Shown in pieces: positions 1 to 64,000 of a stretch of DNA of 64,000 bases. The notes under the pieces were generated by a model. The model ran no database searches. It saw only the letters and a program-made list of their open reading frames with translations, and was not told the DNA's origin. Made by a program: the position numbers and the translations under genes. This stretch comes from Parasedimentitalea psychrophila (GTDB taxonomy: Bacteria > Pseudomonadota > Alphaproteobacteria > Rhodobacterales > Rhodobacteraceae): NCBI RefSeq assembly GCF_030285785.1, contig NZ_CP127247.1:2999501-3063500 (forward strand), given 5' to 3'. Positions within the stretch are counted from its first letter, which is position 1; every line of letters begins with the position of its first letter.

Positions 1-2
1 TG

Positions 3-461
3 ATGGGTGACTGGGCAAAGGGTGAATTCCTGCGCGCGGATCAAAAACCCGGCGAAGATTTTGTCTGCATCCGCTTCCCTGGCACCCAGGGCGCCGTCAC
101 CTTCAACTCTGACCAGTTCGTCATGTTCGAAGTCGACGAAGGCAACGATGCACAGCTGGCAATGGCGTCGGCAGTGATGGATCCTGTGTTCCAATCCGCG
201 TTCAACGTAGTCAAAGGCTCGGTCCCGGCGCGTACTGATGTGCCCAACACCGACTTTGACGACTGCGGCAAAAAAGGCATGGTGGATTTGGCCGACGCCG
301 GTGACAACGGACGTCTGTTTGGATCGATGGCGCATGGTCACTCAGTGCCTGCCTCGGTGAAGAACGCCATTTATGACGTCGTCACCGCCCACTTCAACGG
401 CGAATACGACGCCGAGACCGCTGCGCAGGAGCTGGTCAACGCTGTAGAATCAGCGATGTAA
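3..461 (+). CDS. Sugar ABC transporter substrate-binding protein, C-terminal part
   Basis: The last 152 residues of a family-1 extracellular solute-binding protein; the 5' end lies before the window and the methionine codon at 3 is internal. The segment has the C-terminal helical lobe typical of glucose/mannose-type binding proteins (GtsA-like), including a conserved stretch [12 protein letters not shown] and an amphipathic tail ending VESAM. It would capture a sugar in the periplasm and deliver it to the two permeases encoded just downstream. The gene order binding protein, permease, permease, ATPase, kinase supports a monosaccharide importer. The exact sugar cannot be told from this fragment. 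Confidence 0.85.
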
Positions 462-501
462 TCTCCCTTGTGACGTCGGTGAACTTGGCGTCACACACTC
501 C

Positions 502-525
502 GGGCCGGGGGGCGATCCCCGGCCC
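502..525 (+). terminator. GC-rich stem-loop between binding-protein and permease genes
   Basis: GGGCCGGGG and CCCCGGCCC form a perfect 9-bp stem with a 6-nt loop, 40 nt after the binding-protein stop and about 50 nt before the permease start. No T-run follows. Such hairpins in ABC operons usually stabilise the binding-protein transcript or partly terminate, giving more binding protein than permease. The role is inference; the stem is seen directly. Confidence 0.6.
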
Positions 526-577
526 AGCTTAAATAAGAAGACTGTCTAGTGCGACTGCACCGACAAATGGGGGAAAG

Positions 578-1474
578 ATGGCAAATTACGCCTCTGACGC
601 GGATTTCCGCACGAAACTGCAGGGATGGATTCCGAAGCTGGTGCTGTCGCCGTCAATCGCGATGATGCTGGTTTTTGTGTATGGGTTCATTCTGTACACG
701 GTCTATCTCAGCTTCACCGGCTCGAAGATGCTACCCAAATATGACTTGATCGGCATCGACAACTATGTCCGCCTTTGGGGTCTTTCAACCTGGTGGACCG
801 CCGTCACCAACCTGGCCATTTTTGCGTCGCTCTACATCATCATCTGCACGGTGATCGGATTGACCCTCGCCATTCTGCTGGATCAGAAAATCCGCGGAGA
901 AGGCATGTTGCGTCCGATCTACCTCTATCCGATGGCGCTGTCTTTCATCGTCACCGGCACCGCCTGGAAGTGGTTTCTGGATCCGGGGATTGGGCTGGAA
1001 AACACCATGCACCTGTGGGGCTGGGACAGCTTCGAGTTTGGCTGGATCAAAGACAGGAACATGGCGATCTATACGATTGTCATTGCAGCGGTCTGGCAAA
1101 CCAGCGGCTTTGTCATGGCGATGTTCCTGGCAGGTCTGCGCGGCATAGACAATGAAATCCTCAAGGCAGCACAGATCGACGGTGCCTCTAACTGGAGCCT
1201 CTATCGTCGCATCGTCATCCCGATGCTTCGGCCTGCGTTCCTGTCGGCTTTCGTGATCCTTGCTCATCTCGCGGTCAAATCCTATGACCTTGTCATTGCC
1301 CTGACCGGGGGCGGCCCGGGCCGAGCCACCGAATTGCCCGCGACCTTCATGTATTCCTACACATTCACACGAAATCAGATGGGAACGGGGGCCGCCAGCG
1401 CCGTTATCATGCTGATGACCATTGCGGCCATCATGATGCCCTACCTCTATGCCGAGCTGAAGGAGAAGAAGTGA
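578..1474 (+). CDS. Sugar ABC transporter permease, MalF/GtsB type
   Basis: A 298-aa inner-membrane protein with about six hydrophobic segments. The binding-protein-dependent transport signature (EAA loop) is visible as ILKAAQIDGASNW around residues 197-209, the site that contacts the ATPase. Together with the following gene it forms the translocation pore of a carbohydrate uptake (CUT1-type) system. The start has a GGGGGAAAG ribosome binding site just upstream (566-574). The stop overlaps the next start by 4 bp, so the two permeases are translationally coupled. Glucose or mannose is the best guess from similarity to GtsB-like permeases; this is inference. Confidence 0.9.
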   Translation: MANYASDADFRTKLQGWIPKLVLSPSIAMMLVFVYGFILYTVYLSFTGSKMLPKYDLIGIDNYVRLWGLSTWWTAVTNLAIFASLYIIICTVIGLTLAILLDQKIRGEGMLRPIYLYPMALSFIVTGTAWKWFLDPGIGLENTMHLWGWDSFEFGWIKDRNMAIYTIVIAAVWQTSGFVMAMFLAGLRGIDNEILKAAQIDGASNWSLYRRIVIPMLRPAFLSAFVILAHLAVKSYDLVIALTGGGPGRATELPATFMYSYTFTRNQMGTGAASAVIMLMTIAAIMMPYLYAELKEKK

Positions 1475-2352
1475 TGCCTGCCACAACACAAGACACCGCC
1501 GTCAGCTCTGGCAAGATCACCCGCGTATTTATCTACCTCGTGCTGTTGCTCTCCGCCTTGTTCTACCTGTTACCGTTCTTTGTCATGATGGTGAACTCGC
1601 TGAAGCCACTGGACGAAATCACCGGTGGCAACATGATGGCCCTGCCTGAGACATGGACGATCGAGCCCTGGCTCAAAGCCTGGTCCACAGCCCAGATCGG
1701 CGTCGAAGCAACCGGGCTAAAGCCGTATTTCCTGAACTCCATCCTGATGGTGGTGCCTGCTGTGGTTATTTCCACCGGGCTTGGCGCGCTGAATGGCTAT
1801 GTGCTGACCAAATGGCGGTTTCGCGGCGATACAATCCTGTTTGGCCTGCTGCTGTTTTCCTGTTTTATCCCGTTTCAGATCGTGCTGATCCCGATGGCGA
1901 CGATCCTCGGCAAAATCGGGCTCGCCGGGTCAATTCCCGGATTGGTGCTGGTCCATGTGGTCTATGGCGTTGGCTTTACCACGCTGTATTACCGCAACTA
2001 TTATGCCTCTTTTCCAACCGAGCTAGTCCGCGCCGCGATGATCGACGGCGCTGGTTTCTTTCGCATCTTCTGGCGCATCATGCTGCCGGTTTCCGGACCA
2101 ATCACCGTGGTATCGGTGATCTGGCAATTCACCAACGTCTGGAACGACTTCCTGTTTGGCGCCTCATTTGGCGGTCAAACCCAGCCCATGACGGTCGCCC
2201 TGAACAACCTCGTTCAATCCTCAACGGGTGTGAAAGAATACAACGTCCACTTTGCGGGCGCGATCCTCGCCGCCCTCCCCACTCTTCTCGTCTACATCGT
2301 CGCGGGCCGGTACTTTGTCCGCGGTCTGATGGCCGGATCTGTAAAAGGCTAA
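1471..2352 (+). CDS. Sugar ABC transporter permease, MalG/GtsC type
   Basis: A 293-aa inner-membrane protein and second half of the heterodimeric sugar pore. The EAA loop is seen as VRAAMIDGAGFFRIFWRI in the C-terminal half (residues about 186-203), and the protein ends in the FVRGLMAGSVKG tail common to MalG-family permeases. It overlaps the upstream permease by 4 bp (ATGA) and is 4 bp from the ATPase gene, so it lies within one operon. The tail motif is almost the same as that of the permease at 45939-46781, consistent with both belonging to the CUT1 class. Confidence 0.9.
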   Translation: MMPATTQDTAVSSGKITRVFIYLVLLLSALFYLLPFFVMMVNSLKPLDEITGGNMMALPETWTIEPWLKAWSTAQIGVEATGLKPYFLNSILMVVPAVVISTGLGALNGYVLTKWRFRGDTILFGLLLFSCFIPFQIVLIPMATILGKIGLAGSIPGLVLVHVVYGVGFTTLYYRNYYASFPTELVRAAMIDGAGFFRIFWRIMLPVSGPITVVSVIWQFTNVWNDFLFGASFGGQTQPMTVALNNLVQSSTGVKEYNVHFAGAILAALPTLLVYIVAGRYFVRGLMAGSVKG

Positions 2353-2356
2353 TCTC

Positions 2357-3469
2357 ATGGGTTTTCTCGACATCTCAAGCGTCACCAAATCTTACGGCAA
2401 CGTCGAAGTCCTGCATCATGTCGACATCGCCGTCGAGGAGGGCGAATTCCTGGTGCTGGTCGGCCCATCGGGTTGCGGCAAGTCCACATTGCTGAACATG
2501 ATCGCCGGGCTGGAGGAAATCACAAACGGGGATATTTCCATCAAGGGCCGTGTCATGAACGGCGTCCACCCCTCTCAGCGCAACATCGCAATGGTATTCC
2601 AAAGCTATGCTCTCTACCCGAATATGACCGTCGGGCAGAACATGACATTTGGGCTGGAAATGCACGGTGTTGAAAAGCCCAAGCGTGACATGGCGCTGGC
2701 AAAGGTTGCCAAGCTCCTTCAGATTGAACAGCTTCTGGATCGCAAACCCGGGCAGCTGTCCGGCGGGCAACGCCAGCGCGTGGCCATGGGCCGGGCTTTG
2801 GTCCGCGAACCGGATGTGTTCCTGTTTGACGAGCCCCTGTCCAACCTCGACGCAAAGTTGCGTGTCGATATGCGCACTGAGATCAAGAAGCTGCACGAAA
2901 AGCTGAAGACCACAATTGTCTATGTCACCCATGACCAGATTGAGGCCCTGACGCTGTCGACCCGGATTGCGGTGATGAATGATGGTTATGTCCAGCAACT
3001 GGGCACGCCCAAGGAAATCTACGACACACCAGCCAATCTGTTTGTTGCGACTTTCATGGGATCACCTGCAATGAATATCCTGCCTGCAAAGGTGTCGATG
3101 ATCGAGGGCGTACCGCACGCCGAGATCATGAACAGCACAGGTCAAACGACAAGTCTTAGATTCAGCCAGGCCAATATGGCTGATTGGCAGGGCAAAGAGC
3201 TTCTTTTGGGCATTCGCCCAGAAGCGCTGACAGATCCGGAAGGCGCAGACCGCAAGTCCCGCAATATTGCGATGCTGCCAAACACCGTGGAGGTGATCGA
3301 GCCTGCAGGGGCCGATACCTTTGTCACGACCACTCTTGGTGGTGTGAACATCATCGCGCGGATGCGGGCCGATGCTGATGTTGCTACGGGTCAAATGTTC
3401 AATTTTGCCGTGAATATGGAAAAGGCCGTGGTGTTTAACCCAAAAACTGAGAAGCGTATCGCGCCTTAA
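2357..3469 (+). CDS. Sugar ABC transporter ATP-binding protein, UgpC/MsmK type
   Basis: A 370-aa cytoplasmic ATPase of the MalK/UgpC class. Walker A GPSGCGKST (residues about 36-44), Q-loop FQSYALYPNM, signature LSGGQRQR, Walker B VFLFDEP, and H-loop YVTHDQ are all intact, followed by the C-terminal OB-fold (TOBE) regulatory domain that MalK-type proteins carry. It energises uptake through the two permeases upstream. ATPases of this class are often shared between several sugar importers, so it may also serve the second system at 44.8-49 kb, although that one has its own copy. Confidence 0.93.
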   Translation: MGFLDISSVTKSYGNVEVLHHVDIAVEEGEFLVLVGPSGCGKSTLLNMIAGLEEITNGDISIKGRVMNGVHPSQRNIAMVFQSYALYPNMTVGQNMTFGLEMHGVEKPKRDMALAKVAKLLQIEQLLDRKPGQLSGGQRQRVAMGRALVREPDVFLFDEPLSNLDAKLRVDMRTEIKKLHEKLKTTIVYVTHDQIEALTLSTRIAVMNDGYVQQLGTPKEIYDTPANLFVATFMGSPAMNILPAKVSMIEGVPHAEIMNSTGQTTSLRFSQANMADWQGKELLLGIRPEALTDPEGADRKSRNIAMLPNTVEVIEPAGADTFVTTTLGGVNIIARMRADADVATGQMFNFAVNMEKAVVFNPKTEKRIAP

Positions 3470-3526
3470 TCTCTTCACGCCTGTCAGCACTGGCAATTTC
3501 ACATTAAACCCTGAAAAAGGAAGCCT

Positions 3527-4453
3527 ATGATCCTATGTTGCGGAGAAGCGTTGATCGATATGATCCCCACTCCAACCCAATCTGGATTAGATGGGTTTGT
3601 GCCCCACTCGGGTGGTGCGGTTTTCAACACCGCAATCGCGCTGGGTCGGCTTGGGGTGAAAACCGGAATGCTGACCGGGCTTTCGACCGACATGTTCGGA
3701 GCCCAGCTTGAAGCATCGCTTACTGCAAGTCGGGTGGATACGTCTCTTGTGATCTGGTCAGATCGGCCTACCACGCTGGCCTTTGTCACGCTGGATGACG
3801 GGCAGGCCACATATTCCTTTTTCGATGAAAACTCAGCGGGGCGAATGCTTGCGCCGAGTGATATTCAGCCGCTTTCGAAGAATGTGACCGCTCTGTTTTT
3901 TGGCGGCATCAGCCTCATCTGCGAACCATGCGCGCACGCCTATGTCGATCTGGCTGCCCGCACCGCTTGCGACAAAGTGGTGATGCTGGACCCCAATATC
4001 CGACCCGGCTTTATCAAGAACATCCCACAGTTTCGATGGCGCTTGGAACGATTGATCTCAATGGCAGATATTTTAAAGATTTCTGACGAGGATCTTGATT
4101 GGATTTATCCGGCGCCCGATACGCTGGCTGCCAAGATGACGTTACTGCTCAAAGCAGGTCCTTCAATTGTTGTCTTAACTAAGGGTGCAAAAGGTGCCTC
4201 TGCATTTACTGCGGCAGGACACGAGGTTTCTGTAACCGGCGAGCGGGTCAAAGTTGTCGATACCGTGGGTGCCGGAGATACATTTAATGCGGGATTCCTG
4301 GCTAAACTATTCGATCTTGAGGTGGTGACGAAAGTCGCTTTGAGACAGATTGGCATCGACGATGTCCGGGCTGCGCTTACCTATGGCACAAGGGCAGCAG
4401 CGATCACTGTGTCACGCGCCGGGGCCAATTCTCCATGGGTGGGGGAGTTGTGA
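3527..4453 (+). CDS. PfkB-family carbohydrate kinase (fructokinase-like)
   Basis: A 308-aa ribokinase/PfkB-fold sugar kinase. It starts with the typical N-terminal motif CGEALIDMIP, has the sugar-binding region SGGAVFNTAIALGRLG (about residues 29-44), and the C-terminal signature DTVGAGDTFNAGF with the catalytic aspartate and anion hole. An AAAAAGGAAG ribosome binding site precedes the ATG. It lies 57 bp after the ATPase gene on the same strand, so it probably phosphorylates the sugar brought in by this importer. The closest family name is fructokinase; ketose versus aldose preference cannot be read from sequence. Confidence 0.88.
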   Translation: MILCCGEALIDMIPTPTQSGLDGFVPHSGGAVFNTAIALGRLGVKTGMLTGLSTDMFGAQLEASLTASRVDTSLVIWSDRPTTLAFVTLDDGQATYSFFDENSAGRMLAPSDIQPLSKNVTALFFGGISLICEPCAHAYVDLAARTACDKVVMLDPNIRPGFIKNIPQFRWRLERLISMADILKISDEDLDWIYPAPDTLAAKMTLLLKAGPSIVVLTKGAKGASAFTAAGHEVSVTGERVKVVDTVGAGDTFNAGFLAKLFDLEVVTKVALRQIGIDDVRAALTYGTRAAAITVSRAGANSPWVGEL

Positions 4454-4511
4454 GGGTCTTGTCCGAGGATACTCGGTTGTGAAGGGCAGGGTGGCGATTT
4501 AGCTTCTCGGC

Positions 4512-4625
4512 ATGACAAAACACAGTCCATTTCGGTATTTTGAAACCAGTCCCGACATCATTCGCCTTGCGGTGATTTTGTACGTCCGGTTCCCCCTGTC
4601 GCTCCGGAATGTGGAGGAATTGTTG
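4512..4625 (+). pseudogene. IS6-family transposase N-terminal remnant
   Basis: The first 38 or so codons of an IS6/IS26-type transposase are recognisable (SPFRYFETSPDIIRLAV, then LYVRFPLSLRNVEELL), after which homology stops abruptly. The catalytic DDE region is missing. A second N-terminal remnant of the same family lies at 44560-44742. It marks the right edge of the sugar operon and the start of IS-rich DNA. Confidence 0.75.
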
Positions 4626-5261
4626 CTCAGAGAAGGTTCGCTGGCAGGTTCGTTCCCTCCGCCACTTGCCAAAGAAAACCCATTCTCCGTTTTGGGCCAC
4701 CGCCGGATTTTCTTGTTGTTTTCAAAGGTTGTAGCGGCTGGGCTGTTGACTGCCACTTCGGTGGCAGGGCCTGAAATGGTTCTCCCTCCCCCGGTATTCT
4801 CCAAAGCTGTTGACTAAGGATGTTTTGGTTCACAGCTTTAAGTCACAGATATTGCGGGGATTTTCATGAGACTCTCGAGCTGCAGTTTGTCAAATCAGAT
4901 GGCAGGCGAACGTCACCGGCTTCGAAACGGAGTTCAGTGGCAACGCAGAGGCGGCCGTTCACCCGCATACCATTTGGATGGCAAGGAGGGCGGAAGGTGG
5001 TGGTCTGCTGCAGGTGCGAAATGGTTGACCGCGTTCCCTGAAACGGTCACTCAAATCGACGTGAATGGCCCATTCCAGGCATTCGCCTACCCAACAATCG
5101 CCGCAGTGCAGCTTTCACATTCCAGTCATTCGTGGAGGATTCAGCATTTTTCAAAAAGGAATGACTTCAGCGCGGGCAATCCCGCTTTTGATTGAGCTTC
5201 GGCCAATCGCCGCTTTCATGCCTGCAAGCCTGTATTCGAAGTGATAGAAAACGATAACAGC
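4626..5261. other. Gene-free stretch after the IS6 remnant
   Basis: No convincing gene on either strand; the short open frames overlap each other and lack family resemblance. The part around 5070-5120 (GCCGCAGTGCAGCTTTCACATT) resembles pieces of the dispersed intergenic repeat described elsewhere in the window, but the match is weak. Confidence 0.4.
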
Positions 5262-6197
5262 TCACCAGTCCTTCAGTCCAAGCAGTAATTGGCCTAAGTC
5301 CGTCAGTACCGCTGGTGAGACGAATTTCTTTTCCCAATCTCTAGGATCTCCCGGGAAATCAGGGCGCTTTGGAGGCTCGATTTCAGTCCAGAGCCGGATG
5401 CGCTCAGCTTTTTCCTCTGAATTCGACGGCTCCGCTGGATGCATCGAGATGTATTGTGCCAGCCGCACACGGTCCTTCGAGATATTTGGGCGTACGCCAT
5501 GGGCCAGCAGCGAGTTGAAAATCATCAAATCTCCAGGGGCCAGTGTGATGTTCTCGCGTTCAATCCCTGTCATATCCGGCAAAAGAGGATTTCGATCTGA
5601 TGGCTGCGTTGCGATCCATTCGTCAAAATGTTCAAAAAGATAAGGAGCGCACTGAAACCCGCCGGTCTCTTCGTCCTGCACATCGAGGCTGAGAACGCCT
5701 TGCACTCCGATCGGGAGGGGGTAAATTGAAGTATTGACGTCCCAATGAATGAAGCCGTCCTTCGAAGTCGCGCCTTTCTTTGGCGGGTTCAGGTTCGCGC
5801 GATCAATGGTCACCCATAGGTCTTCTCGGTCCCAGATGTCGACGAATGCATCATAGAGGCGGGGGGTCTGCCGGTTATCCCAGAGGGCTTGATGGTGATA
5901 TATTTCAACCATGCCTGCATTGTTCAGCTCTTTGCGGACGTGGGACCGCCGTTCAGGCTCGTACCATGTGCTAGGATCTTTCGGGTCTTTTTCGTCAAAC
6001 TCCCAAAGAACATCTACCAGTGCTTTAGTTTGCGTCGGCGGAACCGCTCGTCTCACAACGACGTATCCTTTGGTGATCCAGTGCTGCCAATCCTCTTTCG
6101 ACAGAACCCGCAGTGGCAGCGTCTTTTGAACATCCTTTAACTGCGTAGTCAGGTTGGTGCTGACTGGATGACTTATTTCGTCTGCAGAAGGCAGCAT
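5262..6197 (-). CDS. Phytanoyl-CoA dioxygenase (PhyH) family protein
   Basis: A 311-aa non-haem Fe(II)/2-oxoglutarate-dependent oxygenase of the PhyH family. The 2-His-1-carboxylate iron triad is visible: H151 and D153 in FIHWDVN and H233 in LLAHGVRPN, with R243 or R245 ten to twelve residues on to bind 2-oxoglutarate. The chosen ATG (6197) follows a GGAGGA ribosome binding site; an upstream in-frame extension of 23 codons to 6266 looks unlikely. The substrate is unknown. PhyH proteins hydroxylate lipids, amino acids, ectoine-type solutes or phosphonates, and no neighbour here narrows the choice because both flanks are IS remnants. Confidence 0.85.
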   Translation of the reverse strand: MLPSADEISHPVSTNLTTQLKDVQKTLPLRVLSKEDWQHWITKGYVVVRRAVPPTQTKALVDVLWEFDEKDPKDPSTWYEPERRSHVRKELNNAGMVEIYHHQALWDNRQTPRLYDAFVDIWDREDLWVTIDRANLNPPKKGATSKDGFIHWDVNTSIYPLPIGVQGVLSLDVQDEETGGFQCAPYLFEHFDEWIATQPSDRNPLLPDMTGIERENITLAPGDLMIFNSLLAHGVRPNISKDRVRLAQYISMHPAEPSNSEEKAERIRLWTEIEPPKRPDFPGDPRDWEKKFVSPAVLTDLGQLLLGLKDW

Positions 6198-6699
6198 TCC
6201 TTGATCCTCCGTAGATCTGAAAGTCCCACACAGTTTGGCTGCAAGTCTCAGCGGTTTGCAAGTCATCAGGTATTTTTGAACTAGCTTTCACAGCCCAATG
6301 CGGCCATCGGCGGTTCAGTGAGTTGCCGCAGTGCAGCTTTCGCTTTGCTGACAATCATGCGCCGCGCGGCATTCTGGGACACTGTCAGAGGAAAATTATG
6401 AATACTTGGAGCGGTGTGGATTCGCGTGGTCAGACTCGAAAAAAAACGAGAGAAATCAATGGTGGTAAAATGCCAAATTTGCGTTTGGGCAAGTAATATT
6501 TTTTCCTCTGACAGTGCCAGCTGCACGCTTTGGAGAACTCTTCCCACAGGTACATTTTGTGCAATATTCTTATCGGTCATAGTTGGTCTCCCTTGCGATG
6601 TGGTTTGTGCAAAACCACTGTAGGGACCTGAGACCCGGCTATGATCGCCTGCTGCGCAATTTGAGGGCTGCGCAGGCGGTCAGAGCCTCAAAATCAGCG
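6198..6699. other. Upstream region of the PhyH gene with unassigned short frames
   Basis: A 99-codon open frame on the minus strand (6281-6580) and a few on the plus strand show no family I recognise. The stretch holds the presumed promoter of the PhyH gene. 6560-6700 runs into the IS3 fragment without a clear terminal repeat. Confidence 0.35.
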
Positions 6700-7012
6700 C
6701 CGTTCCGAAGGTGCTATGGCCCTGAGTTCATAGCGGAGGCGGTCAGAGATTGGATCAAAGCTGTCGGGGCCAAGACCGCCTACATCGAGCCAGGGTCTCC
6801 TTGGGAGAACGGATACTGCGAAAGTTTCAACGGGCAAATGCGAGACGAGTTGCTCAACGGCGAGATATTCTATTCCCTACGCGAAGCCCAAATCATCATC
6901 GAAAGCTGGAGGAAACACTACAACACCAAACGACCCAAAATGCCCTGAGCTACCGCCCACCGGCGCCTGAGGTCATCGTACCGATGGACCAAAGGCCAAC
7001 CATGCACTAACT
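6700..7012 (+). pseudogene. IS3-family transposase OrfB C-terminal remnant
   Basis: The last third of an IS3-family integrase-type transposase: IEPGSPWENGYCESFNGQ carries the final glutamate of the DDE triad, followed by LREAQIIIESWRKHYN. A frameshift near 6935 moves the conserved tail (YRPPAPEVIVP) into another frame. The 5' two thirds and OrfA are absent. The sequence TTGGACCACCCAAGTGGGG just after (7022-7040) is probably its terminal repeat. Confidence 0.8.
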
Positions 7013-7170
7013 TTCAAATTGGACCACCCAAGTGGGGCTGCTCAAATCCTTGTCGATGGTTCCACCGGCTTGGATGAAATGTATGATGTTCATGATACCA
7101 TTCCTGATCAAATGCCCCCATTAGCTTACGAAAAAATACCGCGAACTCCACCTGCAAAGGCCATGATAAT

Positions 7171-7755
7171 TTGACAGACGCTCTTCCCCATGGTGATTTC
7201 CGCTTCATAGCTTTGGATGTAGAAACGTCCTGCGGTGACAGCGCCAGTATTTGCCAAATCGGTCTGGCTTGCGTTGGATTAGATCGTAGCATTCAAACTT
7301 GGTCGGCATTCGTTGACCCTTTGATGCCTTTTGCGCCTTTTAACGTCGAGCTGCATGGGATCAGCGCCAAGACTGTTGAAAACGCGCCGACTTTCGCGGA
7401 GATATGGCCCAAACTTCAGGTGCTGCTGACTAGGCACGCAATCGTTCAACACAGCCGTTTTGACGAACACGCCATCAACGCGGCATGCAAAGCACATGGT
7501 CTGTACCAACCTCGATTGAGTTGGAGCAATAGTGTGACCATCGCCAGAACTGCTTGGCCTGGGCTGAAAGGGAATGGAGGCCATGGACTGGCCAATCTTA
7601 AACAACACCTAAGCCTGGAATTTCAGCACCACGATGCAGGCGAAGACGCTCGTGCAGCGGCCTTAGTTGTGCTGCGAGCAGAAGTCGAGTTGAGCAAGCC
7701 GTTTGAACAGATCACCTCAAACAACACCGCGTTCCAACTCTCATTTTCGTTCTAG
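7171..7755 (+). CDS. DnaQ-like 3'-5' exonuclease (DEDDh)
   Basis: A 194-aa stand-alone exonuclease of the DNA polymerase III epsilon family. All DEDDh residues are seen: D16 and E18 in ALDVETS (ExoI), D98 in HSRFDEHA (ExoII), H154 and D159 in HDAGED (ExoIII). The start is a TTG codon at 7171 since no in-frame ATG precedes the ExoI motif. There is no polymerase or ribonuclease partner nearby. Such proteins trim 3' ends of DNA or RNA; the isolated position between two IS3 sequences suggests an accessory gene, possibly from a mobile element. Confidence 0.85.
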   Translation: MTDALPHGDFRFIALDVETSCGDSASICQIGLACVGLDRSIQTWSAFVDPLMPFAPFNVELHGISAKTVENAPTFAEIWPKLQVLLTRHAIVQHSRFDEHAINAACKAHGLYQPRLSWSNSVTIARTAWPGLKGNGGHGLANLKQHLSLEFQHHDAGEDARAAALVVLRAEVELSKPFEQITSNNTAFQLSFSF

Positions 7756-8140
7756 ACTTGCGGGCTTGCTGCACTGTTCGTTGAAAAGTTAGCGGAGAAG
7801 GATAAGGCCCAATTGCTGCACCATGCACAAATCGACTTGAAGGGTGGGCAGGCGGGCGATTTTGCACGGACAATCCCCGCTGGCTCGCAGAGATGTAACA
7901 ACAACAACCCTAACCTCACCCCTCATCGATTCTTAAATACTTAGCGGTCACGGGGTGCGAATTACCCGCATGTCGGTGGGGCCTGGGAAGGACCCAAACT
8001 GCTGCTCCCGTATCTGATCCAAGCGTCATGCAGTCTAAGGCACAGGTTTGCTGAAAACCTGTAATAGGGAAAAATGATTTGATCTCCCTACCTTTCAGGT
8101 TCTGTGTCTGGCAACGGCCCGCATGAATGAGATGACGCGG
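7756..8140. other. Intergenic stretch with a dispersed-repeat fragment
   Basis: No gene seen. 7813-7846 contains ATTGCTGCACCATGCACA and GAAGGGTGGG, a shortened copy of the dispersed intergenic repeat. 8075-8115 (CCCTACCTTTCAGGTTCTG) is matched in inverse orientation near 44425-44460, so this is another short repeated sequence of unknown kind. Confidence 0.4.
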
Positions 8141-8208
8141 TAATCCCCCCCGAAACTAAGGGGATGTGGAAGTAGAATTTTCTCGGCAGAATGCATGAGG
8201 AGATTTTG

Positions 8209-8472
8209 ATGAAGATGACGAGATATAGCGAACCCCAAATTCTTGCGATCCTACGCCAAGCCGAAGGCGGTGTGCCTGTAACGGAGCTGTGCCGCGAGCA
8301 CGGGATGAGCAACGCGTCGTTCTACAAATGGCGATCAAAATACGGTGGTATGGACGCGTCGATGATCAGCCAAATGAAGGCGCTTGAAGACGAGAACCGG
8401 CGGCTGAAAAAGATGTATTCCGAGATGAGCATGCAAGCAGAATTACTGAAGGAAGCCCTGGGAAAAAAGTGA
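8209..8472 (+). CDS. IS3-family transposase OrfA (copy 1)
   Basis: An 87-aa DNA-binding subunit with an N-terminal helix-turn-helix ([17 protein letters not shown], then [18 protein letters not shown]) and a C-terminal leucine-zipper-like coiled coil ([19 protein letters not shown]). The ATG at 8209 follows GAGGAG; an in-frame ATG at 8191 lies before it. The end of the gene holds the slippery run A6G (8463-8469), where a -1 ribosomal frameshift would join it to OrfB to make the active OrfAB transposase. Confidence 0.9.
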
Positions 8473-9296
8473 TCCGGCCAGCCTTACGACGGGGTCTGGC
8501 CGAGAAAGCGGTGGCGCGCCACGGTATCAGCATTGCGCTGGCCTGCCGCACGTTTGATGTCAGTGAGACGTGCTATCGTTACAGCCCGCTCTTGAGCGAT
8601 GAGAACGAAGAGATTGCCGATCTGCTGGTTGGGCTGACGGCCGCACGGAAGACTTGGGGGTTTGGGCTATGTTTCCTGCATCTACGTAACGTGCAAGGTC
8701 ATTCGTGGAACCACAAAAGGGTTTACCGGATTTACTGCGAACTGGAACTGAACTTGCGGATCAAACCTCGGAAACGGTTAAAGCGGGACAAACCCGATGC
8801 GCTGGCAGTGCCGGACGCCCCGAACATGACCTGGTCGATGGACTTCATGGCGGATCGCCTCGGGGATGGTCGGGCGTTTCGGCTCTTGAACGTGCTGGAT
8901 GATTTTAACCGCGAGGGTTTGGGCATCGAGGTCGATTTTTCTTTGCCAGCCGAACGGGTTATTCGCAGCCTTAATCGGATCATTGAATGGCGTGGGAAAC
9001 CAGGAACCATTCGGGTCGATAATGGGCCGGAGTACATCAGTGGTAAGCTGCTGGAATGGGCTGAGAAACAAGGTATTATCATCCAGTACATTCAACCCGG
9101 AAAGCCGCAGCAGAACGCTTACATCGAGCGCTATAATCGCACCGTCAGGCATGAATGGTTGGACCAACATATCATCGAAAACATAGAGGAGGCACAGGAC
9201 TTTGCCACACAATGGCTATGGACTTACAATAATGACCGCCCGAATATGGGCCTCGGCGGCATCACACCCGCAATGAAACTGAAAATGGCCGCGTAA
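8469..9296 (+). CDS. IS3-family transposase OrfB (copy 1)
   Basis: A 275-aa integrase-core protein with the DDE catalytic triad: first D in [11 protein letters not shown], second in RVDNGPEY, E in NAYIERYNR, followed by the [10 protein letters not shown] region. The frame is intact from the overlap with OrfA (GTG at 8469, -1 relative to OrfA) to the stop. It catalyses cleavage and strand transfer as part of the OrfAB fusion. The element therefore looks competent for transposition. Confidence 0.9.
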
Positions 9297-9589
9297 ATTC
9301 TACGACCGCCCCCTGTTAAAAATGGGGGGATTACCACCCCAGGTCGACCGAAGTTAATGCACTGTTTTTGCTGATATTTTCCAAGCATGACAGCTGAAAC
9401 ACTAATTCCCAACAACAACAGACCGCTCCCCCAGTTTCTTCCAGTATCATCGCTGGTTTTCTCTGACTTCCGGGAAAAAAAACCTGCGCGTGAGAGGCGA
9501 GCGGGTATGTGGTCGAAAAGATTTTAGAGATTTACCCCACCCCTCCCTTCGCCAGGATCATCTGCCGCATGCACTTCTGTTCATAAAGC

Positions 9590-9780
9590 GCGGTAGACGA
9601 AGTAGACGAGATTTCCTTGACTTCGTGGGGCCGAATAGCGACGGCCATTCTAATCAGGTGAAACTCTTTTAAATGATTTAATTACAGTATGGTAGCGAGT
9701 CCGGCGCTCTCTATGAAAAACTCGTCTACTTCGTCTACCGCTGGAATTTTTCCGGTAGATGAATAGCTCTCATCTACCGG
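9590..9780. repeat. Inverted and tandem GTAGACGA motifs next to the satellite replication genes
   Basis: 9590-9610 holds GCGGTAGACGA followed by AGTAGACGAG; 9721-9741 holds its perfect 21-bp inverse complement. A second, shorter pair (CCGGTAGATGA at 9752-9762 and its inverse at 9770-9780) follows. In all, four GTAGACGA and two GTAGATGA units lie just beyond the 3' end of the VapE-like gene; one more partial copy (CGTCTACCGC) is at 12681. Clusters like this serve as replication-initiator sites (iterons) in satellites such as P4, or as terminators; here the role is inferred. The rest of 9333-9590 shows nothing. Confidence 0.6.
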
Positions 9781-9794
9781 ACTTATGTCATGTT

Positions 9795-11072
9795 TCAACC
9801 GGTGCGAACATAACGGGCCAGGCCTTTTCCCTCGCCGGATGTAAACTGGCCGTCGCGCTGATATCCTAAAGTTCTGAGAATGCCTGACACCCGCCTGGAT
9901 TCCCTTTGGGTCATCCGTTCCGCAGGAATTTCAAGCGCCTCTGCAAGGATAGATTTGCAGGCAACGGCCTCCCGCTCTTCACAATAGCTTTGGATTGCTG
10001 CCACCCAAGGGTCATCTTCTCCGCGCTCTGCCTGTTCCTGTGCTGCAACCTCGGCCACTTCTCCCGTCAGCCACCAGACTTCTTTGGAATTGTAGGCATG
10101 CACCGCCTCGGCCCAGAGCTGGTCACGGTCGCGACGGATGGCTTCGAGATCGATCTCTCCAGTCATGACCGGCCAAAACCGCCGGTTTCCGGTGGGATCG
10201 CGCAGGTAATCGTCGCGGTTCGTGGTGCCCACGAAGACGCAACGCCGCAGCTCTAACACCTCCGTACGCCCATAAGGCGGGCGGTAGCGTTCCTCCTACC
10301 GTGAAATGAAGGCTTTAGTTGCCTCAAAACTTGACCGACTCAGCGAGGCCAGTTCCGCCAGTTCGATGAGCCATTTTCCACGCAAGAACTGAGCTGCATC
10401 TTTGCTGGAAAGGTCCGGCAAGGCATCTCCGAAGAACTCCGAACCGGCAAGTATCCGCAACACCGAGCTCTTGCCACTTCCCTGCACCCCTTCGAGGATC
10501 AAGAAGCCATCGGCTTTGCAACCAGGCGAAAGCGCACGCGCTACTGCAGAGATCATCCAGCGCCGCCCGACCTCGAGAGCATAATCGCTTTCCTCAACGC
10601 CGAGATAGCGCATCAACCAGGAGGATAGTCGCGCTTGACGATCCCATTTCAGATTTCCCAACCAATAATTCAAAGGGTCGACCGAGTTGTCGGCCGCCAC
10701 GGCGTGAAACGCGTCCGTTATGGTGGCCCGGGCGGCGTCCGGAAAGCCGTTGTGGTTGCACCAGACTTGAGCATGAACAATATCTGTCTCGGTGATCTCA
10801 CGGGTCTCGAACCGTTGGCCGGTATCAGTCCCGGGAATTGGCCGATAAAGCATGTCACGGCGCAGGAAGCTGTCATGGCGCAGGCACCCGCGCCAATCAG
10901 TGTGATGTTCGAAGAGTGCAATGGCTGTCGCTGGGCACCAGACGGGCCGGTCCTTGCTGTCCCGGACAACCGGGATAGTGTCGTGATGGCGCATTGTTGA
11001 CGGCTTCTGAACCACCGGCGCTTTGATGCGGTTCTTTGCGGCGAATGCTTCCACTATCGTATCTTTAGTCAT
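9795..11072 (-). pseudogene. VapE-family / P4-type helicase with an internal amber codon
   Basis: A virulence-associated-E family protein, the D5/P4-like superfamily 3 helicase of phage satellites. From ATG 11072 (overlapping the upstream stop as ATGA) it reads through Walker A EGVQGSGKSS (near residue 195) and the following sensor region to a TAG at 10296-10298. The same frame continues without any shift: EERYRPPYGR, then VFVGTTNRDDYLRDPTGNRR, the conserved VapE motif, to a stop at 9795. Relatives usually have Q or another residue before EERYRPPYGR, so a single CAG-to-TAG change would explain it. The upstream part lacks the arginine-finger region and should be inactive unless the amber codon is read through. 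Confidence 0.85.
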
Positions 11073-11869
11073 TGGGCGCACCTATCACGCGCTGCATCGG
11101 CTTCGCCCAGAAACGCCAGAAGCTCAGAGCGCCGCCAGCGCGTGAGGCCTGCCACACGAAGCCGGGCATGCAAAGCTCCACTACGGGTCCTGCGCCAGAG
11201 GGTAGTCTGCGAAAGGTTAATGAAAAACGGCAAAATTGGAGCGTCGATCCTTGGTGCCTCAATCAAGATGAAATTCTTGGGGCTGGATGCCAGAAGCTCG
11301 ACTTGACCGCTCGGGTAAACTAGGCGATCGCCACAATGCGCAATCGCATGACCTTTACCGTCATGCCAAACCCCAATCGATCTCAAGTCAGCTCTACTCG
11401 GATCGAAAACGCCCTTCACGTTGCGTTGCTCGATAATCCAAAGACCAGCGACTTTTGGCGACCTTCCATTGTCCCTTGCCGGAAACAATGACCGGCACCA
11501 TTTTACGGTGTCCTTGCCCCTTCCCAGGAACAAGGCTTGAATACCTCGCCCTGGCTCAAGCGCCTCGGCTCTCATGTTCCGAAGTTGGCGTCTCGGCGAA
11601 ATGAAATAATAGACATTGGCATTGTGTCCCAAAGGGACGATCGGACTCGTGGGCACGCTATCCGGTCCTGTGGAGTTCGCGCCTTGTTCAGATATTGGAT
11701 CGAATACAAGGCCCGCTGCTGCCCTAGCAGTTTCCGGAGGCCCATTGTTACTTGTGACAACACGTTTCGCGTTTTTGAAAGCTCTCTGGATCGAATTGTC
11801 TTCCAGATCACGGCTGTTTCCTGCAAAACTGATGGAGGCGGGTGTCCCTAGAATATTCAGATTATGCAT
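11069..11869 (-). CDS. Primase-helicase N-terminal-like protein of a phage satellite
   Basis: A 266-aa protein resembling the N-terminal part of phage-type DNA primase/helicase proteins: SPIVPLGHNANVYYFISP, then RGIQALFLG, VFDPSRADLRSIGVWHD and HCGDRLVYPSG are family-like blocks. The helicase part that normally follows is absent, and here a separate VapE-like gene follows instead. The ATG at 11869 overlaps the end of the AlpA-like gene by 8 bp, which favours it over longer in-frame starts to 11962. It sits in a three-gene operon with AlpA and the VapE-like pseudogene. Assignment is by remembered family pattern and is moderate. Confidence 0.55.
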   Translation of the reverse strand: MHNLNILGTPASISFAGNSRDLEDNSIQRAFKNAKRVVTSNNGPPETARAAAGLVFDPISEQGANSTGPDSVPTSPIVPLGHNANVYYFISPRRQLRNMRAEALEPGRGIQALFLGRGKDTVKWCRSLFPARDNGRSPKVAGLWIIEQRNVKGVFDPSRADLRSIGVWHDGKGHAIAHCGDRLVYPSGQVELLASSPKNFILIEAPRIDAPILPFFINLSQTTLWRRTRSGALHARLRVAGLTRWRRSELLAFLGEADAARDRCAQ

Positions 11870-12062
11870 TTTTCTGACCCTCCACACGTTGCTCGATCCA
11901 AAGCTGAATGTCGCAAACTCTATAGCGTACAGAACGACCGAGCCGAACGATCGGCGGGCCATCGCCTCTCGTTACCGCCAACTCCAGAAACCGAACAGGG
12001 ACACCAAATTGCTCTTGCACATCTTTCCGCCGCAGCAGTCGAAGGCCTTCTATTGTAGTCAT
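11862..12062 (-). CDS. AlpA/excisionase-type helix-turn-helix protein
   Basis: A 66-aa MerR-like winged-helix protein: LLRRKDVQEQFGVPVRFLEL followed by GPPIVRLGRSVRYRVCDIQLWIEQR, the classic pattern of AlpA regulators and HTH_17 excisionase-like proteins. Such proteins control integrase expression and excision of P4-like satellites. It is the first gene of the operon with the primase-like and VapE-like genes, and overlaps the next gene by 8 bp. The likely cognate integrase is the P4-type pseudogene at 22755-23830, ten kilobases away. Confidence 0.8.
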   Translation of the reverse strand: MTTIEGLRLLRRKDVQEQFGVPVRFLELAVTRGDGPPIVRLGRSVRYRVCDIQLWIEQRVEGQKNA

Positions 12063-12350
12063 GCATTACTCCCATATTGATACCACTGTTGGAGGGCTGA
12101 GATGAACTTCACAGCTCACCTTGTGGTTTCGAATCACCCCGAGAGACATTTGTACAGTGGGGTATACCCCGCTAAACAAGCGCCCCCAGAAAACGCTCTG
12201 AATCTGGTAGAAAAAGGTATGCACATTCGGCTCTTACGGCGGATCAGAAGGCATGGAATAGTAACGGGGCCGAAAGCAGAGAAAGGATGAACAGAGGCTA
12301 ACACGGCTCTTGTGCCCAGCCTTTTCTTAGCCGACTACTTGTTCAATGCA

Positions 12351-12559
12351 TGGGACACTGGGACACATGCGGGACATCAGCATGTCCCAGGCATCCGATT
12401 GAAAGCAAACAATATTTCGGAAGAACACTTAATGTTACCTAATTATGGGACTTGTAGATTGAGAGAAAACTAAAATTTAGGGATATTGATATGCCAAATT
12501 CCAGTCCCAAGTGTCCCAGTCGCCAAAACCGGTGGAATTTCAAAGCCTTCGCTGGGACT
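12351..12559. repeat. Cluster of GGGAC/GTCCC sites upstream of the satellite operon
   Basis: At least eight GGGAC or GTCCC pentamers, most extended as TGGGACA or its inverse, occur in 210 bp: near 12352, 12360, 12371, 12384, 12448, 12504, 12513 and 12554. Some are in direct and some in inverse orientation. The stretch 12063-12764 contains no convincing gene, so this is a candidate control or origin region upstream of the leftward AlpA operon. Function is inference. Confidence 0.5.
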
Positions 12560-12764
12560 GGGTATGCGACAGGCTAGCGACGACGGTACAGGTTCTCGTC
12601 TGTCACGAACTGAAAGCAATCAAATGATGTGAGAGTGGCACGCTGCTATAGGCGCACAGAGCTGCTGGGCTTCGTGAAACCGTCTACCGCCAGGATCATT
12701 GAAGCACCGGTACATCCCAATAGTAACTAATGCTGCAGCACGCGCAATTCGACAAGAAGGGCGG

Positions 12765-12880
12765 TGGGTTCAACCGATGGTCGCAACACATGTTGCAAAA
12801 CTCCCTGTTGGGGCTTGATATTGCAAGGCCTTGTGCGGTTCTTCGTTGAGCTGACGGGCCACAGCGCTGGCGTCTGTCGG
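12765..12880 (-). pseudogene. IS30-family transposase C-terminal remnant
   Basis: Read on the minus strand this gives SAVARQLNEEPHKALQYQAP, the conserved end of IS30 transposases (usual form ARQLNERPRKTLQYQTP). Only about 35 codons remain. The preceding 12728-12760 resembles the start of the dispersed intergenic repeat. Confidence 0.7.
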
Positions 12881-12924
12881 CGCATCACTGATACATGGTT
12901 GTTGCAGCGACACCGCTATGGAGG

Positions 12925-14265
12925 ATGGGCGTGCGGAACGACATATCGGATTTACTTGGCTTCATTGGCCGAGAAGATGTCTGGCGCGATCGGCTGCAGG
13001 ACGTGGTTGCCGAACACCTGATGCCTGCACTCGAGGAATTTGACCTCGATGACGATGAACTTTCTGAACTTCTGGGGGAGCCGTGGCCTGGCGTGTTGTG
13101 GGGATGCGGGTTCGAGGATTTTCTTGGCCGTCGCTATGGCGAGGAAAACATCGTCGATCTATATCTCAAACGGCGTGGCTGGAAGGAAACGGCGCTAAAC
13201 CGAGAGTACTTTGCGGCGCTGCGTGATACGCCCGTCAGCCTTTATGAAGTCAGTAATGTGAAGCCGGGCGTGTCAATGGTGCTGCAAGACCTACTCGGTG
13301 GAGCAGAGCCCGTGAGTGTTCTCGAACAATCTGCCACGCGTTCGCTAAAAAAATGGGACCGGATTGCGGTCCGCATTCTGGCCGGACGCGATCTCCATGT
13401 CCTTTCGGGCGCATTACTGGCGTTCTCGGAAGACGCCGTGGAGCTGCTGTTTGATGGATTGCGTGGTGCGCTGAAATTGAAAAAGCGCGATGCAATGCGG
13501 CTTACCACGGATCAACTACAGGGCTGCACTCCGGTGTTCACCAGCGCCTGGCTGTTTACCGCGCTGCCGCGCGCTATGTTCCCGCCGCAGCCAACGTTCT
13601 GCAACTCGGATGGTGATGACATAATGTTTCACGACTTACGATTTCCGTTTGCAGCAGGTGTGACACAAAAGGACGTTGCCGCTTGTCTGGACGGAGTCAG
13701 AAATTTCCTTCCCGAGGGACCGCGCTTCTGGACCTGGCTTGTTCCACCTCGAACCCGGCCGCGCAAAAAGGCGAGCGGCATAATGCTGGATTCGCAGATG
13801 GCGGACGGTACAGTGCTGGGGTCTCTTGAGCTGAAAGGCAAGTCGCTGCTGGTCACGGTAAATTCGGTTGCGCGCGCAGCGAAGGTCGAAGCGTTGATGA
13901 CAAAAGCGGCGGGGGAACGCCTGAAGCGACCAATGACCACCATCCGCACTGTCGAACAGATGATGGCTGAGGAAGGCCCCGAACAGCCACGGGAAGGCGA
14001 CGACGAGGTTCCACCGCAGATTGCCCGGCAAATCACTCACGACTATTTGGACAAGCACTATCGCGAGACCTTGGACGCGCCGGTGCCTGCATTGGGTGGG
14101 AAGTCGCCCCGCCAAGCCGTGCGCAGTGAGAGTGGCCGCGAGGAAGTGTTGCAGTGGCTGAAGCTGCTCGAGAACCGGAGCGCCAAACATGATGATGCAG
14201 CTATCGGCGAGTATGACTTCGGCTGGATGTGGGCTGAACTCGGGCTGCAGGACCACCGAAAATGA
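12925..14265 (+). CDS. Hypothetical protein, 446 aa, acidic, unknown function
   Basis: I do not recognise the whole protein. From the ATG at 12925 it is soluble, acidic at the N-terminus (EEFDLDDDELSELLGEPWPG) and has no signal peptide or membrane segment. The C-terminal 70 residues form a recognisable block (ALGGKSPRQAV, GREEVLQWLKLLEN, YDFGWMWAELGL) that I have seen at the end of uncharacterised alphaproteobacterial proteins, and that resembles the G-(K/R)-(S/T)-P-R-(E/Q)-A pattern of MbcA/ParS-type toxin-binding domains. An in-frame ATG at 12895 is possible but reads into IS30 remnant. It stands alone, between transposase remnants and dispersed repeats, so it is probably accessory cargo. 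Confidence 0.6.
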   Translation: MGVRNDISDLLGFIGREDVWRDRLQDVVAEHLMPALEEFDLDDDELSELLGEPWPGVLWGCGFEDFLGRRYGEENIVDLYLKRRGWKETALNREYFAALRDTPVSLYEVSNVKPGVSMVLQDLLGGAEPVSVLEQSATRSLKKWDRIAVRILAGRDLHVLSGALLAFSEDAVELLFDGLRGALKLKKRDAMRLTTDQLQGCTPVFTSAWLFTALPRAMFPPQPTFCNSDGDDIMFHDLRFPFAAGVTQKDVAACLDGVRNFLPEGPRFWTWLVPPRTRPRKKASGIMLDSQMADGTVLGSLELKGKSLLVTVNSVARAAKVEALMTKAAGERLKRPMTTIRTVEQMMAEEGPEQPREGDDEVPPQIARQITHDYLDKHYRETLDAPVPALGGKSPRQAVRSESGREEVLQWLKLLENRSAKHDDAAIGEYDFGWMWAELGLQDHRK

Positions 14266-14454
14266 GGGGCATTCTCAGGAACCCCGTTCAAGATTTGGCG
14301 GGGCACGGATCGGCCTCGTCTGCTGGCCGACGACGACAGCCGTGAGAATGCTGCACTGAGCACGAATGGCCGGTCTGCGGAAACTGCACCGCAGCACCAG
14401 ATCGACATGCGAAAGTCCGGTCATGGCCTTTCTTGACGGTGATGGAAGAGGTGA

Positions 14455-14562
14455 GTGTTCCGATTGCTGCACCACGCACATTTCGGCATTAAGGGCGGAG
14501 AACTGCCGTTCGCTGCGTTTCGCGTCAATGTCTGCAGTGCGGCGCGGTTTCACAGCCGGTAG
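14455..14562 (+). repeat. Dispersed intergenic repeat, copy
   Basis: Starts GATTGCTGCACCACGCACA, continues TTTCGGCATTAAGGGCGG, then CTGCCGTTCGCTGCG and CAATGTCTGCAGTGCGG. It matches 15174-15282, 17907-18010 and 20968-21072 (same strand) and 20757-20960 (inverse) at many positions. No coding capacity. 14270-14455, just upstream, holds nothing else recognisable. Confidence 0.65.
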
Positions 14563-14789
14563 GGTGCGCAGAGATACTAATTGCCTGCCAGCTTGCAAGG
14601 CTCTCAACTGATATATTGACCCACATAAGGGCGCTGAGATGGTCCTTGAGAACACCCCTACAAGTGGCGTGCATGAACCTAAGGTCGCTCTGGCCGCCTC
14701 TCTGGGGATCAAAAGCTTGATTTCGGCACAGCTAGTCTTGTCTATTGGCGACGAAGACTATTTGAATTGTGCAATCAAGGAGAAATATT

Positions 14790-15029
14790 ATGAACACTAA
14801 ATCATTTCGCCCAGGCACCGATATCGAAATCAGGATCCACGACGGGATTGTAGGTGCCATCATATTGCTTAGCGTCGTTCTCGGCATGATGGTCAACCCC
14901 ATCTGGTTCTGGTTGGCGGGATTAACCGCAGCCGTCATGTTCAGTAGTGCCTTTACCGGTTTTTGCCCAGTCCACTATGTGCTTTGCAAGATATACCCAA
15001 TTACACCCGACAAAGACTCTACTTCGTAA
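14790..15029 (+). CDS. DUF2892 (YgaP-like) small membrane protein
   Basis: A 79-aa protein with two adjacent hydrophobic helices (IVGAIILLSVVLGMMV and FWLAGLTAAVMFSSAF) followed by the family motif GFCPVHYVLCKI with two cysteines. This is the DUF2892 fold found in YgaP and often linked to rhodanese or persulfide handling. The ATG at 14790 has AAGGAG eight bases upstream, which decides it over a longer frame from 14769. No sulfur gene is adjacent; the gene stands alone between dispersed repeats. Confidence 0.8.
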   Translation: MNTKSFRPGTDIEIRIHDGIVGAIILLSVVLGMMVNPIWFWLAGLTAAVMFSSAFTGFCPVHYVLCKIYPITPDKDSTS

Positions 15030-15109
15030 TTTTGGGCTTTTCCTGTCCACCGGGTGGGTTCTCACTTACATGCTGCACTACGCACAAATGGCTTACAAGG
15101 GCTCTGACC

Positions 15110-15282
15110 GGCCATTCGCCGCAGTGGCCACGAAGGTCCGCAAAGGGCCGTTAGTGACCGTGAGGGGAGAGGGAAGTGGCCTGATTGCTGCACCAAGCAC
15201 ATTTCGGCACAAAGGGCGCACAGCCGCCATTCGCTGCGCTTCGCACCAATGCCTGCTGTGCGGTGCGGTTTCAACCGGCGGA
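15110..15282 (+). repeat. Dispersed intergenic repeat, copy
   Basis: The fullest copy. First part CGGCCATTCGCCGCAGTGG, then CACGAAGGTCCGCAAAGGGC; second part GATTGCTGCACCAAGCACAT, then AAAGGGCGCACAGCCGCC, ATTCGCTGCGCTTCGC and TGCCTGCTGTGCGG. Same order as in 17830-18010. Confidence 0.7.
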
Positions 15283-15309
15283 CGCAACACAGGCCTCAAA
15301 TTTCTCTGC

Positions 15310-15960
15310 TGGTGTCTGATATTGCAAGGTCTTTCTAGGCCGCTCGTTGAGTTGGCGTGCGACAGCGCTGAGTTTGGCTTGGCTGAAGCCAGATATATCA
15401 GTGCCTTTGGGGAAGTACTGTCTGAGAAGGCGGTTGGTATTTTCGTTGCTCCCGCGTTACCACGGAGACTGAGGATCGCAAAAATAGACATCGATATTCG
15501 TGGCGATGGTGAGTTTTCGATGCCCCGCCATCTCTGATCCGCGATCCCAAGTCAGAGATTTATAGAGCTCCTTGGGAAGCTTTCGTGCTTGTTTTATCAG
15601 GGCTGTCGTCACGCTCTGGGTGTCCTTGTTCGCGACCTTGGCCAGCATCACGAAACGGGAATGGCGTTCAACCAGCGTCGCGATGTAGCTGTTGTTCGAT
15701 CCTGCGATCAAATCGGCATCCTATTAGCTGACAGGTGATGCTTGCATCACCGAGAGGCCAGTGGCCGGGAACGGCACGATCTTCGACCTCAGCCGGGCGG
15801 TCGCTAATCGAAACAGCATTTTTGATTTTGCGCAACTCAAGGCCCTTTTGAGTGGTGTGTCTGGAGCGTCGGATCGCACGTGGGCTGCGCAGACATTCCT
15901 GTAATTCCTTCTTTAAAACCCCTCGGGTTTGGACATAGAGGCTGCGATATATCGTTCTCC
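15310..15960 (-). pseudogene. IS30-family transposase, multiply disrupted
   Basis: On the minus strand most of an IS30 transposase can be followed: YRSLYVQTRGVLKKEL, RPAEVEDRAVPGHW, LIAGSNNSYIATLVERHSRF, NIDVYFCDPQSPW, then GSNENTNRLLRQYF and ARQLNERPRKTLQYQTPAEK. It is broken by a TAA replacing the glutamine of the SPWQRGSN motif near 15465, by a short palindromic insertion at 15721-15757 (within GHWxxDLIAGS), and its 5' end is lost where a second palindromic element and the IS3 element 15985-17215 begin. Not functional. Confidence 0.85.
15721..15757 (-). repeat. Short two-hairpin element inserted in IS30 (37 bp)
   Basis: On the minus strand: CCTCTCGG, inverted repeat TGATGC/GCATCA with loop AA, then CCTGTCAG and a short tail. 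It interrupts the sequence between GGCCACTGG and GATGCCGAT, which when rejoined restores the IS30 motif GHWxxDLI. Confidence 0.65.
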
Positions 15961-15984
15961 TCTCGGGACATTGCTGCGCAATAC
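15959..15984 (+). repeat. Short two-hairpin element, truncated at the IS3 left end
   Basis: CCTCTCGG then GACATTGCTGCGCAAT matches the first two thirds of the 41-bp element at 24585-24625. It stops exactly where the terminal repeat of the IS3 element (TGGACCTGTC) starts, so the insertion sequence appears to have cut it. Confidence 0.55.
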
Positions 15985-16022
15985 TGGACCTGTCCCGCTT
16001 TCGTTCCGCCCCTTGTGCTCAT

Positions 16023-16880
16023 TTAGGCGGCGATCTTTTCAAAAGCCAAGGGACTTTTCCAGCCTAATGCCGAGTGTCTCCGGCGGGGATTATAGAACCC
16101 ATTAATGTACTCGAAGATGGCGATCTCAGCAGCCCTGCGGGTTTGCCAAGAGTGCCGCCAGATCAATTCCGCTTTGATGGTTTTGAAGAAGGTTTCCATT
16201 GCGGCGTTATCATAGCAATTACCCTTGCCGCTCATGGATACCTTGAAGCCATACCGGCGCAGGATTTTCTGGTAATCCTGCGAGCAATATTGGCTGCCCC
16301 TATCAGAATGATGGATGCATCCTTTGGGCGGCCTGCGCAGGGTTATGGCCATGTTCAGCGCCCGTATGGCCAGATCGCGCTTCATCCGGTTGCTGACAGC
16401 CCAACCGACCACGCGCCTGGAGTACAGGTCCAGAACCACGGCCAGATAGAGCCAGCCCTCGCGGGTCCAGATGTAGCTGATATCAACAACCCATTTTTGA
16501 TTGGGTCGATCTGCTGAGAAGTTCCGGTTCAGCAGGTTTGGCGTGATGTTGAACTTGTGATTGCTGTCCGTTGTGGCCTTGTACTTACGGGTTCTGACAA
16601 CAGATATGCCGTTCTGGCGCATCAATCGGCCGACACGGCGGTGACCAATATCCAGACCAAGCTCTTTCAGTTCTTCGACCATTCTCGGTCGGCCGTAGCT
16701 CTGCAAACTCAGGCGGTGCTGCTCCCGGATGTGGGCCAACAGAACCATATCCCCACGTTGACGCTGGCAGGCAGGGCGTTTGCGCCAGGCTCGGTAGCCA
16801 CGTGGGGTGACATCCACAATCCGGCAAAGTCGCTCTGTGGGAATGCTATTGCGGTGCTTTTCAACAAATGAAAACCTCAT
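16023..16880 (-). CDS. IS3-family transposase OrfB
   Basis: A 285-aa integrase-core transposase, uninterrupted. DDE residues: D in KWVVDISYIW, D in CIHHSDRGSQY, E in NAAMETFFKT, followed by the usual FYNPRRRHSALGWKSP tail. It overlaps OrfA by 4 bp in the -1 frame; the A7 run within the C-terminal OrfA region (LLKKATIFF, near 16907-16913) is the probable frameshift site. Expected to act as an OrfAB fusion. Confidence 0.9.
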   Translation of the reverse strand: MRFSFVEKHRNSIPTERLCRIVDVTPRGYRAWRKRPACQRQRGDMVLLAHIREQHRLSLQSYGRPRMVEELKELGLDIGHRRVGRLMRQNGISVVRTRKYKATTDSNHKFNITPNLLNRNFSADRPNQKWVVDISYIWTREGWLYLAVVLDLYSRRVVGWAVSNRMKRDLAIRALNMAITLRRPPKGCIHHSDRGSQYCSQDYQKILRRYGFKVSMSGKGNCYDNAAMETFFKTIKAELIWRHSWQTRRAAEIAIFEYINGFYNPRRRHSALGWKSPLAFEKIAA

Positions 16881-17152
16881 TTGCTTTGGTCCGCAAAGAA
16901 GATTGTTGCTTTTTTTAGCAGCTCCCTCTCCTCACGTAGAAGGCGGTTTTCCCGGCGAAGGCGCTCGTTCTCATTGGCCAGTTCCTGATCCTCTTTCGAA
17001 ACAACGTCCGCGTCACGATAGGTTCTGATCCACTTGCACAGGGTGGACATACCAACCCCAAGATCGGAGGACACCTGTCGGCGGGTCAGCCCGCTGGTCA
17101 GTGCGATCCGCACTGCGTCGCGTTTGAATTCTTCGGATGATCGTGGTGCCAT
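16877..17152 (-). CDS. IS3-family transposase OrfA
   Basis: A 91-aa protein with the IS3 helix-turn-helix (SSEEFKRDAVRIALTSGL, then QVSSDLGVGMSTLCKWI) and a coiled-coil with repeated leucines (NENERLRRENRLLREERELL). GGAGAT precedes the ATG. It binds the element's ends and is fused to OrfB by frameshifting. Confidence 0.9.
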   Translation of the reverse strand: MAPRSSEEFKRDAVRIALTSGLTRRQVSSDLGVGMSTLCKWIRTYRDADVVSKEDQELANENERLRRENRLLREERELLKKATIFFADQSK

Positions 17153-17215
17153 GGTGTATCTCCTTTGGGGCAGAATATGCTCTCAAAGGGGCGGAACAAT
17201 ACCGTGACAGGTCCA

Positions 17216-17805
17216 GCCCGTTTGAAGAAGAGCGTGCGCAGGAGCTGGCCGAGGCTGGCTATGTTGTGCTTGCGGTCGATTATTACGGCGATGGCAAACG
17301 AGCAACCAGTAAGGAGAACGCATTTGCCATGATGGGGGAGTTGAATTCTGATCGAAGTCTTCTGGCTCGACGCATGATCTCAGCTCTTAATGAACTCAAG
17401 CGCCAAAAATCCGTTGATTCCGAACGCATTGGCGCGATGGGCTATTGCCTTGGTGGCAAAGCCGTTCTTGATCTCGCCAGAACTGGCGAGAAATTTGAGG
17501 CTTGCGTGTCTTTACATGGGGTCTATGACGCTCCGCCCAACTCTGTATCATCTATCGTTCCGTCCTTACTTATCCTCCACGGCTGGGAGGACCCACTTGC
17601 AACTCCGGATAACTTCGTATCGCTCGCTTCAGAACTTACATCGAAGTGCCAAGATTGGCAGATGCTATCTTTCGGACATACAGGCCATGCGTTTACCAAT
17701 CCAAATGCTCAAGAGCCCGACGAGGGTATGGCATATAGTCAACGCGCAACCCGCCGATCATGGAATGCGCTGACTGACTTTTTCCACGAGAAACTCGGAA
17801 ATTGA
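17216..17805 (+). pseudogene. Dienelactone hydrolase family protein, 5'-truncated by IS3
   Basis: About 196 residues of an alpha/beta hydrolase of the DLH family remain: nucleophile elbow GYCLGGK with catalytic cysteine, aspartate in HGWEDPLA, histidine in GHTGHAFTNP. The frame runs open into the IS3 end, but the first 30-50 residues of the family (including the first strand and start codon) are missing, so the IS insertion removed the start. The catalytic triad is complete, so a fusion product could only be made by chance from a start inside the IS (17137). Confidence 0.8.
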
Positions 17806-17829
17806 CAGTAAGATAGTTTGTAGGTTTGG

Positions 17830-18010
17830 GCTCGAACCTGCCCTTCGCCGCAGTAGTCACGAATGGCCGCAAAGGGCCGAAAACAACCGTGATGGACGAG
17901 TGAAAGGGCCCAATTGCTGCACCATGCACATTTCGTCACTAAGAGCGGGTTCCGGACCTTCGCTGCGGTCAACTCCAACGGCAGCAATGCGCAGATTGCG
18001 ACCTTTGCAA
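17830..18010 (+). repeat. Dispersed intergenic repeat, copy
   Basis: GGGCTCGAACCTGCCCTTC, GCCGCAGTAGTCACGAATGG, CCGCAAAGGGCCG, then ATTGCTGCACCATGCACAT, CACTAAGAGCGGG, CCTTCGCTGCGGTC and GGCAGCAATGCGCAG. Same two-part layout as 15110-15282. Pieces of the same family (CGAACGGCC, TTCGAGCCC) continue through 18011-18170; no gene is present up to 18310. Confidence 0.65.
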
Positions 18011-18310
18011 AGTTAGCCCCCAGGGCGCGCCGACATGACGCGAACGGCCCTAATCGGACCTTCGTGCTGTACGCGGCGAACGGCTGGTTCGAGCCCTTGG
18101 TGTCGAATACAGCAACGCAGTAATTCTGCAAAGACGGAGGGTTTTCGATCCTTCGCTGCACTGACAACTGATGTCAACACAGCCCACATTCCTGACCTTG
18201 GTCAAATCAATTCAATCGACCTATCCAGCCCAGCGTCTACATTGACGATGAGCCGCCAGTGCGGCTGTGACGGTGCCAGCAGGATTCCTCTGACACGGCG
18301 TTCTGGAAAG

Positions 18311-19339
18311 TCAGGGATTCGGTGTTGGAACGTGCTCGGCGAGAATGTTCTCAGCCTTCAGCTCGGCCCAAAAATCCTGGGGGATGTCATGCGCCATCGC
18401 ATTGATGTTTTGTGCCTGCTGTTCCGGAGAGATGGCGCCGGGAATAACCGAAGCCACGTTGGGGTGTCCAAGCGGAAATTGCAGCGCGGCAGCCGCCAGG
18501 GGAATTTCGTGGCGCTTGCAAACCTCTTCGATACGCCGGACGCGCTTTATTGGCCCGTCTGTTGCCGGTTGGTAGTTGTACATCGCGCCGTCAACGGCGC
18601 CAGTTGCCAGGATTCCGGAGTTATATACGCCTCCGATGACAAATCCCATGCCACGCTCGGCTGCGGCGGCCATTTCGGTATCCAGAACATCGTGGTCCAG
18701 CAATGTATAGACCAGAGCCAGCAGGAAAAAATCCAAATCAACGCAGTCCATGAATTGTTGCATGGTGCCCTTTTGGTTGATACCTGCGCCGATACCTCCG
18801 ATGAGTTTCTGATCCTTCAGGTCGCGCAAGGCGCGATATCCCGATGTATAGAGTTGCGCCATATAGGCGTTGACCTTGGCATCGGACTCGAGATGCCAAT
18901 GGTCGAGATCATGGATCAGAAGAAGATCAATATAAGTGGTCCCAAGGCGTTGAATACTGTCCTCATAAGACCGCATAATCCCGTCATAGGTATAGTCGCG
19001 ACGGTGTTCAAAGGACAAACCACCGATCCAGGGAGACCGGTCCCAAGTGTCCGGATCTTTGGGGAGCGACAACAAGCGTCCGACCTTGCTCGACAACACA
19101 AACTGGTCGCGCGGGCGGCTACGCAGCGCGTGACCGAGGCGCAGTTCACTCAGGCCACGTCCGTACCACGGCGACGTGTCAAAATATCTGATACCGGATT
19201 CCCAAGCCTCTTTGACTGTGTCCTGAGCTTGGTCTTCCGGCAGAGGTCCCCGAAGCTCGCCAACCCCAGCGCCGCCAAAGCCCAACTGGGTCAGGGATAC
19301 CGAGGTGGTTCCGAGGTGCCGTTTTTCAAAAGGGTTCAC
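18311..19339 (-). CDS. Aldo/keto reductase, aldose 1-dehydrogenase type
   Basis: A 342-aa aldo/keto reductase. The catalytic tetrad is visible: D54 and Y59 in YFDTSPWYGRG, K85 in SSKVGRLL, H143 in LLIHDLD. The overall pattern fits the group that includes L-fucose/D-threo-aldose 1-dehydrogenase and pyridoxal 4-dehydrogenase rather than classical aldose reductases. Its start overlaps the stop of the upstream enolase-superfamily gene by 4 bp (19336-19339), so both are co-translated. Oxidation of an aldose to its lactone followed by acid dehydration by the partner is the simplest reading of the pair. Confidence 0.87.
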   Translation of the reverse strand: MNPFEKRHLGTTSVSLTQLGFGGAGVGELRGPLPEDQAQDTVKEAWESGIRYFDTSPWYGRGLSELRLGHALRSRPRDQFVLSSKVGRLLSLPKDPDTWDRSPWIGGLSFEHRRDYTYDGIMRSYEDSIQRLGTTYIDLLLIHDLDHWHLESDAKVNAYMAQLYTSGYRALRDLKDQKLIGGIGAGINQKGTMQQFMDCVDLDFFLLALVYTLLDHDVLDTEMAAAAERGMGFVIGGVYNSGILATGAVDGAMYNYQPATDGPIKRVRRIEEVCKRHEIPLAAAALQFPLGHPNVASVIPGAISPEQQAQNINAMAHDIPQDFWAELKAENILAEHVPTPNP

Positions 19340-20556
19340 TGCTTGGGTCCTTCATTCAGTTTGGACACCCTTACGCGGGCATCGCTGCGCTTGAGCACAT
19401 CGGGATTGAGCGCCATGCCCAATCCCGGCCCGTCAGGCGCGCTGATATGGCCGTTCTTCACCGGCGGCAGAGCCGTCACCAGATCTTGATACCAATCATA
19501 GTAGAAAGCCCGGACCATTTCCTGGATATAGGTATTGGGCGCATGCAGGGCCATATGGGTTGAGACACACAGCGCGACCGGACCTGTACAGTCGTGCCCG
19601 GTAAACGGCAGGCCGTGCGTGTCGCAATACGAAGCAACCTTGCGCGCTTCGGTCAATCCGCCACCCCAGACAATATCCATGATGACAAGGCCGAGATCAC
19701 TCTTTTCGATCAGATCGCGATACTGCGCCCGCCCGCCGAGAAGTTCACCAACCGCGATCGGTGTTTCCGAAACTTCTGTGATTTTCCCCACATTTCCAAG
19801 GTGATCCATGCGAACCGGGTCCTCGATCCATGCCAGATCAAAATCCCTGAGGGCATGGCAGATTTTCTTCGCCGTTGGCACATTCCAGAGAGAATGAAGC
19901 TCGCACATGATGTCTATCTTGTCCCCGACAGCGGCCCGGATTTTCTCGAACGGGACAAGGGCTGTTTTCAGGTCTTGAGTTGAGATATGGGTGCCGCCGT
20001 GGGCTTCGGCCGCGAAATCGAACGGCCAGATCTTCATACCGGTAATGCCCATTTCCAAGAGGCTTTCCGCGACCTCATCAGCCCGGTTGAGAAAGCCTTC
20101 AAGATCTTCATAGGGTCGTTCAACTGCCGCCGCATTGATCCCGAAATTGGCCGAAACCTGGGCCGCAGCCTTGCGGACGTATTGATAGCCCGCACAGGTA
20201 TTATAGACGCGAACTTTGTCGCGCGAGGCGCCGCCGAGCAGTTGGTAAATCGGTTGGTTGCTATAATGCCCCCAAAGATCCCACAGCGCGATATCGACGG
20301 CGGATGTCGCGCGCATCTCGGCCCCAGAGCCGCCACGACCGGTATATCCGGTCATCCGATGCGAATGGCGCTCGATGTCGAGGGCATTTTTACCCAGCAA
20401 GTAGGGCGCAATGAATTCGTGGACATGCGCTTCGACCGCATCCACGCCAAAAAAGGTTTCGCCCAATCCGATCAAGCCCTGGTCAGTTTTGATATGCACC
20501 CAGAGAAGGTTGGGATGCTCTTCAAGGCTAACGGTTTCTACCTCGGTGATCTTCAT
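19336..20556 (-). CDS. Mandelate racemase/muconate lactonizing family protein (sugar acid dehydratase-like)
   Basis: A 406-aa enolase-superfamily enzyme with N-terminal capping domain and C-terminal barrel. Metal ligands are seen as E219 (CELHSLW), E245 (WIEDPVR) and E271 (AVGELLGG); H321 in FTGHDCTGPV is the likely catalytic base, with K175 in GMKIWPFD on the opposite face. The length and H-D-C pattern suggest an acid-sugar dehydratase. It is first in an operon with the aldo/keto reductase. A LysR regulator lies 885 bp upstream in the opposite direction. Substrate not determinable by eye. Confidence 0.87.
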   Translation of the reverse strand: MKITEVETVSLEEHPNLLWVHIKTDQGLIGLGETFFGVDAVEAHVHEFIAPYLLGKNALDIERHSHRMTGYTGRGGSGAEMRATSAVDIALWDLWGHYSNQPIYQLLGGASRDKVRVYNTCAGYQYVRKAAAQVSANFGINAAAVERPYEDLEGFLNRADEVAESLLEMGITGMKIWPFDFAAEAHGGTHISTQDLKTALVPFEKIRAAVGDKIDIMCELHSLWNVPTAKKICHALRDFDLAWIEDPVRMDHLGNVGKITEVSETPIAVGELLGGRAQYRDLIEKSDLGLVIMDIVWGGGLTEARKVASYCDTHGLPFTGHDCTGPVALCVSTHMALHAPNTYIQEMVRAFYYDWYQDLVTALPPVKNGHISAPDGPGLGMALNPDVLKRSDARVRVSKLNEGPKQ

Positions 20557-20756
20557 GGTTTGGTTTCCTGTCAGCAGCCGGTCTGATTGGTCAAAATTGA
20601 CTGTAGATTCATAACTGCCTTTTGTCCCAAGCGGTTAATGTTTTCTGAAACCGGTGGCCGGTAGACCTTTCAACGCAACAAAGGGACATTGGAATTCTTG
20701 GGCGAGAAGCACAATTGCAGAATTTGGTTTGGCTATGAAGGAAGGGCAAATATGGG

Positions 20757-20960
20757 CCGTGAACGCCATAGTCCGCTATACGACCCAACGGCAGCAATAT
20801 GCGCTTTTGAGACATCGGTGCCAAGCGCAGCGAAGGTCGGCAATCCGCCCTTTGTGCTCCATATGCCGCGTCATGCTGCACCCAGTACGAATGTCGTAGA
20901 AGGGCTGAGAGCCGCCGTTAGACGAGTTTGTCACGAACGGCAGGTCAGGGCCGTTCGCTA
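20757..20960 (-). repeat. Dispersed intergenic repeat, inverse copy
   Basis: Read on the minus strand: CGAACGGCCCTGACCTGCC, then GTGACAAACTCG, CTTCTACGACATTCGTACTG, GGTGCAGCATGACGCGGC, AAAGGGCGGATTGCCGACC, TTCGCTGCGCTTGGCACC and GCATATTGCTGCC. This mirrors the layout of the plus-strand copies. The rest of 20557-21441 contains no gene; the AT-rich 21300-21440 probably holds the LysR gene promoter. Confidence 0.6.
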
Positions 20961-20967
20961 CATTTAT

Positions 20968-21072
20968 GGGCGCGTGAAGTGCCCCAATTTCTGCCCATGC
21001 ATATATCGAATAGAAGGGCGGTGAGCCGATATTCGCTGCGATCTGCACCGACGTCTGCTGAGCGGACAATCC
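20968..21072 (+). repeat. Dispersed intergenic repeat, copy
   Basis: GCCCCAATTTCTGCCCATGC, then GAATAGAAGGGCGGTGAGCC, ATATTCGCTGCGATCTGCAC, CGACGTCTGCTGAGCGGAC. Lies 8 bp from an inverse copy, so the two could pair as a large hairpin. Confidence 0.6.
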
Positions 21073-21441
21073 TGCATTCAGCGAGTTCCCAAATGGAACC
21101 AAAAGCACACTCGTCCCAAGACGGTCTACACGCTTGATAAAGGTCGTTAAAACGGAACCTCAGGCATCTTTGGTGTGTTAGATATGGGCTAGCCTTGAGG
21201 TCGCTGGAGACGGCGCGCAACGGCGACAACAACGCGATAGGACAATTCGGAAATCATCATCGACAGGGCAGTCGACCGCTCGGGGTATTGGTTGATCGGG
21301 TGGTTCATTTTTTTGTCTCCTGGCTGGGGGATGATATGTGGTTGATAATTTCTGTTAGCCTCTTCTGGACATTTTCCACAAACGATGTTTTTTACGTCTA
21401 AGGATTAGTTTTTCTTAACCGTCGCATTCTCGGAGATTTAT

Positions 21442-22359
21442 ATGCGTCGCCTACCGCCCCTAAAGTCTTTGCAAGCCTTCGAGGTAGCTGCAAGATGGTT
21501 GAGTTTTTCTAAGGCAGCGGAGGAGCTGTTCGTAACACCTGCCGCGGTCAGCCTGCAAATCAAGCAATTGGAGAGCTATCTCGGCGTCGTCCTCTTTCGT
21601 CGTATGACACGGGCGGTTCAATTGACTGAAGAGGCCAGGGCGGTCTTGCCATTGGTCACAGAAGGGTTTGACAAGCTAGCAGAAGCGGTTGACCGGCTGG
21701 CTCAGAACGAGGCGTCGGGCCTTTTGACAGTCAGTTGTGTCCCCACCTTCGCAGTCAAATGGTTGCTCCCGAGATTGCCTCATTTCTCCAGTCTTTATCC
21801 CGATATCGATGTGCGGTTGGATGCATCCCTGGAAACCCGGGATTTTGATCGTGACGGTATCGACGTTGGTATTCGCCTCGGGATGGGGGATTACCCCGGA
21901 CTGGAGGTGACGCGTATTCTTGGCGAGGAAGTCAGCCCGGCTTGTAGTCCGAAAATTCTGACTGATAATAAACCCTTGCGCACCCCGGACGACTTGAAGC
22001 ATCATCGCCTGATTCACGTAGATTGGGGCAAGATGACGATACAAATACCGGATTGGCACATGTGGACCAAGGCAGCCGGTGTCGAAGGTGTCAAAGTGAA
22101 CCACGGCCCCCGTTTTACGATCGAAAGCATGGCGATCGAAGCAGCAATAAACGGGGATGGTGTTGCCCTGATTAGCCATTCTGCGATTGCTGGAGAGTTG
22201 AAGGCGGGCCGGTTGGTCAGGCCCTTTGATCTCACCTTGCGGACGGATATGGGCTATTGGTTAGTCTGCCCCCTGGGACGCAGGCGCCAAATGAAAGTTA
22301 ATGCATTCTGCGAATGGCTGCTGGCTGAAGCTGAAAGCGACAGGACGGGAATTGCTTAG
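21442..22359 (+). CDS. LysR-family regulator, GcvA-like
   Basis: A 305-aa transcription factor. Residues 6-65 form the LysR winged helix-turn-helix (LKSLQAFEVAARWLSFSKAA, then LFVTPAAVSLQIKQLESYLG, LFRRMTRAV), followed by a type 2 periplasmic-binding-like effector domain containing SLETRDFDRDGIDVGIRLG, typical of the GcvA/AmpR branch. It faces the aldose dehydrogenase/dehydratase operon across a long repeat-rich gap and may control it. The next segment, 22360-22530, holds nothing recognised. Confidence 0.85.
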   Translation: MRRLPPLKSLQAFEVAARWLSFSKAAEELFVTPAAVSLQIKQLESYLGVVLFRRMTRAVQLTEEARAVLPLVTEGFDKLAEAVDRLAQNEASGLLTVSCVPTFAVKWLLPRLPHFSSLYPDIDVRLDASLETRDFDRDGIDVGIRLGMGDYPGLEVTRILGEEVSPACSPKILTDNKPLRTPDDLKHHRLIHVDWGKMTIQIPDWHMWTKAAGVEGVKVNHGPRFTIESMAIEAAINGDGVALISHSAIAGELKAGRLVRPFDLTLRTDMGYWLVCPLGRRRQMKVNAFCEWLLAEAESDRTGIA

Positions 22360-22530
22360 GGACAAATTCTGAGCAAACCCAGATGGAAGCGATCAGAGTT
22401 GTCGAAATTGCAAGGATCGAACAAGGTCCGGAGTCGGCGCTTTACATCAAAGTAGGTGCTATGCAGGGGCCATCCACACATGCCGTTGGACGCAATCTGG
22501 TCGAGTCCGGTCAGGGTCGAAGTACCAGTA

Positions 22531-23066
22531 TCACTGAACCCTGTGACGGTCTGGAAGGCCCGCTAAACTGCCGCAGACTCCGTGAACAACGAAGGTCACT
22601 TCACCTATAGGCAAGCCCATCCGCATCGACAACTCGACGTTGACATAACTGTCTATCACGGGCCGGGGAGGGCGGTGCGGAGTAAGCTCGGGTCGACCCC
22701 AAACTAATCTCAATGACCGCGGTCTGGCCCCGAAAGCCTGTTCAGCTGACGGCGCTAGTTTTCGATACGATCCGAGATTTCCTTGCATGCGATTTCCATG
22801 GCGGGCCGAAGCGCATCCAACGATGGCCGAGTATATCTCTGCCCGGTTATCGACAGCGGCGTATGGTTCAGCAACCGACCAACGATCTCTTCCAGAACTC
22901 CAGCTTCCATCGGACTGTCGCAAATGTCCTGCGATGCATGTGTGGGTTGAATTTGAGCCTTTCCGGCTTGGTGATGTGCCCTGCCACCGATTTTGGAGAC
23001 GGAAACACCCATTGACGGCTGAGAGGGCGCAGCGGCGCCAGGATCTCATGGTGTACCTGCAGGATA
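22531..23066. repeat. 536-bp direct repeat, copy A (integrase 3' end plus flank)
   Basis: From TCACTGAACCCTGTGACGG to TGCAGGATA this stretch is repeated at 52751-53286 in the same orientation with the same length and, by eye, more than 90% identity. It covers the last 100 or so codons of the integrase pseudogene and about 220 bp beyond its stop. The span between the copies is 29.7 kb. Confidence 0.85.
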
Positions 23067-23830
23067 GGTAGATCAAAACTCCGGCCGTTCTTCGTCATGG
23101 GAAGGTGGATCCGATCTTCCTGGATTTGCTTCCATTGAAGAGTAAGTGCCTCGGTTTTTCTAAGACCGGTAAACAGTAGAAGTTCAAAGAAAACGCGATG
23201 AATTGGGTTGTTCAGATCGTCGATTGTTTGCCGCCATTCCTTCAAGTCGCCAATGATCCGGCCATCCGGTGTTTCTTCAAACCACTCAATAGCCATCGTA
23301 GGGCACTCAGCCAGATCGTAGGTCCGGCGCGCATGGTTGTAGATTGTCCGGAAACTGCGCAGAACATGATTTGCACCAGATGGCGTCTTGGCCATGTCCT
23401 GGTGGCGACGCACCAGCATCGCCTTGCTGATCTCGTCCAGGGGCAACCGCATCCAATCCTTGAGGTGTCGCTCCAGTTGGGTACGTGTTCCGCTCTTGTG
23501 GGTCTCTGACCGAAGTTTTGGGCGCGCAAGATACAGGTCCATCGCAGCCTCAAGAGTGGGTGCTCCGATTTGCGCCACTTTCCCAGCGCCTCTGCCCATC
23601 TCCAGAGCGAAACCAAGGGCGGTCTGCCGCGCAGCTTGCGCCGAGATGATCGGGAACCGGCCGATCAAAATGCGCTTGGTCTGGCCGCCAATATCTTTCT
23701 GGAAATACCAGGTCTTGGACCGCTTCCCCACGAAGAGCACGAGGCCTTTGATTTCGGCATCCCAGTATTTGTCGGTACCGGCTTTTGCATGAGGTAATTT
23801 CTTGGCAAATGTCTCTGTGAGCTTCGGCAT
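22755..23830 (-). pseudogene. P4-type tyrosine integrase, frameshifted near the 3' end
   Basis: A phage-satellite integrase of about 358 residues. It starts with the DUF4102-like arm-binding domain (WDAEIKGLVLFVGKRSKTWY, FQKDIGGQTKRILIGRFP), followed by the core-binding region and the catalytic domain: first R in FTGLRKTEALTLQW, HxxR in NPHMHRRTF, then H in GRLLNHTPLS and the nucleophile Y in GQRYTRPS. Near 22918 the frame changes (after FATV), so R-H-R are separated from H-Y in two frames. The same frameshift exists in the partial copy at 52975-53286. It probably belonged to the same satellite as the AlpA and VapE-like genes. Confidence 0.85.
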
Positions 23831-24236
23831 ATCTTTGTCGGGTTTTTGTAGGTAATGGTACGCAACTGGGTGCTACCCCATGCAATCAGATGCGATACAA
23901 AAGTCAACAAAAAGAAAGACTAAGTAGTTCAGTGATACGCCGCGAAACTCAGGATCTTTGTTTGGAAGGCTGAGGTCTTACGATTACACAACGCCCGCTC
24001 TACAGTTTCAGGATCAATTTCATAGACTTTAGGAGGTCAAGAGGCCTTTCACCGCAAAATGGTTGCAGCGTTGAACCACTGCCAAAGCATGACATCTGCC
24101 GGGTATTGCGCAAATGGCTTGGATATCAAAATTTGGCTACCTTTGTCTTCAAGGTAGTTGTCGAATGCGAATGGAGTTCGTCCCTGATCCAGGACATTGC
24201 GGTACTTTACCCCTGTCCATGAAAGGGGCACCAAAT
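23831..24236. other. Gene-free region upstream of the integrase
   Basis: No gene or RNA recognised. It holds the presumed integrase promoter. No tRNA-like sequence that would serve as attachment site is seen here. Confidence 0.4.
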
Positions 24237-25070
24237 GGGACGACAGCGACGGAAATATACGGACGATTATAAGGCTGCGGCAGTTGAATGACTTTATGAG
24301 CCTAGTGCGACGCAGGGTAGCGTGTCGAGCGAGCTTGGGATCACCGGCACACAGCTGAAGACGTGGCGGCTTGAGGTAGAGACGTTTGGTTCAACAGAAG
24401 CCAAACGCCGTCAGAAGGCGGATGCGATTGAACTGGTCCGCCTTCGCAAAGAGAACAAGCGTCTTGCTGAGAAAGTGGCGATTTTGGATTGAGCCGGAAC
24501 GGGGACCGATCCGGGGACCGATCCGGGGGATCGTTATCCCGGTGAAAGCATCCGCTTTTTTCGCAACGAGGGCGGTGAAACCATCCCTCTCGGGACATCG
24601 CCTTGCAATGCCCTGCCGGGCAGCGGACGAACAAGCACAGCTTCGTCACGGCCCACAAAGCGCAATATGCGGTTTCCACATTATGCCGACACCTCAAGAT
24701 ATCCCGAAGTTGGTTCTATGGCTTTCTGACCAGTCAGGACACCCGCGATCAGCGGCTTGTCATCCGTGAAGCGCGGGATCTGGAGTTGCTGCCAAAGATA
24801 AAGGCGTTTTTCAAAGCCAGCGGGAAATGCTATGGGTCCAAGCGCATTCATCAGGATCTAATGGCTGATGGTGAGATCGCTTCTGAGCGGCGTGTGGCGA
24901 TAATAATGAAAGAAAACAAGGTGTCTCCGCTTCTGCGTAAGCGCCGAAAGCCCAAAACCACTGACAGCAAACACGACATGAAGCCTTCACCAAATCTACT
25001 GGAGCAGAAGTTCAACTGCCAGACGCCCAACACCGTTTGGCTGGCGGATATTACCTATATCGACACTCGG
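24237..25070 (+). pseudogene. IS3-family element remnant (OrfA and OrfB), interrupted by the 1192-bp IS
   Basis: OrfA begins MGRQRRKYTDDYKAAAVE, meets an in-frame TGA, then continues SVSSELGITGTQLKTWRLE and a coiled coil (VRLRKENKRLAEKVAIL). OrfB follows in part: KHSFVTAHKAQYAVSTLCRH, GKCYGSKRIHQDL, ending at NTVWLADITYIDTR, where the second IS copy is inserted at 25071. A 41-bp palindromic element sits in the OrfB start (24585-24625), and a 12-bp direct duplication (CCGGGGACCGAT twice) lies near 24500. Just beyond the IS, at 26268-26320, a short transposase tail (LKMAA then stop) remains, and is repeated at 36305-36355. Confidence 0.8.
24585..24625 (+). repeat. Short two-hairpin element in an IS3 OrfB (41 bp)
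   Basis: CCCTCTCGG, imperfect inverted repeat CATCGC/GCAATG with loop CTT, then CCTGCCGGGCAG and CG. It separates the transposase coding sequence GTGAAACCAT from GACGAACAAGCACAGC. Confidence 0.75.
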
Positions 25071-25106
25071 TAATCCCCCATTTTTAACAGGGGGCGGTCG
25101 TAGAAT

Positions 25107-25934
25107 TTACGCGGCCATTTTCAGTTTCATTGCGGGTGTGATGCCGCCGAGGCCCATATTCGGGCGGTCATTATTGTAAGTCCATAGCCATTGTGTGGCA
25201 AAGTCCTGTGCCTCCTCTATGTTTTCGATGATATGTTGGTCCAACCATTCATGCCTGACGGTGCGATTATAGCGCTCGACGTAAGCGTTCTGCTGCGGCT
25301 TTCCGGGTTGAATGTACTGGATGATAATACCTTGTTTCTCAGCCCATTCCAGCAGCTTACCACTGATGTACTCCGGCCCATTATCGACCCGAATGGTTCC
25401 TGGTTTCCCACGCCATTCAATGATCCGATTAAGGCTGCGAATAACCCGTTCGGCTGGCAAAGAAAAATCGACCTCGATGCCCAAACCCTCGCGGTTAAAA
25501 TCATCCAGCACGTTCAAGAGCCGAAACGCCCGACCATCCCCGAGGCGATCCGCCATGAAGTCCATCGACCAGGTCATGTTCGGGGCGTCCGGCACTGCCA
25601 GCGCATCGGGTTTGTCCCGCTTTAACCGTTTCCGAGGTTTGATCCGCAAGTTCAGTTCCAGTTCGCAGTAAATCCGGTAAACCCTTTTGTGGTTCCACGA
25701 ATGACCTTGCACGTTACGTAGATGCAGGAAACATAGCCCAAACCCCCAAGTCTTCCGTGCGGCCGTCAGCCCAACCAGCAGATCGGCAATCTCTTCGTTC
25801 TCATCGCTCAAGAGCGGGCTGTAACGATAGCACGTCTCACTGACATCAAACGTGCGGCAGGCCAGCGCAATGCTGATACCGTGGCGCGCCACCGCTTTCT
25901 CGGCCAGACCCCGTCGTAAGGCTGGCCGGATCAC
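25107..25934 (-). CDS. IS3-family transposase OrfB (copy 2)
   Basis: A 275-aa DDE transposase identical to the copy at 8469-9296 except for one residue (NAYVERYNR instead of NAYIERYNR next to the catalytic glutamate). Intact reading frame, GTG start in the -1 frame relative to OrfA. Confidence 0.9.
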
Positions 25935-26194
25935 TTTTTTCCCAGGGCTTCCTTCAGTAATTCTGCTTGCATGCTCATCTCGGCATACATCTTTTTCAGC
26001 CGCCGGTTCTCGTCTTCAAGCGCCTTCATTTGGCTGATCATCGACGCGTCCATACCACCGTATTTTGATCGCCATTTGTAGAACGACGCGTTGCTCATCC
26101 CGTGCTCGCGGCACAGCTCCGTTACAGGCACACCGCCTTCGGCTTGGCGTAGGATCGCAAGAATTTGGGGTTCGCTATATCTCGTCATCTTCAT
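25931..26194 (-). CDS. IS3-family transposase OrfA (copy 2)
   Basis: An 87-aa helix-turn-helix plus coiled-coil protein, the same as at 8209-8472 except alanine for serine in the KMYAEMSMQ segment. It carries the same A6G frameshift site before its stop. Confidence 0.9.
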
Positions 26195-26458
26195 CAAAAT
26201 CTCCTCATGCATTCTGCCGAGAAAATTCTACTTCCACATCCCCTTAGTTTCGGGGGGGATTACCATACAACCTTGAAAATGGCCGCATAGGGTCAATAAC
26301 GAAACTGTCCGGGATCAGGGACGTAGTTCAAGAGTGGGAATATGACGTTCGCTGCCATACGAGATTAAAGGGCGGATTTCTCATGGGGGCCGTTCACCCA
26401 AATATTTGAGTTTTCTTTCGGGCAGTATCCGGCCCGGTCCGTGTTCGGCCTTGCCCAA

Positions 26459-27760
26459 TCAACCGCTTTGCACAACCAGCAATGCGCGTTGGATAGTCCA
26501 GAAACCGGCCACTGCGATGCAAGGCGCGGCTATGCCCCAGCGCGCAACCAGCCAGCGACTGTCACCCAACCGCGACAACAGCCGGAACAGCGGCCAACAA
26601 GCAAGAATAATTAAAAACTGGCCAAGCTCGACGCCGACATTGAATGACAAAAGACTTTGCCAAATGTTGGGTGAATCGACCTGCAAAATTTTGTGCAACA
26701 CAAACGAAAACCCCAACCCGTGTAGGATGCCAATTCCGACGGTGACCGCAAACATTGTTCGCTCAGGAGGCTGGTTCCCCTGCTTCTGTTTCATGGCCAC
26801 AAGGGCCGCAAAAATGATGGACAAGGCAATGCCCAACTCGATTGTGGGGATGAACCATGCACCCGAAGGCACAAACCCGAAGAACCCAAGGCTTAGCGTC
26901 ACACTGTGACCAATTGTAAATCCTGTGGTGCGTGCAAACAGACTTTTGAAGCTTGCTGCACCCAGAGCCAGGCAGATGACAAACAAGACGTGATCCAGAC
27001 CGTCCAGAATGTGCAGCATTCCCTCCTTGACGAAAGTGGCGGCTGCGGCCCAAGGAGAACGTGAGATGGAAATCGGATCTTGCAGCAGGCCCCGCGCCCG
27101 GAAAACCTCGACGCTGCCAGGATAATAATCAAGGATCAGGTTTGCTGTCTTTTCTTGTCCCGGCAGACCTGGATTGAGCGAGCTGGACAGCAGGTAGGAC
27201 GTCGCCTCTCCCTGTTCCGCGAACAAAAAAACCACGTCAACAACTGTATCACCAACATATGTCACAGGAAAATCCTGCGGATAGAGAGTATCCTGAAACG
27301 AGGCTCGGGCCTCGCCCAGAGTAGAAAACGGTGGTTGCCTGGAACCCGGGTACACCCTGACGGTTTCCACAGTTGCCTGCAAAACCACGCCGTTGCTGAC
27401 AAACTGATGGCCGTTTGCCACCAGTTTACCAAGTCCACCAGAGTCAGCACGCAATGCCTCGACATCAAGGTAGTAGACAACATTGCCATCTTCACGGGTG
27501 TTGGTCGTGTAAGGCGCGGGATCCGGCAGGCCGTCTGCCTGTTCTGGGCCAACCAGATTGGCAACGAGATAGGGCATTGGCAGGCGAAGATAGACCCGCA
27601 AGCCATTGCTCAGATGTTCGACATGAATGATGCGCGTGTTCAAGTTCAGTAGGAAATGCGCGATGGCCGGTCCGGACAGCAGCAACAGGGCGCTCAAACA
27701 TGTGGCAAATATGGCGGTCGAATATTTTCCGGGCCAAATACCAAATCCTGCGACCTTCAT
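26459..27760 (-). CDS. HupE/UreJ-type membrane protein with large extracytoplasmic domain
   Basis: A 433-aa protein from the ATG at 27760, which has GAGGAATTC just upstream. A signal peptide (FATCLSALLLLSGPAIA) is followed by about 220 extracytoplasmic residues and then six or seven hydrophobic helices. The membrane part opens with HILDGLDHVLFVICLALG and later IGHSVTLSLGF and GIGILHGLGFSFVL, the histidine/aspartate pattern of the HupE/UreJ family of putative metal (nickel/cobalt) permeases. The start is 10 bp from the stop of the upstream 597-aa gene, so they form a unit. A metal or electron-transfer role is possible; no hydrogenase or urease gene is present. Confidence 0.75.
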   Translation of the reverse strand: MKVAGFGIWPGKYSTAIFATCLSALLLLSGPAIAHFLLNLNTRIIHVEHLSNGLRVYLRLPMPYLVANLVGPEQADGLPDPAPYTTNTREDGNVVYYLDVEALRADSGGLGKLVANGHQFVSNGVVLQATVETVRVYPGSRQPPFSTLGEARASFQDTLYPQDFPVTYVGDTVVDVVFLFAEQGEATSYLLSSSLNPGLPGQEKTANLILDYYPGSVEVFRARGLLQDPISISRSPWAAAATFVKEGMLHILDGLDHVLFVICLALGAASFKSLFARTTGFTIGHSVTLSLGFFGFVPSGAWFIPTIELGIALSIIFAALVAMKQKQGNQPPERTMFAVTVGIGILHGLGFSFVLHKILQVDSPNIWQSLLSFNVGVELGQFLIILACWPLFRLLSRLGDSRWLVARWGIAAPCIAVAGFWTIQRALLVVQSG

Positions 27761-27770
27761 TTGAATTCCT

Positions 27771-29564
27771 CTAGATTTCCGGCTGCGCACTTGTGACCGT
27801 CATGCCAGTCAGTTTCCACGCGCCCTCAATCGGGGCGATGTCCATCACTGCGCTGAAACGAATGTTCTTCTGATGCGGATGCCCCCAATGCTCGCCGGTT
27901 GCTGTCACGCTCCAGCTCACCGATGCCTGAAACCCGCTTGCACTAGGTGTTGGCCGGATATTTGCAACACCGAAATCCCTGATGTTTTTGATGCTCCCAG
28001 CCCCACCACCTTGCATTTCGACAATAAGAGCGCGTCCCAGTTCCAGCTTCACATCCTCAAATGCATCTGCTGATACGCTCGTGCGCAGGGCCTCGTTCAA
28101 CCGTTCTGGGATCTTCTCCTGAAGTGCATTGTGAAAGTTCTCAATCAACTGGCTGGCGATACGTGCGGCTGCAGGACGATCAGGTGTACTTGCAATCGGG
28201 TTCTCCATGTTAATCCACCCAATTTGTGTCGAGACAGCAGTCGCCACAAGTAGCGTTCCCAGTGCAGTGATCCTGACAATTCTGGGAATGCTCTGCCGTC
28301 TAAACAGGAAAACCGCCCCACAAAGTGTGGACACAATCAACAAGATCGTCAACATCGGCACATTAAGAGTACGCTCTTTGCCAAAGACCACAGGCGAGAT
28401 AACCGGCGGCTCGTAGGTTTTGAAATAATTGGTCCACTTCAATATTGGATTTTCTGAAGTAAGGCCCGCTAGGAATGGACCTGCGGCGTCAATGGCGTTG
28501 CCTGGCACTTTGGTGACCGGATCGGGAAATACAGTCCATTCCACCGTTGCTTCTTGCGCATAACCGGCCGTAGGTGTGGAATAGATCAGGCCAACATAAT
28601 CTGCATCTGCCCGAACTTCGTCTTCTTCCTGGATGAAATTCAAGCCCCTCGTTCCGATGCGCATAAAACTAAGCCGATCAAATGTCGGTATGATTTTTTT
28701 GCCATCTATTGCCATCGGCGAGCGGTCATTCAATACCGACGGCAGGCGCGATTCAATTTCTCTACGCTCTGCCTTTGTCATGGTCCGACCGGCAATCTCC
28801 ACACCAACCAACTCGGCGGCATTGTGCACCCGAATAAGGGCTTCGTGACGAATTTCAAACGGGCTGGCGTACAGAAAGCTCATCATAGGAAAACGATAAT
28901 GGCGCGCCAAATTTGGGTTTTCAAAACTGGTATACCACGGGTCCAGCCATTCGATGTTCAGCGTTACCCTCTTTGCCAGGTAACGGAAATCTATCACAGG
29001 AACATCGCGGTCAAACACGACCATGCCTATTGAAACCTGTGCATTGCCATCCGCGTCGAGCGGTGGGGTAAAAACAAGCCTGTCCGGGCGGGTGCCATTG
29101 AACGGATAAAACAGCTCTGCATAAAGAACACGTGGGTCATCCGGGGGGGCGGGAAAAACCTTTCCGGTGGCTGGATCGCGTTGCCCAGTGAGTGGTGAGG
29201 CCCGGTCAACCCGCATCCGGCGTTCAATCAATTGGACGGCAATCGGCAATGCAGTGCCATCAGACCGGCGAATACTCAGGCCGTTTTCGGTAAAATCGAC
29301 TATCCGGTCATCGGACGTTGCCCGCAGAGGTGCATCATCCTTGAACCAGCTATTGGGAACCAGTGCGTCAAAGGTTTTGAGGTCACCCACATACACCTCA
29401 AGTTGGACGTGCACGCCGTCCTCGTCGATCCGGAATTCGGCGATATTGGGAGCCACTTCAGACCCATTAAATGCGACGTAGTCAGCCAGCGCCCAAGAGG
29501 GAGGCAGAACCGCCGCAAGCGAGAAGGCCCAGACCAGACAGGGCAAGAACAGTTTGAATTTCAC
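27771..29564 (-). CDS. Large exported membrane-anchored protein, unknown function
   Basis: I do not recognise this protein. About 597 residues from a GTG at 29564 (GGAG 9 bases upstream; a TTG at 29579 is the alternative). Signal peptide with core FLPCLVWAFSLAAVLPPSWA, then about 390 extracytoplasmic residues rich in beta-type sequence (including two aspartate-rich stretches), two adjacent membrane segments (MLTILLIVSTLCGAVFLF and ITALGTLLVATAVSTQIGW) and a 150-residue C-terminal domain. It is translated just before the HupE-like gene and lies 97 bp after the metallo-hydrolase gene. The pairing suggests a two-part envelope complex. Confidence 0.65.
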   Translation of the reverse strand: MKFKLFLPCLVWAFSLAAVLPPSWALADYVAFNGSEVAPNIAEFRIDEDGVHVQLEVYVGDLKTFDALVPNSWFKDDAPLRATSDDRIVDFTENGLSIRRSDGTALPIAVQLIERRMRVDRASPLTGQRDPATGKVFPAPPDDPRVLYAELFYPFNGTRPDRLVFTPPLDADGNAQVSIGMVVFDRDVPVIDFRYLAKRVTLNIEWLDPWYTSFENPNLARHYRFPMMSFLYASPFEIRHEALIRVHNAAELVGVEIAGRTMTKAERREIESRLPSVLNDRSPMAIDGKKIIPTFDRLSFMRIGTRGLNFIQEEDEVRADADYVGLIYSTPTAGYAQEATVEWTVFPDPVTKVPGNAIDAAGPFLAGLTSENPILKWTNYFKTYEPPVISPVVFGKERTLNVPMLTILLIVSTLCGAVFLFRRQSIPRIVRITALGTLLVATAVSTQIGWINMENPIASTPDRPAAARIASQLIENFHNALQEKIPERLNEALRTSVSADAFEDVKLELGRALIVEMQGGGAGSIKNIRDFGVANIRPTPSASGFQASVSWSVTATGEHWGHPHQKNIRFSAVMDIAPIEGAWKLTGMTVTSAQPEI

Positions 29565-29661
29565 TCTTGGGCGCTCCAAAGGGCTGCTTCACAAAGCGTG
29601 TTCAATATTCAAACCCGCCTCTACATAGATGGCTACCCACTTGTCTGCAATTGAGCCAATC

Positions 29662-30963
29662 TCATTCATTCGGCTCGTACCAAGGTCGTTGTTTGCGCCA
29701 GTCTTGATCCTCAAGACCATACTCTTCGCTGAACGCATCCAACATCTCGTTCTGGGCATTGAACCCCGGGCCCCATTCGCCTGCAGCAATGAATTCGCTG
29801 GTCGGATCTGGCCAGTTGGGGTCGGGCGGTGGTTGCCGCGTTGGTCCGGGGACCGCGCTGGCACGATCTGGTGACACGGCCATACGTTCACGCACACCGT
29901 CTTTGGTGATGTTCCAGACCATCATGTCCATCGCGATTGACAAAGGCCCGTCATATGTGGTGCGGATCAAGCCTTCCATTTCCGCATGGGCCTCCTCCAT
30001 GGTATGATACGCCACCGCATGTCCTGGTTCGATTTCACTCATGATCTTGCCGAATGACGGTCCCGAGGTGTGAAATGAGCAGCACGCCCGCCAGGCAAGT
30101 TGCGCGGGTTGCCCATAATCCTCAGCAAAGAAAGTGGGGCTTGCAAAGGACTCGTGGATCACGAAATCGGCGTCCTTGGCAAATTCAACGAACCAGCGGT
30201 TGGGGGATGTGTCCCCACCGAACACCAATTTCATCCCCGCATATTCGATAATAAAACTCACCGGCCCATCACCAGCATGGATGGCCGGGATGGAACGGAC
30301 CACAATTCCGCCCTCATCGTAGACTACCGCATTCTCTTTGCGATAATCAAATTCGTGCACGGTAATATTCCCCGGCACGGGCGTAATTTTGAAAGCGCGG
30401 GTCTGATAATCCCAGTTGAATGCTTTGAGAAAATGGTCAATTGCCCATGCGGTGCCCATGTCTTCAGTCTGCCCGCTTGGCCCCCAAACCTCCAGCGGCA
30501 CCGGACGGCCGGATGTCCAGCCCCCCGCCCACAGAGCGTCAAGATCGCCCCAGTGATCTGTATGCAAATGGCTTATAAATACCTTGGTCAGGTATTCGGA
30601 TGGGATCATCAGCGCATTCAGGTTGCGCATCGACCCTGAGCCAATGTCAAAAATGATTTTTTCGCCATTGCCAAATTCAAACAGGAAACAAGCCGACGCC
30701 TGGCCGCGCCGTTGATCCGGCATTCCGGTCCCGCAGGCGACAACGCGAACCTCACCCTCGGCCAGTGCCTCGGTTCCCGGGTAATAGACATAACGATCGG
30801 GTGCTGTACCGTTTGGATCATCCACCACGCCGCCAGCGGCCTGAGCGGCTCCGAATTCGGACCCGTGGGAAAACCCAAGTAAATTAATTGGAAGTCCGCT
30901 AGCAATAAAAGCGAAACTTGCTCCGGCGACTAACGAAATGATCTTGAGATGCCTCTTTTTCAT
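29662..30963 (-). CDS. Secreted MBL-fold metallo-hydrolase
   Basis: A 433-aa protein with a signal peptide (KIISLVAGASFAFIASG) and a complete metallo-beta-lactamase fold: metal-binding HLHTDHWGD at 132-139, later histidine in IPAIHAGDGP, aspartate in VFGGDTSPN, and histidine in VAYHTMEEAH. It resembles the long secreted branch that includes the GntH protein named in guanitoxin gene clusters, but no other gene of that pathway is here, so the name should not be carried over. Likely a hydrolase acting in the periplasm; substrate unknown. It precedes the unknown 597-aa protein and HupE-like genes on the same strand. Confidence 0.8.
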   Translation of the reverse strand: MKKRHLKIISLVAGASFAFIASGLPINLLGFSHGSEFGAAQAAGGVVDDPNGTAPDRYVYYPGTEALAEGEVRVVACGTGMPDQRRGQASACFLFEFGNGEKIIFDIGSGSMRNLNALMIPSEYLTKVFISHLHTDHWGDLDALWAGGWTSGRPVPLEVWGPSGQTEDMGTAWAIDHFLKAFNWDYQTRAFKITPVPGNITVHEFDYRKENAVVYDEGGIVVRSIPAIHAGDGPVSFIIEYAGMKLVFGGDTSPNRWFVEFAKDADFVIHESFASPTFFAEDYGQPAQLAWRACCSFHTSGPSFGKIMSEIEPGHAVAYHTMEEAHAEMEGLIRTTYDGPLSIAMDMMVWNITKDGVRERMAVSPDRASAVPGPTRQPPPDPNWPDPTSEFIAAGEWGPGFNAQNEMLDAFSEEYGLEDQDWRKQRPWYEPNE

Positions 30964-31055
30964 TTTAGTCTCCTAAAGAATTTATTTGGCACAAGTCGGC
31001 CTATCATGACTGAACAACGTTGCTGCTGCCCGGGAAATGAACGGTAAGCTGACAC

Positions 31056-31871
31056 CTAGAACCTGAAGGTCACCCCAAGATAGGGACCATGCTGGCTCAC
31101 ATCATAAGCAAACGGCCCTGTGGCAAGAGTGGTGCTGTAGTCCATGCTGTAGTAGCGGTAGCCGAACCGGAGCGAATTTTTCTTCCACAGTTGATAGTCA
31201 AACCCAGCGTTCAGCCCGACCTGAAGATCGTTGCCGCCAGCCCCAAATCCACCCAGATCGAGTGCAACGGCCGCTGCCCATTTCTCGCTCAGCCGCCACA
31301 TGGCACGTGCACCAATGACCGGCTCGAACCAGCCTTCATCACCGCCCAATTGCGGCAACGGACCAGCCCCTACTGTTATGTCGACTGTTTGCCTAAGGGA
31401 GTTGTAACGGACTCCACCCTGCAGATCGATGCTATAGCGCTGGTTTTGAACCCCATAAGTACTGTCTACCACCCGGTAAGCGGCCAGCACACCCAACCAC
31501 TTTTGCCGGATGTCCACTGCAAAGGTCGCGCCAGGTGGAGAGGGTAATGATCCGTCCGCTTCTAATTGGACATAATTCGCATCAACAATGATGCCAAAAT
31601 CTCCGCGCCACATCTCGAATGTAGCGGCTAGCGCAAAATCCAATAGATCGAGGGCATCCTTGAAATCCAGGTCCAACGGCACTGATGTTCCTGCAATTGT
31701 CGATGTGCCCGACGTTCTGGCAGGTAAAAAGGCATAGGGTGTCAGGGTATACCGCCATTCGCTCTCGCTTTGGCCGGGCATTGGCAAGGGTTCCGCGATG
31801 GACGAAAGCGGTGCAAAGCCCAAGATGGTTCCAGCTCCCAGAGCAATTATTCTTGTCCAAATTGCATTCAT
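31056..31871 (-). CDS. Outer-membrane beta-barrel protein
   Basis: A 271-aa protein with a signal peptide (IIALGAGTILGFAPLSSIA) and alternating amphipathic strands throughout, ending in the aromatic terminus YLGVTFRF that is the outer-membrane assembly signal. The segments WRYTLTPYAFLPA near the start and LRFGYRYYSMDYST near the end are typical of small porin-like or OmpW-like barrels. It lies 92 bp upstream of the MBL-fold gene on the same strand, so it may be the first gene of the envelope operon. A passive pore or surface role is inferred. Confidence 0.75.
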   Translation of the reverse strand: MNAIWTRIIALGAGTILGFAPLSSIAEPLPMPGQSESEWRYTLTPYAFLPARTSGTSTIAGTSVPLDLDFKDALDLLDFALAATFEMWRGDFGIIVDANYVQLEADGSLPSPPGATFAVDIRQKWLGVLAAYRVVDSTYGVQNQRYSIDLQGGVRYNSLRQTVDITVGAGPLPQLGGDEGWFEPVIGARAMWRLSEKWAAAVALDLGGFGAGGNDLQVGLNAGFDYQLWKKNSLRFGYRYYSMDYSTTLATGPFAYDVSQHGPYLGVTFRF

Positions 31872-32119
31872 GCTTCAAACCCTTCACCATCCATGGTTGT
31901 ATTTGACCTCCCTGAGCTATGGCCCCCAGGAGGAAAAACCATCAACTTGAATTAGGGCAACCCGGTCAAAAGTCAGCACACTAGTGAGAATTTGGGGAAA
32001 CCGACTGTCCACGACTTAGGATGGTTTGGTCGACAGGGAGATGTTATTGCTCACTGCTAACCGCTGTCAAAAGTTCCAATGCCGGAGGCTCTTGGAACTT
32101 TTCGAGTCAAAATCGCTTC

Positions 32120-33226
32120 TTACAGGTAGTTGAACTGCACTCGCAGCCAGAACAAAATTCGCGCCAAAGCTTCGACCGGCCCGGCTTCGTCAGTGATGAG
32201 TGTTGCCGCTCCCGATGTGCCCAAACGTTTTGTGTAGTCAGGGAGGTCCTGTGGCAAAACAAGCCGGACCGCAAAATGCTTGGTTCCAAGAAGCTGTCCG
32301 ATGCTTGGTAGCGAACCTGGTGACAAGGTACCCTCCGATGTTGCCGGAATTACCGCCTCGACTTTCGTAGTAAAAGAAGTGCCGGGAAGGGTCCTTAGCG
32401 CGACCAATACAACAGATCCGGGTTGGAACGCGTGTGCCCCACTCTGGGAAAATACGCCGGTCATGGCAAGGTCTTCATCTGGGACAAAAGAAAGGGAAGA
32501 TGAAAATTGGTTCGCGCGATCACCGGCGCGCAGAGTAAGAGCGGTGACGACACCATCGGAAGGCGCGCGAACTATAGTCTGCTCCAATTTCCAACGAGCG
32601 GAAACGAGAGCCTGCTCCACTTGAGCCACTGCGGAATTGACCCCGCCAATCCTGGACCCAATGCGGATTTCAACGCCGCGTTTTACGGCTTGAGCAGATC
32701 GCAAACTGGCCTCTGTCTGTTCTATAGTTGAAATCGACTCTTGCATGCGAAACCCGGTTGCCGCTCCACGCTCGGCAAGTTCGACAACATCGTCCCTGCG
32801 CTGGAAACCAAATTCAAGTTGCGCCTCCAGCCTTTGGATTTCAGAAAGTGCACTTTCAAGCTCAGCCTGCAGCCCTGCCTCTCCAGATTTTGCCTCAACC
32901 AGTGATGCCTCTAGCCGTCGGACCTCAGCCTCAAATGGAACCTGGTCAATTTTGAAGAGCAGGTCGCCCTTCTTAACCGGCAGGTTGGGGGCCACGTTTA
33001 GTTCAACAACCGTTCCGGACACATTGGGAGTTACGGATATAGCAGCGCCGTGGATGGTCACAGTTCCAGACGGAGTGAGGTAATTGAGAGCACCTAACAC
33101 GACCAAGGCTATAATTAGCCCCAAGGTTGCCACAGCAGACTTCCATGACGTGCTCCAAGGCAAAAGCTTGAAGCGGCCGAAAATCAAATAGACAAGCACT
33201 CCGTAAATCGAAAGGACGATCAACAT
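32120..33226 (-). CDS. HlyD/EmrA-family efflux adaptor
   Basis: A 368-aa membrane-fusion protein. From the ATG at 33226, preceded by a strong GGAGGAGGTG, it has two N-terminal hydrophobic segments (IVLSIYGVLVYLIF and ATLGLIIALVVLGALNYL), a biotinyl-lipoyl half (VTPNVSGTVVELNVAPNLPV, KKGDLLFKID), a long coiled-coil hairpin and the second lipoyl half (TIVRAPSDGVVTALTLRAGD). The two membrane segments put it in the YiaV/YibH-like group. No inner-membrane pump or TolC is adjacent, so its partner must be elsewhere. In-frame sequence up to 33307 is probably not translated. Confidence 0.83.
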   Translation of the reverse strand: MLIVLSIYGVLVYLIFGRFKLLPWSTSWKSAVATLGLIIALVVLGALNYLTPSGTVTIHGAAISVTPNVSGTVVELNVAPNLPVKKGDLLFKIDQVPFEAEVRRLEASLVEAKSGEAGLQAELESALSEIQRLEAQLEFGFQRRDDVVELAERGAATGFRMQESISTIEQTEASLRSAQAVKRGVEIRIGSRIGGVNSAVAQVEQALVSARWKLEQTIVRAPSDGVVTALTLRAGDRANQFSSSLSFVPDEDLAMTGVFSQSGAHAFQPGSVVLVALRTLPGTSFTTKVEAVIPATSEGTLSPGSLPSIGQLLGTKHFAVRLVLPQDLPDYTKRLGTSGAATLITDEAGPVEALARILFWLRVQFNYL

Positions 33227-33773
33227 AGTCCAGTCACCTCCTCCAGGTGTCGGGAAGGCCGAAGTCCGAGTATTCTGCAAAGGCTGCATTGACGTAACCT
33301 GCATCACTTCGTCTACGTTTCCCTTCTCTATGACTTAAAAGCTATTCTGATATTTCAACGGAATTTATCGACTAACGTGCCTTCTACAGGAGGACGGGTG
33401 GTTGAATGCGCAGAATTATTAGAGGGTGCAGAACTTACTTTTGGCGCCTTCTCAGATTGGATCAAGCTGATCGATGATGGGGGGTAGATGTGTCTGTGTT
33501 GACCGGCACTTTGACAAAGCGGACGCCTAAAAAACCTCCGTTTCTGGACTTTGCTAGTCCAAAAGCTACCGTAAGTTTTCCGATGGCCTCGCTCACCGTG
33601 GCTGAGTAAACAACCCTGAGAATTCGATTGGGCAAACATACCTCAGGCTGTCTGACCAAGACCTAAGAAGTCCAAGAGAAGAAATCCGAACAGTCTGGAC
33701 TGTTACGACCTTCAGAAAGCATCAAGTGCTTGTCGGTTCAACACTCCCGGCGACGAAAATTTGGGGATGTCCA
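33227..33773. other. Divergent intergenic region
   Basis: Gap between the leftward HlyD gene and the rightward DUF900 gene. Short frames of 65-103 codons overlap each other and show no family. It presumably carries two divergent promoters; no repeat or RNA was recognised. Confidence 0.4.
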
Positions 33774-34904
33774 TTGGGGTGTGACGGGAAAAAGAATTGG
33801 AAGAGTGAAACGACTGTTTGCATGGTCGTTTGCTTATCAATGCTTTTGTTGGTCGCCTGCGCGCCCGAGCCGCCTCTGATTGGCATAGAGAACCCTAATG
33901 TTAGGTCAGAGGATGTTCCCGGTATAAGACGGCACCAAATCCTCATTGCAACAACACGTGCCCCTTCCGACGCTTCCGGGGTTTTTTATGATTCCAGTCG
34001 CAGCAAACTCGGCTTTGCCAAAGTAGATGTGACCATTCCGCCAGTACATCAAACCGGAAAACTTGAGCGGGCGCGAAGATTTCCGCCGGACCCGAGAAGA
34101 GAGTTTGTTGTTGAAAATCCAATCCGTTTGGCCGGAAAGTCGGAGTTCAGATCCCAAGTTTCGGCGGAACTAAGCAAACGCTCTATTGGCAACAAGGACC
34201 TGCTTGTCTTTGTCCACGGATACAACACTACGTTGTCCGACGCAGTGCTTCAGCTCGCTCAATTTGTTGAAGATACAGATTATAAGGGGGTCCCGCTTCT
34301 TTTCTCCTGGGCGTCTAGCGGTCATGCCGTGAATTATCTCTATGACATCAACAGTGCTGTCATCGCGCGCGATTCATTAGTTGAACTTGTTTCCTCACTC
34401 AATCTAACCGCAATTGAAGGATACGATGTTGTGGCTCATTCAATGGGAACAGTGGTTGCAATGGAGGCGATGCGTCTAATTTCGCGGGAAGGTGACCCTG
34501 GTCAGCTTCGGCGACTAGAACACATTGTTCTCGCCTCGCCGGACATTGATCTCGATCTCTTTCGAGCACAGGTTTCTGCGGTGCCCGAGCACAGACGCCG
34601 AATAGTGATTTTGACCTCTAGCGACGACAAAGCACTCAAGCTCAGCCAGCGGATCGCCGGGGGGATACAACGCGTAGGACAAACAGACGCAGAAGAACTC
34701 ATTCAGGCCGGGATAACAGTCATTGATTTGAGCCAGGTCGAAGATACCGGCTCGTACAGCCACAGTAAGTTCAGCGATGCCCCGGACGTTGTCCGGCGGG
34801 TGGGAGAGTACTTGAACAACGATGGCAGTTTTGGAGATCCGCGCCCGAATACAAGTCAGACCATCGTCTTTGGTCTCGGAGCGGCAATTGGCACCTCAAA
34901 CTAA
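33774..34904 (+). CDS. DUF900 alpha/beta-hydrolase lipoprotein
   Basis: An alpha/beta hydrolase of the DUF900 family, about 376 residues. A TTG at 33774 preceded by GGGGAT gives a lipoprotein signal peptide with a positive N-region (KKNWKS), hydrophobic core and lipobox LLVAC; other starts (GTG 33726, ATG 33822) are possible. Family motifs: VFVHGYNTT (oxyanion region), nucleophile elbow AHSMGT, VLASPDIDLD, and a C-terminal histidine in GSYSHSKFSD. Presumed envelope esterase or lipase. It converges with the MscS gene 26 bp downstream. Confidence 0.82.
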   Translation: MGCDGKKNWKSETTVCMVVCLSMLLLVACAPEPPLIGIENPNVRSEDVPGIRRHQILIATTRAPSDASGVFYDSSRSKLGFAKVDVTIPPVHQTGKLERARRFPPDPRREFVVENPIRLAGKSEFRSQVSAELSKRSIGNKDLLVFVHGYNTTLSDAVLQLAQFVEDTDYKGVPLLFSWASSGHAVNYLYDINSAVIARDSLVELVSSLNLTAIEGYDVVAHSMGTVVAMEAMRLISREGDPGQLRRLEHIVLASPDIDLDLFRAQVSAVPEHRRRIVILTSSDDKALKLSQRIAGGIQRVGQTDAEELIQAGITVIDLSQVEDTGSYSHSKFSDAPDVVRRVGEYLNNDGSFGDPRPNTSQTIVFGLGAAIGTSN

Positions 34905-34930
34905 GCCTTCAAGTTCTTAAAAACAGTCTG

Positions 34931-36025
34931 TTAGATGCTGCCCGCGAGCCCGGTTGCTTTGTTCTCCGTGTAAACAGAGCGAGACGGAAACGCAAACTCT
35001 GCGCCCGCGCCTTCAACGATCTTCTTTATCGCAAGGATCAATTCGTGCCGTGCATCCAGTTCAGCCGAGTACTCATTTGCAGCGACAAAGCAATCAACCA
35101 AAATATCAATGGATGACTCTTCTAAGGCGTAGAGGCGCACGAAGAGGTTTGCCTCGGTGAGACCAACAAACCGGTCGCTCGTATTAATGTAGCTAGCGAT
35201 CTCTTCGCAAATGCTGTTCAGCGTTTCAGTTTCAGTCCCATATGTAAGCGCAATAGTCCACCGAAGACGACGTGCTGTTCTGCGGGAGAAATTGGACAGA
35301 GAGTTGTTGGCCAGTTCAGAGTTGGGGATGTGTTCCGTTCCATTGTCGAAACGGCGAATGACAGTGGAGCGAAGATCTATTTTTTCGACAATTCCTTCAA
35401 CATCCTGCGAGATGCGGATCCAATCGCCCTCACGAAAGCGCCTCTCAGCGGCAATATTGAATCCAGCGAGTAAGTTTCGGATCTGGTCTTGTGCAGCCAA
35501 TGCCACGGCGGCTCCCGCGATACCGAGGCCAGTCAAGGCCGGGCCAAGGTCAATTCCCCACACATTCAGAACCACAACAACTGCTATAGCAACAAGGAGG
35601 AAACGGACAATCTGGGAGATCCAAGACCCCCGAAGGCGACCTTGGTGAACGCCAATAACCTTGGCTTGCTCCAATAGAACAAGAATGAGCGCATTGATCA
35701 GCCAAAATACTCCAAATACCAACAATGATTGAAGGACACTGAGAACAATAAGAGCGGCGGCACCCGGCAGATCAAGAACGCTTATCCCGAGGAATGCCGC
35801 AAGCATTCCGAGCAGGCCAGTCATAGCTGGGCGAAGGCTAGAACGCGCTGTCGGCTCGATTAACAGTCCAAAACGCCGAACTATGCCAATGATGCCCAAG
35901 ATAAGGAGATCAGAGAGCCATCTGCGCAGTAACAAAATGGCTGTCGGCAGTGCAACCGCCAGAACTAAATCTAATGAGTGAATTGCCTGCCACCATTCAA
36001 TCAGCTGATGTAATTGCTCTTCCAT
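34931..36025 (-). CDS. MscS-family mechanosensitive channel
   Basis: A 364-aa membrane protein with four or five transmembrane helices and the MscS core: pore-lining helix GLGIAGAAVALAAQDQIRNL, then the beta domain FREGDWIRI, VEKIDLRSTVIRRFDNGTE and the IPNSELANNSLSNFSR signature. A soluble C-terminal domain follows. It would release solutes on hypo-osmotic shock. It is one of several envelope genes in this block but has its own orientation and no coupling. Confidence 0.9.
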   Translation of the reverse strand: MEEQLHQLIEWWQAIHSLDLVLAVALPTAILLLRRWLSDLLILGIIGIVRRFGLLIEPTARSSLRPAMTGLLGMLAAFLGISVLDLPGAAALIVLSVLQSLLVFGVFWLINALILVLLEQAKVIGVHQGRLRGSWISQIVRFLLVAIAVVVVLNVWGIDLGPALTGLGIAGAAVALAAQDQIRNLLAGFNIAAERRFREGDWIRISQDVEGIVEKIDLRSTVIRRFDNGTEHIPNSELANNSLSNFSRRTARRLRWTIALTYGTETETLNSICEEIASYINTSDRFVGLTEANLFVRLYALEESSIDILVDCFVAANEYSAELDARHELILAIKKIVEGAGAEFAFPSRSVYTENKATGLAGSI

Positions 36026-36371
36026 ATACTTGCCCTGTCTGTGATTTCGTGCCCCGCATTGAGACTTACATTAGTCAATTTATTTGCTCAGCAATACCCG
36101 AAGCGTCTCGTTCTGCTTGAAGGGATATTAGCTCGGGCAACTGGATCATGGCACGGAGTTTGCTACGACTAAACTCTGGAAGGGGCCGAATTGAGGGAAA
36201 ACTCTGGAAATATGAGCCTCGTTGCCACATGAAATGTTATGATATCCCGGGTCACTCGACGCCGTGACAAACGCCAGCGATCTGATGGGCGTTGTTGCAG
36301 AGCTGAAGATACAACTTTGAAAATGGCCGCATAGGGTCAATAGTGAAACTGCCCGGTTTTAGGGACGAGGA
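36026..36371. other. Intergenic region with a transposase-tail repeat
   Basis: Contains the MscS promoter side. 36305-36355 (ACTTTGAAAATGGCCGCAT, AGGGTCAATAGTGAAACTG) repeats the sequence at 26268-26320, the tail of an IS3-family transposase (LKMAA stop). Nothing else recognised. Confidence 0.5.
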
Positions 36372-36626
36372 TCACTCTGGCGCAAGCAGCCTGCCGAGAC
36401 GGCATCACCGTGCTGTACAAGCGTATGCCGCGTTTCTTTGATGAGTTGGAACTGGCCCATGGCCCTTCTCGGTGATTGCTTTGCAATCGCCTGCCGGGCA
36501 GCGGACGACTGGGGGCCTGATCGTCTCAATGCCAGTCAGCGGCGCGATCTGATGGAAATTGTCGAAGACAGATCAGAGGTTGAACGGCGACTTCGGGCCG
36601 TTTCTAGCAAGCGCTGGTGGGTGTAG
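36372..36626 (+). pseudogene. IS21-family IstB helper remnant with palindromic element
   Basis: TVLYKRMPRFFDELELAHG, then after a 41-bp palindromic element DWGPDRLNASQRRDLMEIVE, both parts from the AAA ATPase IstB. In IstB proteins about 15-20 residues normally separate these blocks (containing Walker B), so the element sits at a deletion junction. The C-terminal remainder is lost after EDRSE. Confidence 0.8.
36463..36503 (+). repeat. Short two-hairpin element in IstB (41 bp)
   Basis: CCCTTCTCGG, perfect inverted repeat TGATTGC/GCAATCG core with loop TTT, then CTGCCGGGCAG. Flanked by GCCCATGG on the left and GACGACTGGGGG on the right. Confidence 0.75.
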
Positions 36627-36717
36627 AGCCGCGGGGTGTGGTAGTCATGCCTATGAATGCTATGCTACTCGTGGTCGCCATCGAATGCGGCGCCCACAAA
36701 CGATTAAGGCAAAGCAC

Positions 36718-36981
36718 ATGTTCCACGAGTTACTTTGTGAATCACTCGATTTGATCAGAGCAGGCAATTTTCGGCCAGGTCCTGAAATGGAGAAGGCGCA
36801 TCAGATCAGTCAAGAGCACGAGGGTGTGCCACTTTTCGATTGGGTGCATGCCCTAGTTCACCGGATCGAAGGCGATGACGCGAATGCTGGGTACTGGTAT
36901 CGGCGCGCTGGCAAGATCCGGCATTCAGGATCAATCAAAGAAGAGTGGCAAATTATTCTAACGTCGGTCGAAAAGGGGTGA
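36718..36981 (+). CDS. Conserved hypothetical small protein
   Basis: An 87-aa soluble protein (MFHELLCESLDLIRAGNFRP, GYWYRRAGK). I recall the pattern FDWxHALxHRIEGDDANAxYWYRRAG from uncharacterised proteobacterial proteins, where it is found as a stand-alone small protein. The ATG at 36718 has AAGG upstream; ATG 36685 in frame is possible. It follows the IstB remnant and precedes the pirin gene. No function known to me. Confidence 0.6.
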   Translation: MFHELLCESLDLIRAGNFRPGPEMEKAHQISQEHEGVPLFDWVHALVHRIEGDDANAGYWYRRAGKIRHSGSIKEEWQIILTSVEKG

Positions 36982-37032
36982 GGAATATCGGGACGTCCTG
37001 ACGCCTCACATCGAAATGCTGCGCAAATAACT

Positions 37033-37179
37033 ATGGGCCGCTTCGACTTGCCGCTCTGCACAGGAAGGCTAACCGACGCTCGACAGGCGCAGATGCTGGC
37101 CGCGACAATCGACCAATTGACCGCCACGACAAACGCCCTGGCGACATCTTTGCTCGCAACCAGAAAGGACATGAGATGA
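37033..37179 (+). CDS. Possible 48-aa leader peptide before pirin
   Basis: An ATG-started frame of 48 codons (MGRFDLPLCTGRLTDARQAQ) ends at a TGA overlapping the pirin ATG as ATGA. The overlap suggests coupling, but the sequence has no family resemblance and no clear ribosome binding site. It may be the tail of a decayed gene. Confidence 0.3.
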   Translation: MGRFDLPLCTGRLTDARQAQMLAATIDQLTATTNALATSLLATRKDMR

Positions 37180-38111
37180 GCTGGAACCCCGCAATTGAAC
37201 CGACCTGCCCGAGCGTGGATAACATGGATGCGATCGAGACGCTGATCGTCCCTCGCGCCCGCGACATTGGAAACTTCGAAGTGCGCCGTGCGCTGCCATC
37301 GCCCAGACGGCAAATGGTCGGCCCTTTTGTGTTCTTCGACCAGATGGGACCGGCGGAATTTATCACCCAACAGGGTATCGACGTGCGCCCGCACCCGCAT
37401 ATCGGCCTCGCGACAGTGACATATCTCTATGAAGGTGAATTCCAGCATCAGGACTCGCTGGGCACCAATCAGATGATCTATCCCGGCGAAGTGAACTGGA
37501 TGATAGCGGGCCACGGGGTGACCCACTCCGAACGCACCAGTGCGCAGACCCGCAAGGGCCCCAGCAGCCTGTTCGGCATCCAGACATGGGTTGCCCTGCC
37601 AGAGCATGCCGAAGACATCGACGCGGATTTCGAGCATCACAAGGAAACCGCGCTGCCATTCATCGAAGGCGAAGGCAAGCAAGTGCGCCTGATCCTCGGC
37701 GATGCCTGGGGTGAACGCGCGCCCACCAAGACGTTCAGCGAAATGTTCTATGCCGACGCCGTGCTCGAAGCGGGTGCGAGGCTGCCCATGCCTGACAACC
37801 ACGAGGACCGCGGGATCTACGTCACAGACGGCAGCATCGAGGTGGCGGGCGATGTCTTCCAATCGGGCCAGATGATGGTATTCCGCCCTGGTGACGCCAT
37901 TACAGTCAAAGCAGGCCCCGCCGGTGCGCGGCTGATGTTGCTGGGCGGCGAAACTCTGAACGGCCCGCGCCATATCTGGTGGAATTTTGTAGCTTCATCG
38001 AAAGAAAAAATCGAGGCTGCCAAGGACGCTTGGGCGGCCGGCGACTGGGAACACGGCCGCTTCAAGCTGCCTCCCAGCGATAAGGGCGAATTCATTCCCT
38101 TGCCGGACTAG
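37176..38111 (+). CDS. Pirin family protein
   Basis: A 311-aa bicupin. The N-terminal cupin has the pirin metal motif VRPHPHIGLATVTYLYEGEF and HQDSLGTNQMIYPGEVNWM, with H in AGHGVTHSER; glutamates and histidines for one Fe(II) are in place. The second cupin (PMPDNHEDRGIYVTDGSIEV) lacks most ligands, as usual. Bacterial pirins act as redox-sensitive regulators or quercetinase-like enzymes. The ATG at 37176 follows GAAAGGAC. It is a single gene with no functional neighbour. Confidence 0.9.
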   Translation: MSWNPAIEPTCPSVDNMDAIETLIVPRARDIGNFEVRRALPSPRRQMVGPFVFFDQMGPAEFITQQGIDVRPHPHIGLATVTYLYEGEFQHQDSLGTNQMIYPGEVNWMIAGHGVTHSERTSAQTRKGPSSLFGIQTWVALPEHAEDIDADFEHHKETALPFIEGEGKQVRLILGDAWGERAPTKTFSEMFYADAVLEAGARLPMPDNHEDRGIYVTDGSIEVAGDVFQSGQMMVFRPGDAITVKAGPAGARLMLLGGETLNGPRHIWWNFVASSKEKIEAAKDAWAAGDWEHGRFKLPPSDKGEFIPLPD

Positions 38112-38181
38112 ATTAACACGAAAACGATGGAGGGGTCGTCTGGAAGAGCCATTATCAGACGCGGCAATTCTGGTGTGCGGT

Positions 38182-39711
38182 CTACGTGTACTGCACTTTG
38201 GACCGCCCAAATACCAAAGAGCCGTCGTCAAGATCAGCTGATGGAAGATCGTTCCGGTCTTGGAAGTAATCCTGGGTCATCACCCAAGGCTGGCGATCCC
38301 CCTGCCTGGGCAGAATGTCCAGGCTGCGCATAATGTAGCCCGCATTGAAGTTCTCCGGATCAATCCAGGGTCTTTCCTGCATGTCGCGGTCCTCATCGCG
38401 CAACATTGGTGTGACGGAGCTTGCTCCGTCGGTATCCATGTGATCGAGCAGCCTGCATATGTAATTCGAGACCAGATCGGCACGTAGCGTCCAGCTAGCC
38501 CTTAAGTACCCAAAAACCGTCGCAAAATTTGGAAGGCCGGTGAACATGATCCCTCGATGTGTAAAACACCGCGCCGGATTGATTGTTTCGCCATCCACCA
38601 CCAGTTCAATATCACCGAACATGTTTAAGTTCAGACCTGTCGCTGTCACGATAATATCGGCCACAACAAGCTTGCCGGAAGCAAGGCGCAGGCCGACTTC
38701 AGTAAAGCTGTCGATGTGGTCGGTTACGATCTCAGCCTTGCCTGCTCGGATCGCGACAAACATATCTCCGTCCGGAAGCATCGCAATGCGTTGCCGCCAT
38801 GGGCGGTAGCTTGGCGTGAAATGAGTGTCTACGTCAAAATCCTCACCCAGATATTTACGCGCGGCACCAATCAGTTCGGCGGCGAGGACCTCTGGTTCAG
38901 TTTTGGAACGCTGCACTGTGATCTGGCTTTCGTGCAGAAACTTGCGGCGCATTATCTCATGATACCACACGTCCGGCAAATCCAACGCACTCAGCGTCAC
39001 GTTAAACTCATCCATCATGGGCCGGGGATAATAGTAAGTAGGTGATCGTTGAACCATTGTGACATGCGCGGCCTTTGCCGCCATTGCAGGCACGATGGTC
39101 GCCGCAGTGGCACCCGAGCCGATCACAACCACGTTTTTTCCTGTATGGTCGAGGTCTTGCGGCCAATTCTGCGGATGGACGATCTGGCCCCGAAAGGTAT
39201 CCGTACCTGGCCAGTCCGGAGTGTAGCCTTCTGAGTGGCGGAAATACCCGGCACACATCCACAAAAAACCACAGGTCAGTGTCACCGGGGGCGCATTCGC
39301 GTCCCGCCGAACTGATAGCGTCCAGCTTTGAGTATCGCTGGACCACTCTGCCTTTTCAATTTGGTGGTTGAACCTGATTTTGTGACCAATGTCGTTTTCT
39401 TCGATGGCTTCTTCCAGGTAGTTAAGGATTTCTGCGGCGGATGCGATGGGAACGCCGGTCCACGGCTTCCAACTAAAGCCAAACGTGAAAAGATCGCTGT
39501 CCGACCTGATGCCAGGAAATGTGTGTGTGTGCCACGTTCCGCCTATTTGTGGCTTTGCATCCAGAATGACAAAACTTGATCCGGGCCGGTTTTTGCCTAG
39601 ATGATAGGCTGCATCGATCCCTGAAATGCCCGCCCCGACAATCAAAACGTCGAAATGCTCAATCTTTGTCTCTGTCTCGTGTGTCTGTGCAGCGGGCAGG
39701 TTTGCATTCAT
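38182..39711 (-). CDS. Flavoprotein monooxygenase, Baeyer-Villiger type
   Basis: A 509-aa FAD- and NADPH-dependent class B monooxygenase. First Rossmann motif GAGISG at 26-31, the Baeyer-Villiger fingerprint FRGQIVHPQNWP at 173-184, second Rossmann motif GSGATA at 198-203, and ATGLNLN near 360. It would insert oxygen next to a ketone carbonyl (or oxidise a heteroatom). An HSL-family esterase is encoded divergently 289 bp away, which could hydrolyse the ester product. The frame continues to the ATG at 39711 without an obvious alternative start. Confidence 0.88.
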   Translation of the reverse strand: MNANLPAAQTHETETKIEHFDVLIVGAGISGIDAAYHLGKNRPGSSFVILDAKPQIGGTWHTHTFPGIRSDSDLFTFGFSWKPWTGVPIASAAEILNYLEEAIEENDIGHKIRFNHQIEKAEWSSDTQSWTLSVRRDANAPPVTLTCGFLWMCAGYFRHSEGYTPDWPGTDTFRGQIVHPQNWPQDLDHTGKNVVVIGSGATAATIVPAMAAKAAHVTMVQRSPTYYYPRPMMDEFNVTLSALDLPDVWYHEIMRRKFLHESQITVQRSKTEPEVLAAELIGAARKYLGEDFDVDTHFTPSYRPWRQRIAMLPDGDMFVAIRAGKAEIVTDHIDSFTEVGLRLASGKLVVADIIVTATGLNLNMFGDIELVVDGETINPARCFTHRGIMFTGLPNFATVFGYLRASWTLRADLVSNYICRLLDHMDTDGASSVTPMLRDEDRDMQERPWIDPENFNAGYIMRSLDILPRQGDRQPWVMTQDYFQDRNDLPSADLDDGSLVFGRSKVQYT

Positions 39712-40000
39712 TTTTGAACTCCAAAATGCAGTGGGCCTGTCGCGCCGACCAATTCATGTGAACGACACTCTGCAATTTTGAATGCGCATGTGTCGACAAT
39801 AGCAGGTTTCAAAGCCACCCGAAGAGGATTTTGGGGATGAGAGCCTGTACGCGGATTTCTGGGCTCATACTGCTTGTACTTGCGCAATGCCACCAGCCCG
39901 GCCATCGCTTGCCCGTCCTGACTGGCGCAGATAACCAACTTGCTTAAGGCACCGCCGTGCAATTAGATTTCCCAAACTGAAAACAGAGAGCGAAAAGAAT

Positions 40001-40948
40001 ATGCCTGATGACGTTCACCCGCAGATACAGGCCATAATCGACCGAACCGTCGAACTGGGCATTCCAAAAGTACAGAGTATTTCGACTCAGGCTGCCAGAA
40101 CCTTGGTCGAAAAAATGGCCGCTGCCAGGCGCGAAGACTATCCGCCCCCTGATGTTCTCAAGGTCGAAAATACCTCGACCGGGCCTGGTTACGGCCATGT
40201 CCCCGTTCGCATTTACAGAACAACCGCCGAGGAACGGGCACCAGTCATAGTCTTCTATCATGGTGGGGGTCATGTCTTCGGCAGCCTCGAAACGCACGAT
40301 ACTGCAGCCCGGTTTTTGGCCCGCACTACCGGCTGCACTCTGGTTTCGGTCGATTACAGGATGGGGCCTGAGCATCCGTTTCCCGCCGCTGTTGAGGATG
40401 CGTATGATGCGGCGCACTGGGTTGCTGATCACGCGGACGCCCTGCGCATTGATCCTGCCCGGCTGGCAGTCTGCGGTGACAGTGCCGGTGGCAATCTGGC
40501 CGCTGTGGTCGCTTTGATGGCGCGCGATAATGCGGCCTTTGCTATTTCCGCGCAGGTCCTGATCTATCCGGTTATCGACTATCGTGGCGGCACGCCGACC
40601 TACGCGCGCTATGGAAAAGGATACGGGATTCTCGAAGCCGACACAGTGAGCTGGTTCATGGAACGATATCTTCCGGACCCTGAACTACGGGGCGATTGGC
40701 GTGCAACTCCGCACAATGCAGCTTCGCACGCCGACCTGCCGCCCGCGCTGATCCTGACCGCCGAATGTGATGTACTGCGCGAGGAGGGCCGCGACTATGC
40801 AGCGCAGTTGAAGGCTGCAGATGTGTCGGTCGAGCATGTCGAGTTCAGGGGTATGATCCACGGGTTTTTCGGCTATCTGGGATTGGTTGATGACGCCGAG
40901 CGCGCGCACGAGATTTCGGCGCGATTCCTGGAATCTGTATGGAGATAA
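40001..40948 (+). CDS. Alpha/beta hydrolase, hormone-sensitive-lipase family esterase
   Basis: A 315-aa family IV esterase. Oxyanion-hole motif YHGGGH at 86-91, nucleophile S161 in GDSAGG, D257 in ECDVLREEG and H287 in GMIHGFF complete the catalytic triad. No signal peptide, so cytoplasmic. It lies divergent to the Baeyer-Villiger-type monooxygenase; the 289-bp gap (39712-40000) should hold both promoters and shows no other gene. Together they could convert a ketone into an alcohol plus a carboxylic acid. Confidence 0.9.
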   Translation: MPDDVHPQIQAIIDRTVELGIPKVQSISTQAARTLVEKMAAARREDYPPPDVLKVENTSTGPGYGHVPVRIYRTTAEERAPVIVFYHGGGHVFGSLETHDTAARFLARTTGCTLVSVDYRMGPEHPFPAAVEDAYDAAHWVADHADALRIDPARLAVCGDSAGGNLAAVVALMARDNAAFAISAQVLIYPVIDYRGGTPTYARYGKGYGILEADTVSWFMERYLPDPELRGDWRATPHNAASHADLPPALILTAECDVLREEGRDYAAQLKAADVSVEHVEFRGMIHGFFGYLGLVDDAERAHEISARFLESVWR

Positions 40949-41006
40949 CCGACTCCCGCGGCTTCGGCATCTTGGGAACCTCTACATCAGGCTGACTTGG
41001 TAGCCG

Positions 41007-41683
41007 CGGCTTTGTTGCACAAATCTGTCGAATGGATTCATGTTGTGAATCCAGTGTGATAACTGGCGGTGATGAGCAGCTGGACACCAACGACTTACAA
41101 GACCAAGAACTGGTCGGATTACCATCGTGCCCTGAAGCAGGCCTACAGCGATGCGGCCATACAAGCATGCTTGACCATCAAAGTGCTGTTCGGTTTGCCT
41201 TTGCGGCAGGCGACCGGGTTTGTGGAACGCCTGCTGGAATTGGCCGGGCTGGATTGGACGGTGCCGGACTTCAGCACACTGTGCCGGCGCCAGCGGACGT
41301 TTGTCAATCCCAGTGCAAAATGGGTCAGCTTCCCGGAGTGATATGGGACAGTTTGTTTGGGAGTTGGCGGCGCCTTGGCGCGTGTGCTTTTCATATAGCT
41401 GACGCGTGCCATGGCGCGCTGGCCGCAGGCCAGCACCTCTCTTTTTCCGGGTTGGATTTCAGCTTCTGGTTCTGCGGCTCTGGCGCATTGAGACAAAAAT
41501 GCACTGTGTGAAACTGCTCGGTCAGCGCCTCTCTGCGCGGGACTTCGAGCGCCAGGTTGCCGAGATCCAAATTCGCGCCGCGATCCTCAACGGCTTCACT
41601 GCGCTTGGCATACCCGAAACTGTTATCGTAGGATAAATCCGTCTGGGGTAAGGGGGAGGCCAACCTCAGGCCGGTTTGTGCAA
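41007..41683 (+). pseudogene. IS5-family element remnant with internal replacement
   Basis: Terminal repeats TTTGTTGCACAAATC (left) and GGTTTGTGCAAC (right, inverse) mark the ends. The transposase N-terminus (PTTYKTKNWSDYHRALKQ, then YSDAAIQACLTIKVLFGLPL, VPDFSTLCRRQRT) and C-terminus (RIETKMHCVKLLGQRLSAR, then AEIQIRAAILNGFTALGIP) survive. Between them, 41310-41485 is an unrelated 175-bp stretch with a GCTGGCC-GCA-GGCCAGC hairpin in place of the catalytic core. A small deletion near the start joins ALKQ to AYSDA. Confidence 0.82.
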
Positions 41684-42090
41684 CATCTGTAACCGCCCCA
41701 TGCGCAAGAGGTCTTTTCAGAGCTGACTTTGACGCGTCGTCAGGTGCTGACATATGTCCGGCCTCTCGTGCGGCGTCATACATGCCGCGGGCCCGTATGG
41801 TGTTCGAAAGTCGGGTCCAGATCAAAGCCGCGTGCTCGTAGGCACTCTGTTGCACACTGGTTCTCCCGATCCCGTCTCACGACCGTTGCGCCATCCATCG
41901 CCCGGCAACACATGTGCAGCATGTGTGAGAGGGATGTTAGCAAGTGCCACGCGCACAAGCATCGGTGGCTTGCGCAACAACATTCCGTCCATCCATGTGC
42001 CCGGCCGCGCCAATGGATGGACATGCCGCTTTATGATAACGCTGTTGGCTCCAATGATCAGCAATCGCCTCAGTGATCGCTCTCCTGTCC

Positions 42091-42122
42091 CACGGCAGGT
42101 GATGCTGGCATCACCGATAGGG
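42091..42122 (-). repeat. Short two-hairpin element in IS110 (32 bp)
   Basis: On the minus strand CCCTATCGG, inverted repeat TGATGC/GCATCA, loop CA, then CCTGCCGTG. Removing it joins ACGACGAAGATG to GGACAGGAGAGC, restoring the IS110 order KQRLGxxxKMGxES-LRRLL. Confidence 0.75.
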
Positions 42123-42497
42123 CATCTTCGTCGTCGCCCCGCCCCAAGACGCTGCTTTCCACCTGTCGAATGCTGTCGCGGCAGTGTGGGGCGGAGCGAG
42201 GGCAACCAAAGCCGTGGCGATCAACGGTCTAATGCCCATTGTCTGGCAGGGTATGTTTCCATGCCCGAGAGGGGGAATTGTCATCAGCCGACGCGCCACC
42301 TCATTCTCCTTGGCGCGTCGACGGATCTCGGCATCCAGTTTGCCGATCTGGTCATCGAGACGGGTCTCTGTCTCGATCAGGACCAGCAATGTTGGGCGAG
42401 CTTCGTCGGGCAAGCCACTTGCTGCGTCCTCTACGATCGCAATCAGGCGTGCGGCATTCGCTGCCCCCTTTGGAATCACCTCTCCGAACTCCGTCCT

Positions 42498-42538
42498 CCT
42501 CTCGGCTGATTGCGTTGCAATCGCCTGCCGGGCAGTGG
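42498..42538 (+). repeat. Short two-hairpin element in IS110 (41 bp)
   Basis: CCTCTCGGC, inverted repeat GATTGC/GCAATC with loop GTT, then CCTGCCGGGCAG. Antisense to its host gene. It separates the N-terminal third of IS110 from the FGEVIPKGAANAA segment. Confidence 0.75.
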
Positions 42539-43033
42539 GTGGCCGCATCATGCCAAGAGCGTGTTTACAACACGACGCGCATTGATCACCTGGGTGCGTT
42601 GCCGGATCAGCAACTCACGGACCCGGAACACACCTCTCATGGTTTGCAAGCAAACCACTGCCGGGCAAGGCATGGCCGCGCCCTGCACATCTTCGTTTTT
42701 AACCGACACGAAACGCATCGACGGGCGCGCAGCTGCTTCACTAATCGCTTCAGCCTCAGCCATGTCGTTCTTCTGGCGTTTGACGAAGGGCTTGACGTAG
42801 GCTGGCGGGATCAAACGTACCTCGTGGCCCAACTTGGCGATCTCGCGGCCCCAGAAATGAGCGCCGCCGCAGGCTTCCATCGCAACGATGCATCGTGGAA
42901 GTTGGCTAAAAAACACCAGAACCTGCGTCCGCCGCAATGTCTTGCGCAGCACCGCTCGGCCTGCGCCGTCAGCTCCGTGAACCTGAAACACATTCTTCGT
43001 CAGATCGAGCCCGACTGTGATAATCTCCGACAT

Positions 43034-43384
43034 GACCGCTCTCCCTTGTGGATCATTGCAGACCCACCTTGGCACATCGATGCCGTTGGGGGCGGTTACA
43101 TCATCAAAGCCGGTAGCCGTCACTGTTGTCAGCTCTCCCTTTCCGCATGCCGTGCGGGGTCCTCTGGTTCAGGGTGGTTACTGAGCTCGTGATCTGGTTG
43201 ACCAAAGTTGCCGCCGTGGCCATTCGCCGTTGTCGGCCCAACTGGCGCGAACGGCCCTAACGTTTGAAGAATGGGACAGAGTCATTTCGATACCCTCCCA
43301 AATGATGGTGAGGGGTATCTGAAATATCTCCTGTGGGCTTGTCTCTGCTGCAATCATTCTATTTGCAGGGATTGCCAGAGCCGG
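43034..43384. other. Gene-free stretch upstream of IS110
   Basis: No gene recognised. 43195-43265 has GCCGTGGCCATTCGCCG and CGAACGGCCCTAACG, pieces of the dispersed intergenic repeat. Confidence 0.4.
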
Positions 43385-43426
43385 GCAGGGGAGTAGTCTC
43401 GGATTGCAGGGGAGTAGTCTCGGATT
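43385..43426 (+). repeat. Perfect 2 x 21-bp tandem repeat
   Basis: The unit GCAGGGGAGTAGTC followed by TCGGATT occurs twice with no mismatch. The region 43427-43655 contains no recognised gene. Could be a slippage product or two binding sites. Confidence 0.6.
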
Positions 43427-43655
43427 AGGGGGATCGTAGATATGGAAAAACAGCTCTCAGCCTTTGGCATCGGTTTCGTCACTGGTTTCGTGTGAACTTC
43501 CGCAACGCCTGCTCTGACCCTGAGTGTGATGGATATATGCAGATGTATGATGACCGCGCAGAGCGTGATTGGTGTTCCTCATGCAAGCGGCAAGAACGGC
43601 GGGTTGCGCGGGGTGGATAGTTTTTTGAATATGGGCCAGAGGTAAGCCGCCAACC

Positions 43656-44051
43656 TCAGTTGATATCCACGGCTTTCCTCTTGAGGACCCCCAGTGGAAC
43701 AGTCTCAAGGGCGCTCTTATGGGTGCTTTCAAGAACTATATGCGGCGCTGCATCTTCTTGATGTGCTTGCAGCCAGCGATCCACGCACAGGCACCATCGA
43801 TCTCCCTCTTTCAATCCGGCAAATTCGAATTCTGGTCGAGGCGTTGAAAGGTCGTTTCCTATATACTTTGAAAAGGCCAAGAACTCTTTGGTCATTATGC
43901 AGCAAACAGTGTGCTTCCCCAGATCGGCACCCCCAGTATTACAGCAGCCATCGCGAAAAAAACCTGTTACCGGAGATGTAGAGCAGGGTTTAAGTTCTTC
44001 GCCCAAGACATTTAGGCTTGGATCCATCGTCAACGGTTTATCGCTCATCAA
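43656..44051 (-). CDS. DUF2237 family protein
   Basis: A 131-aa soluble protein of the DUF2237 family, full length: LNVLGEELKPCSTSPVTGFF, RDGCCNTGGADLGKHTVCC, FLAFSKYIGNDLSTPRPEF, GDRWCLCVDRWLQAH are the family-defining blocks with their conserved cysteines. Function unknown. It is intact although embedded in IS remnants. The ATG at 44051 is the second of two adjacent methionines in a region without alternative. Confidence 0.88.
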   Translation of the reverse strand: MMSDKPLTMDPSLNVLGEELKPCSTSPVTGFFRDGCCNTGGADLGKHTVCCIMTKEFLAFSKYIGNDLSTPRPEFEFAGLKEGDRWCLCVDRWLQAHQEDAAPHIVLESTHKSALETVPLGVLKRKAVDIN

Positions 44052-44559
44052 TCGTGTCCTCGATTATATATTCCTCTGATTAGCACATTCGACAGCGAAG
44101 CAGGAGAGGGTGTTAGTGACGGTCAACAGGTTCGCCACGTCCATTGATCCAGTGTATTGCCTCGTAGGCGTCGGGATGCTGGATGGGGCAGGTGGCAGGT
44201 GGCCATCCGCAATTTCGAAAAGACGGGACGATGCGTCAGGGAGTGGGGTGCTGCCCGCAATCAGTCCGCTATTCTTTACCCGGAACAGTTCAACAGATGA
44301 CCCGTTTCAGCGGTATGGGCTGATGGTCATACACAGAGCTTCGGATACTCCCTTCAGTTGCCTCGTGCGTAAAATTCTAGCAAAAAAATTCTTATTTGTT
44401 GGCGATCGAGACTCATCTCACATACTTGAACCTTTGCCAGACACAAAGCCTGAAGGGTAGGGATCATGTCTTGGAACAAACCGAAGAGTTCATACTTAGA
44501 GCGAGAAATTGTGATGGCAGTGATCAGAACCTCATGACGCAGTTCACATCTGTTCTTGG
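44052..44559. other. Gene-free stretch with remnants
   Basis: A 116-codon plus-strand frame (44110-44460) is not recognised. 44425-44460 (GCCAGACACAAAGCCTGAAG) is the inverse of a sequence at 8085-8115. 44570-44610 already belongs to the IS6 remnant on the minus strand. Confidence 0.35.
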
Positions 44560-44742
44560 ACCCCAACGGGCCGAACCTATTCCACCAAAACCGAACCGTA
44601 TCGTGGCTCACGCGACACCGTGTTCGTGCAGACGATCTTCGACAAATTGAAATGAAAGCGGAAAACGAACGTAGAGCATCACTGCCAAGCGGATGATTTC
44701 AGGCGACGTCTTGAAGTAACGGAAGGGGCTTTCTGCCATCCC
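44560..44742 (-). pseudogene. IS6-family transposase remnant
   Basis: Minus strand: MAESPFRYFKTSPEIIRLAV, MLYVRFPLSF, ED-LHEHGV, a stop or frameshift, then SHDTVRFWWNRFGP. These are the N-terminal helix-turn-helix and start of the core of an IS6/IS26-type transposase; the rest is lost. The remnant at 4512-4625 is the equivalent N-terminal part. Confidence 0.8.
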
Positions 44743-44849
44743 GCGAAACGAGATCGCCACCCTGGTCGGCTCAACCAAGTTTCTTCTGACGGTGCCGCCA
44801 GAGCGTCTTTACCTCCAGCGTGCGGCAGATCTCTGGTTTGTTTCCCGTG

Positions 44850-45929
44850 TCAGACCGCCCGCGATAAGGCGCGTGCAAGGGCTCTGCCGTCAGACCCAAA
44901 AACATGAGTGTTGAGGTCCCTGATCCTTAGACCAAACCGGTCGCCGGGTTTGGTCGCAATATTTCCGTGCACACGCACCATCATCGGTCCAAGACCGTCA
45001 ACCAAAACGTAAATATTTGTGTCAGAGCCAAGATGTTCGACCACGTCGGCCACAGCGGTCAGATGTCCTTCATCGGCGGCAACAACATCGATATGCTCCG
45101 GGCGAATGCCCAGCTCAAAGGCGTCGCTGGTGTCGACCAGATGCGGTATGGGCAAAAACGATCCATCAGCCAGCGTCACCCCACCCTTGGCCGGGGACAC
45201 TGGCACGACATTCATCGTGGGAGATCCGATGAATTGGGCCACAAATTTATTGGCGGGCCGCTCGTATAGATCCAAGGGGCTTCCGACCTGCTGAATATTG
45301 CCGCTGTCTAGTACGACGATACGGTCAGCCAGCGTCAACGCCTCGACCTGATCATGGGTCACATAGATCATAGTGGCGCTCAATTTCTGGTGCAGGCGCG
45401 CGATTTCCAGACGCATTTCGACACGTAGTGCAGCGTCCAAATTTGAAAGCGGCTCGTCGAACAAGAACGCACGTGGATCGCGGATGATTGCGCGGCCCAT
45501 GGCAACCCGCTGACGCTGACCGCCTGACAGTTCTTTTGGCAGTCGCTTTAGCAGGCTGCTCAGCCCAAGGGTTTTTCCCGCCCTGGCGACGCGGCTATTG
45601 CGTAGGTCAGCAGCATCACGGCGAATTTCCATCGAAAATCCCATATTCCGCGCCACATCCATATGCGGATAAAGCGCGTAGGATTGGAACACCATTGCAA
45701 TGTCACGGTCGCGGGGCCGCACATCGTTCATGCGGTTGCCGTCAATCTCGAAGTCACCAGCGGTGATGGGCTCTAGCCCGGCGATCATCCGCAGTAACGT
45801 CGACTTACCGCAGCCAGATGGCCCGACAAGGACAACGAACTCTCCATCCTGAATGTCGAGGTTGATGTTGCGCAAGACTTCGACAGAGCCATAGCTTTTT
45901 GCGACGTTCTTTAGCTGGATACGTGCCAT
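44850..45929 (-). CDS. Sugar-type ABC transporter ATP-binding protein, UgpC/MsmK type
   Basis: A 359-aa MalK-class ATPase with Walker A GPSGCGKST, Q-loop FQSYALYPHM, signature LSGGQRQR, Walker B FLFDEPLSNLD and H-loop YVTHDQ, plus a C-terminal TOBE domain. Last gene of an operon read leftward: regulator, PLP enzyme, binding protein, two permeases, ATPase. 9 bp separate it from the permease gene. It powers the importer encoded upstream. Confidence 0.92.
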   Translation of the reverse strand: MARIQLKNVAKSYGSVEVLRNINLDIQDGEFVVLVGPSGCGKSTLLRMIAGLEPITAGDFEIDGNRMNDVRPRDRDIAMVFQSYALYPHMDVARNMGFSMEIRRDAADLRNSRVARAGKTLGLSSLLKRLPKELSGGQRQRVAMGRAIIRDPRAFLFDEPLSNLDAALRVEMRLEIARLHQKLSATMIYVTHDQVEALTLADRIVVLDSGNIQQVGSPLDLYERPANKFVAQFIGSPTMNVVPVSPAKGGVTLADGSFLPIPHLVDTSDAFELGIRPEHIDVVAADEGHLTAVADVVEHLGSDTNIYVLVDGLGPMMVRVHGNIATKPGDRFGLRIRDLNTHVFGSDGRALARALSRAV

Positions 45930-45938
45930 TTTCGCCCT

Positions 45939-46781
45939 TTACCCTTTGACCGCGCCGGACGTCAGGCCCTGCACAAGATAGCGTTGAATGAAGATGAAGA
46001 AGAGACAGCTAGGCACCAGTGCCAGCACCCCAGCGGCCATCATCTGCCCCCAATCGACCGAGAACTTTGACACGAACGTCAAAAGCCCGACTGGGAATGT
46101 CATGGTGTCATTCTTGCTGATCAGCATCAGCGCAAACAAAAGCTCGGACCATGCGGCGGTGAACACAAAGCCCAGCGTGGCCCCTAGCCCCGGCAATGTC
46201 AGCGGCAGGATCACTTTGCGCAGCGCCTGAAACCGCGAACAGCCGTCCATCATCGCCGCCTCTTCCAGATCCTTGGGGATGCCGTCAAAGAACGACTGCA
46301 TCAGGAAGGTCGCAAAAGGAATGTTGAAGGCAGTGTAGACGATAATCAGACTGGTCAGCGAATTGAGCAGGCCCAGACTTGCGACAACCTTGTAGATCGG
46401 GGCGATGATCATCAGCAGCGGAAACATCTGAGTAATCAGCATCACTGCAATAATGATCTTTTTGCCGCCAAAGTTGAACCGAGAGAAGGCGTAGCCGGCA
46501 CCTGCGGCAAAAACCGTTGTCAATCCAGCGGTGCCCAGGGACACAACCAGCGAATTGGTGAAATACGACAGAAAGTCTGTTTGAAACAGAACTGCCGTGA
46601 AATTGGAAAGCGTGAATTCGCTGGGCCACAAGCGGGTTCCATCGGAATAGATCAGCCTGTCTGGCGTCACTGCGATTTTCAGCAACCAATACAAGGGGAA
46701 CAGCGCAAACGTCAGGTAGAACAGAATGGCTGCGTATTTTCCAATGACCATCGCGGGGCGCTGTAGCTGTGCAAATACCAT
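45939..46781 (-). CDS. ABC transporter permease, MalG type
   Basis: A 280-aa inner-membrane permease. EAA loop EEAAMMDGCSRFQALRKV near residues 192-209, and C-terminal YLVQGLTSGAVKG. It pairs with the MalF-type permease encoded 7 bp upstream. Six hydrophobic segments can be followed. Confidence 0.9.
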   Translation of the reverse strand: MVFAQLQRPAMVIGKYAAILFYLTFALFPLYWLLKIAVTPDRLIYSDGTRLWPSEFTLSNFTAVLFQTDFLSYFTNSLVVSLGTAGLTTVFAAGAGYAFSRFNFGGKKIIIAVMLITQMFPLLMIIAPIYKVVASLGLLNSLTSLIIVYTAFNIPFATFLMQSFFDGIPKDLEEAAMMDGCSRFQALRKVILPLTLPGLGATLGFVFTAAWSELLFALMLISKNDTMTFPVGLLTFVSKFSVDWGQMMAAGVLALVPSCLFFIFIQRYLVQGLTSGAVKG

Positions 46782-46788
46782 CAGAGAA

Positions 46789-47724
46789 TTAGACCTTTAC
46801 CAGCTTTTTACGAAGCACCAGAAGAAGCACGGCATAGACCATCAGGATGCCCAGCAACGCGACCGCTATGGCCGACGCATAGCCAAAATCCAGTTTTCTA
46901 AACGCAGTTGTGAAGATGTAGGATGACACGATCTGGGTTGAACTTGCCGGGCCGCCGCCAGTCATGACAAAGATCAGATCAGCGAAGTTGGCGATCCAGA
47001 TCGTCCGCAGCATCACAGTGATCGCGATCATCGGAGCCAGAAACGGCAGGGTGATTTTGGTGAATGTCTGCCATGCGCTGGCGCCGTCGATTTCAGCGGC
47101 CTCATACATGTCCCCTGGGATTGACTGCAAAGCCGCCAGTAAGGTGATGGCAAAGAACGGAACGCCAAACCAGACATTGGCCGTAATCGGGCCCCAAAGT
47201 GCCAGGTCGGGGTCACCCAGAATGTTGTAGGGCTCTGACAGTACTCCCAATGCCGCCAGCCAATGGGGGATTGGGCCGATCACCGGGTTGAACAACCAGG
47301 CCCAGGTCAGCGCCGACAGAAAAGTGGGCACCGCCCAGGGCAAGAACACCAGCGCCTGAAACAGCTTTTTGCCGTAAAACTGCGTATTCAAAAGCAGAGC
47401 CAACCCGAGCCCCAGAAAAAACTGAAGCGTGATCGACCAGAAAGTCCACCAAAACGTGTTTTCCAGTGCCAGCCAGAATTTGCGATCCGACCAAAGCTTT
47501 GTGTAGTTCTCAAACCCGACCCAACCAGTGTTGAACGGGCGCAGTAGATCGATGGACTGGAATGAATACGAAATACCGATCACCAGCGGCATCAGCATCA
47601 CGGCCCCGATCAGGATGATCGCTGGGGACAGATAAAAGAACGGCTCGACCGCATACTGCCAGTAGAGCGAGCGCCGAGCCCGGTGTCCACCGGGCTCGGT
47701 CACAATATGTTTGCGCGTGATCAC
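46789..47724 (-). CDS. ABC transporter permease, MalF type
   Basis: A 311-aa permease from a GTG at 47724 that overlaps the binding-protein stop as GTGA; a longer frame to 47772 would overlap it by 52 bp and is unlikely. EAA loop MYEAAEIDGASAWQTFTKI near residues 205-223 and the usual C-terminal helices. Translational coupling to the binding-protein gene is expected. Confidence 0.88.
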   Translation of the reverse strand: MITRKHIVTEPGGHRARRSLYWQYAVEPFFYLSPAIILIGAVMLMPLVIGISYSFQSIDLLRPFNTGWVGFENYTKLWSDRKFWLALENTFWWTFWSITLQFFLGLGLALLLNTQFYGKKLFQALVFLPWAVPTFLSALTWAWLFNPVIGPIPHWLAALGVLSEPYNILGDPDLALWGPITANVWFGVPFFAITLLAALQSIPGDMYEAAEIDGASAWQTFTKITLPFLAPMIAITVMLRTIWIANFADLIFVMTGGGPASSTQIVSSYIFTTAFRKLDFGYASAIAVALLGILMVYAVLLLVLRKKLVKV

Positions 47725-48980
47725 TGCGCGGCTTTCCACTTGGCATGTTCTTTCGTCAGGAAGCCTGCCCATTCATCGGCAAGATCCTGTGCACTGCGCT
47801 GACCCAACAGGGCCTCTTGTGCAGTTTCAATCACCATCGTGCTGCCAAAGTAGCCCCATTGCTCCAGATAGGTCGGCATGATCGTTGGCTCATACTGGGC
47901 ACCGTTCAGCTCGTCGAACCAGCCCTTGAACTGCTCGGTCTGGAAATGCGGATCTTGATCTGCACCTTCGTGGATCGGGATCACTCCAACGTGCTTTGAC
48001 CATGTTGCGTTTGCATCCGGAGTGGACAATGCCGCGACCAGGTTCCAGGCGTCGTTTTCATGTTCGGTCGACTTGAACACGGACCAGCCAGCAAATCCAA
48101 TAGTCGGAAATGCCTTGCCCGACGGGCCCGTTGGCATCGGGATAACTGCAAAATCTTCGGCTGGCATACGCTCGGAAATTGCGATCAGTGCATCCGGGTC
48201 CTGATCCAGGAAGGCGCAGGTGCCCGAATAGAAACCGGCGACGATTTCATTGAAGCCCCAGTTGACACTGTCCCTGGGCGCATAGCCGTTCTGGTACATA
48301 TCAAGCAGGAACTGGATGCCTTCGACCGAGCCGGGTTCATTCAACCGGCTTTTGCCGTCTTCGGTGAAAAATTCATTGGTGCCATTCATCACGGCCGCCA
48401 TCATGATCCAGCCATTGGTGCCACCGGGGCCGCCACGCAGACAATATCCCGATTTACCTGGCAGCGCGGAAACCATCTTTGAGGCCTCCATGAATTCAGC
48501 CATCGTCGCGGGAGGGCCCTCGACGCCGGCTTCAGCGAGCAATTTTTTGTTGTAGAACATGGCGCGCAGATAGAACCCGTAAGGGATCATATAGGCATCA
48601 CCAGACTGGCGTGCCATATCCAGCGTTTTCTGCGTCAGGGTGTCGCCGTGGTCCCAGCCCGCAATGTGCTCCTCAAGACTGGCCAACTGGTCAGAACCCG
48701 CATAAAGCGCCAGCCAAGAGTCGGGCATTTCGACAACATCGGGAACATCGCCCCCCGCCACCATCGTGGCCAGCTTTTCAAATGCCTGCCCCCAAGGCAG
48801 GCTAATGATTTCTACGGTGACGCCGTCATTCGCGGCTTCATAGTCGTTCACCAGTGCCTGCAACGTTTCCGTGCGCGACGGGCTGGTGATGACCTCGACC
48901 AGTTTCAGTGTTGTGTCCGCATATGCCGATGACGCCATCAGTGTCGCGGCAAGCCCTATACTTTTGAAGAGATGTCTCAT
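47721..48980 (-). CDS. ABC transporter substrate-binding protein, family 1
   Basis: A 419-aa periplasmic binding protein. The ATG at 48980 follows GGAGGAAAC; the signal peptide is KSIGLAATLMASSAYA. Family-1 pattern: LPWGQAFEKLATMVAGGDVP, DVVEMPDSW, YMIPYGFYLRAMFYNKKLL and GWSVFKSTEHENDAWNL. This fold binds sugars, sugar alcohols or glycosides. Being co-transcribed with a cystathionine-family enzyme, the ligand could contain sulfur or an amino group, but that is speculation. Confidence 0.9.
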   Translation of the reverse strand: MRHLFKSIGLAATLMASSAYADTTLKLVEVITSPSRTETLQALVNDYEAANDGVTVEIISLPWGQAFEKLATMVAGGDVPDVVEMPDSWLALYAGSDQLASLEEHIAGWDHGDTLTQKTLDMARQSGDAYMIPYGFYLRAMFYNKKLLAEAGVEGPPATMAEFMEASKMVSALPGKSGYCLRGGPGGTNGWIMMAAVMNGTNEFFTEDGKSRLNEPGSVEGIQFLLDMYQNGYAPRDSVNWGFNEIVAGFYSGTCAFLDQDPDALIAISERMPAEDFAVIPMPTGPSGKAFPTIGFAGWSVFKSTEHENDAWNLVAALSTPDANATWSKHVGVIPIHEGADQDPHFQTEQFKGWFDELNGAQYEPTIMPTYLEQWGYFGSTMVIETAQEALLGQRSAQDLADEWAGFLTKEHAKWKAAQ

Positions 48981-49020
48981 GTTTCCTCCGGTTGGTAATG
49001 TGGTTTTTTTTGGTGTCGCG

Positions 49021-50181
49021 TTACGCGGCACTCTTGCTCAGGGCCGACTCAAAATCGGCCCAAAGGTCGTCAACATTCTCCAGCCCAAGGCTGATCCGCA
49101 TCAGCGACGGCGAAACGCCGAACCGCTGCATCGAATTTTCTTCGCCAGCCTGTGCAAGTGCCACCCGCGCGGGCAGTATCAGGCTCTCAAAACCGCCCCA
49201 ACTGACCCCCAGCCGGAACAGGCTTAGCGCATCGGACAGGCGCGGAATGTCTATGCTATCGTCCAGTTCGAATGACATCAGGCCAGAGCGCCCGCGTAGA
49301 CCCGGTACCGAATTTGCACCGGGTGAATGCACCCGCGTCACGCAGGGCAAATTCGACAACCGGTCAACAAAGGTATTCGCCGTGGCCTGATGCTGCTGCA
49401 TTCGCGCGTCCAGCGTACGCAGGCCACGCGTGAGCAGGAAGGCCTCAAACGGAGCCAATTTTGCACCCAGCAGGGGCAAGGTCAGATCACGGATCTGGTC
49501 GATCAGTTCATGCGACGACACAACAACACCGGCCACGGTATCCGAATGTCCCGATATGAATTTTGAGGCCGAGTGAACGACGATATCAATCCCCAGTGTT
49601 AGCGGGTTCTGAAAAATGGGTGTGGCCCAGGAATTGTCGATCACAGTCAGCGCACCATGGCGCCGCGCGTGCTCTGCCACCTTGGGCAGGTTCATCGGCT
49701 GGAACACCACCGAATTGGGGCTTTCCAGATAGGCTAGCGTGACACCTTTTAGCAGATCGGGATCGTTCTCAAAGGCAGCGATCGGATGATACGAGACCTC
49801 AACGCCGAAAGGTTTCAGCAGCCGTTCAAACAGACGATACGCATCAGGATAGGTATGCTCGACACAGGCAATATGGTCGCCGGGTTTGACCAAAGCGAAA
49901 ATGGTCGAAGAAATTGCAGCCATACCCGAGGCAAAACCAACGGCGGCCTCGCCGCGTTCGGCTGTTGCCATCAGCGCCTCAAATGCGGCAACGGTCGGGT
50001 TTTGCACACGGGTGTAGATGGCAGTGTCGCTGCGGCCCGCCATCCGGTCCTCAAACGCCTGATAACTGTCAAAAGTGAACAGCGAGCTTTGCACGATCGG
50101 TGGCGTGACAGAGCCATGTGCGCCGCCAAAGGCAGCCGCCAATAGTGTCGAAATTTCCTGGCTTTCAAATTCGCTAGTCAC
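49021..50181 (-). CDS. PLP-dependent Cys/Met metabolism enzyme (cystathionine gamma-synthase/beta-lyase family)
   Basis: A 386-aa fold-type I PLP enzyme. PLP lysine in HSASKFISGHSD (residue about 205), the preceding DNSWATP aspartate and asparagine, the RVQNPTVAAFE phosphate-binding block and the tail pattern GVSWGGFESL with the substrate arginine in LMRISLGLEN. These are shared by cystathionine gamma-synthase, beta-lyase and methionine gamma-lyase, so the reaction (C-S lysis or replacement) is clear but not the substrate. It starts inside the regulator's 3' end (8-bp overlap) and is followed 40 bp later by the binding-protein gene. Confidence 0.87.
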   Translation of the reverse strand: MTSEFESQEISTLLAAAFGGAHGSVTPPIVQSSLFTFDSYQAFEDRMAGRSDTAIYTRVQNPTVAAFEALMATAERGEAAVGFASGMAAISSTIFALVKPGDHIACVEHTYPDAYRLFERLLKPFGVEVSYHPIAAFENDPDLLKGVTLAYLESPNSVVFQPMNLPKVAEHARRHGALTVIDNSWATPIFQNPLTLGIDIVVHSASKFISGHSDTVAGVVVSSHELIDQIRDLTLPLLGAKLAPFEAFLLTRGLRTLDARMQQHQATANTFVDRLSNLPCVTRVHSPGANSVPGLRGRSGLMSFELDDSIDIPRLSDALSLFRLGVSWGGFESLILPARVALAQAGEENSMQRFGVSPSLMRISLGLENVDDLWADFESALSKSAA

Positions 50182-50932
50182 TTTTCTGACCCTTCATCAC
50201 TTTGAGAACTTCCTGCTCTACCATGTCGCAAATTTCGGCAGACAATTTAGCAGCGGCATCGACATCGCCGGCGGCAATCGCCTCGGCCAATGGACGATGC
50301 AGGGGGATGCTGGCCTGACCCAGATGTGGCGTGCCAAACGGTGTTTTGTAGATGTCGTGAAACGCGCCGTGGATCTGCGAAATCAACTGTTGAAACAGTG
50401 GATTTCCGGACGCCTCATAGATCGCGCCATGAAACCGTGCATCGGCTGGACGCCAGTCTTCGTTGGCCTCGTACACCGCCAACAGCTCGGCCATTCTCGC
50501 GATGATCACCTTGCGTTGCTGATCGGTTGCCAGCCGGGTGGCAATCTTTACCGCCTCGATCTCCAGCGGGCGACGAACGGCATGGGTTCGCAGCAGGCTT
50601 TCGGCCTCGACCTTTAGGGTCAATGGAATTCGGATGGACGTTGTTGAAATCTCGGCGGCTAGGGTCGTGCCCGCACCTTTATTGCGCACCACGATACCCA
50701 TGCCCTGCCAGGCCTTTAGCGCCTCGCGAATGGTGGAACGTCCCACATTCAGACGGCGGGCCAGTTCAACCTCGGGCGGCAACCTGTCGCCAACCTGAAG
50801 GTTCGCAGCCTCGATCATTTCAACCAATGCGTCCAGCACACCGCGTCCGGATTCCAGCGGCTGAAGATGCCGCAGCAGATCCTCAGCGGCGGCCGCTTTC
50901 GTCTGTTTAGTCCTAGGGTGGTTGTCCGACAC
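50174..50932 (-). CDS. GntR-family regulator, FadR/FCD subfamily
   Basis: About 252 residues from a GTG near 50932 with AAGGGG upstream. N-terminal winged helix (LPPEVELARRLNVGRSTIRE, then ALKAWQGMGIVVRNKGAGTT) and a C-terminal all-helical FCD ligand domain with the metal-binding D-x3-H pattern (ADARFHGAIYEASGN) and later histidine region (PLHRPLAEAI). In-frame sequence extends to 51061 but would run into an IS30 remnant and through two operator-like sites, so a later start is preferred. Probably controls this operon and responds to a small acid. Confidence 0.82.
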   Translation of the reverse strand: MSDNHPRTKQTKAAAAEDLLRHLQPLESGRGVLDALVEMIEAANLQVGDRLPPEVELARRLNVGRSTIREALKAWQGMGIVVRNKGAGTTLAAEISTTSIRIPLTLKVEAESLLRTHAVRRPLEIEAVKIATRLATDQQRKVIIARMAELLAVYEANEDWRPADARFHGAIYEASGNPLFQQLISQIHGAFHDIYKTPFGTPHLGQASIPLHRPLAEAIAAGDVDAAAKLSAEICDMVEQEVLKVMKGQKSD

Positions 50933-51004
50933 GTAGTGGCCCCTTGGTTGGCGAGTCGGTGTACCATTGTCTTTGTCAGACATTATGTCAACATTGTCTG
51001 ACAT
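50923..51004. promoter_or_regulatory. Three FadR-type operator-like sites at the regulator start
   Basis: TTGTCAGACAT at about 50973-50983 and TTGTCTGACAT at about 50994-51004 are 21 bp apart (two helical turns); TTGTCCGACAC lies at about 50923-50933, over the proposed GTG start. All fit the TNGTNNNACNA consensus of FadR/FCD regulators. This suggests autoregulation of the operon. Confidence 0.65.
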
Positions 51005-51027
51005 TGCCACACCAGAGGCACGGCAAA

Positions 51028-51240
51028 GAGTTGGCTGACCATCAAAGACTGACGCTGGCAACAGATGTCGACGTCTATTTTTGCGGCCCCCAGTCTCCCC
51101 TCACGGCAGATTGCTCTGCAATCGCCTGTCAGGCAATGCGTGGCAGCGCGGATCAAATGGAAACACCAACAGGCTGCTGAGGCAATATCTACCGCGCGGA
51201 ACCGATCTCTCTGTCCCGATAAACGAACCGGGAAGCCGCG
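51028..51240 (+). pseudogene. IS30-family transposase remnant with palindromic element
   Basis: ELADHQRLTLATDVDVYF-C-x-PQSP, a 41-bp palindromic element, then GSNGNTNRLLRQYLPRGTDL in another frame. Rejoined, the sequence gives the IS30 motif CGPQSPWQRGSN. Only the middle part of the gene survives. Confidence 0.82.
51099..51139 (+). repeat. Short two-hairpin element in IS30 (41 bp)
   Basis: CCTCACGGCA, inverted repeat GATTGC/GCAATC with loop TCT, then GCCTGTCAGGCAATGC. Removing it joins CAGTCTCC to GTGGCAGCG, exactly the normal IS30 sequence. 41 bp is not a multiple of three, so the gene is frameshifted. Confidence 0.8.
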
Positions 51241-51558
51241 CGCTTTGCCCTATTCGCGCAACAAAGTTACTGTGCGGGCATCCTGTAGGGCGCAATCCTA
51301 GTCATGCCGGTCCCGATAGCAGGATTAATCAGCACCTCGAAGCTAGGCGTTGAGCCCTGGGTGCGCGTTGGATGATATAGGCAATCACGAACACCATTCC
51401 GAACCTGTGGCATCTGGCTTTCCGAAGCCGGATAACTCGACAACCTGAGGATTCAGACTAATTTTGCGACATTACTCTTAATATTCTCCGGGGGTAGAGC
51501 CAGCTTAGTTTGTCGATCGGGACGTTGCCCCCAAATTCAAGTAGAAAGGTGACTGCGA
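51241..51558. other. Intergenic region upstream of the DUF2092 gene
   Basis: No gene recognised beyond the fading IS30 sequence. 51460-51545 probably contains the DUF2092 promoter and an AAGTAGAAAGGTG ribosome binding site. Confidence 0.4.
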
Positions 51559-52365
51559 ATGTTTTGGATGTCCAAAAACTTACTTACATCTGTCACGGGA
51601 AAATTGTCAGGCCCGGCGGCAATATTGGTGCTCGGGTTGATTGCACCTGCCGAGACTTTAGCGGACGAAGCAGATGCTAGGTCCATTTTGAAATCCATGT
51701 CGGACTACGTTGCCTCTCAGGACGCGATTTCATTTGGGTTTGACGCAAATCTTGAAGTCGTGACAAAAGACGGCCAGCGCCTTGCCCTAGCCAGTTCAGG
51801 AACAGTTTCATTGAATCGCCCTGAGAATTTTCATACGGCTCGTGCAGGCGGCTTTGCGGATATAGAGACGTTTTTCGACGGCAAAACTCTGACGTTACTT
51901 GGGAAAACGGCGAACGTATATGTGCAGGTTGATGCCCCCGGTTCGGTCGATGACCTGGTAGAAATGATGGAGACCAAGCTTGACCGATCTCCACCGGCCG
52001 CCCACCTGATATTGTCAAACTCTTATGATCAATTGATGCAGGGGGTGACGAATGTGAAAGACTTGGGCAGCGGTGTGATCGGCGGAGTAGAATGCGATTT
52101 CCTTGCATTCCGCGCAGATGAAGTTGACTGGCAGATTTGGATCGCTCATGGCGATAAACCATACCCATGCCGCTATGTGGTAACGTCCAAGAAAATTGCC
52201 GGTGCGCCGCAATACAGCATCCAGATCAACAATTGGGCAACTGGCAGCGATGTAATAACGGAAGAATTCACTTTTGAGAACACAACAGATGCTACTCAGA
52301 TCGACGTTGCAGATCTGCGCAGTAAGATGAGCGAACTTCCAGGCCATTTTAAGACGGGAGAATAA
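51559..52365 (+). CDS. DUF2092 family exported protein
   Basis: A 268-aa periplasmic protein. Signal peptide with core ILVLGLIAPAETLA; the mature part follows the DUF2092 pattern (ARSILKSMSDYVASQDAISF, GTVSLNRPENFHTARAGGF, FFDGKTLTLLGK, then LRSKMSELPGHFKTG at the end), a fold related to the LolA/RseB lipoprotein-binding half-barrels. Possibly binds lipid or lipoprotein. A 63-codon gene follows after 2 bp. Confidence 0.85.
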   Translation: MFWMSKNLLTSVTGKLSGPAAILVLGLIAPAETLADEADARSILKSMSDYVASQDAISFGFDANLEVVTKDGQRLALASSGTVSLNRPENFHTARAGGFADIETFFDGKTLTLLGKTANVYVQVDAPGSVDDLVEMMETKLDRSPPAAHLILSNSYDQLMQGVTNVKDLGSGVIGGVECDFLAFRADEVDWQIWIAHGDKPYPCRYVVTSKKIAGAPQYSIQINNWATGSDVITEEFTFENTTDATQIDVADLRSKMSELPGHFKTGE

Positions 52366-52367
52366 CA

Positions 52368-52559
52368 ATGAGTGTATCGAGAAAACTGGGACTGATTGTG
52401 CTTACATATGTGTTGGCATTTGGCGGTCTGGAACTTGGTGAACGATTGTCCGTTTCTGGTATTCACAGTTATGTTTCGACTGCTGAGGCAACAGTTGGTC
52501 GGCCCCTGACACCGGTCAGTGTCGCGGGCGTGGCCCGAAGGAACAACCGGCGAAAATAG
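52368..52559 (+). CDS. Small exported basic protein downstream of DUF2092
   Basis: A 63-aa protein with a hydrophobic N-terminal helix (LGLIVLTYVLAFGGLEL) and a basic tail (TPVSVAGVARRNNRRK). Its place 2 bp after the DUF2092 gene and the AGVARRxxRR ending, which I recall from similar partners, suggest a functional pair. Function unknown. Confidence 0.65.
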   Translation: MSVSRKLGLIVLTYVLAFGGLELGERLSVSGIHSYVSTAEATVGRPLTPVSVAGVARRNNRRK

Positions 52560-52599
52560 GCTAAGGGCCGGGTTTGGACCAGTAAATCGCTGCGGTTTG

Positions 52600-52745
52600 A
52601 ACGAACGCCGGGTCAGGGCCGTTCACTTGGGTTGTAATGGCTGCTCTCGGTGCATTGTTCATGCTCAGTGCAGCACTTTGTAGAATGGGTTCGAACCCGC
52701 CCTTCGCCGCAATGGTCATGAACGGCAGGTGTGGGCCGTTCGCTC
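52600..52745 (+). repeat. Dispersed intergenic repeat, divergent copy
   Basis: Contains CGCCGGGTCAGGGCCGTTC, GTGCAGCACTTTGTAGAAT, GGGTTCGAACCCGCCC, TTCGCCGCAATGGTCATGAA and CGGCAGGTGTGGGCCGTTCG, matching parts of the copies near 17830 and 20880. Confidence 0.55.
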
Positions 52746-52750
52746 CAGTT

Positions 52751-53286
52751 TCACTGATCCCTGTGCCGGTCTGGAAGGCCCGCTAAGCCGCCGCAGGCAC
52801 CGTGAACAACGAGGTCACTTCACCAACAGGCGAGCCCTTCCGCATCGACAACTCGACGTTGACACCGCTGTCTATCACGGGCCGGGGAGGGCGGCGCAAA
52901 GTAAGCTCGGGTCGACCCCAAAACTAAGCGCAATAACCGCAGTCTGGCTCCGGAGGTCTGTTCGAATGGCGGCATTAGTTTTCGATCCGATCCGAGATTT
53001 CCTTACATGCGATTTCCATAGCAGGCCGAAGCGCATCCAAAGATGGCCGGGTATATCTCTGCCCGGTTATCGACAGCGGCGTATGGTTCAGCAACCGACC
53101 AACGATCTCTTCCAGAACTCCAGCTTCCATCGGACTGTCGCAAATGTCCTGCGATGCATGTGCGGGTTGAATTTGAGCCTTTCCGGCTTGGTGATGTGCC
53201 CTGCCACTGATTTTGGAGACGGAAACACCCATTGATGGCTGAGAGGGCGCAGCGGTGTCAGGATCTCATGTTGTACCTGGAGGATA
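52751..53286. repeat. 536-bp direct repeat, copy B
   Basis: TCACTGATCCCTGTGCCGG to TGGAGGATA corresponds base for base in length to 22531-23066. Right of it the sequence switches to IS66 at 53290, so the integrase homology ends there. Confidence 0.85.
52975..53286 (-). pseudogene. Integrase 3'-end fragment
   Basis: About 105 codons of the tyrosine integrase C-terminus in two frames: LRPLSHQWVFPSPKSVAGH, PHMHRRTFATV, shift, then GRLLNHTPLSITGQRYTRPS. It contains HxxR, H and the nucleophile Y but not the first arginine. The frame change is at the same point as in 22755-23830. Confidence 0.85.
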
Positions 53287-53299
53287 CTTGCGCTGACTG

Positions 53300-53806
53300 T
53301 GCCGGGCCACGACATCGTGAACCAAATCATCCGCCCGCGTTTGGCCTGCGATCATGTGCTGGCGGGTCAAACCATCTTCATGCCCTCTCGGCAGATTGCT
53401 GCGCAATCGCCTGCCGGGCGACAGACGACACCACCGTCGGGCTATTACAAAAGGGCAATGGCAAAGGGCGCAACAAGACGCCTGTGGGTCAATGCCAGAG
53501 ATGAACGCCCTTGAGGCGGTACAGCGCCACCCGCCGCTTGGTATTCGTTCTCCACCAGTCGGGGTGCGGAGCACCCCAGCCAACATCTGCAAACATATGA
53601 GGGCTTTGCCCATGCGGATGCCTATGCAGGCTACAACGACCTCTATCGCACAGGGCGGGTGACAGAGATGGCCTGCAAGCTTAACCGCGTAAACCCAGAG
53701 GCCTGGTTTGCTTGGGTGCTGGAACGCATCCAAGACCATCCCGTCAGCCGTATCAACGAGCTGAAGCCATGGGAGTATCAGGCTGTAATCGAGACCCAAA
53801 AAGCTT
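53300..53806 (+). pseudogene. IS66-family transposase (TnpC) remnant
   Basis: HVLAGQTIFM, a palindromic element, DDTTVGLLQKGNGK, then in shifted frames WVNARDERP and QHLQTYEGFAHADAYAGYND, and the typical end NRVNPEAWFAWVLERIQDHP, then RINELKPWEY. About the last 170 codons with several frameshifts. Confidence 0.85.
53383..53423 (+). repeat. Short two-hairpin element in IS66 (41 bp)
   Basis: CCCTCTCGGCA, inverted repeat GATTGC/GCAATC with loop TGC, then GCCTGCCGGGCGACA. Removing it joins ATCTTCATG to GACGACACC, giving the IS66 sequence TIFMDDTTV. Confidence 0.8.
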
Positions 53807-53971
53807 AGGCCGAAGCAAAATCGGTGCATGAATAGCCGCAGCGTTGGTGCTTGCCACAGGCCAACGCGCAGACAAAAACAAATACAGTGCCGTTTCAAAG
53901 CAATCCGTCATGCGCAGAGATTTCTGACAGCCCATGATGAAACCGCGAACCTGTTCCGTCCGTTGTGTCAG

Positions 53972-53991
53972 AGAAACGACTGTTTCTTTTT
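53972..53991 (+). terminator. Weak stem-loop at the end of the nitrate operon
   Basis: AGAAAC and GTTTCT pair around GACT, followed by TTTT on the plus strand; 9 bp beyond the nasA stop. It is AT-rich and short, and the T-run suits plus-strand transcripts, so its use by the leftward operon is uncertain. 53807-53970 holds nothing else. Confidence 0.35.
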
Positions 53992-53999
53992 GGGTCCGT

Positions 54000-56636
54000 T
54001 CATTCTGCCGCCACGGGCAGGATCAGATCTGGCAGCAAGCCGGCCAGTTCGGACCGGCATGAGCCACAATTGGTTCCGGCCGACAAAGTCCCGCCAATGG
54101 CCTCGACGCTGGTCAGGCGCTGTTCTTCGATCGCCGCCAGGATGGTGTTGCGGCCAACATTGTAGCAGGCGCAGACAATTGGGCCGGGATCGGGCATTCC
54201 GGCGGCTGGGCGACCGGACAGAACGGCATCGCCATCGGTGCCGGGCAGTTGTGCCAAATGATCGCGCGACAGTGCGATGGTGTTTGGTGCAGCAAACAGT
54301 GCGCCAACCAGTTGACCACCTTTGTAAAAGGCAAAGCGATAGATGCCGCGCGCCGGATCACAAAGGGTTTGCTCGGTGGCATTCGCGTCACCCACCAGAT
54401 CACGGGCATAGGCGGCCCAGTCGTTGGGGGCGTCGGTGCTGGCCAGCTCAGCCCGCCAGCCGTTGTTGGTGCGCGACATGGCCCAATAGTCGGTTGTCGG
54501 CTGCATCTGGTTCATCGAGACGGCAAAGCCATGCCAGCCCGGTTTGAACTTGGACAGCGCCACCACGGCGGCCTTGCTCTCTGGCTGGCCAGACACAGCA
54601 TCAACAACCGACGGCACCAGATTGTCGATCCGGGCCGAGGGCGCGGTCTCATTGGTCCAGTGGATCGGGGCGAACACCTCACCCGGCAATACGGAGTCGG
54701 TGATCAGCACACGCAGGATCGCGCTGCCCAAAGGACTGCGCAGGGTCACCAGATCGGCAGGTTTGAACCCTTGTTCGGCGGCGTCGCGGGGGTGAATTTC
54801 CAGAAACGGCTCAGCCAGATGCGCCGACAGACGCGGCGATTTACCGGTGCGGGTCATGCTGTGCCACTGATCGCGCACCCGGCCGGTGTTCAGACGGAAG
54901 GGGAACCGAGGCCCGGTTTTGGCGGCTGGGGCACGGTGTTGCAGCGCCAGCATCTGCGCCTTGCCGGATGGGGTAAAGAACTGACCATCACCAAAGAAGC
55001 GGCCTCCCTGGCGGGTCTTGGTGACCGGCCAGCGGGTTGGCTCCAGCGCATCATATCCGGCTTCTCCCAGATCAGCCAAGCCGGAGATGTCAAAGTCACG
55101 ACCCAGGGCCGCCGCCTGACCAGATAGTTTGGCGTATTCGTCAAAAATCTCAGCGGGCGATGCGTAATTGAATGCTGCGTTCCAGCCCATGCGGCGGCCC
55201 ACCTCGGCCAGGATTTCCCAGTCGGGTTTCGCCACACCGGGCGCAGCCAGCACGGCGCGCTGGCGGCTGATGGTGCGGTCCGAATTGGTCACGGTGCCGG
55301 ATTTCTCAGCCCATCCGGTGGCGGGCAGCAGCACGTCGCACAACCGGGCGGTATCGGTGGCGCCAGTGATATCGCTGACCACGGTAAAGTCGCAGGATTT
55401 GATCGCGGCACTGACTGCATCGGCGTCGGGCATTGAAACGGCAGGGTTGGTGTGGATGATCCACAGCGCCTTGATCCGGCCATCGCCCACCGCCTTGAAC
55501 ATATCAACGGCCTTTAGCCCCGGTGCCGTGGGGATCGTCGGAGCCTGCCAGAAACCCTGCACCACTTGGCGATGCTCGGGGGTCTCCAACTCCAGATGGC
55601 AGGCCAGCATATTGGCCAGACCGCCCACCTCGCGACCACCCATGGCGTTGGGCTGGCCGGTGACGCTGAACGGGCCCATGCCGGGCAAACCGATACGACC
55701 GGTGGCAAGGTGGCAATTGATAATGGCGTTGACTTTGTCGCTGCCGCTGGAGGACTGGTTGACTCCCTGGCTGAACACGGTGACCACGCGTTTATTGTTG
55801 ATCCACAGATCGGTGAAGGCGCGGATCTGTTCGGCGTCCAGCCCGGTGACCGATGCATCGCTGTTGCGGGCTGCGTCAAAGGCGGCTTGCGCGCCTTCGA
55901 CGTGGCGCAGGAAGTCCCGGTCGGTGGCGTCGTTTTCTTCGATTGCACTCAGCAGCGCATTGAACAGCGCCACATCAGCGCCGTTGCGCAGTTGCAGATG
56001 CATGTCCGCGCCATCACAGGATGCGGTGCGGCGGGGGTCGACCACCACCAGCTTCATCTCGGGACGGGCCTTGCGGGCGGCCTGAATGCGCTGGTTCAGC
56101 ACCGGGTGGCACCAAGCCAGATTTGAGCCGACCAGAACAATCAGATCGGCCTGTTCCAGATCCTCATAGGTGCCGGGAACAGTGTCACTGCCAAAGGCAC
56201 GCCGCTGTCCGGCCACGGTTGAGGCCATGCAAAGGCGGGAATTGGTGTCGATATTGGCCGACCCGATGAAACCTTTCATCAGCTTGTTGGCCACATAGTA
56301 GTCTTCGGTCAGCAATTGCCCCGAGACATAAAGGGCAACGCTATCGGCCCCATGTTCCGCAATAGTCTGCGAGAACTTGGAGGCCACCAAATCCAGCGCG
56401 GTGTCCCAATCGGTGTCAGTACCATTGACGCGCGGGGCCAGTAGTCGACCGTCCAGCCCAATTGTTTCGCCCAATGCATTGCCTTTGGAGCACAGACGAC
56501 CCTGATTTGCCGGGTGATCGGGGTCACCGCGCACCTTCAGACCACCTTGGCCGTCAGTACGCAACAGCACCCCGCACCCCACTCCGCAATAGGCGCAGGT
56601 TGAACGCACTTCGGGGAAACCGCTGCCGTCCATCAT
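54000..56636 (-). CDS. nasA: Assimilatory nitrate reductase, catalytic subunit
   Basis: An 878-aa cytoplasmic molybdopterin oxidoreductase that reduces nitrate to nitrite. The N-terminal [4Fe-4S] ligands are C14, C17, C21 (STCAYCGVGCGV) and C49 (GRLCSKGN), followed by the molybdopterin domains (VTVFSQGVNQSSSGSD, GMGPFSVTGQPNAMGGREVG) and the dinucleotide-binding domain (FRLNTGRVRDQWHSMTRTGK). A C-terminal BFD-like [2Fe-2S] domain (CACYNVGR, then GTNCGSCRSEL) is present, as in NasA/NarB proteins that take electrons from NADH or flavodoxin-type partners. Last gene of the operon, overlapping nirD by 4 bp. Confidence 0.93.
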   Translation of the reverse strand: MMDGSGFPEVRSTCAYCGVGCGVLLRTDGQGGLKVRGDPDHPANQGRLCSKGNALGETIGLDGRLLAPRVNGTDTDWDTALDLVASKFSQTIAEHGADSVALYVSGQLLTEDYYVANKLMKGFIGSANIDTNSRLCMASTVAGQRRAFGSDTVPGTYEDLEQADLIVLVGSNLAWCHPVLNQRIQAARKARPEMKLVVVDPRRTASCDGADMHLQLRNGADVALFNALLSAIEENDATDRDFLRHVEGAQAAFDAARNSDASVTGLDAEQIRAFTDLWINNKRVVTVFSQGVNQSSSGSDKVNAIINCHLATGRIGLPGMGPFSVTGQPNAMGGREVGGLANMLACHLELETPEHRQVVQGFWQAPTIPTAPGLKAVDMFKAVGDGRIKALWIIHTNPAVSMPDADAVSAAIKSCDFTVVSDITGATDTARLCDVLLPATGWAEKSGTVTNSDRTISRQRAVLAAPGVAKPDWEILAEVGRRMGWNAAFNYASPAEIFDEYAKLSGQAAALGRDFDISGLADLGEAGYDALEPTRWPVTKTRQGGRFFGDGQFFTPSGKAQMLALQHRAPAAKTGPRFPFRLNTGRVRDQWHSMTRTGKSPRLSAHLAEPFLEIHPRDAAEQGFKPADLVTLRSPLGSAILRVLITDSVLPGEVFAPIHWTNETAPSARIDNLVPSVVDAVSGQPESKAAVVALSKFKPGWHGFAVSMNQMQPTTDYWAMSRTNNGWRAELASTDAPNDWAAYARDLVGDANATEQTLCDPARGIYRFAFYKGGQLVGALFAAPNTIALSRDHLAQLPGTDGDAVLSGRPAAGMPDPGPIVCACYNVGRNTILAAIEEQRLTSVEAIGGTLSAGTNCGSCRSELAGLLPDLILPVAAE

Positions 56637-56968
56637 TCAGCCGCTACTGTAGTAACTGCAGAGGCCGTGATCAGGATGCGGCCGTCTTCCAGCTTGATCG
56701 GATAAGTCGCAACCGCGCCTTCGTCGGCGCCCTGCGCTTCGCCTGTGGTCAGATCAAAGACCCAGTTGCGCATTGGGTCCGTGACCTTGTTGTCATGCTG
56801 GATGCCGTTCGACAATGGGCCGGCCTTGCCTGGAAGATACTCGTCGAGAGCAAAGATCTGGCCCGAGGCGGTGCGAAACACCGCTATATCGCCCCGGTGG
56901 GTGCGCACCACCCGTGCGCCACGCGGTGGGATGTCATCAAGGCTACCGATATCGATAAAATCGCTCAT
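56633..56968 (-). CDS. nirD: Nitrite reductase small subunit (Rieske-like fold)
   Basis: A 111-aa NirD. It has the Rieske-type fold pattern (RGARVVRTHRGDIAVFRTA, GPLSNGIQHDNKVTDPMRNW, VFDLTTGEAQG) but not the [2Fe-2S] ligands: positions that hold C-x-H and C-x2-H in true Rieske proteins read DEYLPGKAG and DPMRN. Loss of ligands is known for some NirD proteins, including that of E. coli, so the subunit is probably structural. It overlaps nirB and nasA by 4 bp each. Confidence 0.88.
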   Translation of the reverse strand: MSDFIDIGSLDDIPPRGARVVRTHRGDIAVFRTASGQIFALDEYLPGKAGPLSNGIQHDNKVTDPMRNWVFDLTTGEAQGADEGAVATYPIKLEDGRILITASAVTTVAAE

Positions 56969-59406
56969 TCTGCTGCCACCTTTGTGAAGTCTGCCAATGG
57001 GGTGAACTCATGGGCGTCTACGCCCTGTTTTGCCCGCTCAGCCCAGGGGTCGATTTGGTAGAACTGCTGCGCGTAATGGAACTTCTCCGCCTTCTCTTTG
57101 CGGTTTGCCAGATCGTCTACAATCTGCTCTTTGATCCAGTCCAGACCAACCTTGGCGATCCATTTGTAGGGGCGGTGCAGATACTGCGCACCTTCGCGGT
57201 ACAGCTGGTAGAACGCGCAGGAAACTTCGATGGCGTCTTCTTCACTTGCGACCTGAACCAGCAGTTCAGTTTGACGCAGGTCCAGACCCGCCGCGCCGCC
57301 AACCAGGATCTGATAGCCACTGTCTACACAGATGATGCCGAGATCCTTACAGGTGGCCTCGGCGCAGTTGCGCGGGCAGCCCGAGACCGCCAGCTTGAAC
57401 TTATGCGGCGACCAGGCGCCCCACATGGCCTGTTCGATCTTGATGCCCAGACCGGTTGAGTCCTGAGTACCAAAGCGGCAATGATCGGTGCCAACACAGG
57501 TCTTCACGGTGCGCAGACCCTTGGCATAGGCCTGACCGGAGATCATCCCGGCCTCGCCCAGATCATACCAGATCGCTGGCAGGTCTTCTTTCTTGACGCC
57601 CAATAGGTCGATCCGCTGGCCGCCGGTGACTTTGACGGTTGGTACATTGTATTTGTCGGCCGCATCGGCGATGGCGCGCAGCTCGTTCGGGGTGGTGATG
57701 CCGCCCAGCATCCGCGGCACCACCGAATAGGTGCCGTCTTTCTGGATGTTGGCGTGAACACGTTCGTTGATGAAACGGCTTTTGCCATCATCCTCATACG
57801 TACCGGGCCAGGCGCAAACCATGTAGTAATTCAGCGCTGGGCGGCAGACGTGGCAGCCACAAGTGGTTTTCCAGTCCAGCTCCTGCATCGCCTGCGGGAC
57901 CGACTTCAGCTCTTTGGCAATGATCAGCTTGCGCAGATCGTCATGCGAGAGATCGCTGCATTTACAGATGACTTCTTTTTCCGGCATCTTGAAATCGTCA
58001 CCAAGAGTGATCCCCAGCAGATCAGCCACCAGACCAGCGCAGCTGCCGCAGGACGACGCCGCCTTGGAACTTGCCTTTACCGCGTCCAGCGTATGAGCGC
58101 CGGTGTTGATCGCCGCAACAACCTGTGCTTTGGAAATGCCGTTGCAGCCGCAGATTTCTGCATCATCCGGCAAGGCTGCAACGGCTGCCAACGGGTCCAT
58201 GGCGGACCCTCCCTGGTAGGCCGGTCCAAAAATGAGCGTATCGCGCATGTCTGAGATGTCGCGGGCGTCTTTGATCAGGCCATAGAACCAGCTGCCATCA
58301 TCGGTGTCGCCATACATGACAGCGCCGACCAGCGAGTTGTTTTCAATGACCAGACGTTTGTAAACGCCGCGTGCAGGATCACGAAAGATGATGTCCTCGC
58401 GGTTTTCGCCCTCGGCAAAGTCGCCAGCGCTGAACAGATCACAACCGGTGACTTTCAGCTTGGTTGAAACCTCTTTCTGAACAAAACTGGCCTCTTCACC
58501 CAGCAGCGTCTTGGCCACAATTTTGGCTTGCTCGTACAGCGGAGCAACCAGCCCAAATAGCGCGCCATCGTGTTCGACACATTCGCCAACCGCCAACACG
58601 TCTTTGTTTGAGGTCAGCATTTGATCGTCAACGTGGATGCCGCGCCCAACCATGATGCCTGAGTCTTTGGCCAGTCCAGTGTTAGGGCGGATACCCACGG
58701 CCATGACCAGCAGGTCACAGGGCAGTTCGGTGCCATCATCCAGCAGCAGCGCGCGGAGTTTGCCGTTCTGGCCCAGGATCTCTTTGGAGTTGGCCGAGCA
58801 TTTAACAGTGATGCCTTTATCAACCAGCGCGCGGCGCAGCAGGTAGCCCGCCGCTTCGTCCAACTGACGCTCCATCAAGTGGCCCATGATATGGATCACG
58901 GTGACATCAACGCCACGTGCGGCCATTCCAGCAGCCGCTTCCAGTCCCAGCAGACCACCACCGATGACCACGGCCTTATGACCGTCGCCGAGGCCCATCA
59001 TCTGTTCGGTGTCTTCCAGATCGCGGTAAGCAATTACGCCGTCCAGATCATGGCCGGGCAGGGGGATGATAAAGGGGTTGGAACCGGTGCCAAACAGCAG
59101 TTTGTCATAAGCCAGCACATCACCGTTTTCAGCGGTGACGGTTTTGGCGGCGGTATTGACCGAGGCAATCTTCTCACCGAACCGGCAGGTGACATTGTGC
59201 TCGGCGTAGAATGCGTCGTCGTGGATGATGATTTCATCGTAGGTCTTGTCGCCGGACAGAACAGGCGACAGCATGATGCGGTTGTAGTTGCCGCGCGGCT
59301 CACCGTTGAACAGGGTGATGTCATAGGTATCAGGGCTTGTCTCGCGCAGGTGTTCGATCACCCTGCCTGAGGCCATACCCGCCCCGATAATGATTAGTTT
59401 CTGGCT
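56965..59406 (-). CDS. nirB: NAD(P)H-dependent nitrite reductase large subunit
   Basis: An 813-aa cytoplasmic enzyme reducing nitrite to ammonium. FAD domain with GAGMASG (about 8-14), NAD domain with VIGGGLLGLEAAAG, two BFD-like [2Fe-2S] regions (CGCNGISKAQV ... CGSC, CKCSDLSHDDL ... CGCHVC), then the sirohaem/[4Fe-4S] domain with CVGTDHCRFG and CPRNCAEATC. The ATG at 59406 begins MSQKLIIIG and follows TGAACCTAT; upstream in-frame sequence to 59484 overlaps the transporter gene. Stop and nirD start overlap. Confidence 0.93.
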   Translation of the reverse strand, partial: SQKLIIIGAGMASGRVIEHLRETSPDTYDITLFNGEPRGNYNRIMLSPVLSGDKTYDEIIIHDDAFYAEHNVTCRFGEKIASVNTAAKTVTAENGDVLAYDKLLFGTGSNPFIIPLPGHDLDGVIAYRDLEDTEQMMGLGDGHKAVVIGGGLLGLEAAAGMAARGVDVTVIHIMGHLMERQLDEAAGYLLRRALVDKGITVKCSANSKEILGQNGKLRALLLDDGTELPCDLLVMAVGIRPNTGLAKDSGIMVGRGIHVDDQMLTSNKDVLAVGECVEHDGALFGLVAPLYEQAKIVAKTLLGEEASFVQKEVSTKLKVTGCDLFSAGDFAEGENREDIIFRDPARGVYKRLVIENNSLVGAVMYGDTDDGSWFYGLIKDARDISDMRDTLIFGPAYQGGSAMDPLAAVAALPDDAEICGCNGISKAQVVAAINTGAHTLDAVKASSKAASSCGSCAGLVADLLGITLGDDFKMPEKEVICKCSDLSHDDLRKLIIAKELKSVPQAMQELDWKTTCGCHVCRPALNYYMVCAWPGTYEDDGKSRFINERVHANIQKDGTYSVVPRMLGGITTPNELRAIADAADKYNVPTVKVTGGQRIDLLGVKKEDLPAIWYDLGEAGMISGQAYAKGLRTVKTCVGTDHCRFGTQDSTGLGIKIEQAMWGAWSPHKFKLAVSGCPRNCAEATCKDLGIICVDSGYQILVGGAAGLDLRQTELLVQVASEEDAIEVSCAFYQLYREGAQYLHRPYKWIAKVGLDWIKEQIVDDLANRKEKAEKFHYAQQFYQIDPWAERAKQGVDAHEFTPLADFTKVAAE

Positions 59407-59413
59407 CATAGGT

Positions 59414-61108
59414 TCACTCCGCTGCAATGGGGGCTGTGGCTGGTTTGGGGGCCGGTTTCGGGGCGGGGTTAGTGCCGTGCGCATAGTCTTCGAGGAAGTC
59501 GAGAACCTCTTGCCGGTAGGCGTAATAATCGGGGTGTTCGAGCAAGGCCTTGCGGCTGCGGGGGCGTGGCAGCTTGACCGACGTGATTTTACCGATGGTG
59601 GCTTGCGGACCGTTGGTCATCATCACCACCCGGTCAGCCAGCAGGATCGCCTCGTCCACGTCATGAGTGACGCAGATCGCGGTGACTTTGGTGCGGGACC
59701 AGACCTCCATCAGCACCTCTTGCAGCTCCCAGCGGGTCAGGCTGTCGAGCATGCCAAAGGGTTCATCCAACAGCAGCAATTTGGGGGACAGGGCAAAGGC
59801 GCGGGCGATACCGACACGCTGCTGGGTGCCGTTGGACAGGCTGTGGGTCGGCATATCCATACTGTCGGCCAGACCAACGCGCTCAAGGTAGTATTCGACC
59901 ACATCGCGCAATTCCTGGCGCGAGGCGCGTGGGTAGACCTTTTCGACCCCAACGGCGACGTTTTCCTTGGCGGTCAACCAAGGGAACAGGTTGGGCGATT
60001 GAAACACCACGGCGCGTTCCGGACCGGCACCTTCGACGTGTTTGCCGTCCAGCTTGATCGCGCCTTTGGAAATCGAGGTCAGCCCGGCAGCCATGGACAG
60101 AACGGTGGATTTGCCGCAGCCGGAGTGGCCGATCAGCGAGATGAATTCACCCCGGCTCACCTTGAGATTAAAGTCCTCGACCACGGTCAACGGGCCCTTG
60201 GGAGTGGGATAGATCTTGTGCAACTGGCTGAAGTCGAGAAACCGCTTTTCAACCCTCGCTTTGCTGGCCGTTTTGACGGCTGCGGGCAGGCTGTGGATCG
60301 GAGTGATCGCAGGCAGTTGACGGGTGCCTTCAACGCGCGCCTCAATGCCTCCATCCATCAAAAAACGGGTAACCTCGGCGCGCAGGGCTTTGAACCCCTC
60401 GTGGTGGTTCATCTGGTCGCGATTGCGAGGGCGGGGGATATCCACGATGAAGGGGGTGCCCAGAGTACCACCTGGGTTCAGTGGCACAATGCGGTCGGCC
60501 AGTTGGATCGCCTCGTCCACATCATTGGTGATCAGGATACAGGTCTTGGCACCTTTCTGGCAGATCTCCAGGATCTCATCGGCCAGATTGGCGCGGGTCA
60601 TTGCATCCAGCGCCGACAGGGGTTCGTCCAGCAGCAGCATCCCGGGGTCCATCGCCAGTGCCCGTGCGATGGACACCCGCTGCCGCATGCCACCCGACAG
60701 TTCCGCAGGACGCCGGTGCGCGGCCGGGGTAAGGCCCACCATCTGGATGTAATGTTCAACCTTGGTGGCTTTCTCGGCGGCAGCCATGCGCGGAAACACC
60801 GCATCAATTGCCAGTCGCACGTTGCCGGTAACCGTCAGCCAGGGCATCAACGAGTAGTTCTGAAACACCAACCCGCGCTCGGGGCTGGGGCCGTTGATCG
60901 GTTTGTTTTTGAAATTTACACTGCCCCTGTCCGGGTTTTCCAGCCCAGCCATCAGGTTCATCAGCGTGGATTTGCCGGTGCCCGAGAAGCCCAGAATGGC
61001 CAAGAATTCGCCTTGTTGAACTTCAAGGCTGATACCCTTGAGCACCTCAATGCGGTTGGCACCCTGGCCAAAACCTTTGTGAACGTTGTCAAATGTCAGT
61101 ATTGCCAT
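59414..61108 (-). CDS. nrtC: Nitrate ABC transporter ATPase, two fused nucleotide-binding domains
   Basis: A 564-aa protein consisting of two tandem ABC ATPase domains instead of separate NrtC and NrtD. Domain 1: Walker A GFSGTGKST, signature LSGGMRQR, Walker B MLLLDEP, but the switch histidine is replaced (LITNDVDEA). Domain 2: Walker A GHSGCGKST, a degenerate signature LSNGTQQR, Walker B LLLLDEP and normal CVTHDVDEA. So the two composite ATP sites should differ. It drives nitrate (or nitrite/cyanate) uptake through NrtB. The ATG at 61108 is 5 bp after the nrtB stop. Confidence 0.9.
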   Translation of the reverse strand: MAILTFDNVHKGFGQGANRIEVLKGISLEVQQGEFLAILGFSGTGKSTLMNLMAGLENPDRGSVNFKNKPINGPSPERGLVFQNYSLMPWLTVTGNVRLAIDAVFPRMAAAEKATKVEHYIQMVGLTPAAHRRPAELSGGMRQRVSIARALAMDPGMLLLDEPLSALDAMTRANLADEILEICQKGAKTCILITNDVDEAIQLADRIVPLNPGGTLGTPFIVDIPRPRNRDQMNHHEGFKALRAEVTRFLMDGGIEARVEGTRQLPAITPIHSLPAAVKTASKARVEKRFLDFSQLHKIYPTPKGPLTVVEDFNLKVSRGEFISLIGHSGCGKSTVLSMAAGLTSISKGAIKLDGKHVEGAGPERAVVFQSPNLFPWLTAKENVAVGVEKVYPRASRQELRDVVEYYLERVGLADSMDMPTHSLSNGTQQRVGIARAFALSPKLLLLDEPFGMLDSLTRWELQEVLMEVWSRTKVTAICVTHDVDEAILLADRVVMMTNGPQATIGKITSVKLPRPRSRKALLEHPDYYAYRQEVLDFLEDYAHGTNPAPKPAPKPATAPIAAE

Positions 61109-61113
61109 GTCAT

Positions 61114-62187
61114 TCACCGGTTGTTTGAGAAGGTGAAAAGGGACTGCAGCGCGCACATCACCCGGTCCAGCATCATGCCAATCAGGCCGATGGTCAGCAC
61201 CGCCAGGATGATCCGGGCCAGCGATTGGCTGGAGCCGTTCTGAAACTCGTCCCAGACGAATTTGCCCAATCCGGGGTTCTGCGCCAGCATCTCGGCGGCG
61301 ATCAGAACCATCCAGCCAACCCCAAGGCTCAGCCGCAGTCCGGTAAAGATCAGCGGCAGCGCCGAGGGCAGCACCAATTTGGTGATCTTGCTCCACAGCG
61401 ACATCTTCAGCACCTTGGACACGTTGATCAGATCTTTGTCGATCGAGGCGACGCCCAGCGAAGTGTTGATCAGTGTCGGCCACATGGAACACAGGGTGAC
61501 GGTAACCGCCGAGACCATGAATGATTTGGTGAACATGCCGTCATTGGTGACGTAGAGCGCCGAGACCACCATGGTGACAATGGGCAGCCAGGCCAGCGGT
61601 GACACCGGTTTGAAAATCTGCACCAAGGGGTTCATTGCGGCGCTAGCGGTTGGCGACAGCCCGCCCAGAATGCCCAGCGGGATCGCAATAGCCGAGGCAA
61701 TCAGAAAGCCAAAACCCACGGTTTTGATCGAGGTCCAGATCTGGTCGTAGTAGCTAGGCGCTCCGGTATAGGCGATGTCTCTGACCTGCTCGGGCCTGCC
61801 CTGAGCAATCAGTTTTTCATTGCGGGCATCGACCCGAATTTGGAATGCGGCCTTTTTTTCGGACTTGGCTTTGGCATCATGGTGCAGGTTGACCATTTCA
61901 GCCCAGACCTGACCCGGACCAGGGATCACTCCCAGTGAGGTCTGAACCTTGGGGGCCATCACGCCCCACAAGGCGACAAAGCCAATGACCGCCAGCAACG
62001 GGACCAGCAGCAGACGCCAGATTTCGACCAACTGGGCGCGTGGATTATCACCGACGGCAGCTTTCAGCACTGGCGTGATCCAGGCCAGCCCCAGCATCTG
62101 GAGCCATTTGTCAGCCGCATTGATGCGGGTGAACAGGCGGGCGCGGCGTGCCTCAGTTGTGGCAAAATCGGAATCAGCGATGGTCAT
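61114..62187 (-). CDS. nrtB: Nitrate ABC transporter permease
   Basis: A 357-aa inner-membrane permease of the NrtB/SsuC class. Hydrophobic segments include LLVPLLAVIGFVALWGVMA, FGFLIASAIAIPLGILGGL and LARIILAVLTIGLIGMMLD. A hydrophilic insertion of about 60 residues (HHDAKAKSEKKAAFQIRVDA) lies between the first and second membrane segments, as in proteobacterial NrtB. It connects the periplasmic NrtA and the cytosolic ATPase. Confidence 0.92.
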   Translation of the reverse strand: MTIADSDFATTEARRARLFTRINAADKWLQMLGLAWITPVLKAAVGDNPRAQLVEIWRLLLVPLLAVIGFVALWGVMAPKVQTSLGVIPGPGQVWAEMVNLHHDAKAKSEKKAAFQIRVDARNEKLIAQGRPEQVRDIAYTGAPSYYDQIWTSIKTVGFGFLIASAIAIPLGILGGLSPTASAAMNPLVQIFKPVSPLAWLPIVTMVVSALYVTNDGMFTKSFMVSAVTVTLCSMWPTLINTSLGVASIDKDLINVSKVLKMSLWSKITKLVLPSALPLIFTGLRLSLGVGWMVLIAAEMLAQNPGLGKFVWDEFQNGSSQSLARIILAVLTIGLIGMMLDRVMCALQSLFTFSNNR

Positions 62188-62207
62188 GGGAGTATCCTTT
62201 TGCTGGC

Positions 62208-63575
62208 TTAGCCGTGCACCGCGCCGTCATTGACGGTTTGGGTGCCTTTTAGGCCGATCGGCAGGCTGTCGAGATAGGCGTTGGGGGTGCGGCCATCGAA
62301 GGGGATGCCGTCGATGACATCAGCAGCGGGCGTTGGAGATTTGTAGCCGTCGCTGGTCCAGGGGAAATCAGCCGCTTCGGCGTGGCCTTCGTCGACCAGC
62401 ATTTGTGCGGCTTGCAGATAGATGTCCGGTTTGTAGACCGACCGGGCCAGCTCATCATACCAGCTGTCGGGTTTGGCATCGGCGATCTGTCCCCAGCGGC
62501 GCATCTGGGTCAGGGTCCAGACCGCATCCGAGTAGAACGGGTAGGTGGCGTTGTAGCGGAAGAAGACGTTGAAATCGGGAATCGGGCGGATGTCACCGCT
62601 TTCGTATTCAAAACTACCTGTCATCGAAGCGGCGATCACCTCGCGGTCGGCACCTACATATTCCCGGCGCGACAGGGTATCGACGGCCGCCTCGCGGTTG
62701 GCATTGTTGTCTTCATCCAGCCAGATGGCGGCGCGGATCAGTGCTTTGACCACTGCGAGGGTGGTATTGGGATTTTCTTCAACAAATTTGGCGCTGAACC
62801 CCAGCACTTTTTCCGGATTGTTCTTCCACAGTTCGTAATCTGTAATCACCGGTACGCCGATGCCCTTGATGACCGCCTGCTGGTTCCATGGCTCACCAAC
62901 ACTGTAGCCATTGATGGTGCCAGCCTCGAGCGTTGCGGGCATTTGCGGCGGCGGGGTGACCGACAAAAAGACATCGGCGTCGATCTGGCCGGTGATGTCC
63001 TGCGCACTGTAATAACCCGGGTTGATGCCACCCGCCGCCAGCCAATAGCGCAGCTCGTAATTATGGGTCGAGACGGGGAACACCATGCCCATGTTAAAAG
63101 CCCGGCCCTCGGCGTTGAATTGCTCGATCACCGGCGCCAGCGCGCGGGCTGAAATCGGATGCTGCGGACGGCCGTCCGCTTGCGACGGGATATGCGGCCG
63201 CATGCTGTCCCAGACAGATTGCGAAACCGTGATGCCGTTGCCGTTCAGATCCATTGAGATCGGTGTGACGATATGCGCCTGAGTGCCATAGCCCATGGTT
63301 GCGGCCAGCGGTTGGCCCGCCAGCATGTGGGCGCCAGCCAGTTGACCGTCGATGACCCGGTCCAGCAGCACCTTCCAGTTGGCTTGCGATTCCAGCGTCA
63401 CAAACAGGCCTTCGTCGTCAAAGAACCCCTGTTCATAGGCCACCGCCAGCGGTGCCATGTCCGTTAGCTTGATAAAGCCAAGGGTCAGTACATCCTGCTC
63501 CAACTCAAGCGGCGCGGATAAGGCGGGAGTTGCCAGTGCTGTGGCTATGGCAAGGGTGCAAAGAGTTCTCTTCAA
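62208..63575 (-). CDS. nrtA: Nitrate ABC transporter substrate-binding protein
   Basis: A 455-aa binding protein of the NrtA/CmpA family. Start is probably the TTG at 63573-63575 (GGAAGGG eight bases upstream), giving a signal peptide KRTLCTLAIATALATPALSA; a longer in-frame extension lies in the leader. Family pattern: LGFIKLTDMAPLAVAYEQGF, ITVSQSVWDSM, STHNYELRYWLAAGGINPG, INGYSVGEPWNQQAV. It binds nitrate in the periplasm. First gene of the operon nrtA-nrtB-nrtC-nirB-nirD-nasA. Confidence 0.92.
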   Translation of the reverse strand: MKRTLCTLAIATALATPALSAPLELEQDVLTLGFIKLTDMAPLAVAYEQGFFDDEGLFVTLESQANWKVLLDRVIDGQLAGAHMLAGQPLAATMGYGTQAHIVTPISMDLNGNGITVSQSVWDSMRPHIPSQADGRPQHPISARALAPVIEQFNAEGRAFNMGMVFPVSTHNYELRYWLAAGGINPGYYSAQDITGQIDADVFLSVTPPPQMPATLEAGTINGYSVGEPWNQQAVIKGIGVPVITDYELWKNNPEKVLGFSAKFVEENPNTTLAVVKALIRAAIWLDEDNNANREAAVDTLSRREYVGADREVIAASMTGSFEYESGDIRPIPDFNVFFRYNATYPFYSDAVWTLTQMRRWGQIADAKPDSWYDELARSVYKPDIYLQAAQMLVDEGHAEAADFPWTSDGYKSPTPAADVIDGIPFDGRTPNAYLDSLPIGLKGTQTVNDGAVHG

Positions 63576-63607
63576 GGGGGAAACCCTTCCATGTATTTGG
63601 GAAACAA

Positions 63608-63630
63608 CAAAAAAAGCCACTAACATGGCT
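63608..63630 (-). terminator. Intrinsic terminator in the nrtA leader (attenuator candidate)
   Basis: On the minus strand AGCCA-TGTTAG-TGGCT followed directly by seven T, 33 nt before the nrtA start. A second strong hairpin (GGCGC, ACA bulge, GCGGC-TCG-GCCGC, GCGCC; about 63639-63664) precedes it. A terminator between promoter and first gene of a nitrate-assimilation operon is the arrangement controlled by ANTAR antiterminators such as NasR/NasT. Confidence 0.65.
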
Positions 63631-64000
63631 CGTCTGCTGGCGCGCGGCCGAGCCGCTGTGCGCCAAATCCCCAAGCTTAGGGAGAGAGACCGAGGCAGTC
63701 TCCGTTGCCTGCGATGGGTCCAGAATTGTGGCTGTTGACGGAGACGGCAATTAGATTTGCCGCGCCGCAGCATGTGATGCAGGCAGGTGCCTTATTTTTT
63801 GGCAAAGTTGCCGATCTGGGGGCTGAATGGTGGCGCTCGGAGAACGATTTGGACAGAATCAGGAGAGCTGGACCGATGGCTCAGGACAGCAGTTGGCTGT
63901 CCGGAGCATCGAGCATAGCGCGTACCTGCCGCCTGAAGACCGGACGGTAAGCGAGACAAGACCAGCCACGCCGAAGTGTTTGCAAATTGGTTTGCCTCAT
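63631..64000. other. nrtA leader and promoter region
   Basis: No gene recognised on either strand. On the minus strand it carries inverted-repeat sequences around 63639-63720 that belong to the nrtA leader. The promoter is probably between 63730 and 63900; I cannot place -35/-10 boxes with confidence. Confidence 0.4.

Follow-up and report, generated by a model that had tools for sequence, protein, structure and literature searches.

How did one short hairpin sequence come to lie inside transposases of several unrelated families? The question is raised by a 64,000-nucleotide stretch of the Parasedimentitalea psychrophila genome (hereafter the window; contig NZ_CP127247.1, positions 2,999,501 to 3,063,500), in which the initial annotation had described eight copies of a two-hairpin sequence of 32-41 bp. 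The reading that we favor, with a probability of roughly 60% and on the basis of sequence comparison, is a family of non-autonomous palindromic mobile elements of the kind represented by REPs and yeast GC clusters, which is nested in transposons and would spread by riding on insertion sequences (IS).

All eight stretches are present where they had been placed, six of them being recovered by our covariance model (R1), and the count itself falls short by three (41899-41932, 42239-42273, and 42632-42668; Table 1). With these three, one of them weak, added to the two already described there, the total in a decayed IS110 (about 41.4-43.1 kb) comes to five copies. The elements measure about 34-45 bp, beyond the range first given. 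The assignment of the hosts to several transposase families was borne out for IS66 (by Pfam), IS21, the IS30 at 15721, IS110, and IS3, the host of the copy at 24585 being assigned to IS3 through its sister copies, while the IS30 at 51099 was judged by eye from its WQRG motif. The copy at 15959-15984 is short because the end of an IS3 follows inside it. The copy at 42632..42670 lies within a stop-free listed IS110 protein match (G000:C1:3042069-3042527). A finder requiring both ends plus the stem, which overlooks two genuine copies (24585 and 51098), gave five matches in the window, compared with a mean of 0.2 in five single-base shuffles. Position 36463 is the first base of the istB-borne element.

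Table 1. Copies of the element in the window, numbered from its first nucleotide.
Position	Strand	Copy and host	Observations
15721..15757	-	Degenerate copy, IS30 remnant	Stem TGATGC/GCATCA, tail lost; IS30 protein matches on both flanks; not among the 18 listed R1 matches
15958..15984	+	Shortened copy, cut by IS3 end	26.4 bits; longer sisters at 4135961 and 4181082
24585..24625	+	Copy, IS3 remnant	55.0 bits; cluster of 3; same site in genomic copies 3792997 and 4144383
36463..36503	+	Copy, IS21 istB	57.2 bits; istB similarity ends at 36463 for 7 of 10 listed records (53 in all)
41896..41933	-	Copy, decayed IS110	Finder match 41899-41932, 7-bp stem, 2 end mismatches; new here
42091..42122	-	Degenerate copy, decayed IS110	Present as first described; not among the 18 listed R1 matches
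42239..42273	-	Probable degenerate copy, decayed IS110	Weak: 14.7 bits, E 0.054; new here
42497..42537	+	Copy, decayed IS110	60.6 bits
42632..42670	+	39-bp copy, decayed IS110	Stem TGGTTTGC/GCAAACCA; 17.5 bits; finder stem 8 bp; new here
51098..51138	+	Copy, stretch judged IS30 by eye (PQSP/WQRG)	54.3 bits
53383..53423	+	Copy, IS66 transposase, directly 5' of DDTTV (IFM/DDTTV)	58.7 bits; IS66 Pfam match downstream; motif rejoined

Beyond the window, the genome holds at least 121 copies, 93 from the covariance model (E<=0.001) and 28 end-pattern matches outside the model's list (the model listed 133 genomic matches, of which the weakest 12 were left out of the working table). Both ends are conserved, 5' CCCTCTC and 3' CTGCCGGGCARYG, the 3' end pattern being CTGCCGGGCA followed by A/G, C/T, and G, while the middle stem is variable yet self-complementary. 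Specifically, the pattern CCTCTCN{10,26}CTGCCGGGCA had 89 exact matches genome-wide versus 1 for the reversed pattern, and among 66 distinct end-pattern matches, collected without any requirement on the middle, 51 formed a perfect stem of 5 bp or more, versus a mean of 4.7 and a maximum of 9 in 50 trials with shuffled middles. In a stem-selected set of 22 distinct 33-mers and 35 distinct 37-mers (leaving out sites L117 and L123, besides L122, L198, and L192), most positions were occupied by several pair types, for example, CG 14, GC 12, and TA 6. Folding of single elements was only modestly better than that of shuffles (z -1.29 to -2.64). Related copies are present across the Rhodobacteraceae, and the end pattern was also matched in 20 of 60 relatives, some of these matches being false. 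A search of the window against Rfam gave no match above the gathering score, and no description of the family was present among the literature entries listed; a phage collection yielded one partial match, and viral contigs yielded at least 120 matching stretches, unfiltered.

Comparison with empty sister transposons revealed precise insertion that leaves no target duplication. An IS1111 has 41 bp inserted at each of two sites relative to an empty copy in another genome, G002; an IS3 of genome G020 has four inserts relative to intact plasmid copies, the identical four in both copies examined; and an IS30 has a 37-bp insert relative to uninterrupted copies of the same genome. The possibility had been raised that intact IS might carry the sequence natively; stop-free IS5, IS256, and IS66 genes do carry it (see below), but the empty sisters of IS1111, IS3, and IS30 identify it as an insert and not as a native part. 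Both orientations are found, within genes too. Across 96 flank-analyzed sites, GA(T/C) usually lies directly 3' of the element, and this is the constant neighbor, not the upstream ATG or CATGG initially proposed as the target; read on the reverse strand, the flank is mostly C(A/G)TC, which is part of the target and lies beside the conserved end rather than at the foot of the stem. (Seven sites without a true hairpin, L197, L203, L213, L234, L237, L248, and L260, were removed before the host-gene check, and L122, L198, and L192 also before the frame, stop-codon, pair-type, and catalytic-residue tests.) We infer movement of the element from this presence and absence of copies, and the earlier suggestion of a miniature mobile element that prefers a short target is supported, with the element largely confined to mobile DNA.

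That confinement had been described as absolute, the copies lying only in transposase genes. An even sample of 20 segments of 20 kb (400 kb) contained 15 elements in 7 of the 20; the even spread that would have refuted the first interpretation was not found in this sample. Six of these seven showed transposon similarity by our IS library, and in the seventh it was Pfam that showed this, through a sister site and a neighbor, whereas the 12 segments without an IS signal (240 kb, including 24.5 kb of non-ORF DNA) contained no element. Only 5 of the 15 lay within 150 bp of an IS-library match, and for most of the other ten, Pfam, sister sites, or alignment pointed to mobile DNA; the library may miss other IS because it was built from element-bearing ones. 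The sites are hosted by many unrelated transposase families, and gene fragments near them are mainly of transposase families. The restriction is largely to mobile DNA rather than to transposase genes, as copies also occur in noncoding DNA of IS and, rarely, beside phage-type genes: a phage-integrase fragment directly adjoins one copy, and phage-type genes are found near two others. Plasmid matches mostly had no annotated gene at the site in a gene table without pseudogenes, and sites L005 and L138 had no sign of an IS nearby.

Part of this bias could be explained by neutral tolerance. Under neutral accumulation, a REP-like element would insert anywhere and survive only in dispensable DNA, which in an IS-rich genome means dead transposons. 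The many copies in decayed IS accord with this (five in the IS110 of the window and three counted by eye in some 450 bp of one IS3 remnant), as do the copies near phage-type genes and the 15 listed copies of one IS3 whose 302-aa frames are open and stop-free. However, intergenic DNA is often dispensable too, and yet the non-ORF DNA of the segments lacking an IS signal was free of elements. Further, 39-bp copies (13 codons) stand in frame in four annotated, stop-free transposase genes, namely two IS5, one IS256, and one IS66. Neutral accumulation as the whole explanation is possible, in our view, though doubtful.

The carriers are not simply dead. Some have multiplied with inserts in place (IS1111 in five copies, the G020 IS3 in six, the pattern detecting two of its four inserts at each of these places, and IS30 in six), and the two in-frame IS5 genes, from two genera, have 72% nucleotide identity, the 13 extra codons at an identical point, and a dN/dS of about 0.13. 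The element is also poor in stop codons: over six frames the mean was 0.79, versus 1.98 +/- 0.11 for matched random hairpins, and every one of the 300 random sets had a higher mean (the 117 elements tested share ancestry). In addition, 13 of 99 sites adjoin catalytic residues, the control rate being 5.3% (5674 GAY positions; P 0.002, with a motif list drawn up after viewing the sites). A more specialized reading is that of a dedicated hyperparasite of transposons: a putative recombinase would restrict insertion of the hairpin to mobile DNA, with catalytic codons frequently next to the site, and the sequence would be shaped for read-through or bypass in any frame, keeping the host transposon active as a vehicle. 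We regard it as unlikely.

Frame-breaking insert lengths are common, a point against the favored reading. In one alternative, interrupted transposases are still made because bypassing, splicing, or precise excision deals with the insert, as with the translational bypassing elements of yeast mitochondria. When the inserts were removed (n=123), both flanks had 40 or more codons in 75 cases with exact removal, 67 at +1, and 62 at +2, a weak difference; the counts were 46, 33, and 40 for 60 codons and 15, 15, and 16 for 80 codons. With its 41 bp skipped, the IS1111 has an unbroken 339-aa frame in all four full copies (copy 452k being omitted, as its start is absent from the stretch taken), with two nonsynonymous versus six synonymous changes (P 0.004), and the nearest listed IS1111 copy in the genome without an interruption there has 76% similarity, is incomplete, and contains a stop. 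Likewise, the coding alignment of the G020 IS3 is gap-free apart from its four frame-breaking inserts, and the IS30 carriers show 25 nonsynonymous versus 50 synonymous changes (P 9e-15) without copy 3639k, which was left out because its ends are unaligned (135 versus 88 with it included, with four stops in its row; P 3e-7). Against this, the IS1111 case comprises eight changes only, and the IS30 constraint may stem from uninterrupted copies, since these coexist with the carriers and the IS30 copies recombine with each other into mosaics, which weakens it as proof of function. The remaining cases are explained by mobilization in trans from an intact copy later lost, and RNA-level removal as a general rule is weakened by the two orientations within genes, which an RNA signal would not easily allow. 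We consider such bypass or removal improbable.

Two further readings fare worse. A host defense that marks and silences transposons with hairpins, offered initially as a silencing scar, would fit the confinement to transposons, the frequent frame breaks, and the sites beside catalytic residues, but copies sharing an insertion have multiplied, some carriers are stop-free, the 39-bp forms preserve the frame, and the sequence is a diversifying family, all of which make it very improbable. The idea that certain IS natively contain the hairpin as a structural component, for example in an IS1111 noncoding RNA, and that the other copies derive from it has next to no probability, since, despite four diverged IS1111-like noncoding ends with the element at the same point, the intact G002 IS1111 (84% identical) is empty both there and at the coding site, and the hairpins at the shared point are of three types.

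The favored reading, a nested family of palindromic mobile elements, gains definition from comparison with known systems. REPs are usually intergenic; GTAG REPs, which are associated with RAYT transposases, and miniature IS200/IS605 derivatives are hairpins with a short asymmetric target and no target duplication, and bacterial MITEs are small non-autonomous mobile DNAs. The element resembles GTAG REPs and IS200/IS605 miniatures in all three of these features, and REPs generally in being a short palindrome of many copies with its stem kept, but its copies lie mostly in or near IS rather than being mainly extragenic. Unlike MITEs of DDE transposons, its ends are not mutual inverted repeats and its empty sites show no target duplication. 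Nor is a Y1 transposase gene flanked by the element, as for REPs with RAYT: the Y1_Tnp profile matched neither this genome nor G020, Y1 was present in 11 of 37 genomes (this one and 36 others), and the 12 Y1 loci inspected in other genomes had no element beside the gene, only isolated 7- or 8-letter matches. These results speak against a RAYT/Y1 link, and we found no evidence for the RNA-guided or RAYT-linked process suggested initially. Nor did a longer, autonomous element carrying these ends come to notice among the sequences inspected.

According to Di Nocera et al. (2013; PMC3733652), the CGTC-tagged REPs of alphaproteobacteria, including Rickettsia RPE-4 and RPE-6, are palindromes of 20-40 bp with variable stems, mostly head-to-head dimers and mostly intergenic, lying inside genes in some species; they have no known dedicated transposase, an 8-9 bp stem nearly always starting with AT, a 4-5 nt loop, and a CCA-type tail. 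They share with our element the short palindrome, the variable stem, the presence of some copies inside genes, and the lack of a known dedicated transposase, whereas the element has two long conserved ends and a location in transposons, with neither an AT-start stem nor a CCA-type tail; the C(A/G)TC that mostly precedes it on the reverse strand may or may not correspond to their tag. The in-frame copies in IS5, IS256, and IS66 recall the RPEs, palindromic inserts that can lie in frame within genes; RPEs occur in many host protein genes, while the element's sites are mainly near transposase families. The mobile GC clusters of yeast mitochondria (GC42; PMC4478555) are hairpin-forming sequences of about 40 nt, some families having a conserved end and a varied remainder; they are mostly intergenic, are exchanged partly by flank recombination, and have direct repeats (AG or ACT) on their two sides. 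The element is likewise a short palindromic mobile-type repeat with its fold kept, but it lies in IS and lacks the AG/ACT repeats and any duplication. Finally, the bypassing elements of Magnusiomyces mitochondria, short block inserts that disrupt 12 of 15 protein genes and are corrected in translation (PMC5009743), resemble the element as frame-disrupting block inserts in genes, and any skipping here is suggested by constraint statistics alone.

How might such a family persist? The HUH/Y1 transposases recognize the folded single strand of REPs and of IS200/IS605 ends, and by analogy, the moving step would be performed in trans by an enzyme recognizing the folded single strand. The element may then be kept in transposons as nearly harmless there, as suggested by its few stop codons in any frame and the 39-bp forms that could be read through. 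Its spread would follow by riding, with shared insertions copied along with the carrier transposon.

With such a family, mobile DNA would have one more tier, insertion sequences themselves housing elements of about 40 bp. If the family's restriction to mobile DNA is set at insertion rather than by selection, some enzyme distinguishes transposon from host DNA, which would be a new way of recognizing mobile elements. In these marine bacteria, several of them in culture, sites that are empty, filled, or filled in different ways, with inserts that keep the frame or break it, form a natural series in which it is directly testable what moves REP-like repeats and how genes tolerate short structured inserts.

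All eight stretches that the initial annotation had reported as hairpin inserts in transposase genes were borne out, with the sequence as given at each place, and six of them were recovered by a covariance model built on ten element copies, which also returned two further, weaker matches in the same IS110 as reported copies. No Rfam match fell within the window. The IS3 end lying inside one copy (see table) implies that transposons insert into these elements too. Across the 5.0-Mb genome of Parasedimentitalea psychrophila (G000), in which the window spans C1:2999501-3063500, the model found 93 copies at E ≤ 0.001, while searching with only the two end motifs and leaving the middle free gave 89 exact matches versus 1 with the pattern reversed; because 28 end-pattern matches were missing from the model's list, the genome's total is 121 or more. 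At the two ends stand CCCTCTC and CTGCCGGGCA, the latter with a purine, a pyrimidine and G after it. Between them, a perfect stem of at least 5 bp was present in 51 of 66 distinct end-pattern matches, versus a mean of 4.7 after the middle was shuffled. Hairpins come in many forms (GATTGC/GCAATC, CATTGC/GCAATG, CATCGC/GCGATG, TGGTTTGC/GCAAACCA, GCATGT/ACATGC, TCGATAC/GTATCGA and others), the letters changing in both arms of the stem.

Individual element copies and associated features
Location	Feature	Observation
Window, 15721	Reported copy	Degenerate
Window, 15958-15990	Element copy	Contains an IS3 end (GGACCTGTC)
Window, 41400-43100	Single decayed IS110	Five elements; one, of 39 bp, falls in an IS110 protein match that was listed as stop-free
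Window, 41899-41932	Extra copy	Found by the search demanding both ends and stem
Window, 42091	Reported copy	Degenerate
G000:C1:3461293-3461331 (locus L007)	Longer palindrome, TGTCACCCGGCAGATTGC...GCAATCACCTGCCGGGTGACA	Symmetrical; seems related to the element
Locus L048, ~1280-1390	Element that seems to lie at the junction of a ~75-codon deletion in an IS3	Seen by eye; as if two elements had recombined

The elements are largely tied to mobile DNA. In 20 evenly spaced 20-kb samples of the genome, the search demanding both ends and stem found 15 elements in seven samples, and model matches fell in the same seven. Six of the seven showed similarity to our IS library somewhere in the sample, with only 5 of the 15 elements lying within 150 bp of a library hit; most others were placed through Pfam matches of neighboring or sister fragments, of IS110, IS3 and IS5 types or, at L349, an integrase, and one because it aligned with an IS1111 end. 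The seventh, L339, had no library hit; its sister site matched IS110, and a neighbor just outside matched a DDE transposase. The 12 samples without IS signal held zero elements, despite 24.5 kb of non-ORF DNA. Counting L339 as IS-bearing, elements occurred in 7 of 8 IS samples versus 0 of 12 others (Fisher P = 1e-4), with a library that was made from element-bearing IS and may miss other IS. Among 40 fragments (30 best supported, 10 doubtful) searched against Pfam, nearly all within 600 nt of an element and not all of them interrupted by one, 25 matched transposase or integrase-core families, 3 helix-turn-helix only, 3 phage or phage-integrase families, 2 others (LysR, peptidoglycan binding), and 7 none. 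No IS evidence was found near sites L005 and L138. Outside classical IS, elements occur at L144, L183 and L057: one is near a phage portal-type gene (a match below the Pfam cut-off), another is near a Mu-like gp27 gene, and one of the three abuts a tyrosine-integrase fragment.

Comparison with empty sites shows how precise the insertions are. Five near-identical IS1111-type transposons of G000 each carry two elements, one within the transposase gene and the other in 3′ noncoding DNA; in an intact relative in genome G002 both places are empty, with an alignment gap of 41 bp at each. The two examined copies of an IS3 that stands at six places in genome G020 each have four inserts in orfB, two per orientation; the pattern search shows two of these inserts at every one of the six places. 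The four inserts are the only gaps in its coding part relative to IS3 copies, annotated as coding, on plasmids of Rhodobacteraceae SC52 and Pseudosulfitobacter. This IS3 with four nested elements lies on C1, and over its last 96 residues the G020 genome had no further copy listed above 74%. The IS30 insert measures 37 bp against uninterrupted copies of the same genome, with one neighboring base altered in 7/7 carriers compared. Target duplication was absent in all of these comparisons (IS1111, G020 IS3, IS30). Immediately 3′ of the element, across 96 sites including 7 false hits, the first base was G in 69, the second A in 56, and the third T or C in 76. Sites adjoined catalytic motifs in 13 of 99 cases versus 298 of 5674 controls (P = 0.002), only a lead, since the motif list was made after the sites had been seen.

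Many carriers are dead, and one IS3 group combines an orfA stop, deletions and several elements. Frame-breaking element lengths are common, suggesting that many carriers probably lost their transposase and moved in trans. As far as sequence can tell, the clearest case of carriers that would not be dead is a pair of IS5 transposase genes, one in Leisingera methylohalidivorans and one in Loktanella salsilacus, both annotated and free of stops, which hold a 39-bp insert (13 codons) at the identical point, at 72% nucleotide identity and dN/dS of ~0.13. At other points, 39-bp inserts also lie in frame in annotated, stop-free transposase genes: an IS256 gene in Sulfitobacter indolifex and an IS66 gene in Tabrizicola piscis. 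Leaving out the 41 bp gives an unbroken IS1111 frame in all four full copies, among which 2 changes are nonsynonymous and 6 synonymous (P = 0.004); the nearest listed G000 copy uninterrupted at that point is partial, 76% alike, and contains a stop. IS30 carriers show 25 nonsynonymous versus 50 synonymous changes (P = 9e-15), a signal that counts for less because uninterrupted copies coexist with them and recombination occurs. Over six frames, 117 distinct elements average 0.79 stops versus 1.98 in matched random hairpins, consistent with reading having shaped the element.

The same site can hold different hairpins. The IS5 LLI|DS site carries a 41-bp element in G000 and 39-bp ones in genome G013, Leisingera and Loktanella; the IS1111 noncoding site has three hairpin types across four lineages, and its coding site in G000 has two among copies ~99% alike. 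Hence, either one hairpin takes the place of another or a site receives insertions more than once. Around the IS30 insert, local letters are common to the G000 carriers and distant parts are mosaic, so insertions were probably also moved by recombination between IS copies. In the mosaics L378 and L379, the right half is ~13% diverged in one and the left half ~25% in another.

The end pattern was matched in 20 of 60 relatives, some by single matches without a hairpin, with the highest counts in G007 (59), G014 (32), G006 (29) and G020 (17). With the stem demanded, the named genomes among the matches listed were Ruegeria, Halocynthiibacter, Roseobacter, Sedimentitalea, Puniceibacterium, Pseudophaeobacter and other Rhodobacteraceae, plus single records of Cohaesibacter, Vreelandella and a Rhodospirillales bin. 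Similarity searches with two element subtypes matched 87 plasmid records for one subtype, 43 of them from Pseudosulfitobacter, and 16 for the other. The ends alone, no hairpin being demanded, occurred on at least 120 viral-contig stretches, including L383-L462.

The lack of duplication, a target that is short and asymmetric, and a fold that is kept while its sequence varies freely suggest that folded single-stranded DNA may be recognized by an enzyme, as with HUH/Y1. Neither G000 nor G020 had a Y1_Tnp match, and the element was at 0 of 12 Y1 loci inspected elsewhere. No description of this family appeared among the results listed for the literature searched. The nearest known kinds are CGTC REPs and Rickettsia RPEs (PMC3733652) and yeast mitochondrial GC clusters (PMC4478555), from all of which the family is set apart by its location, its end structure and its insertion without duplication.
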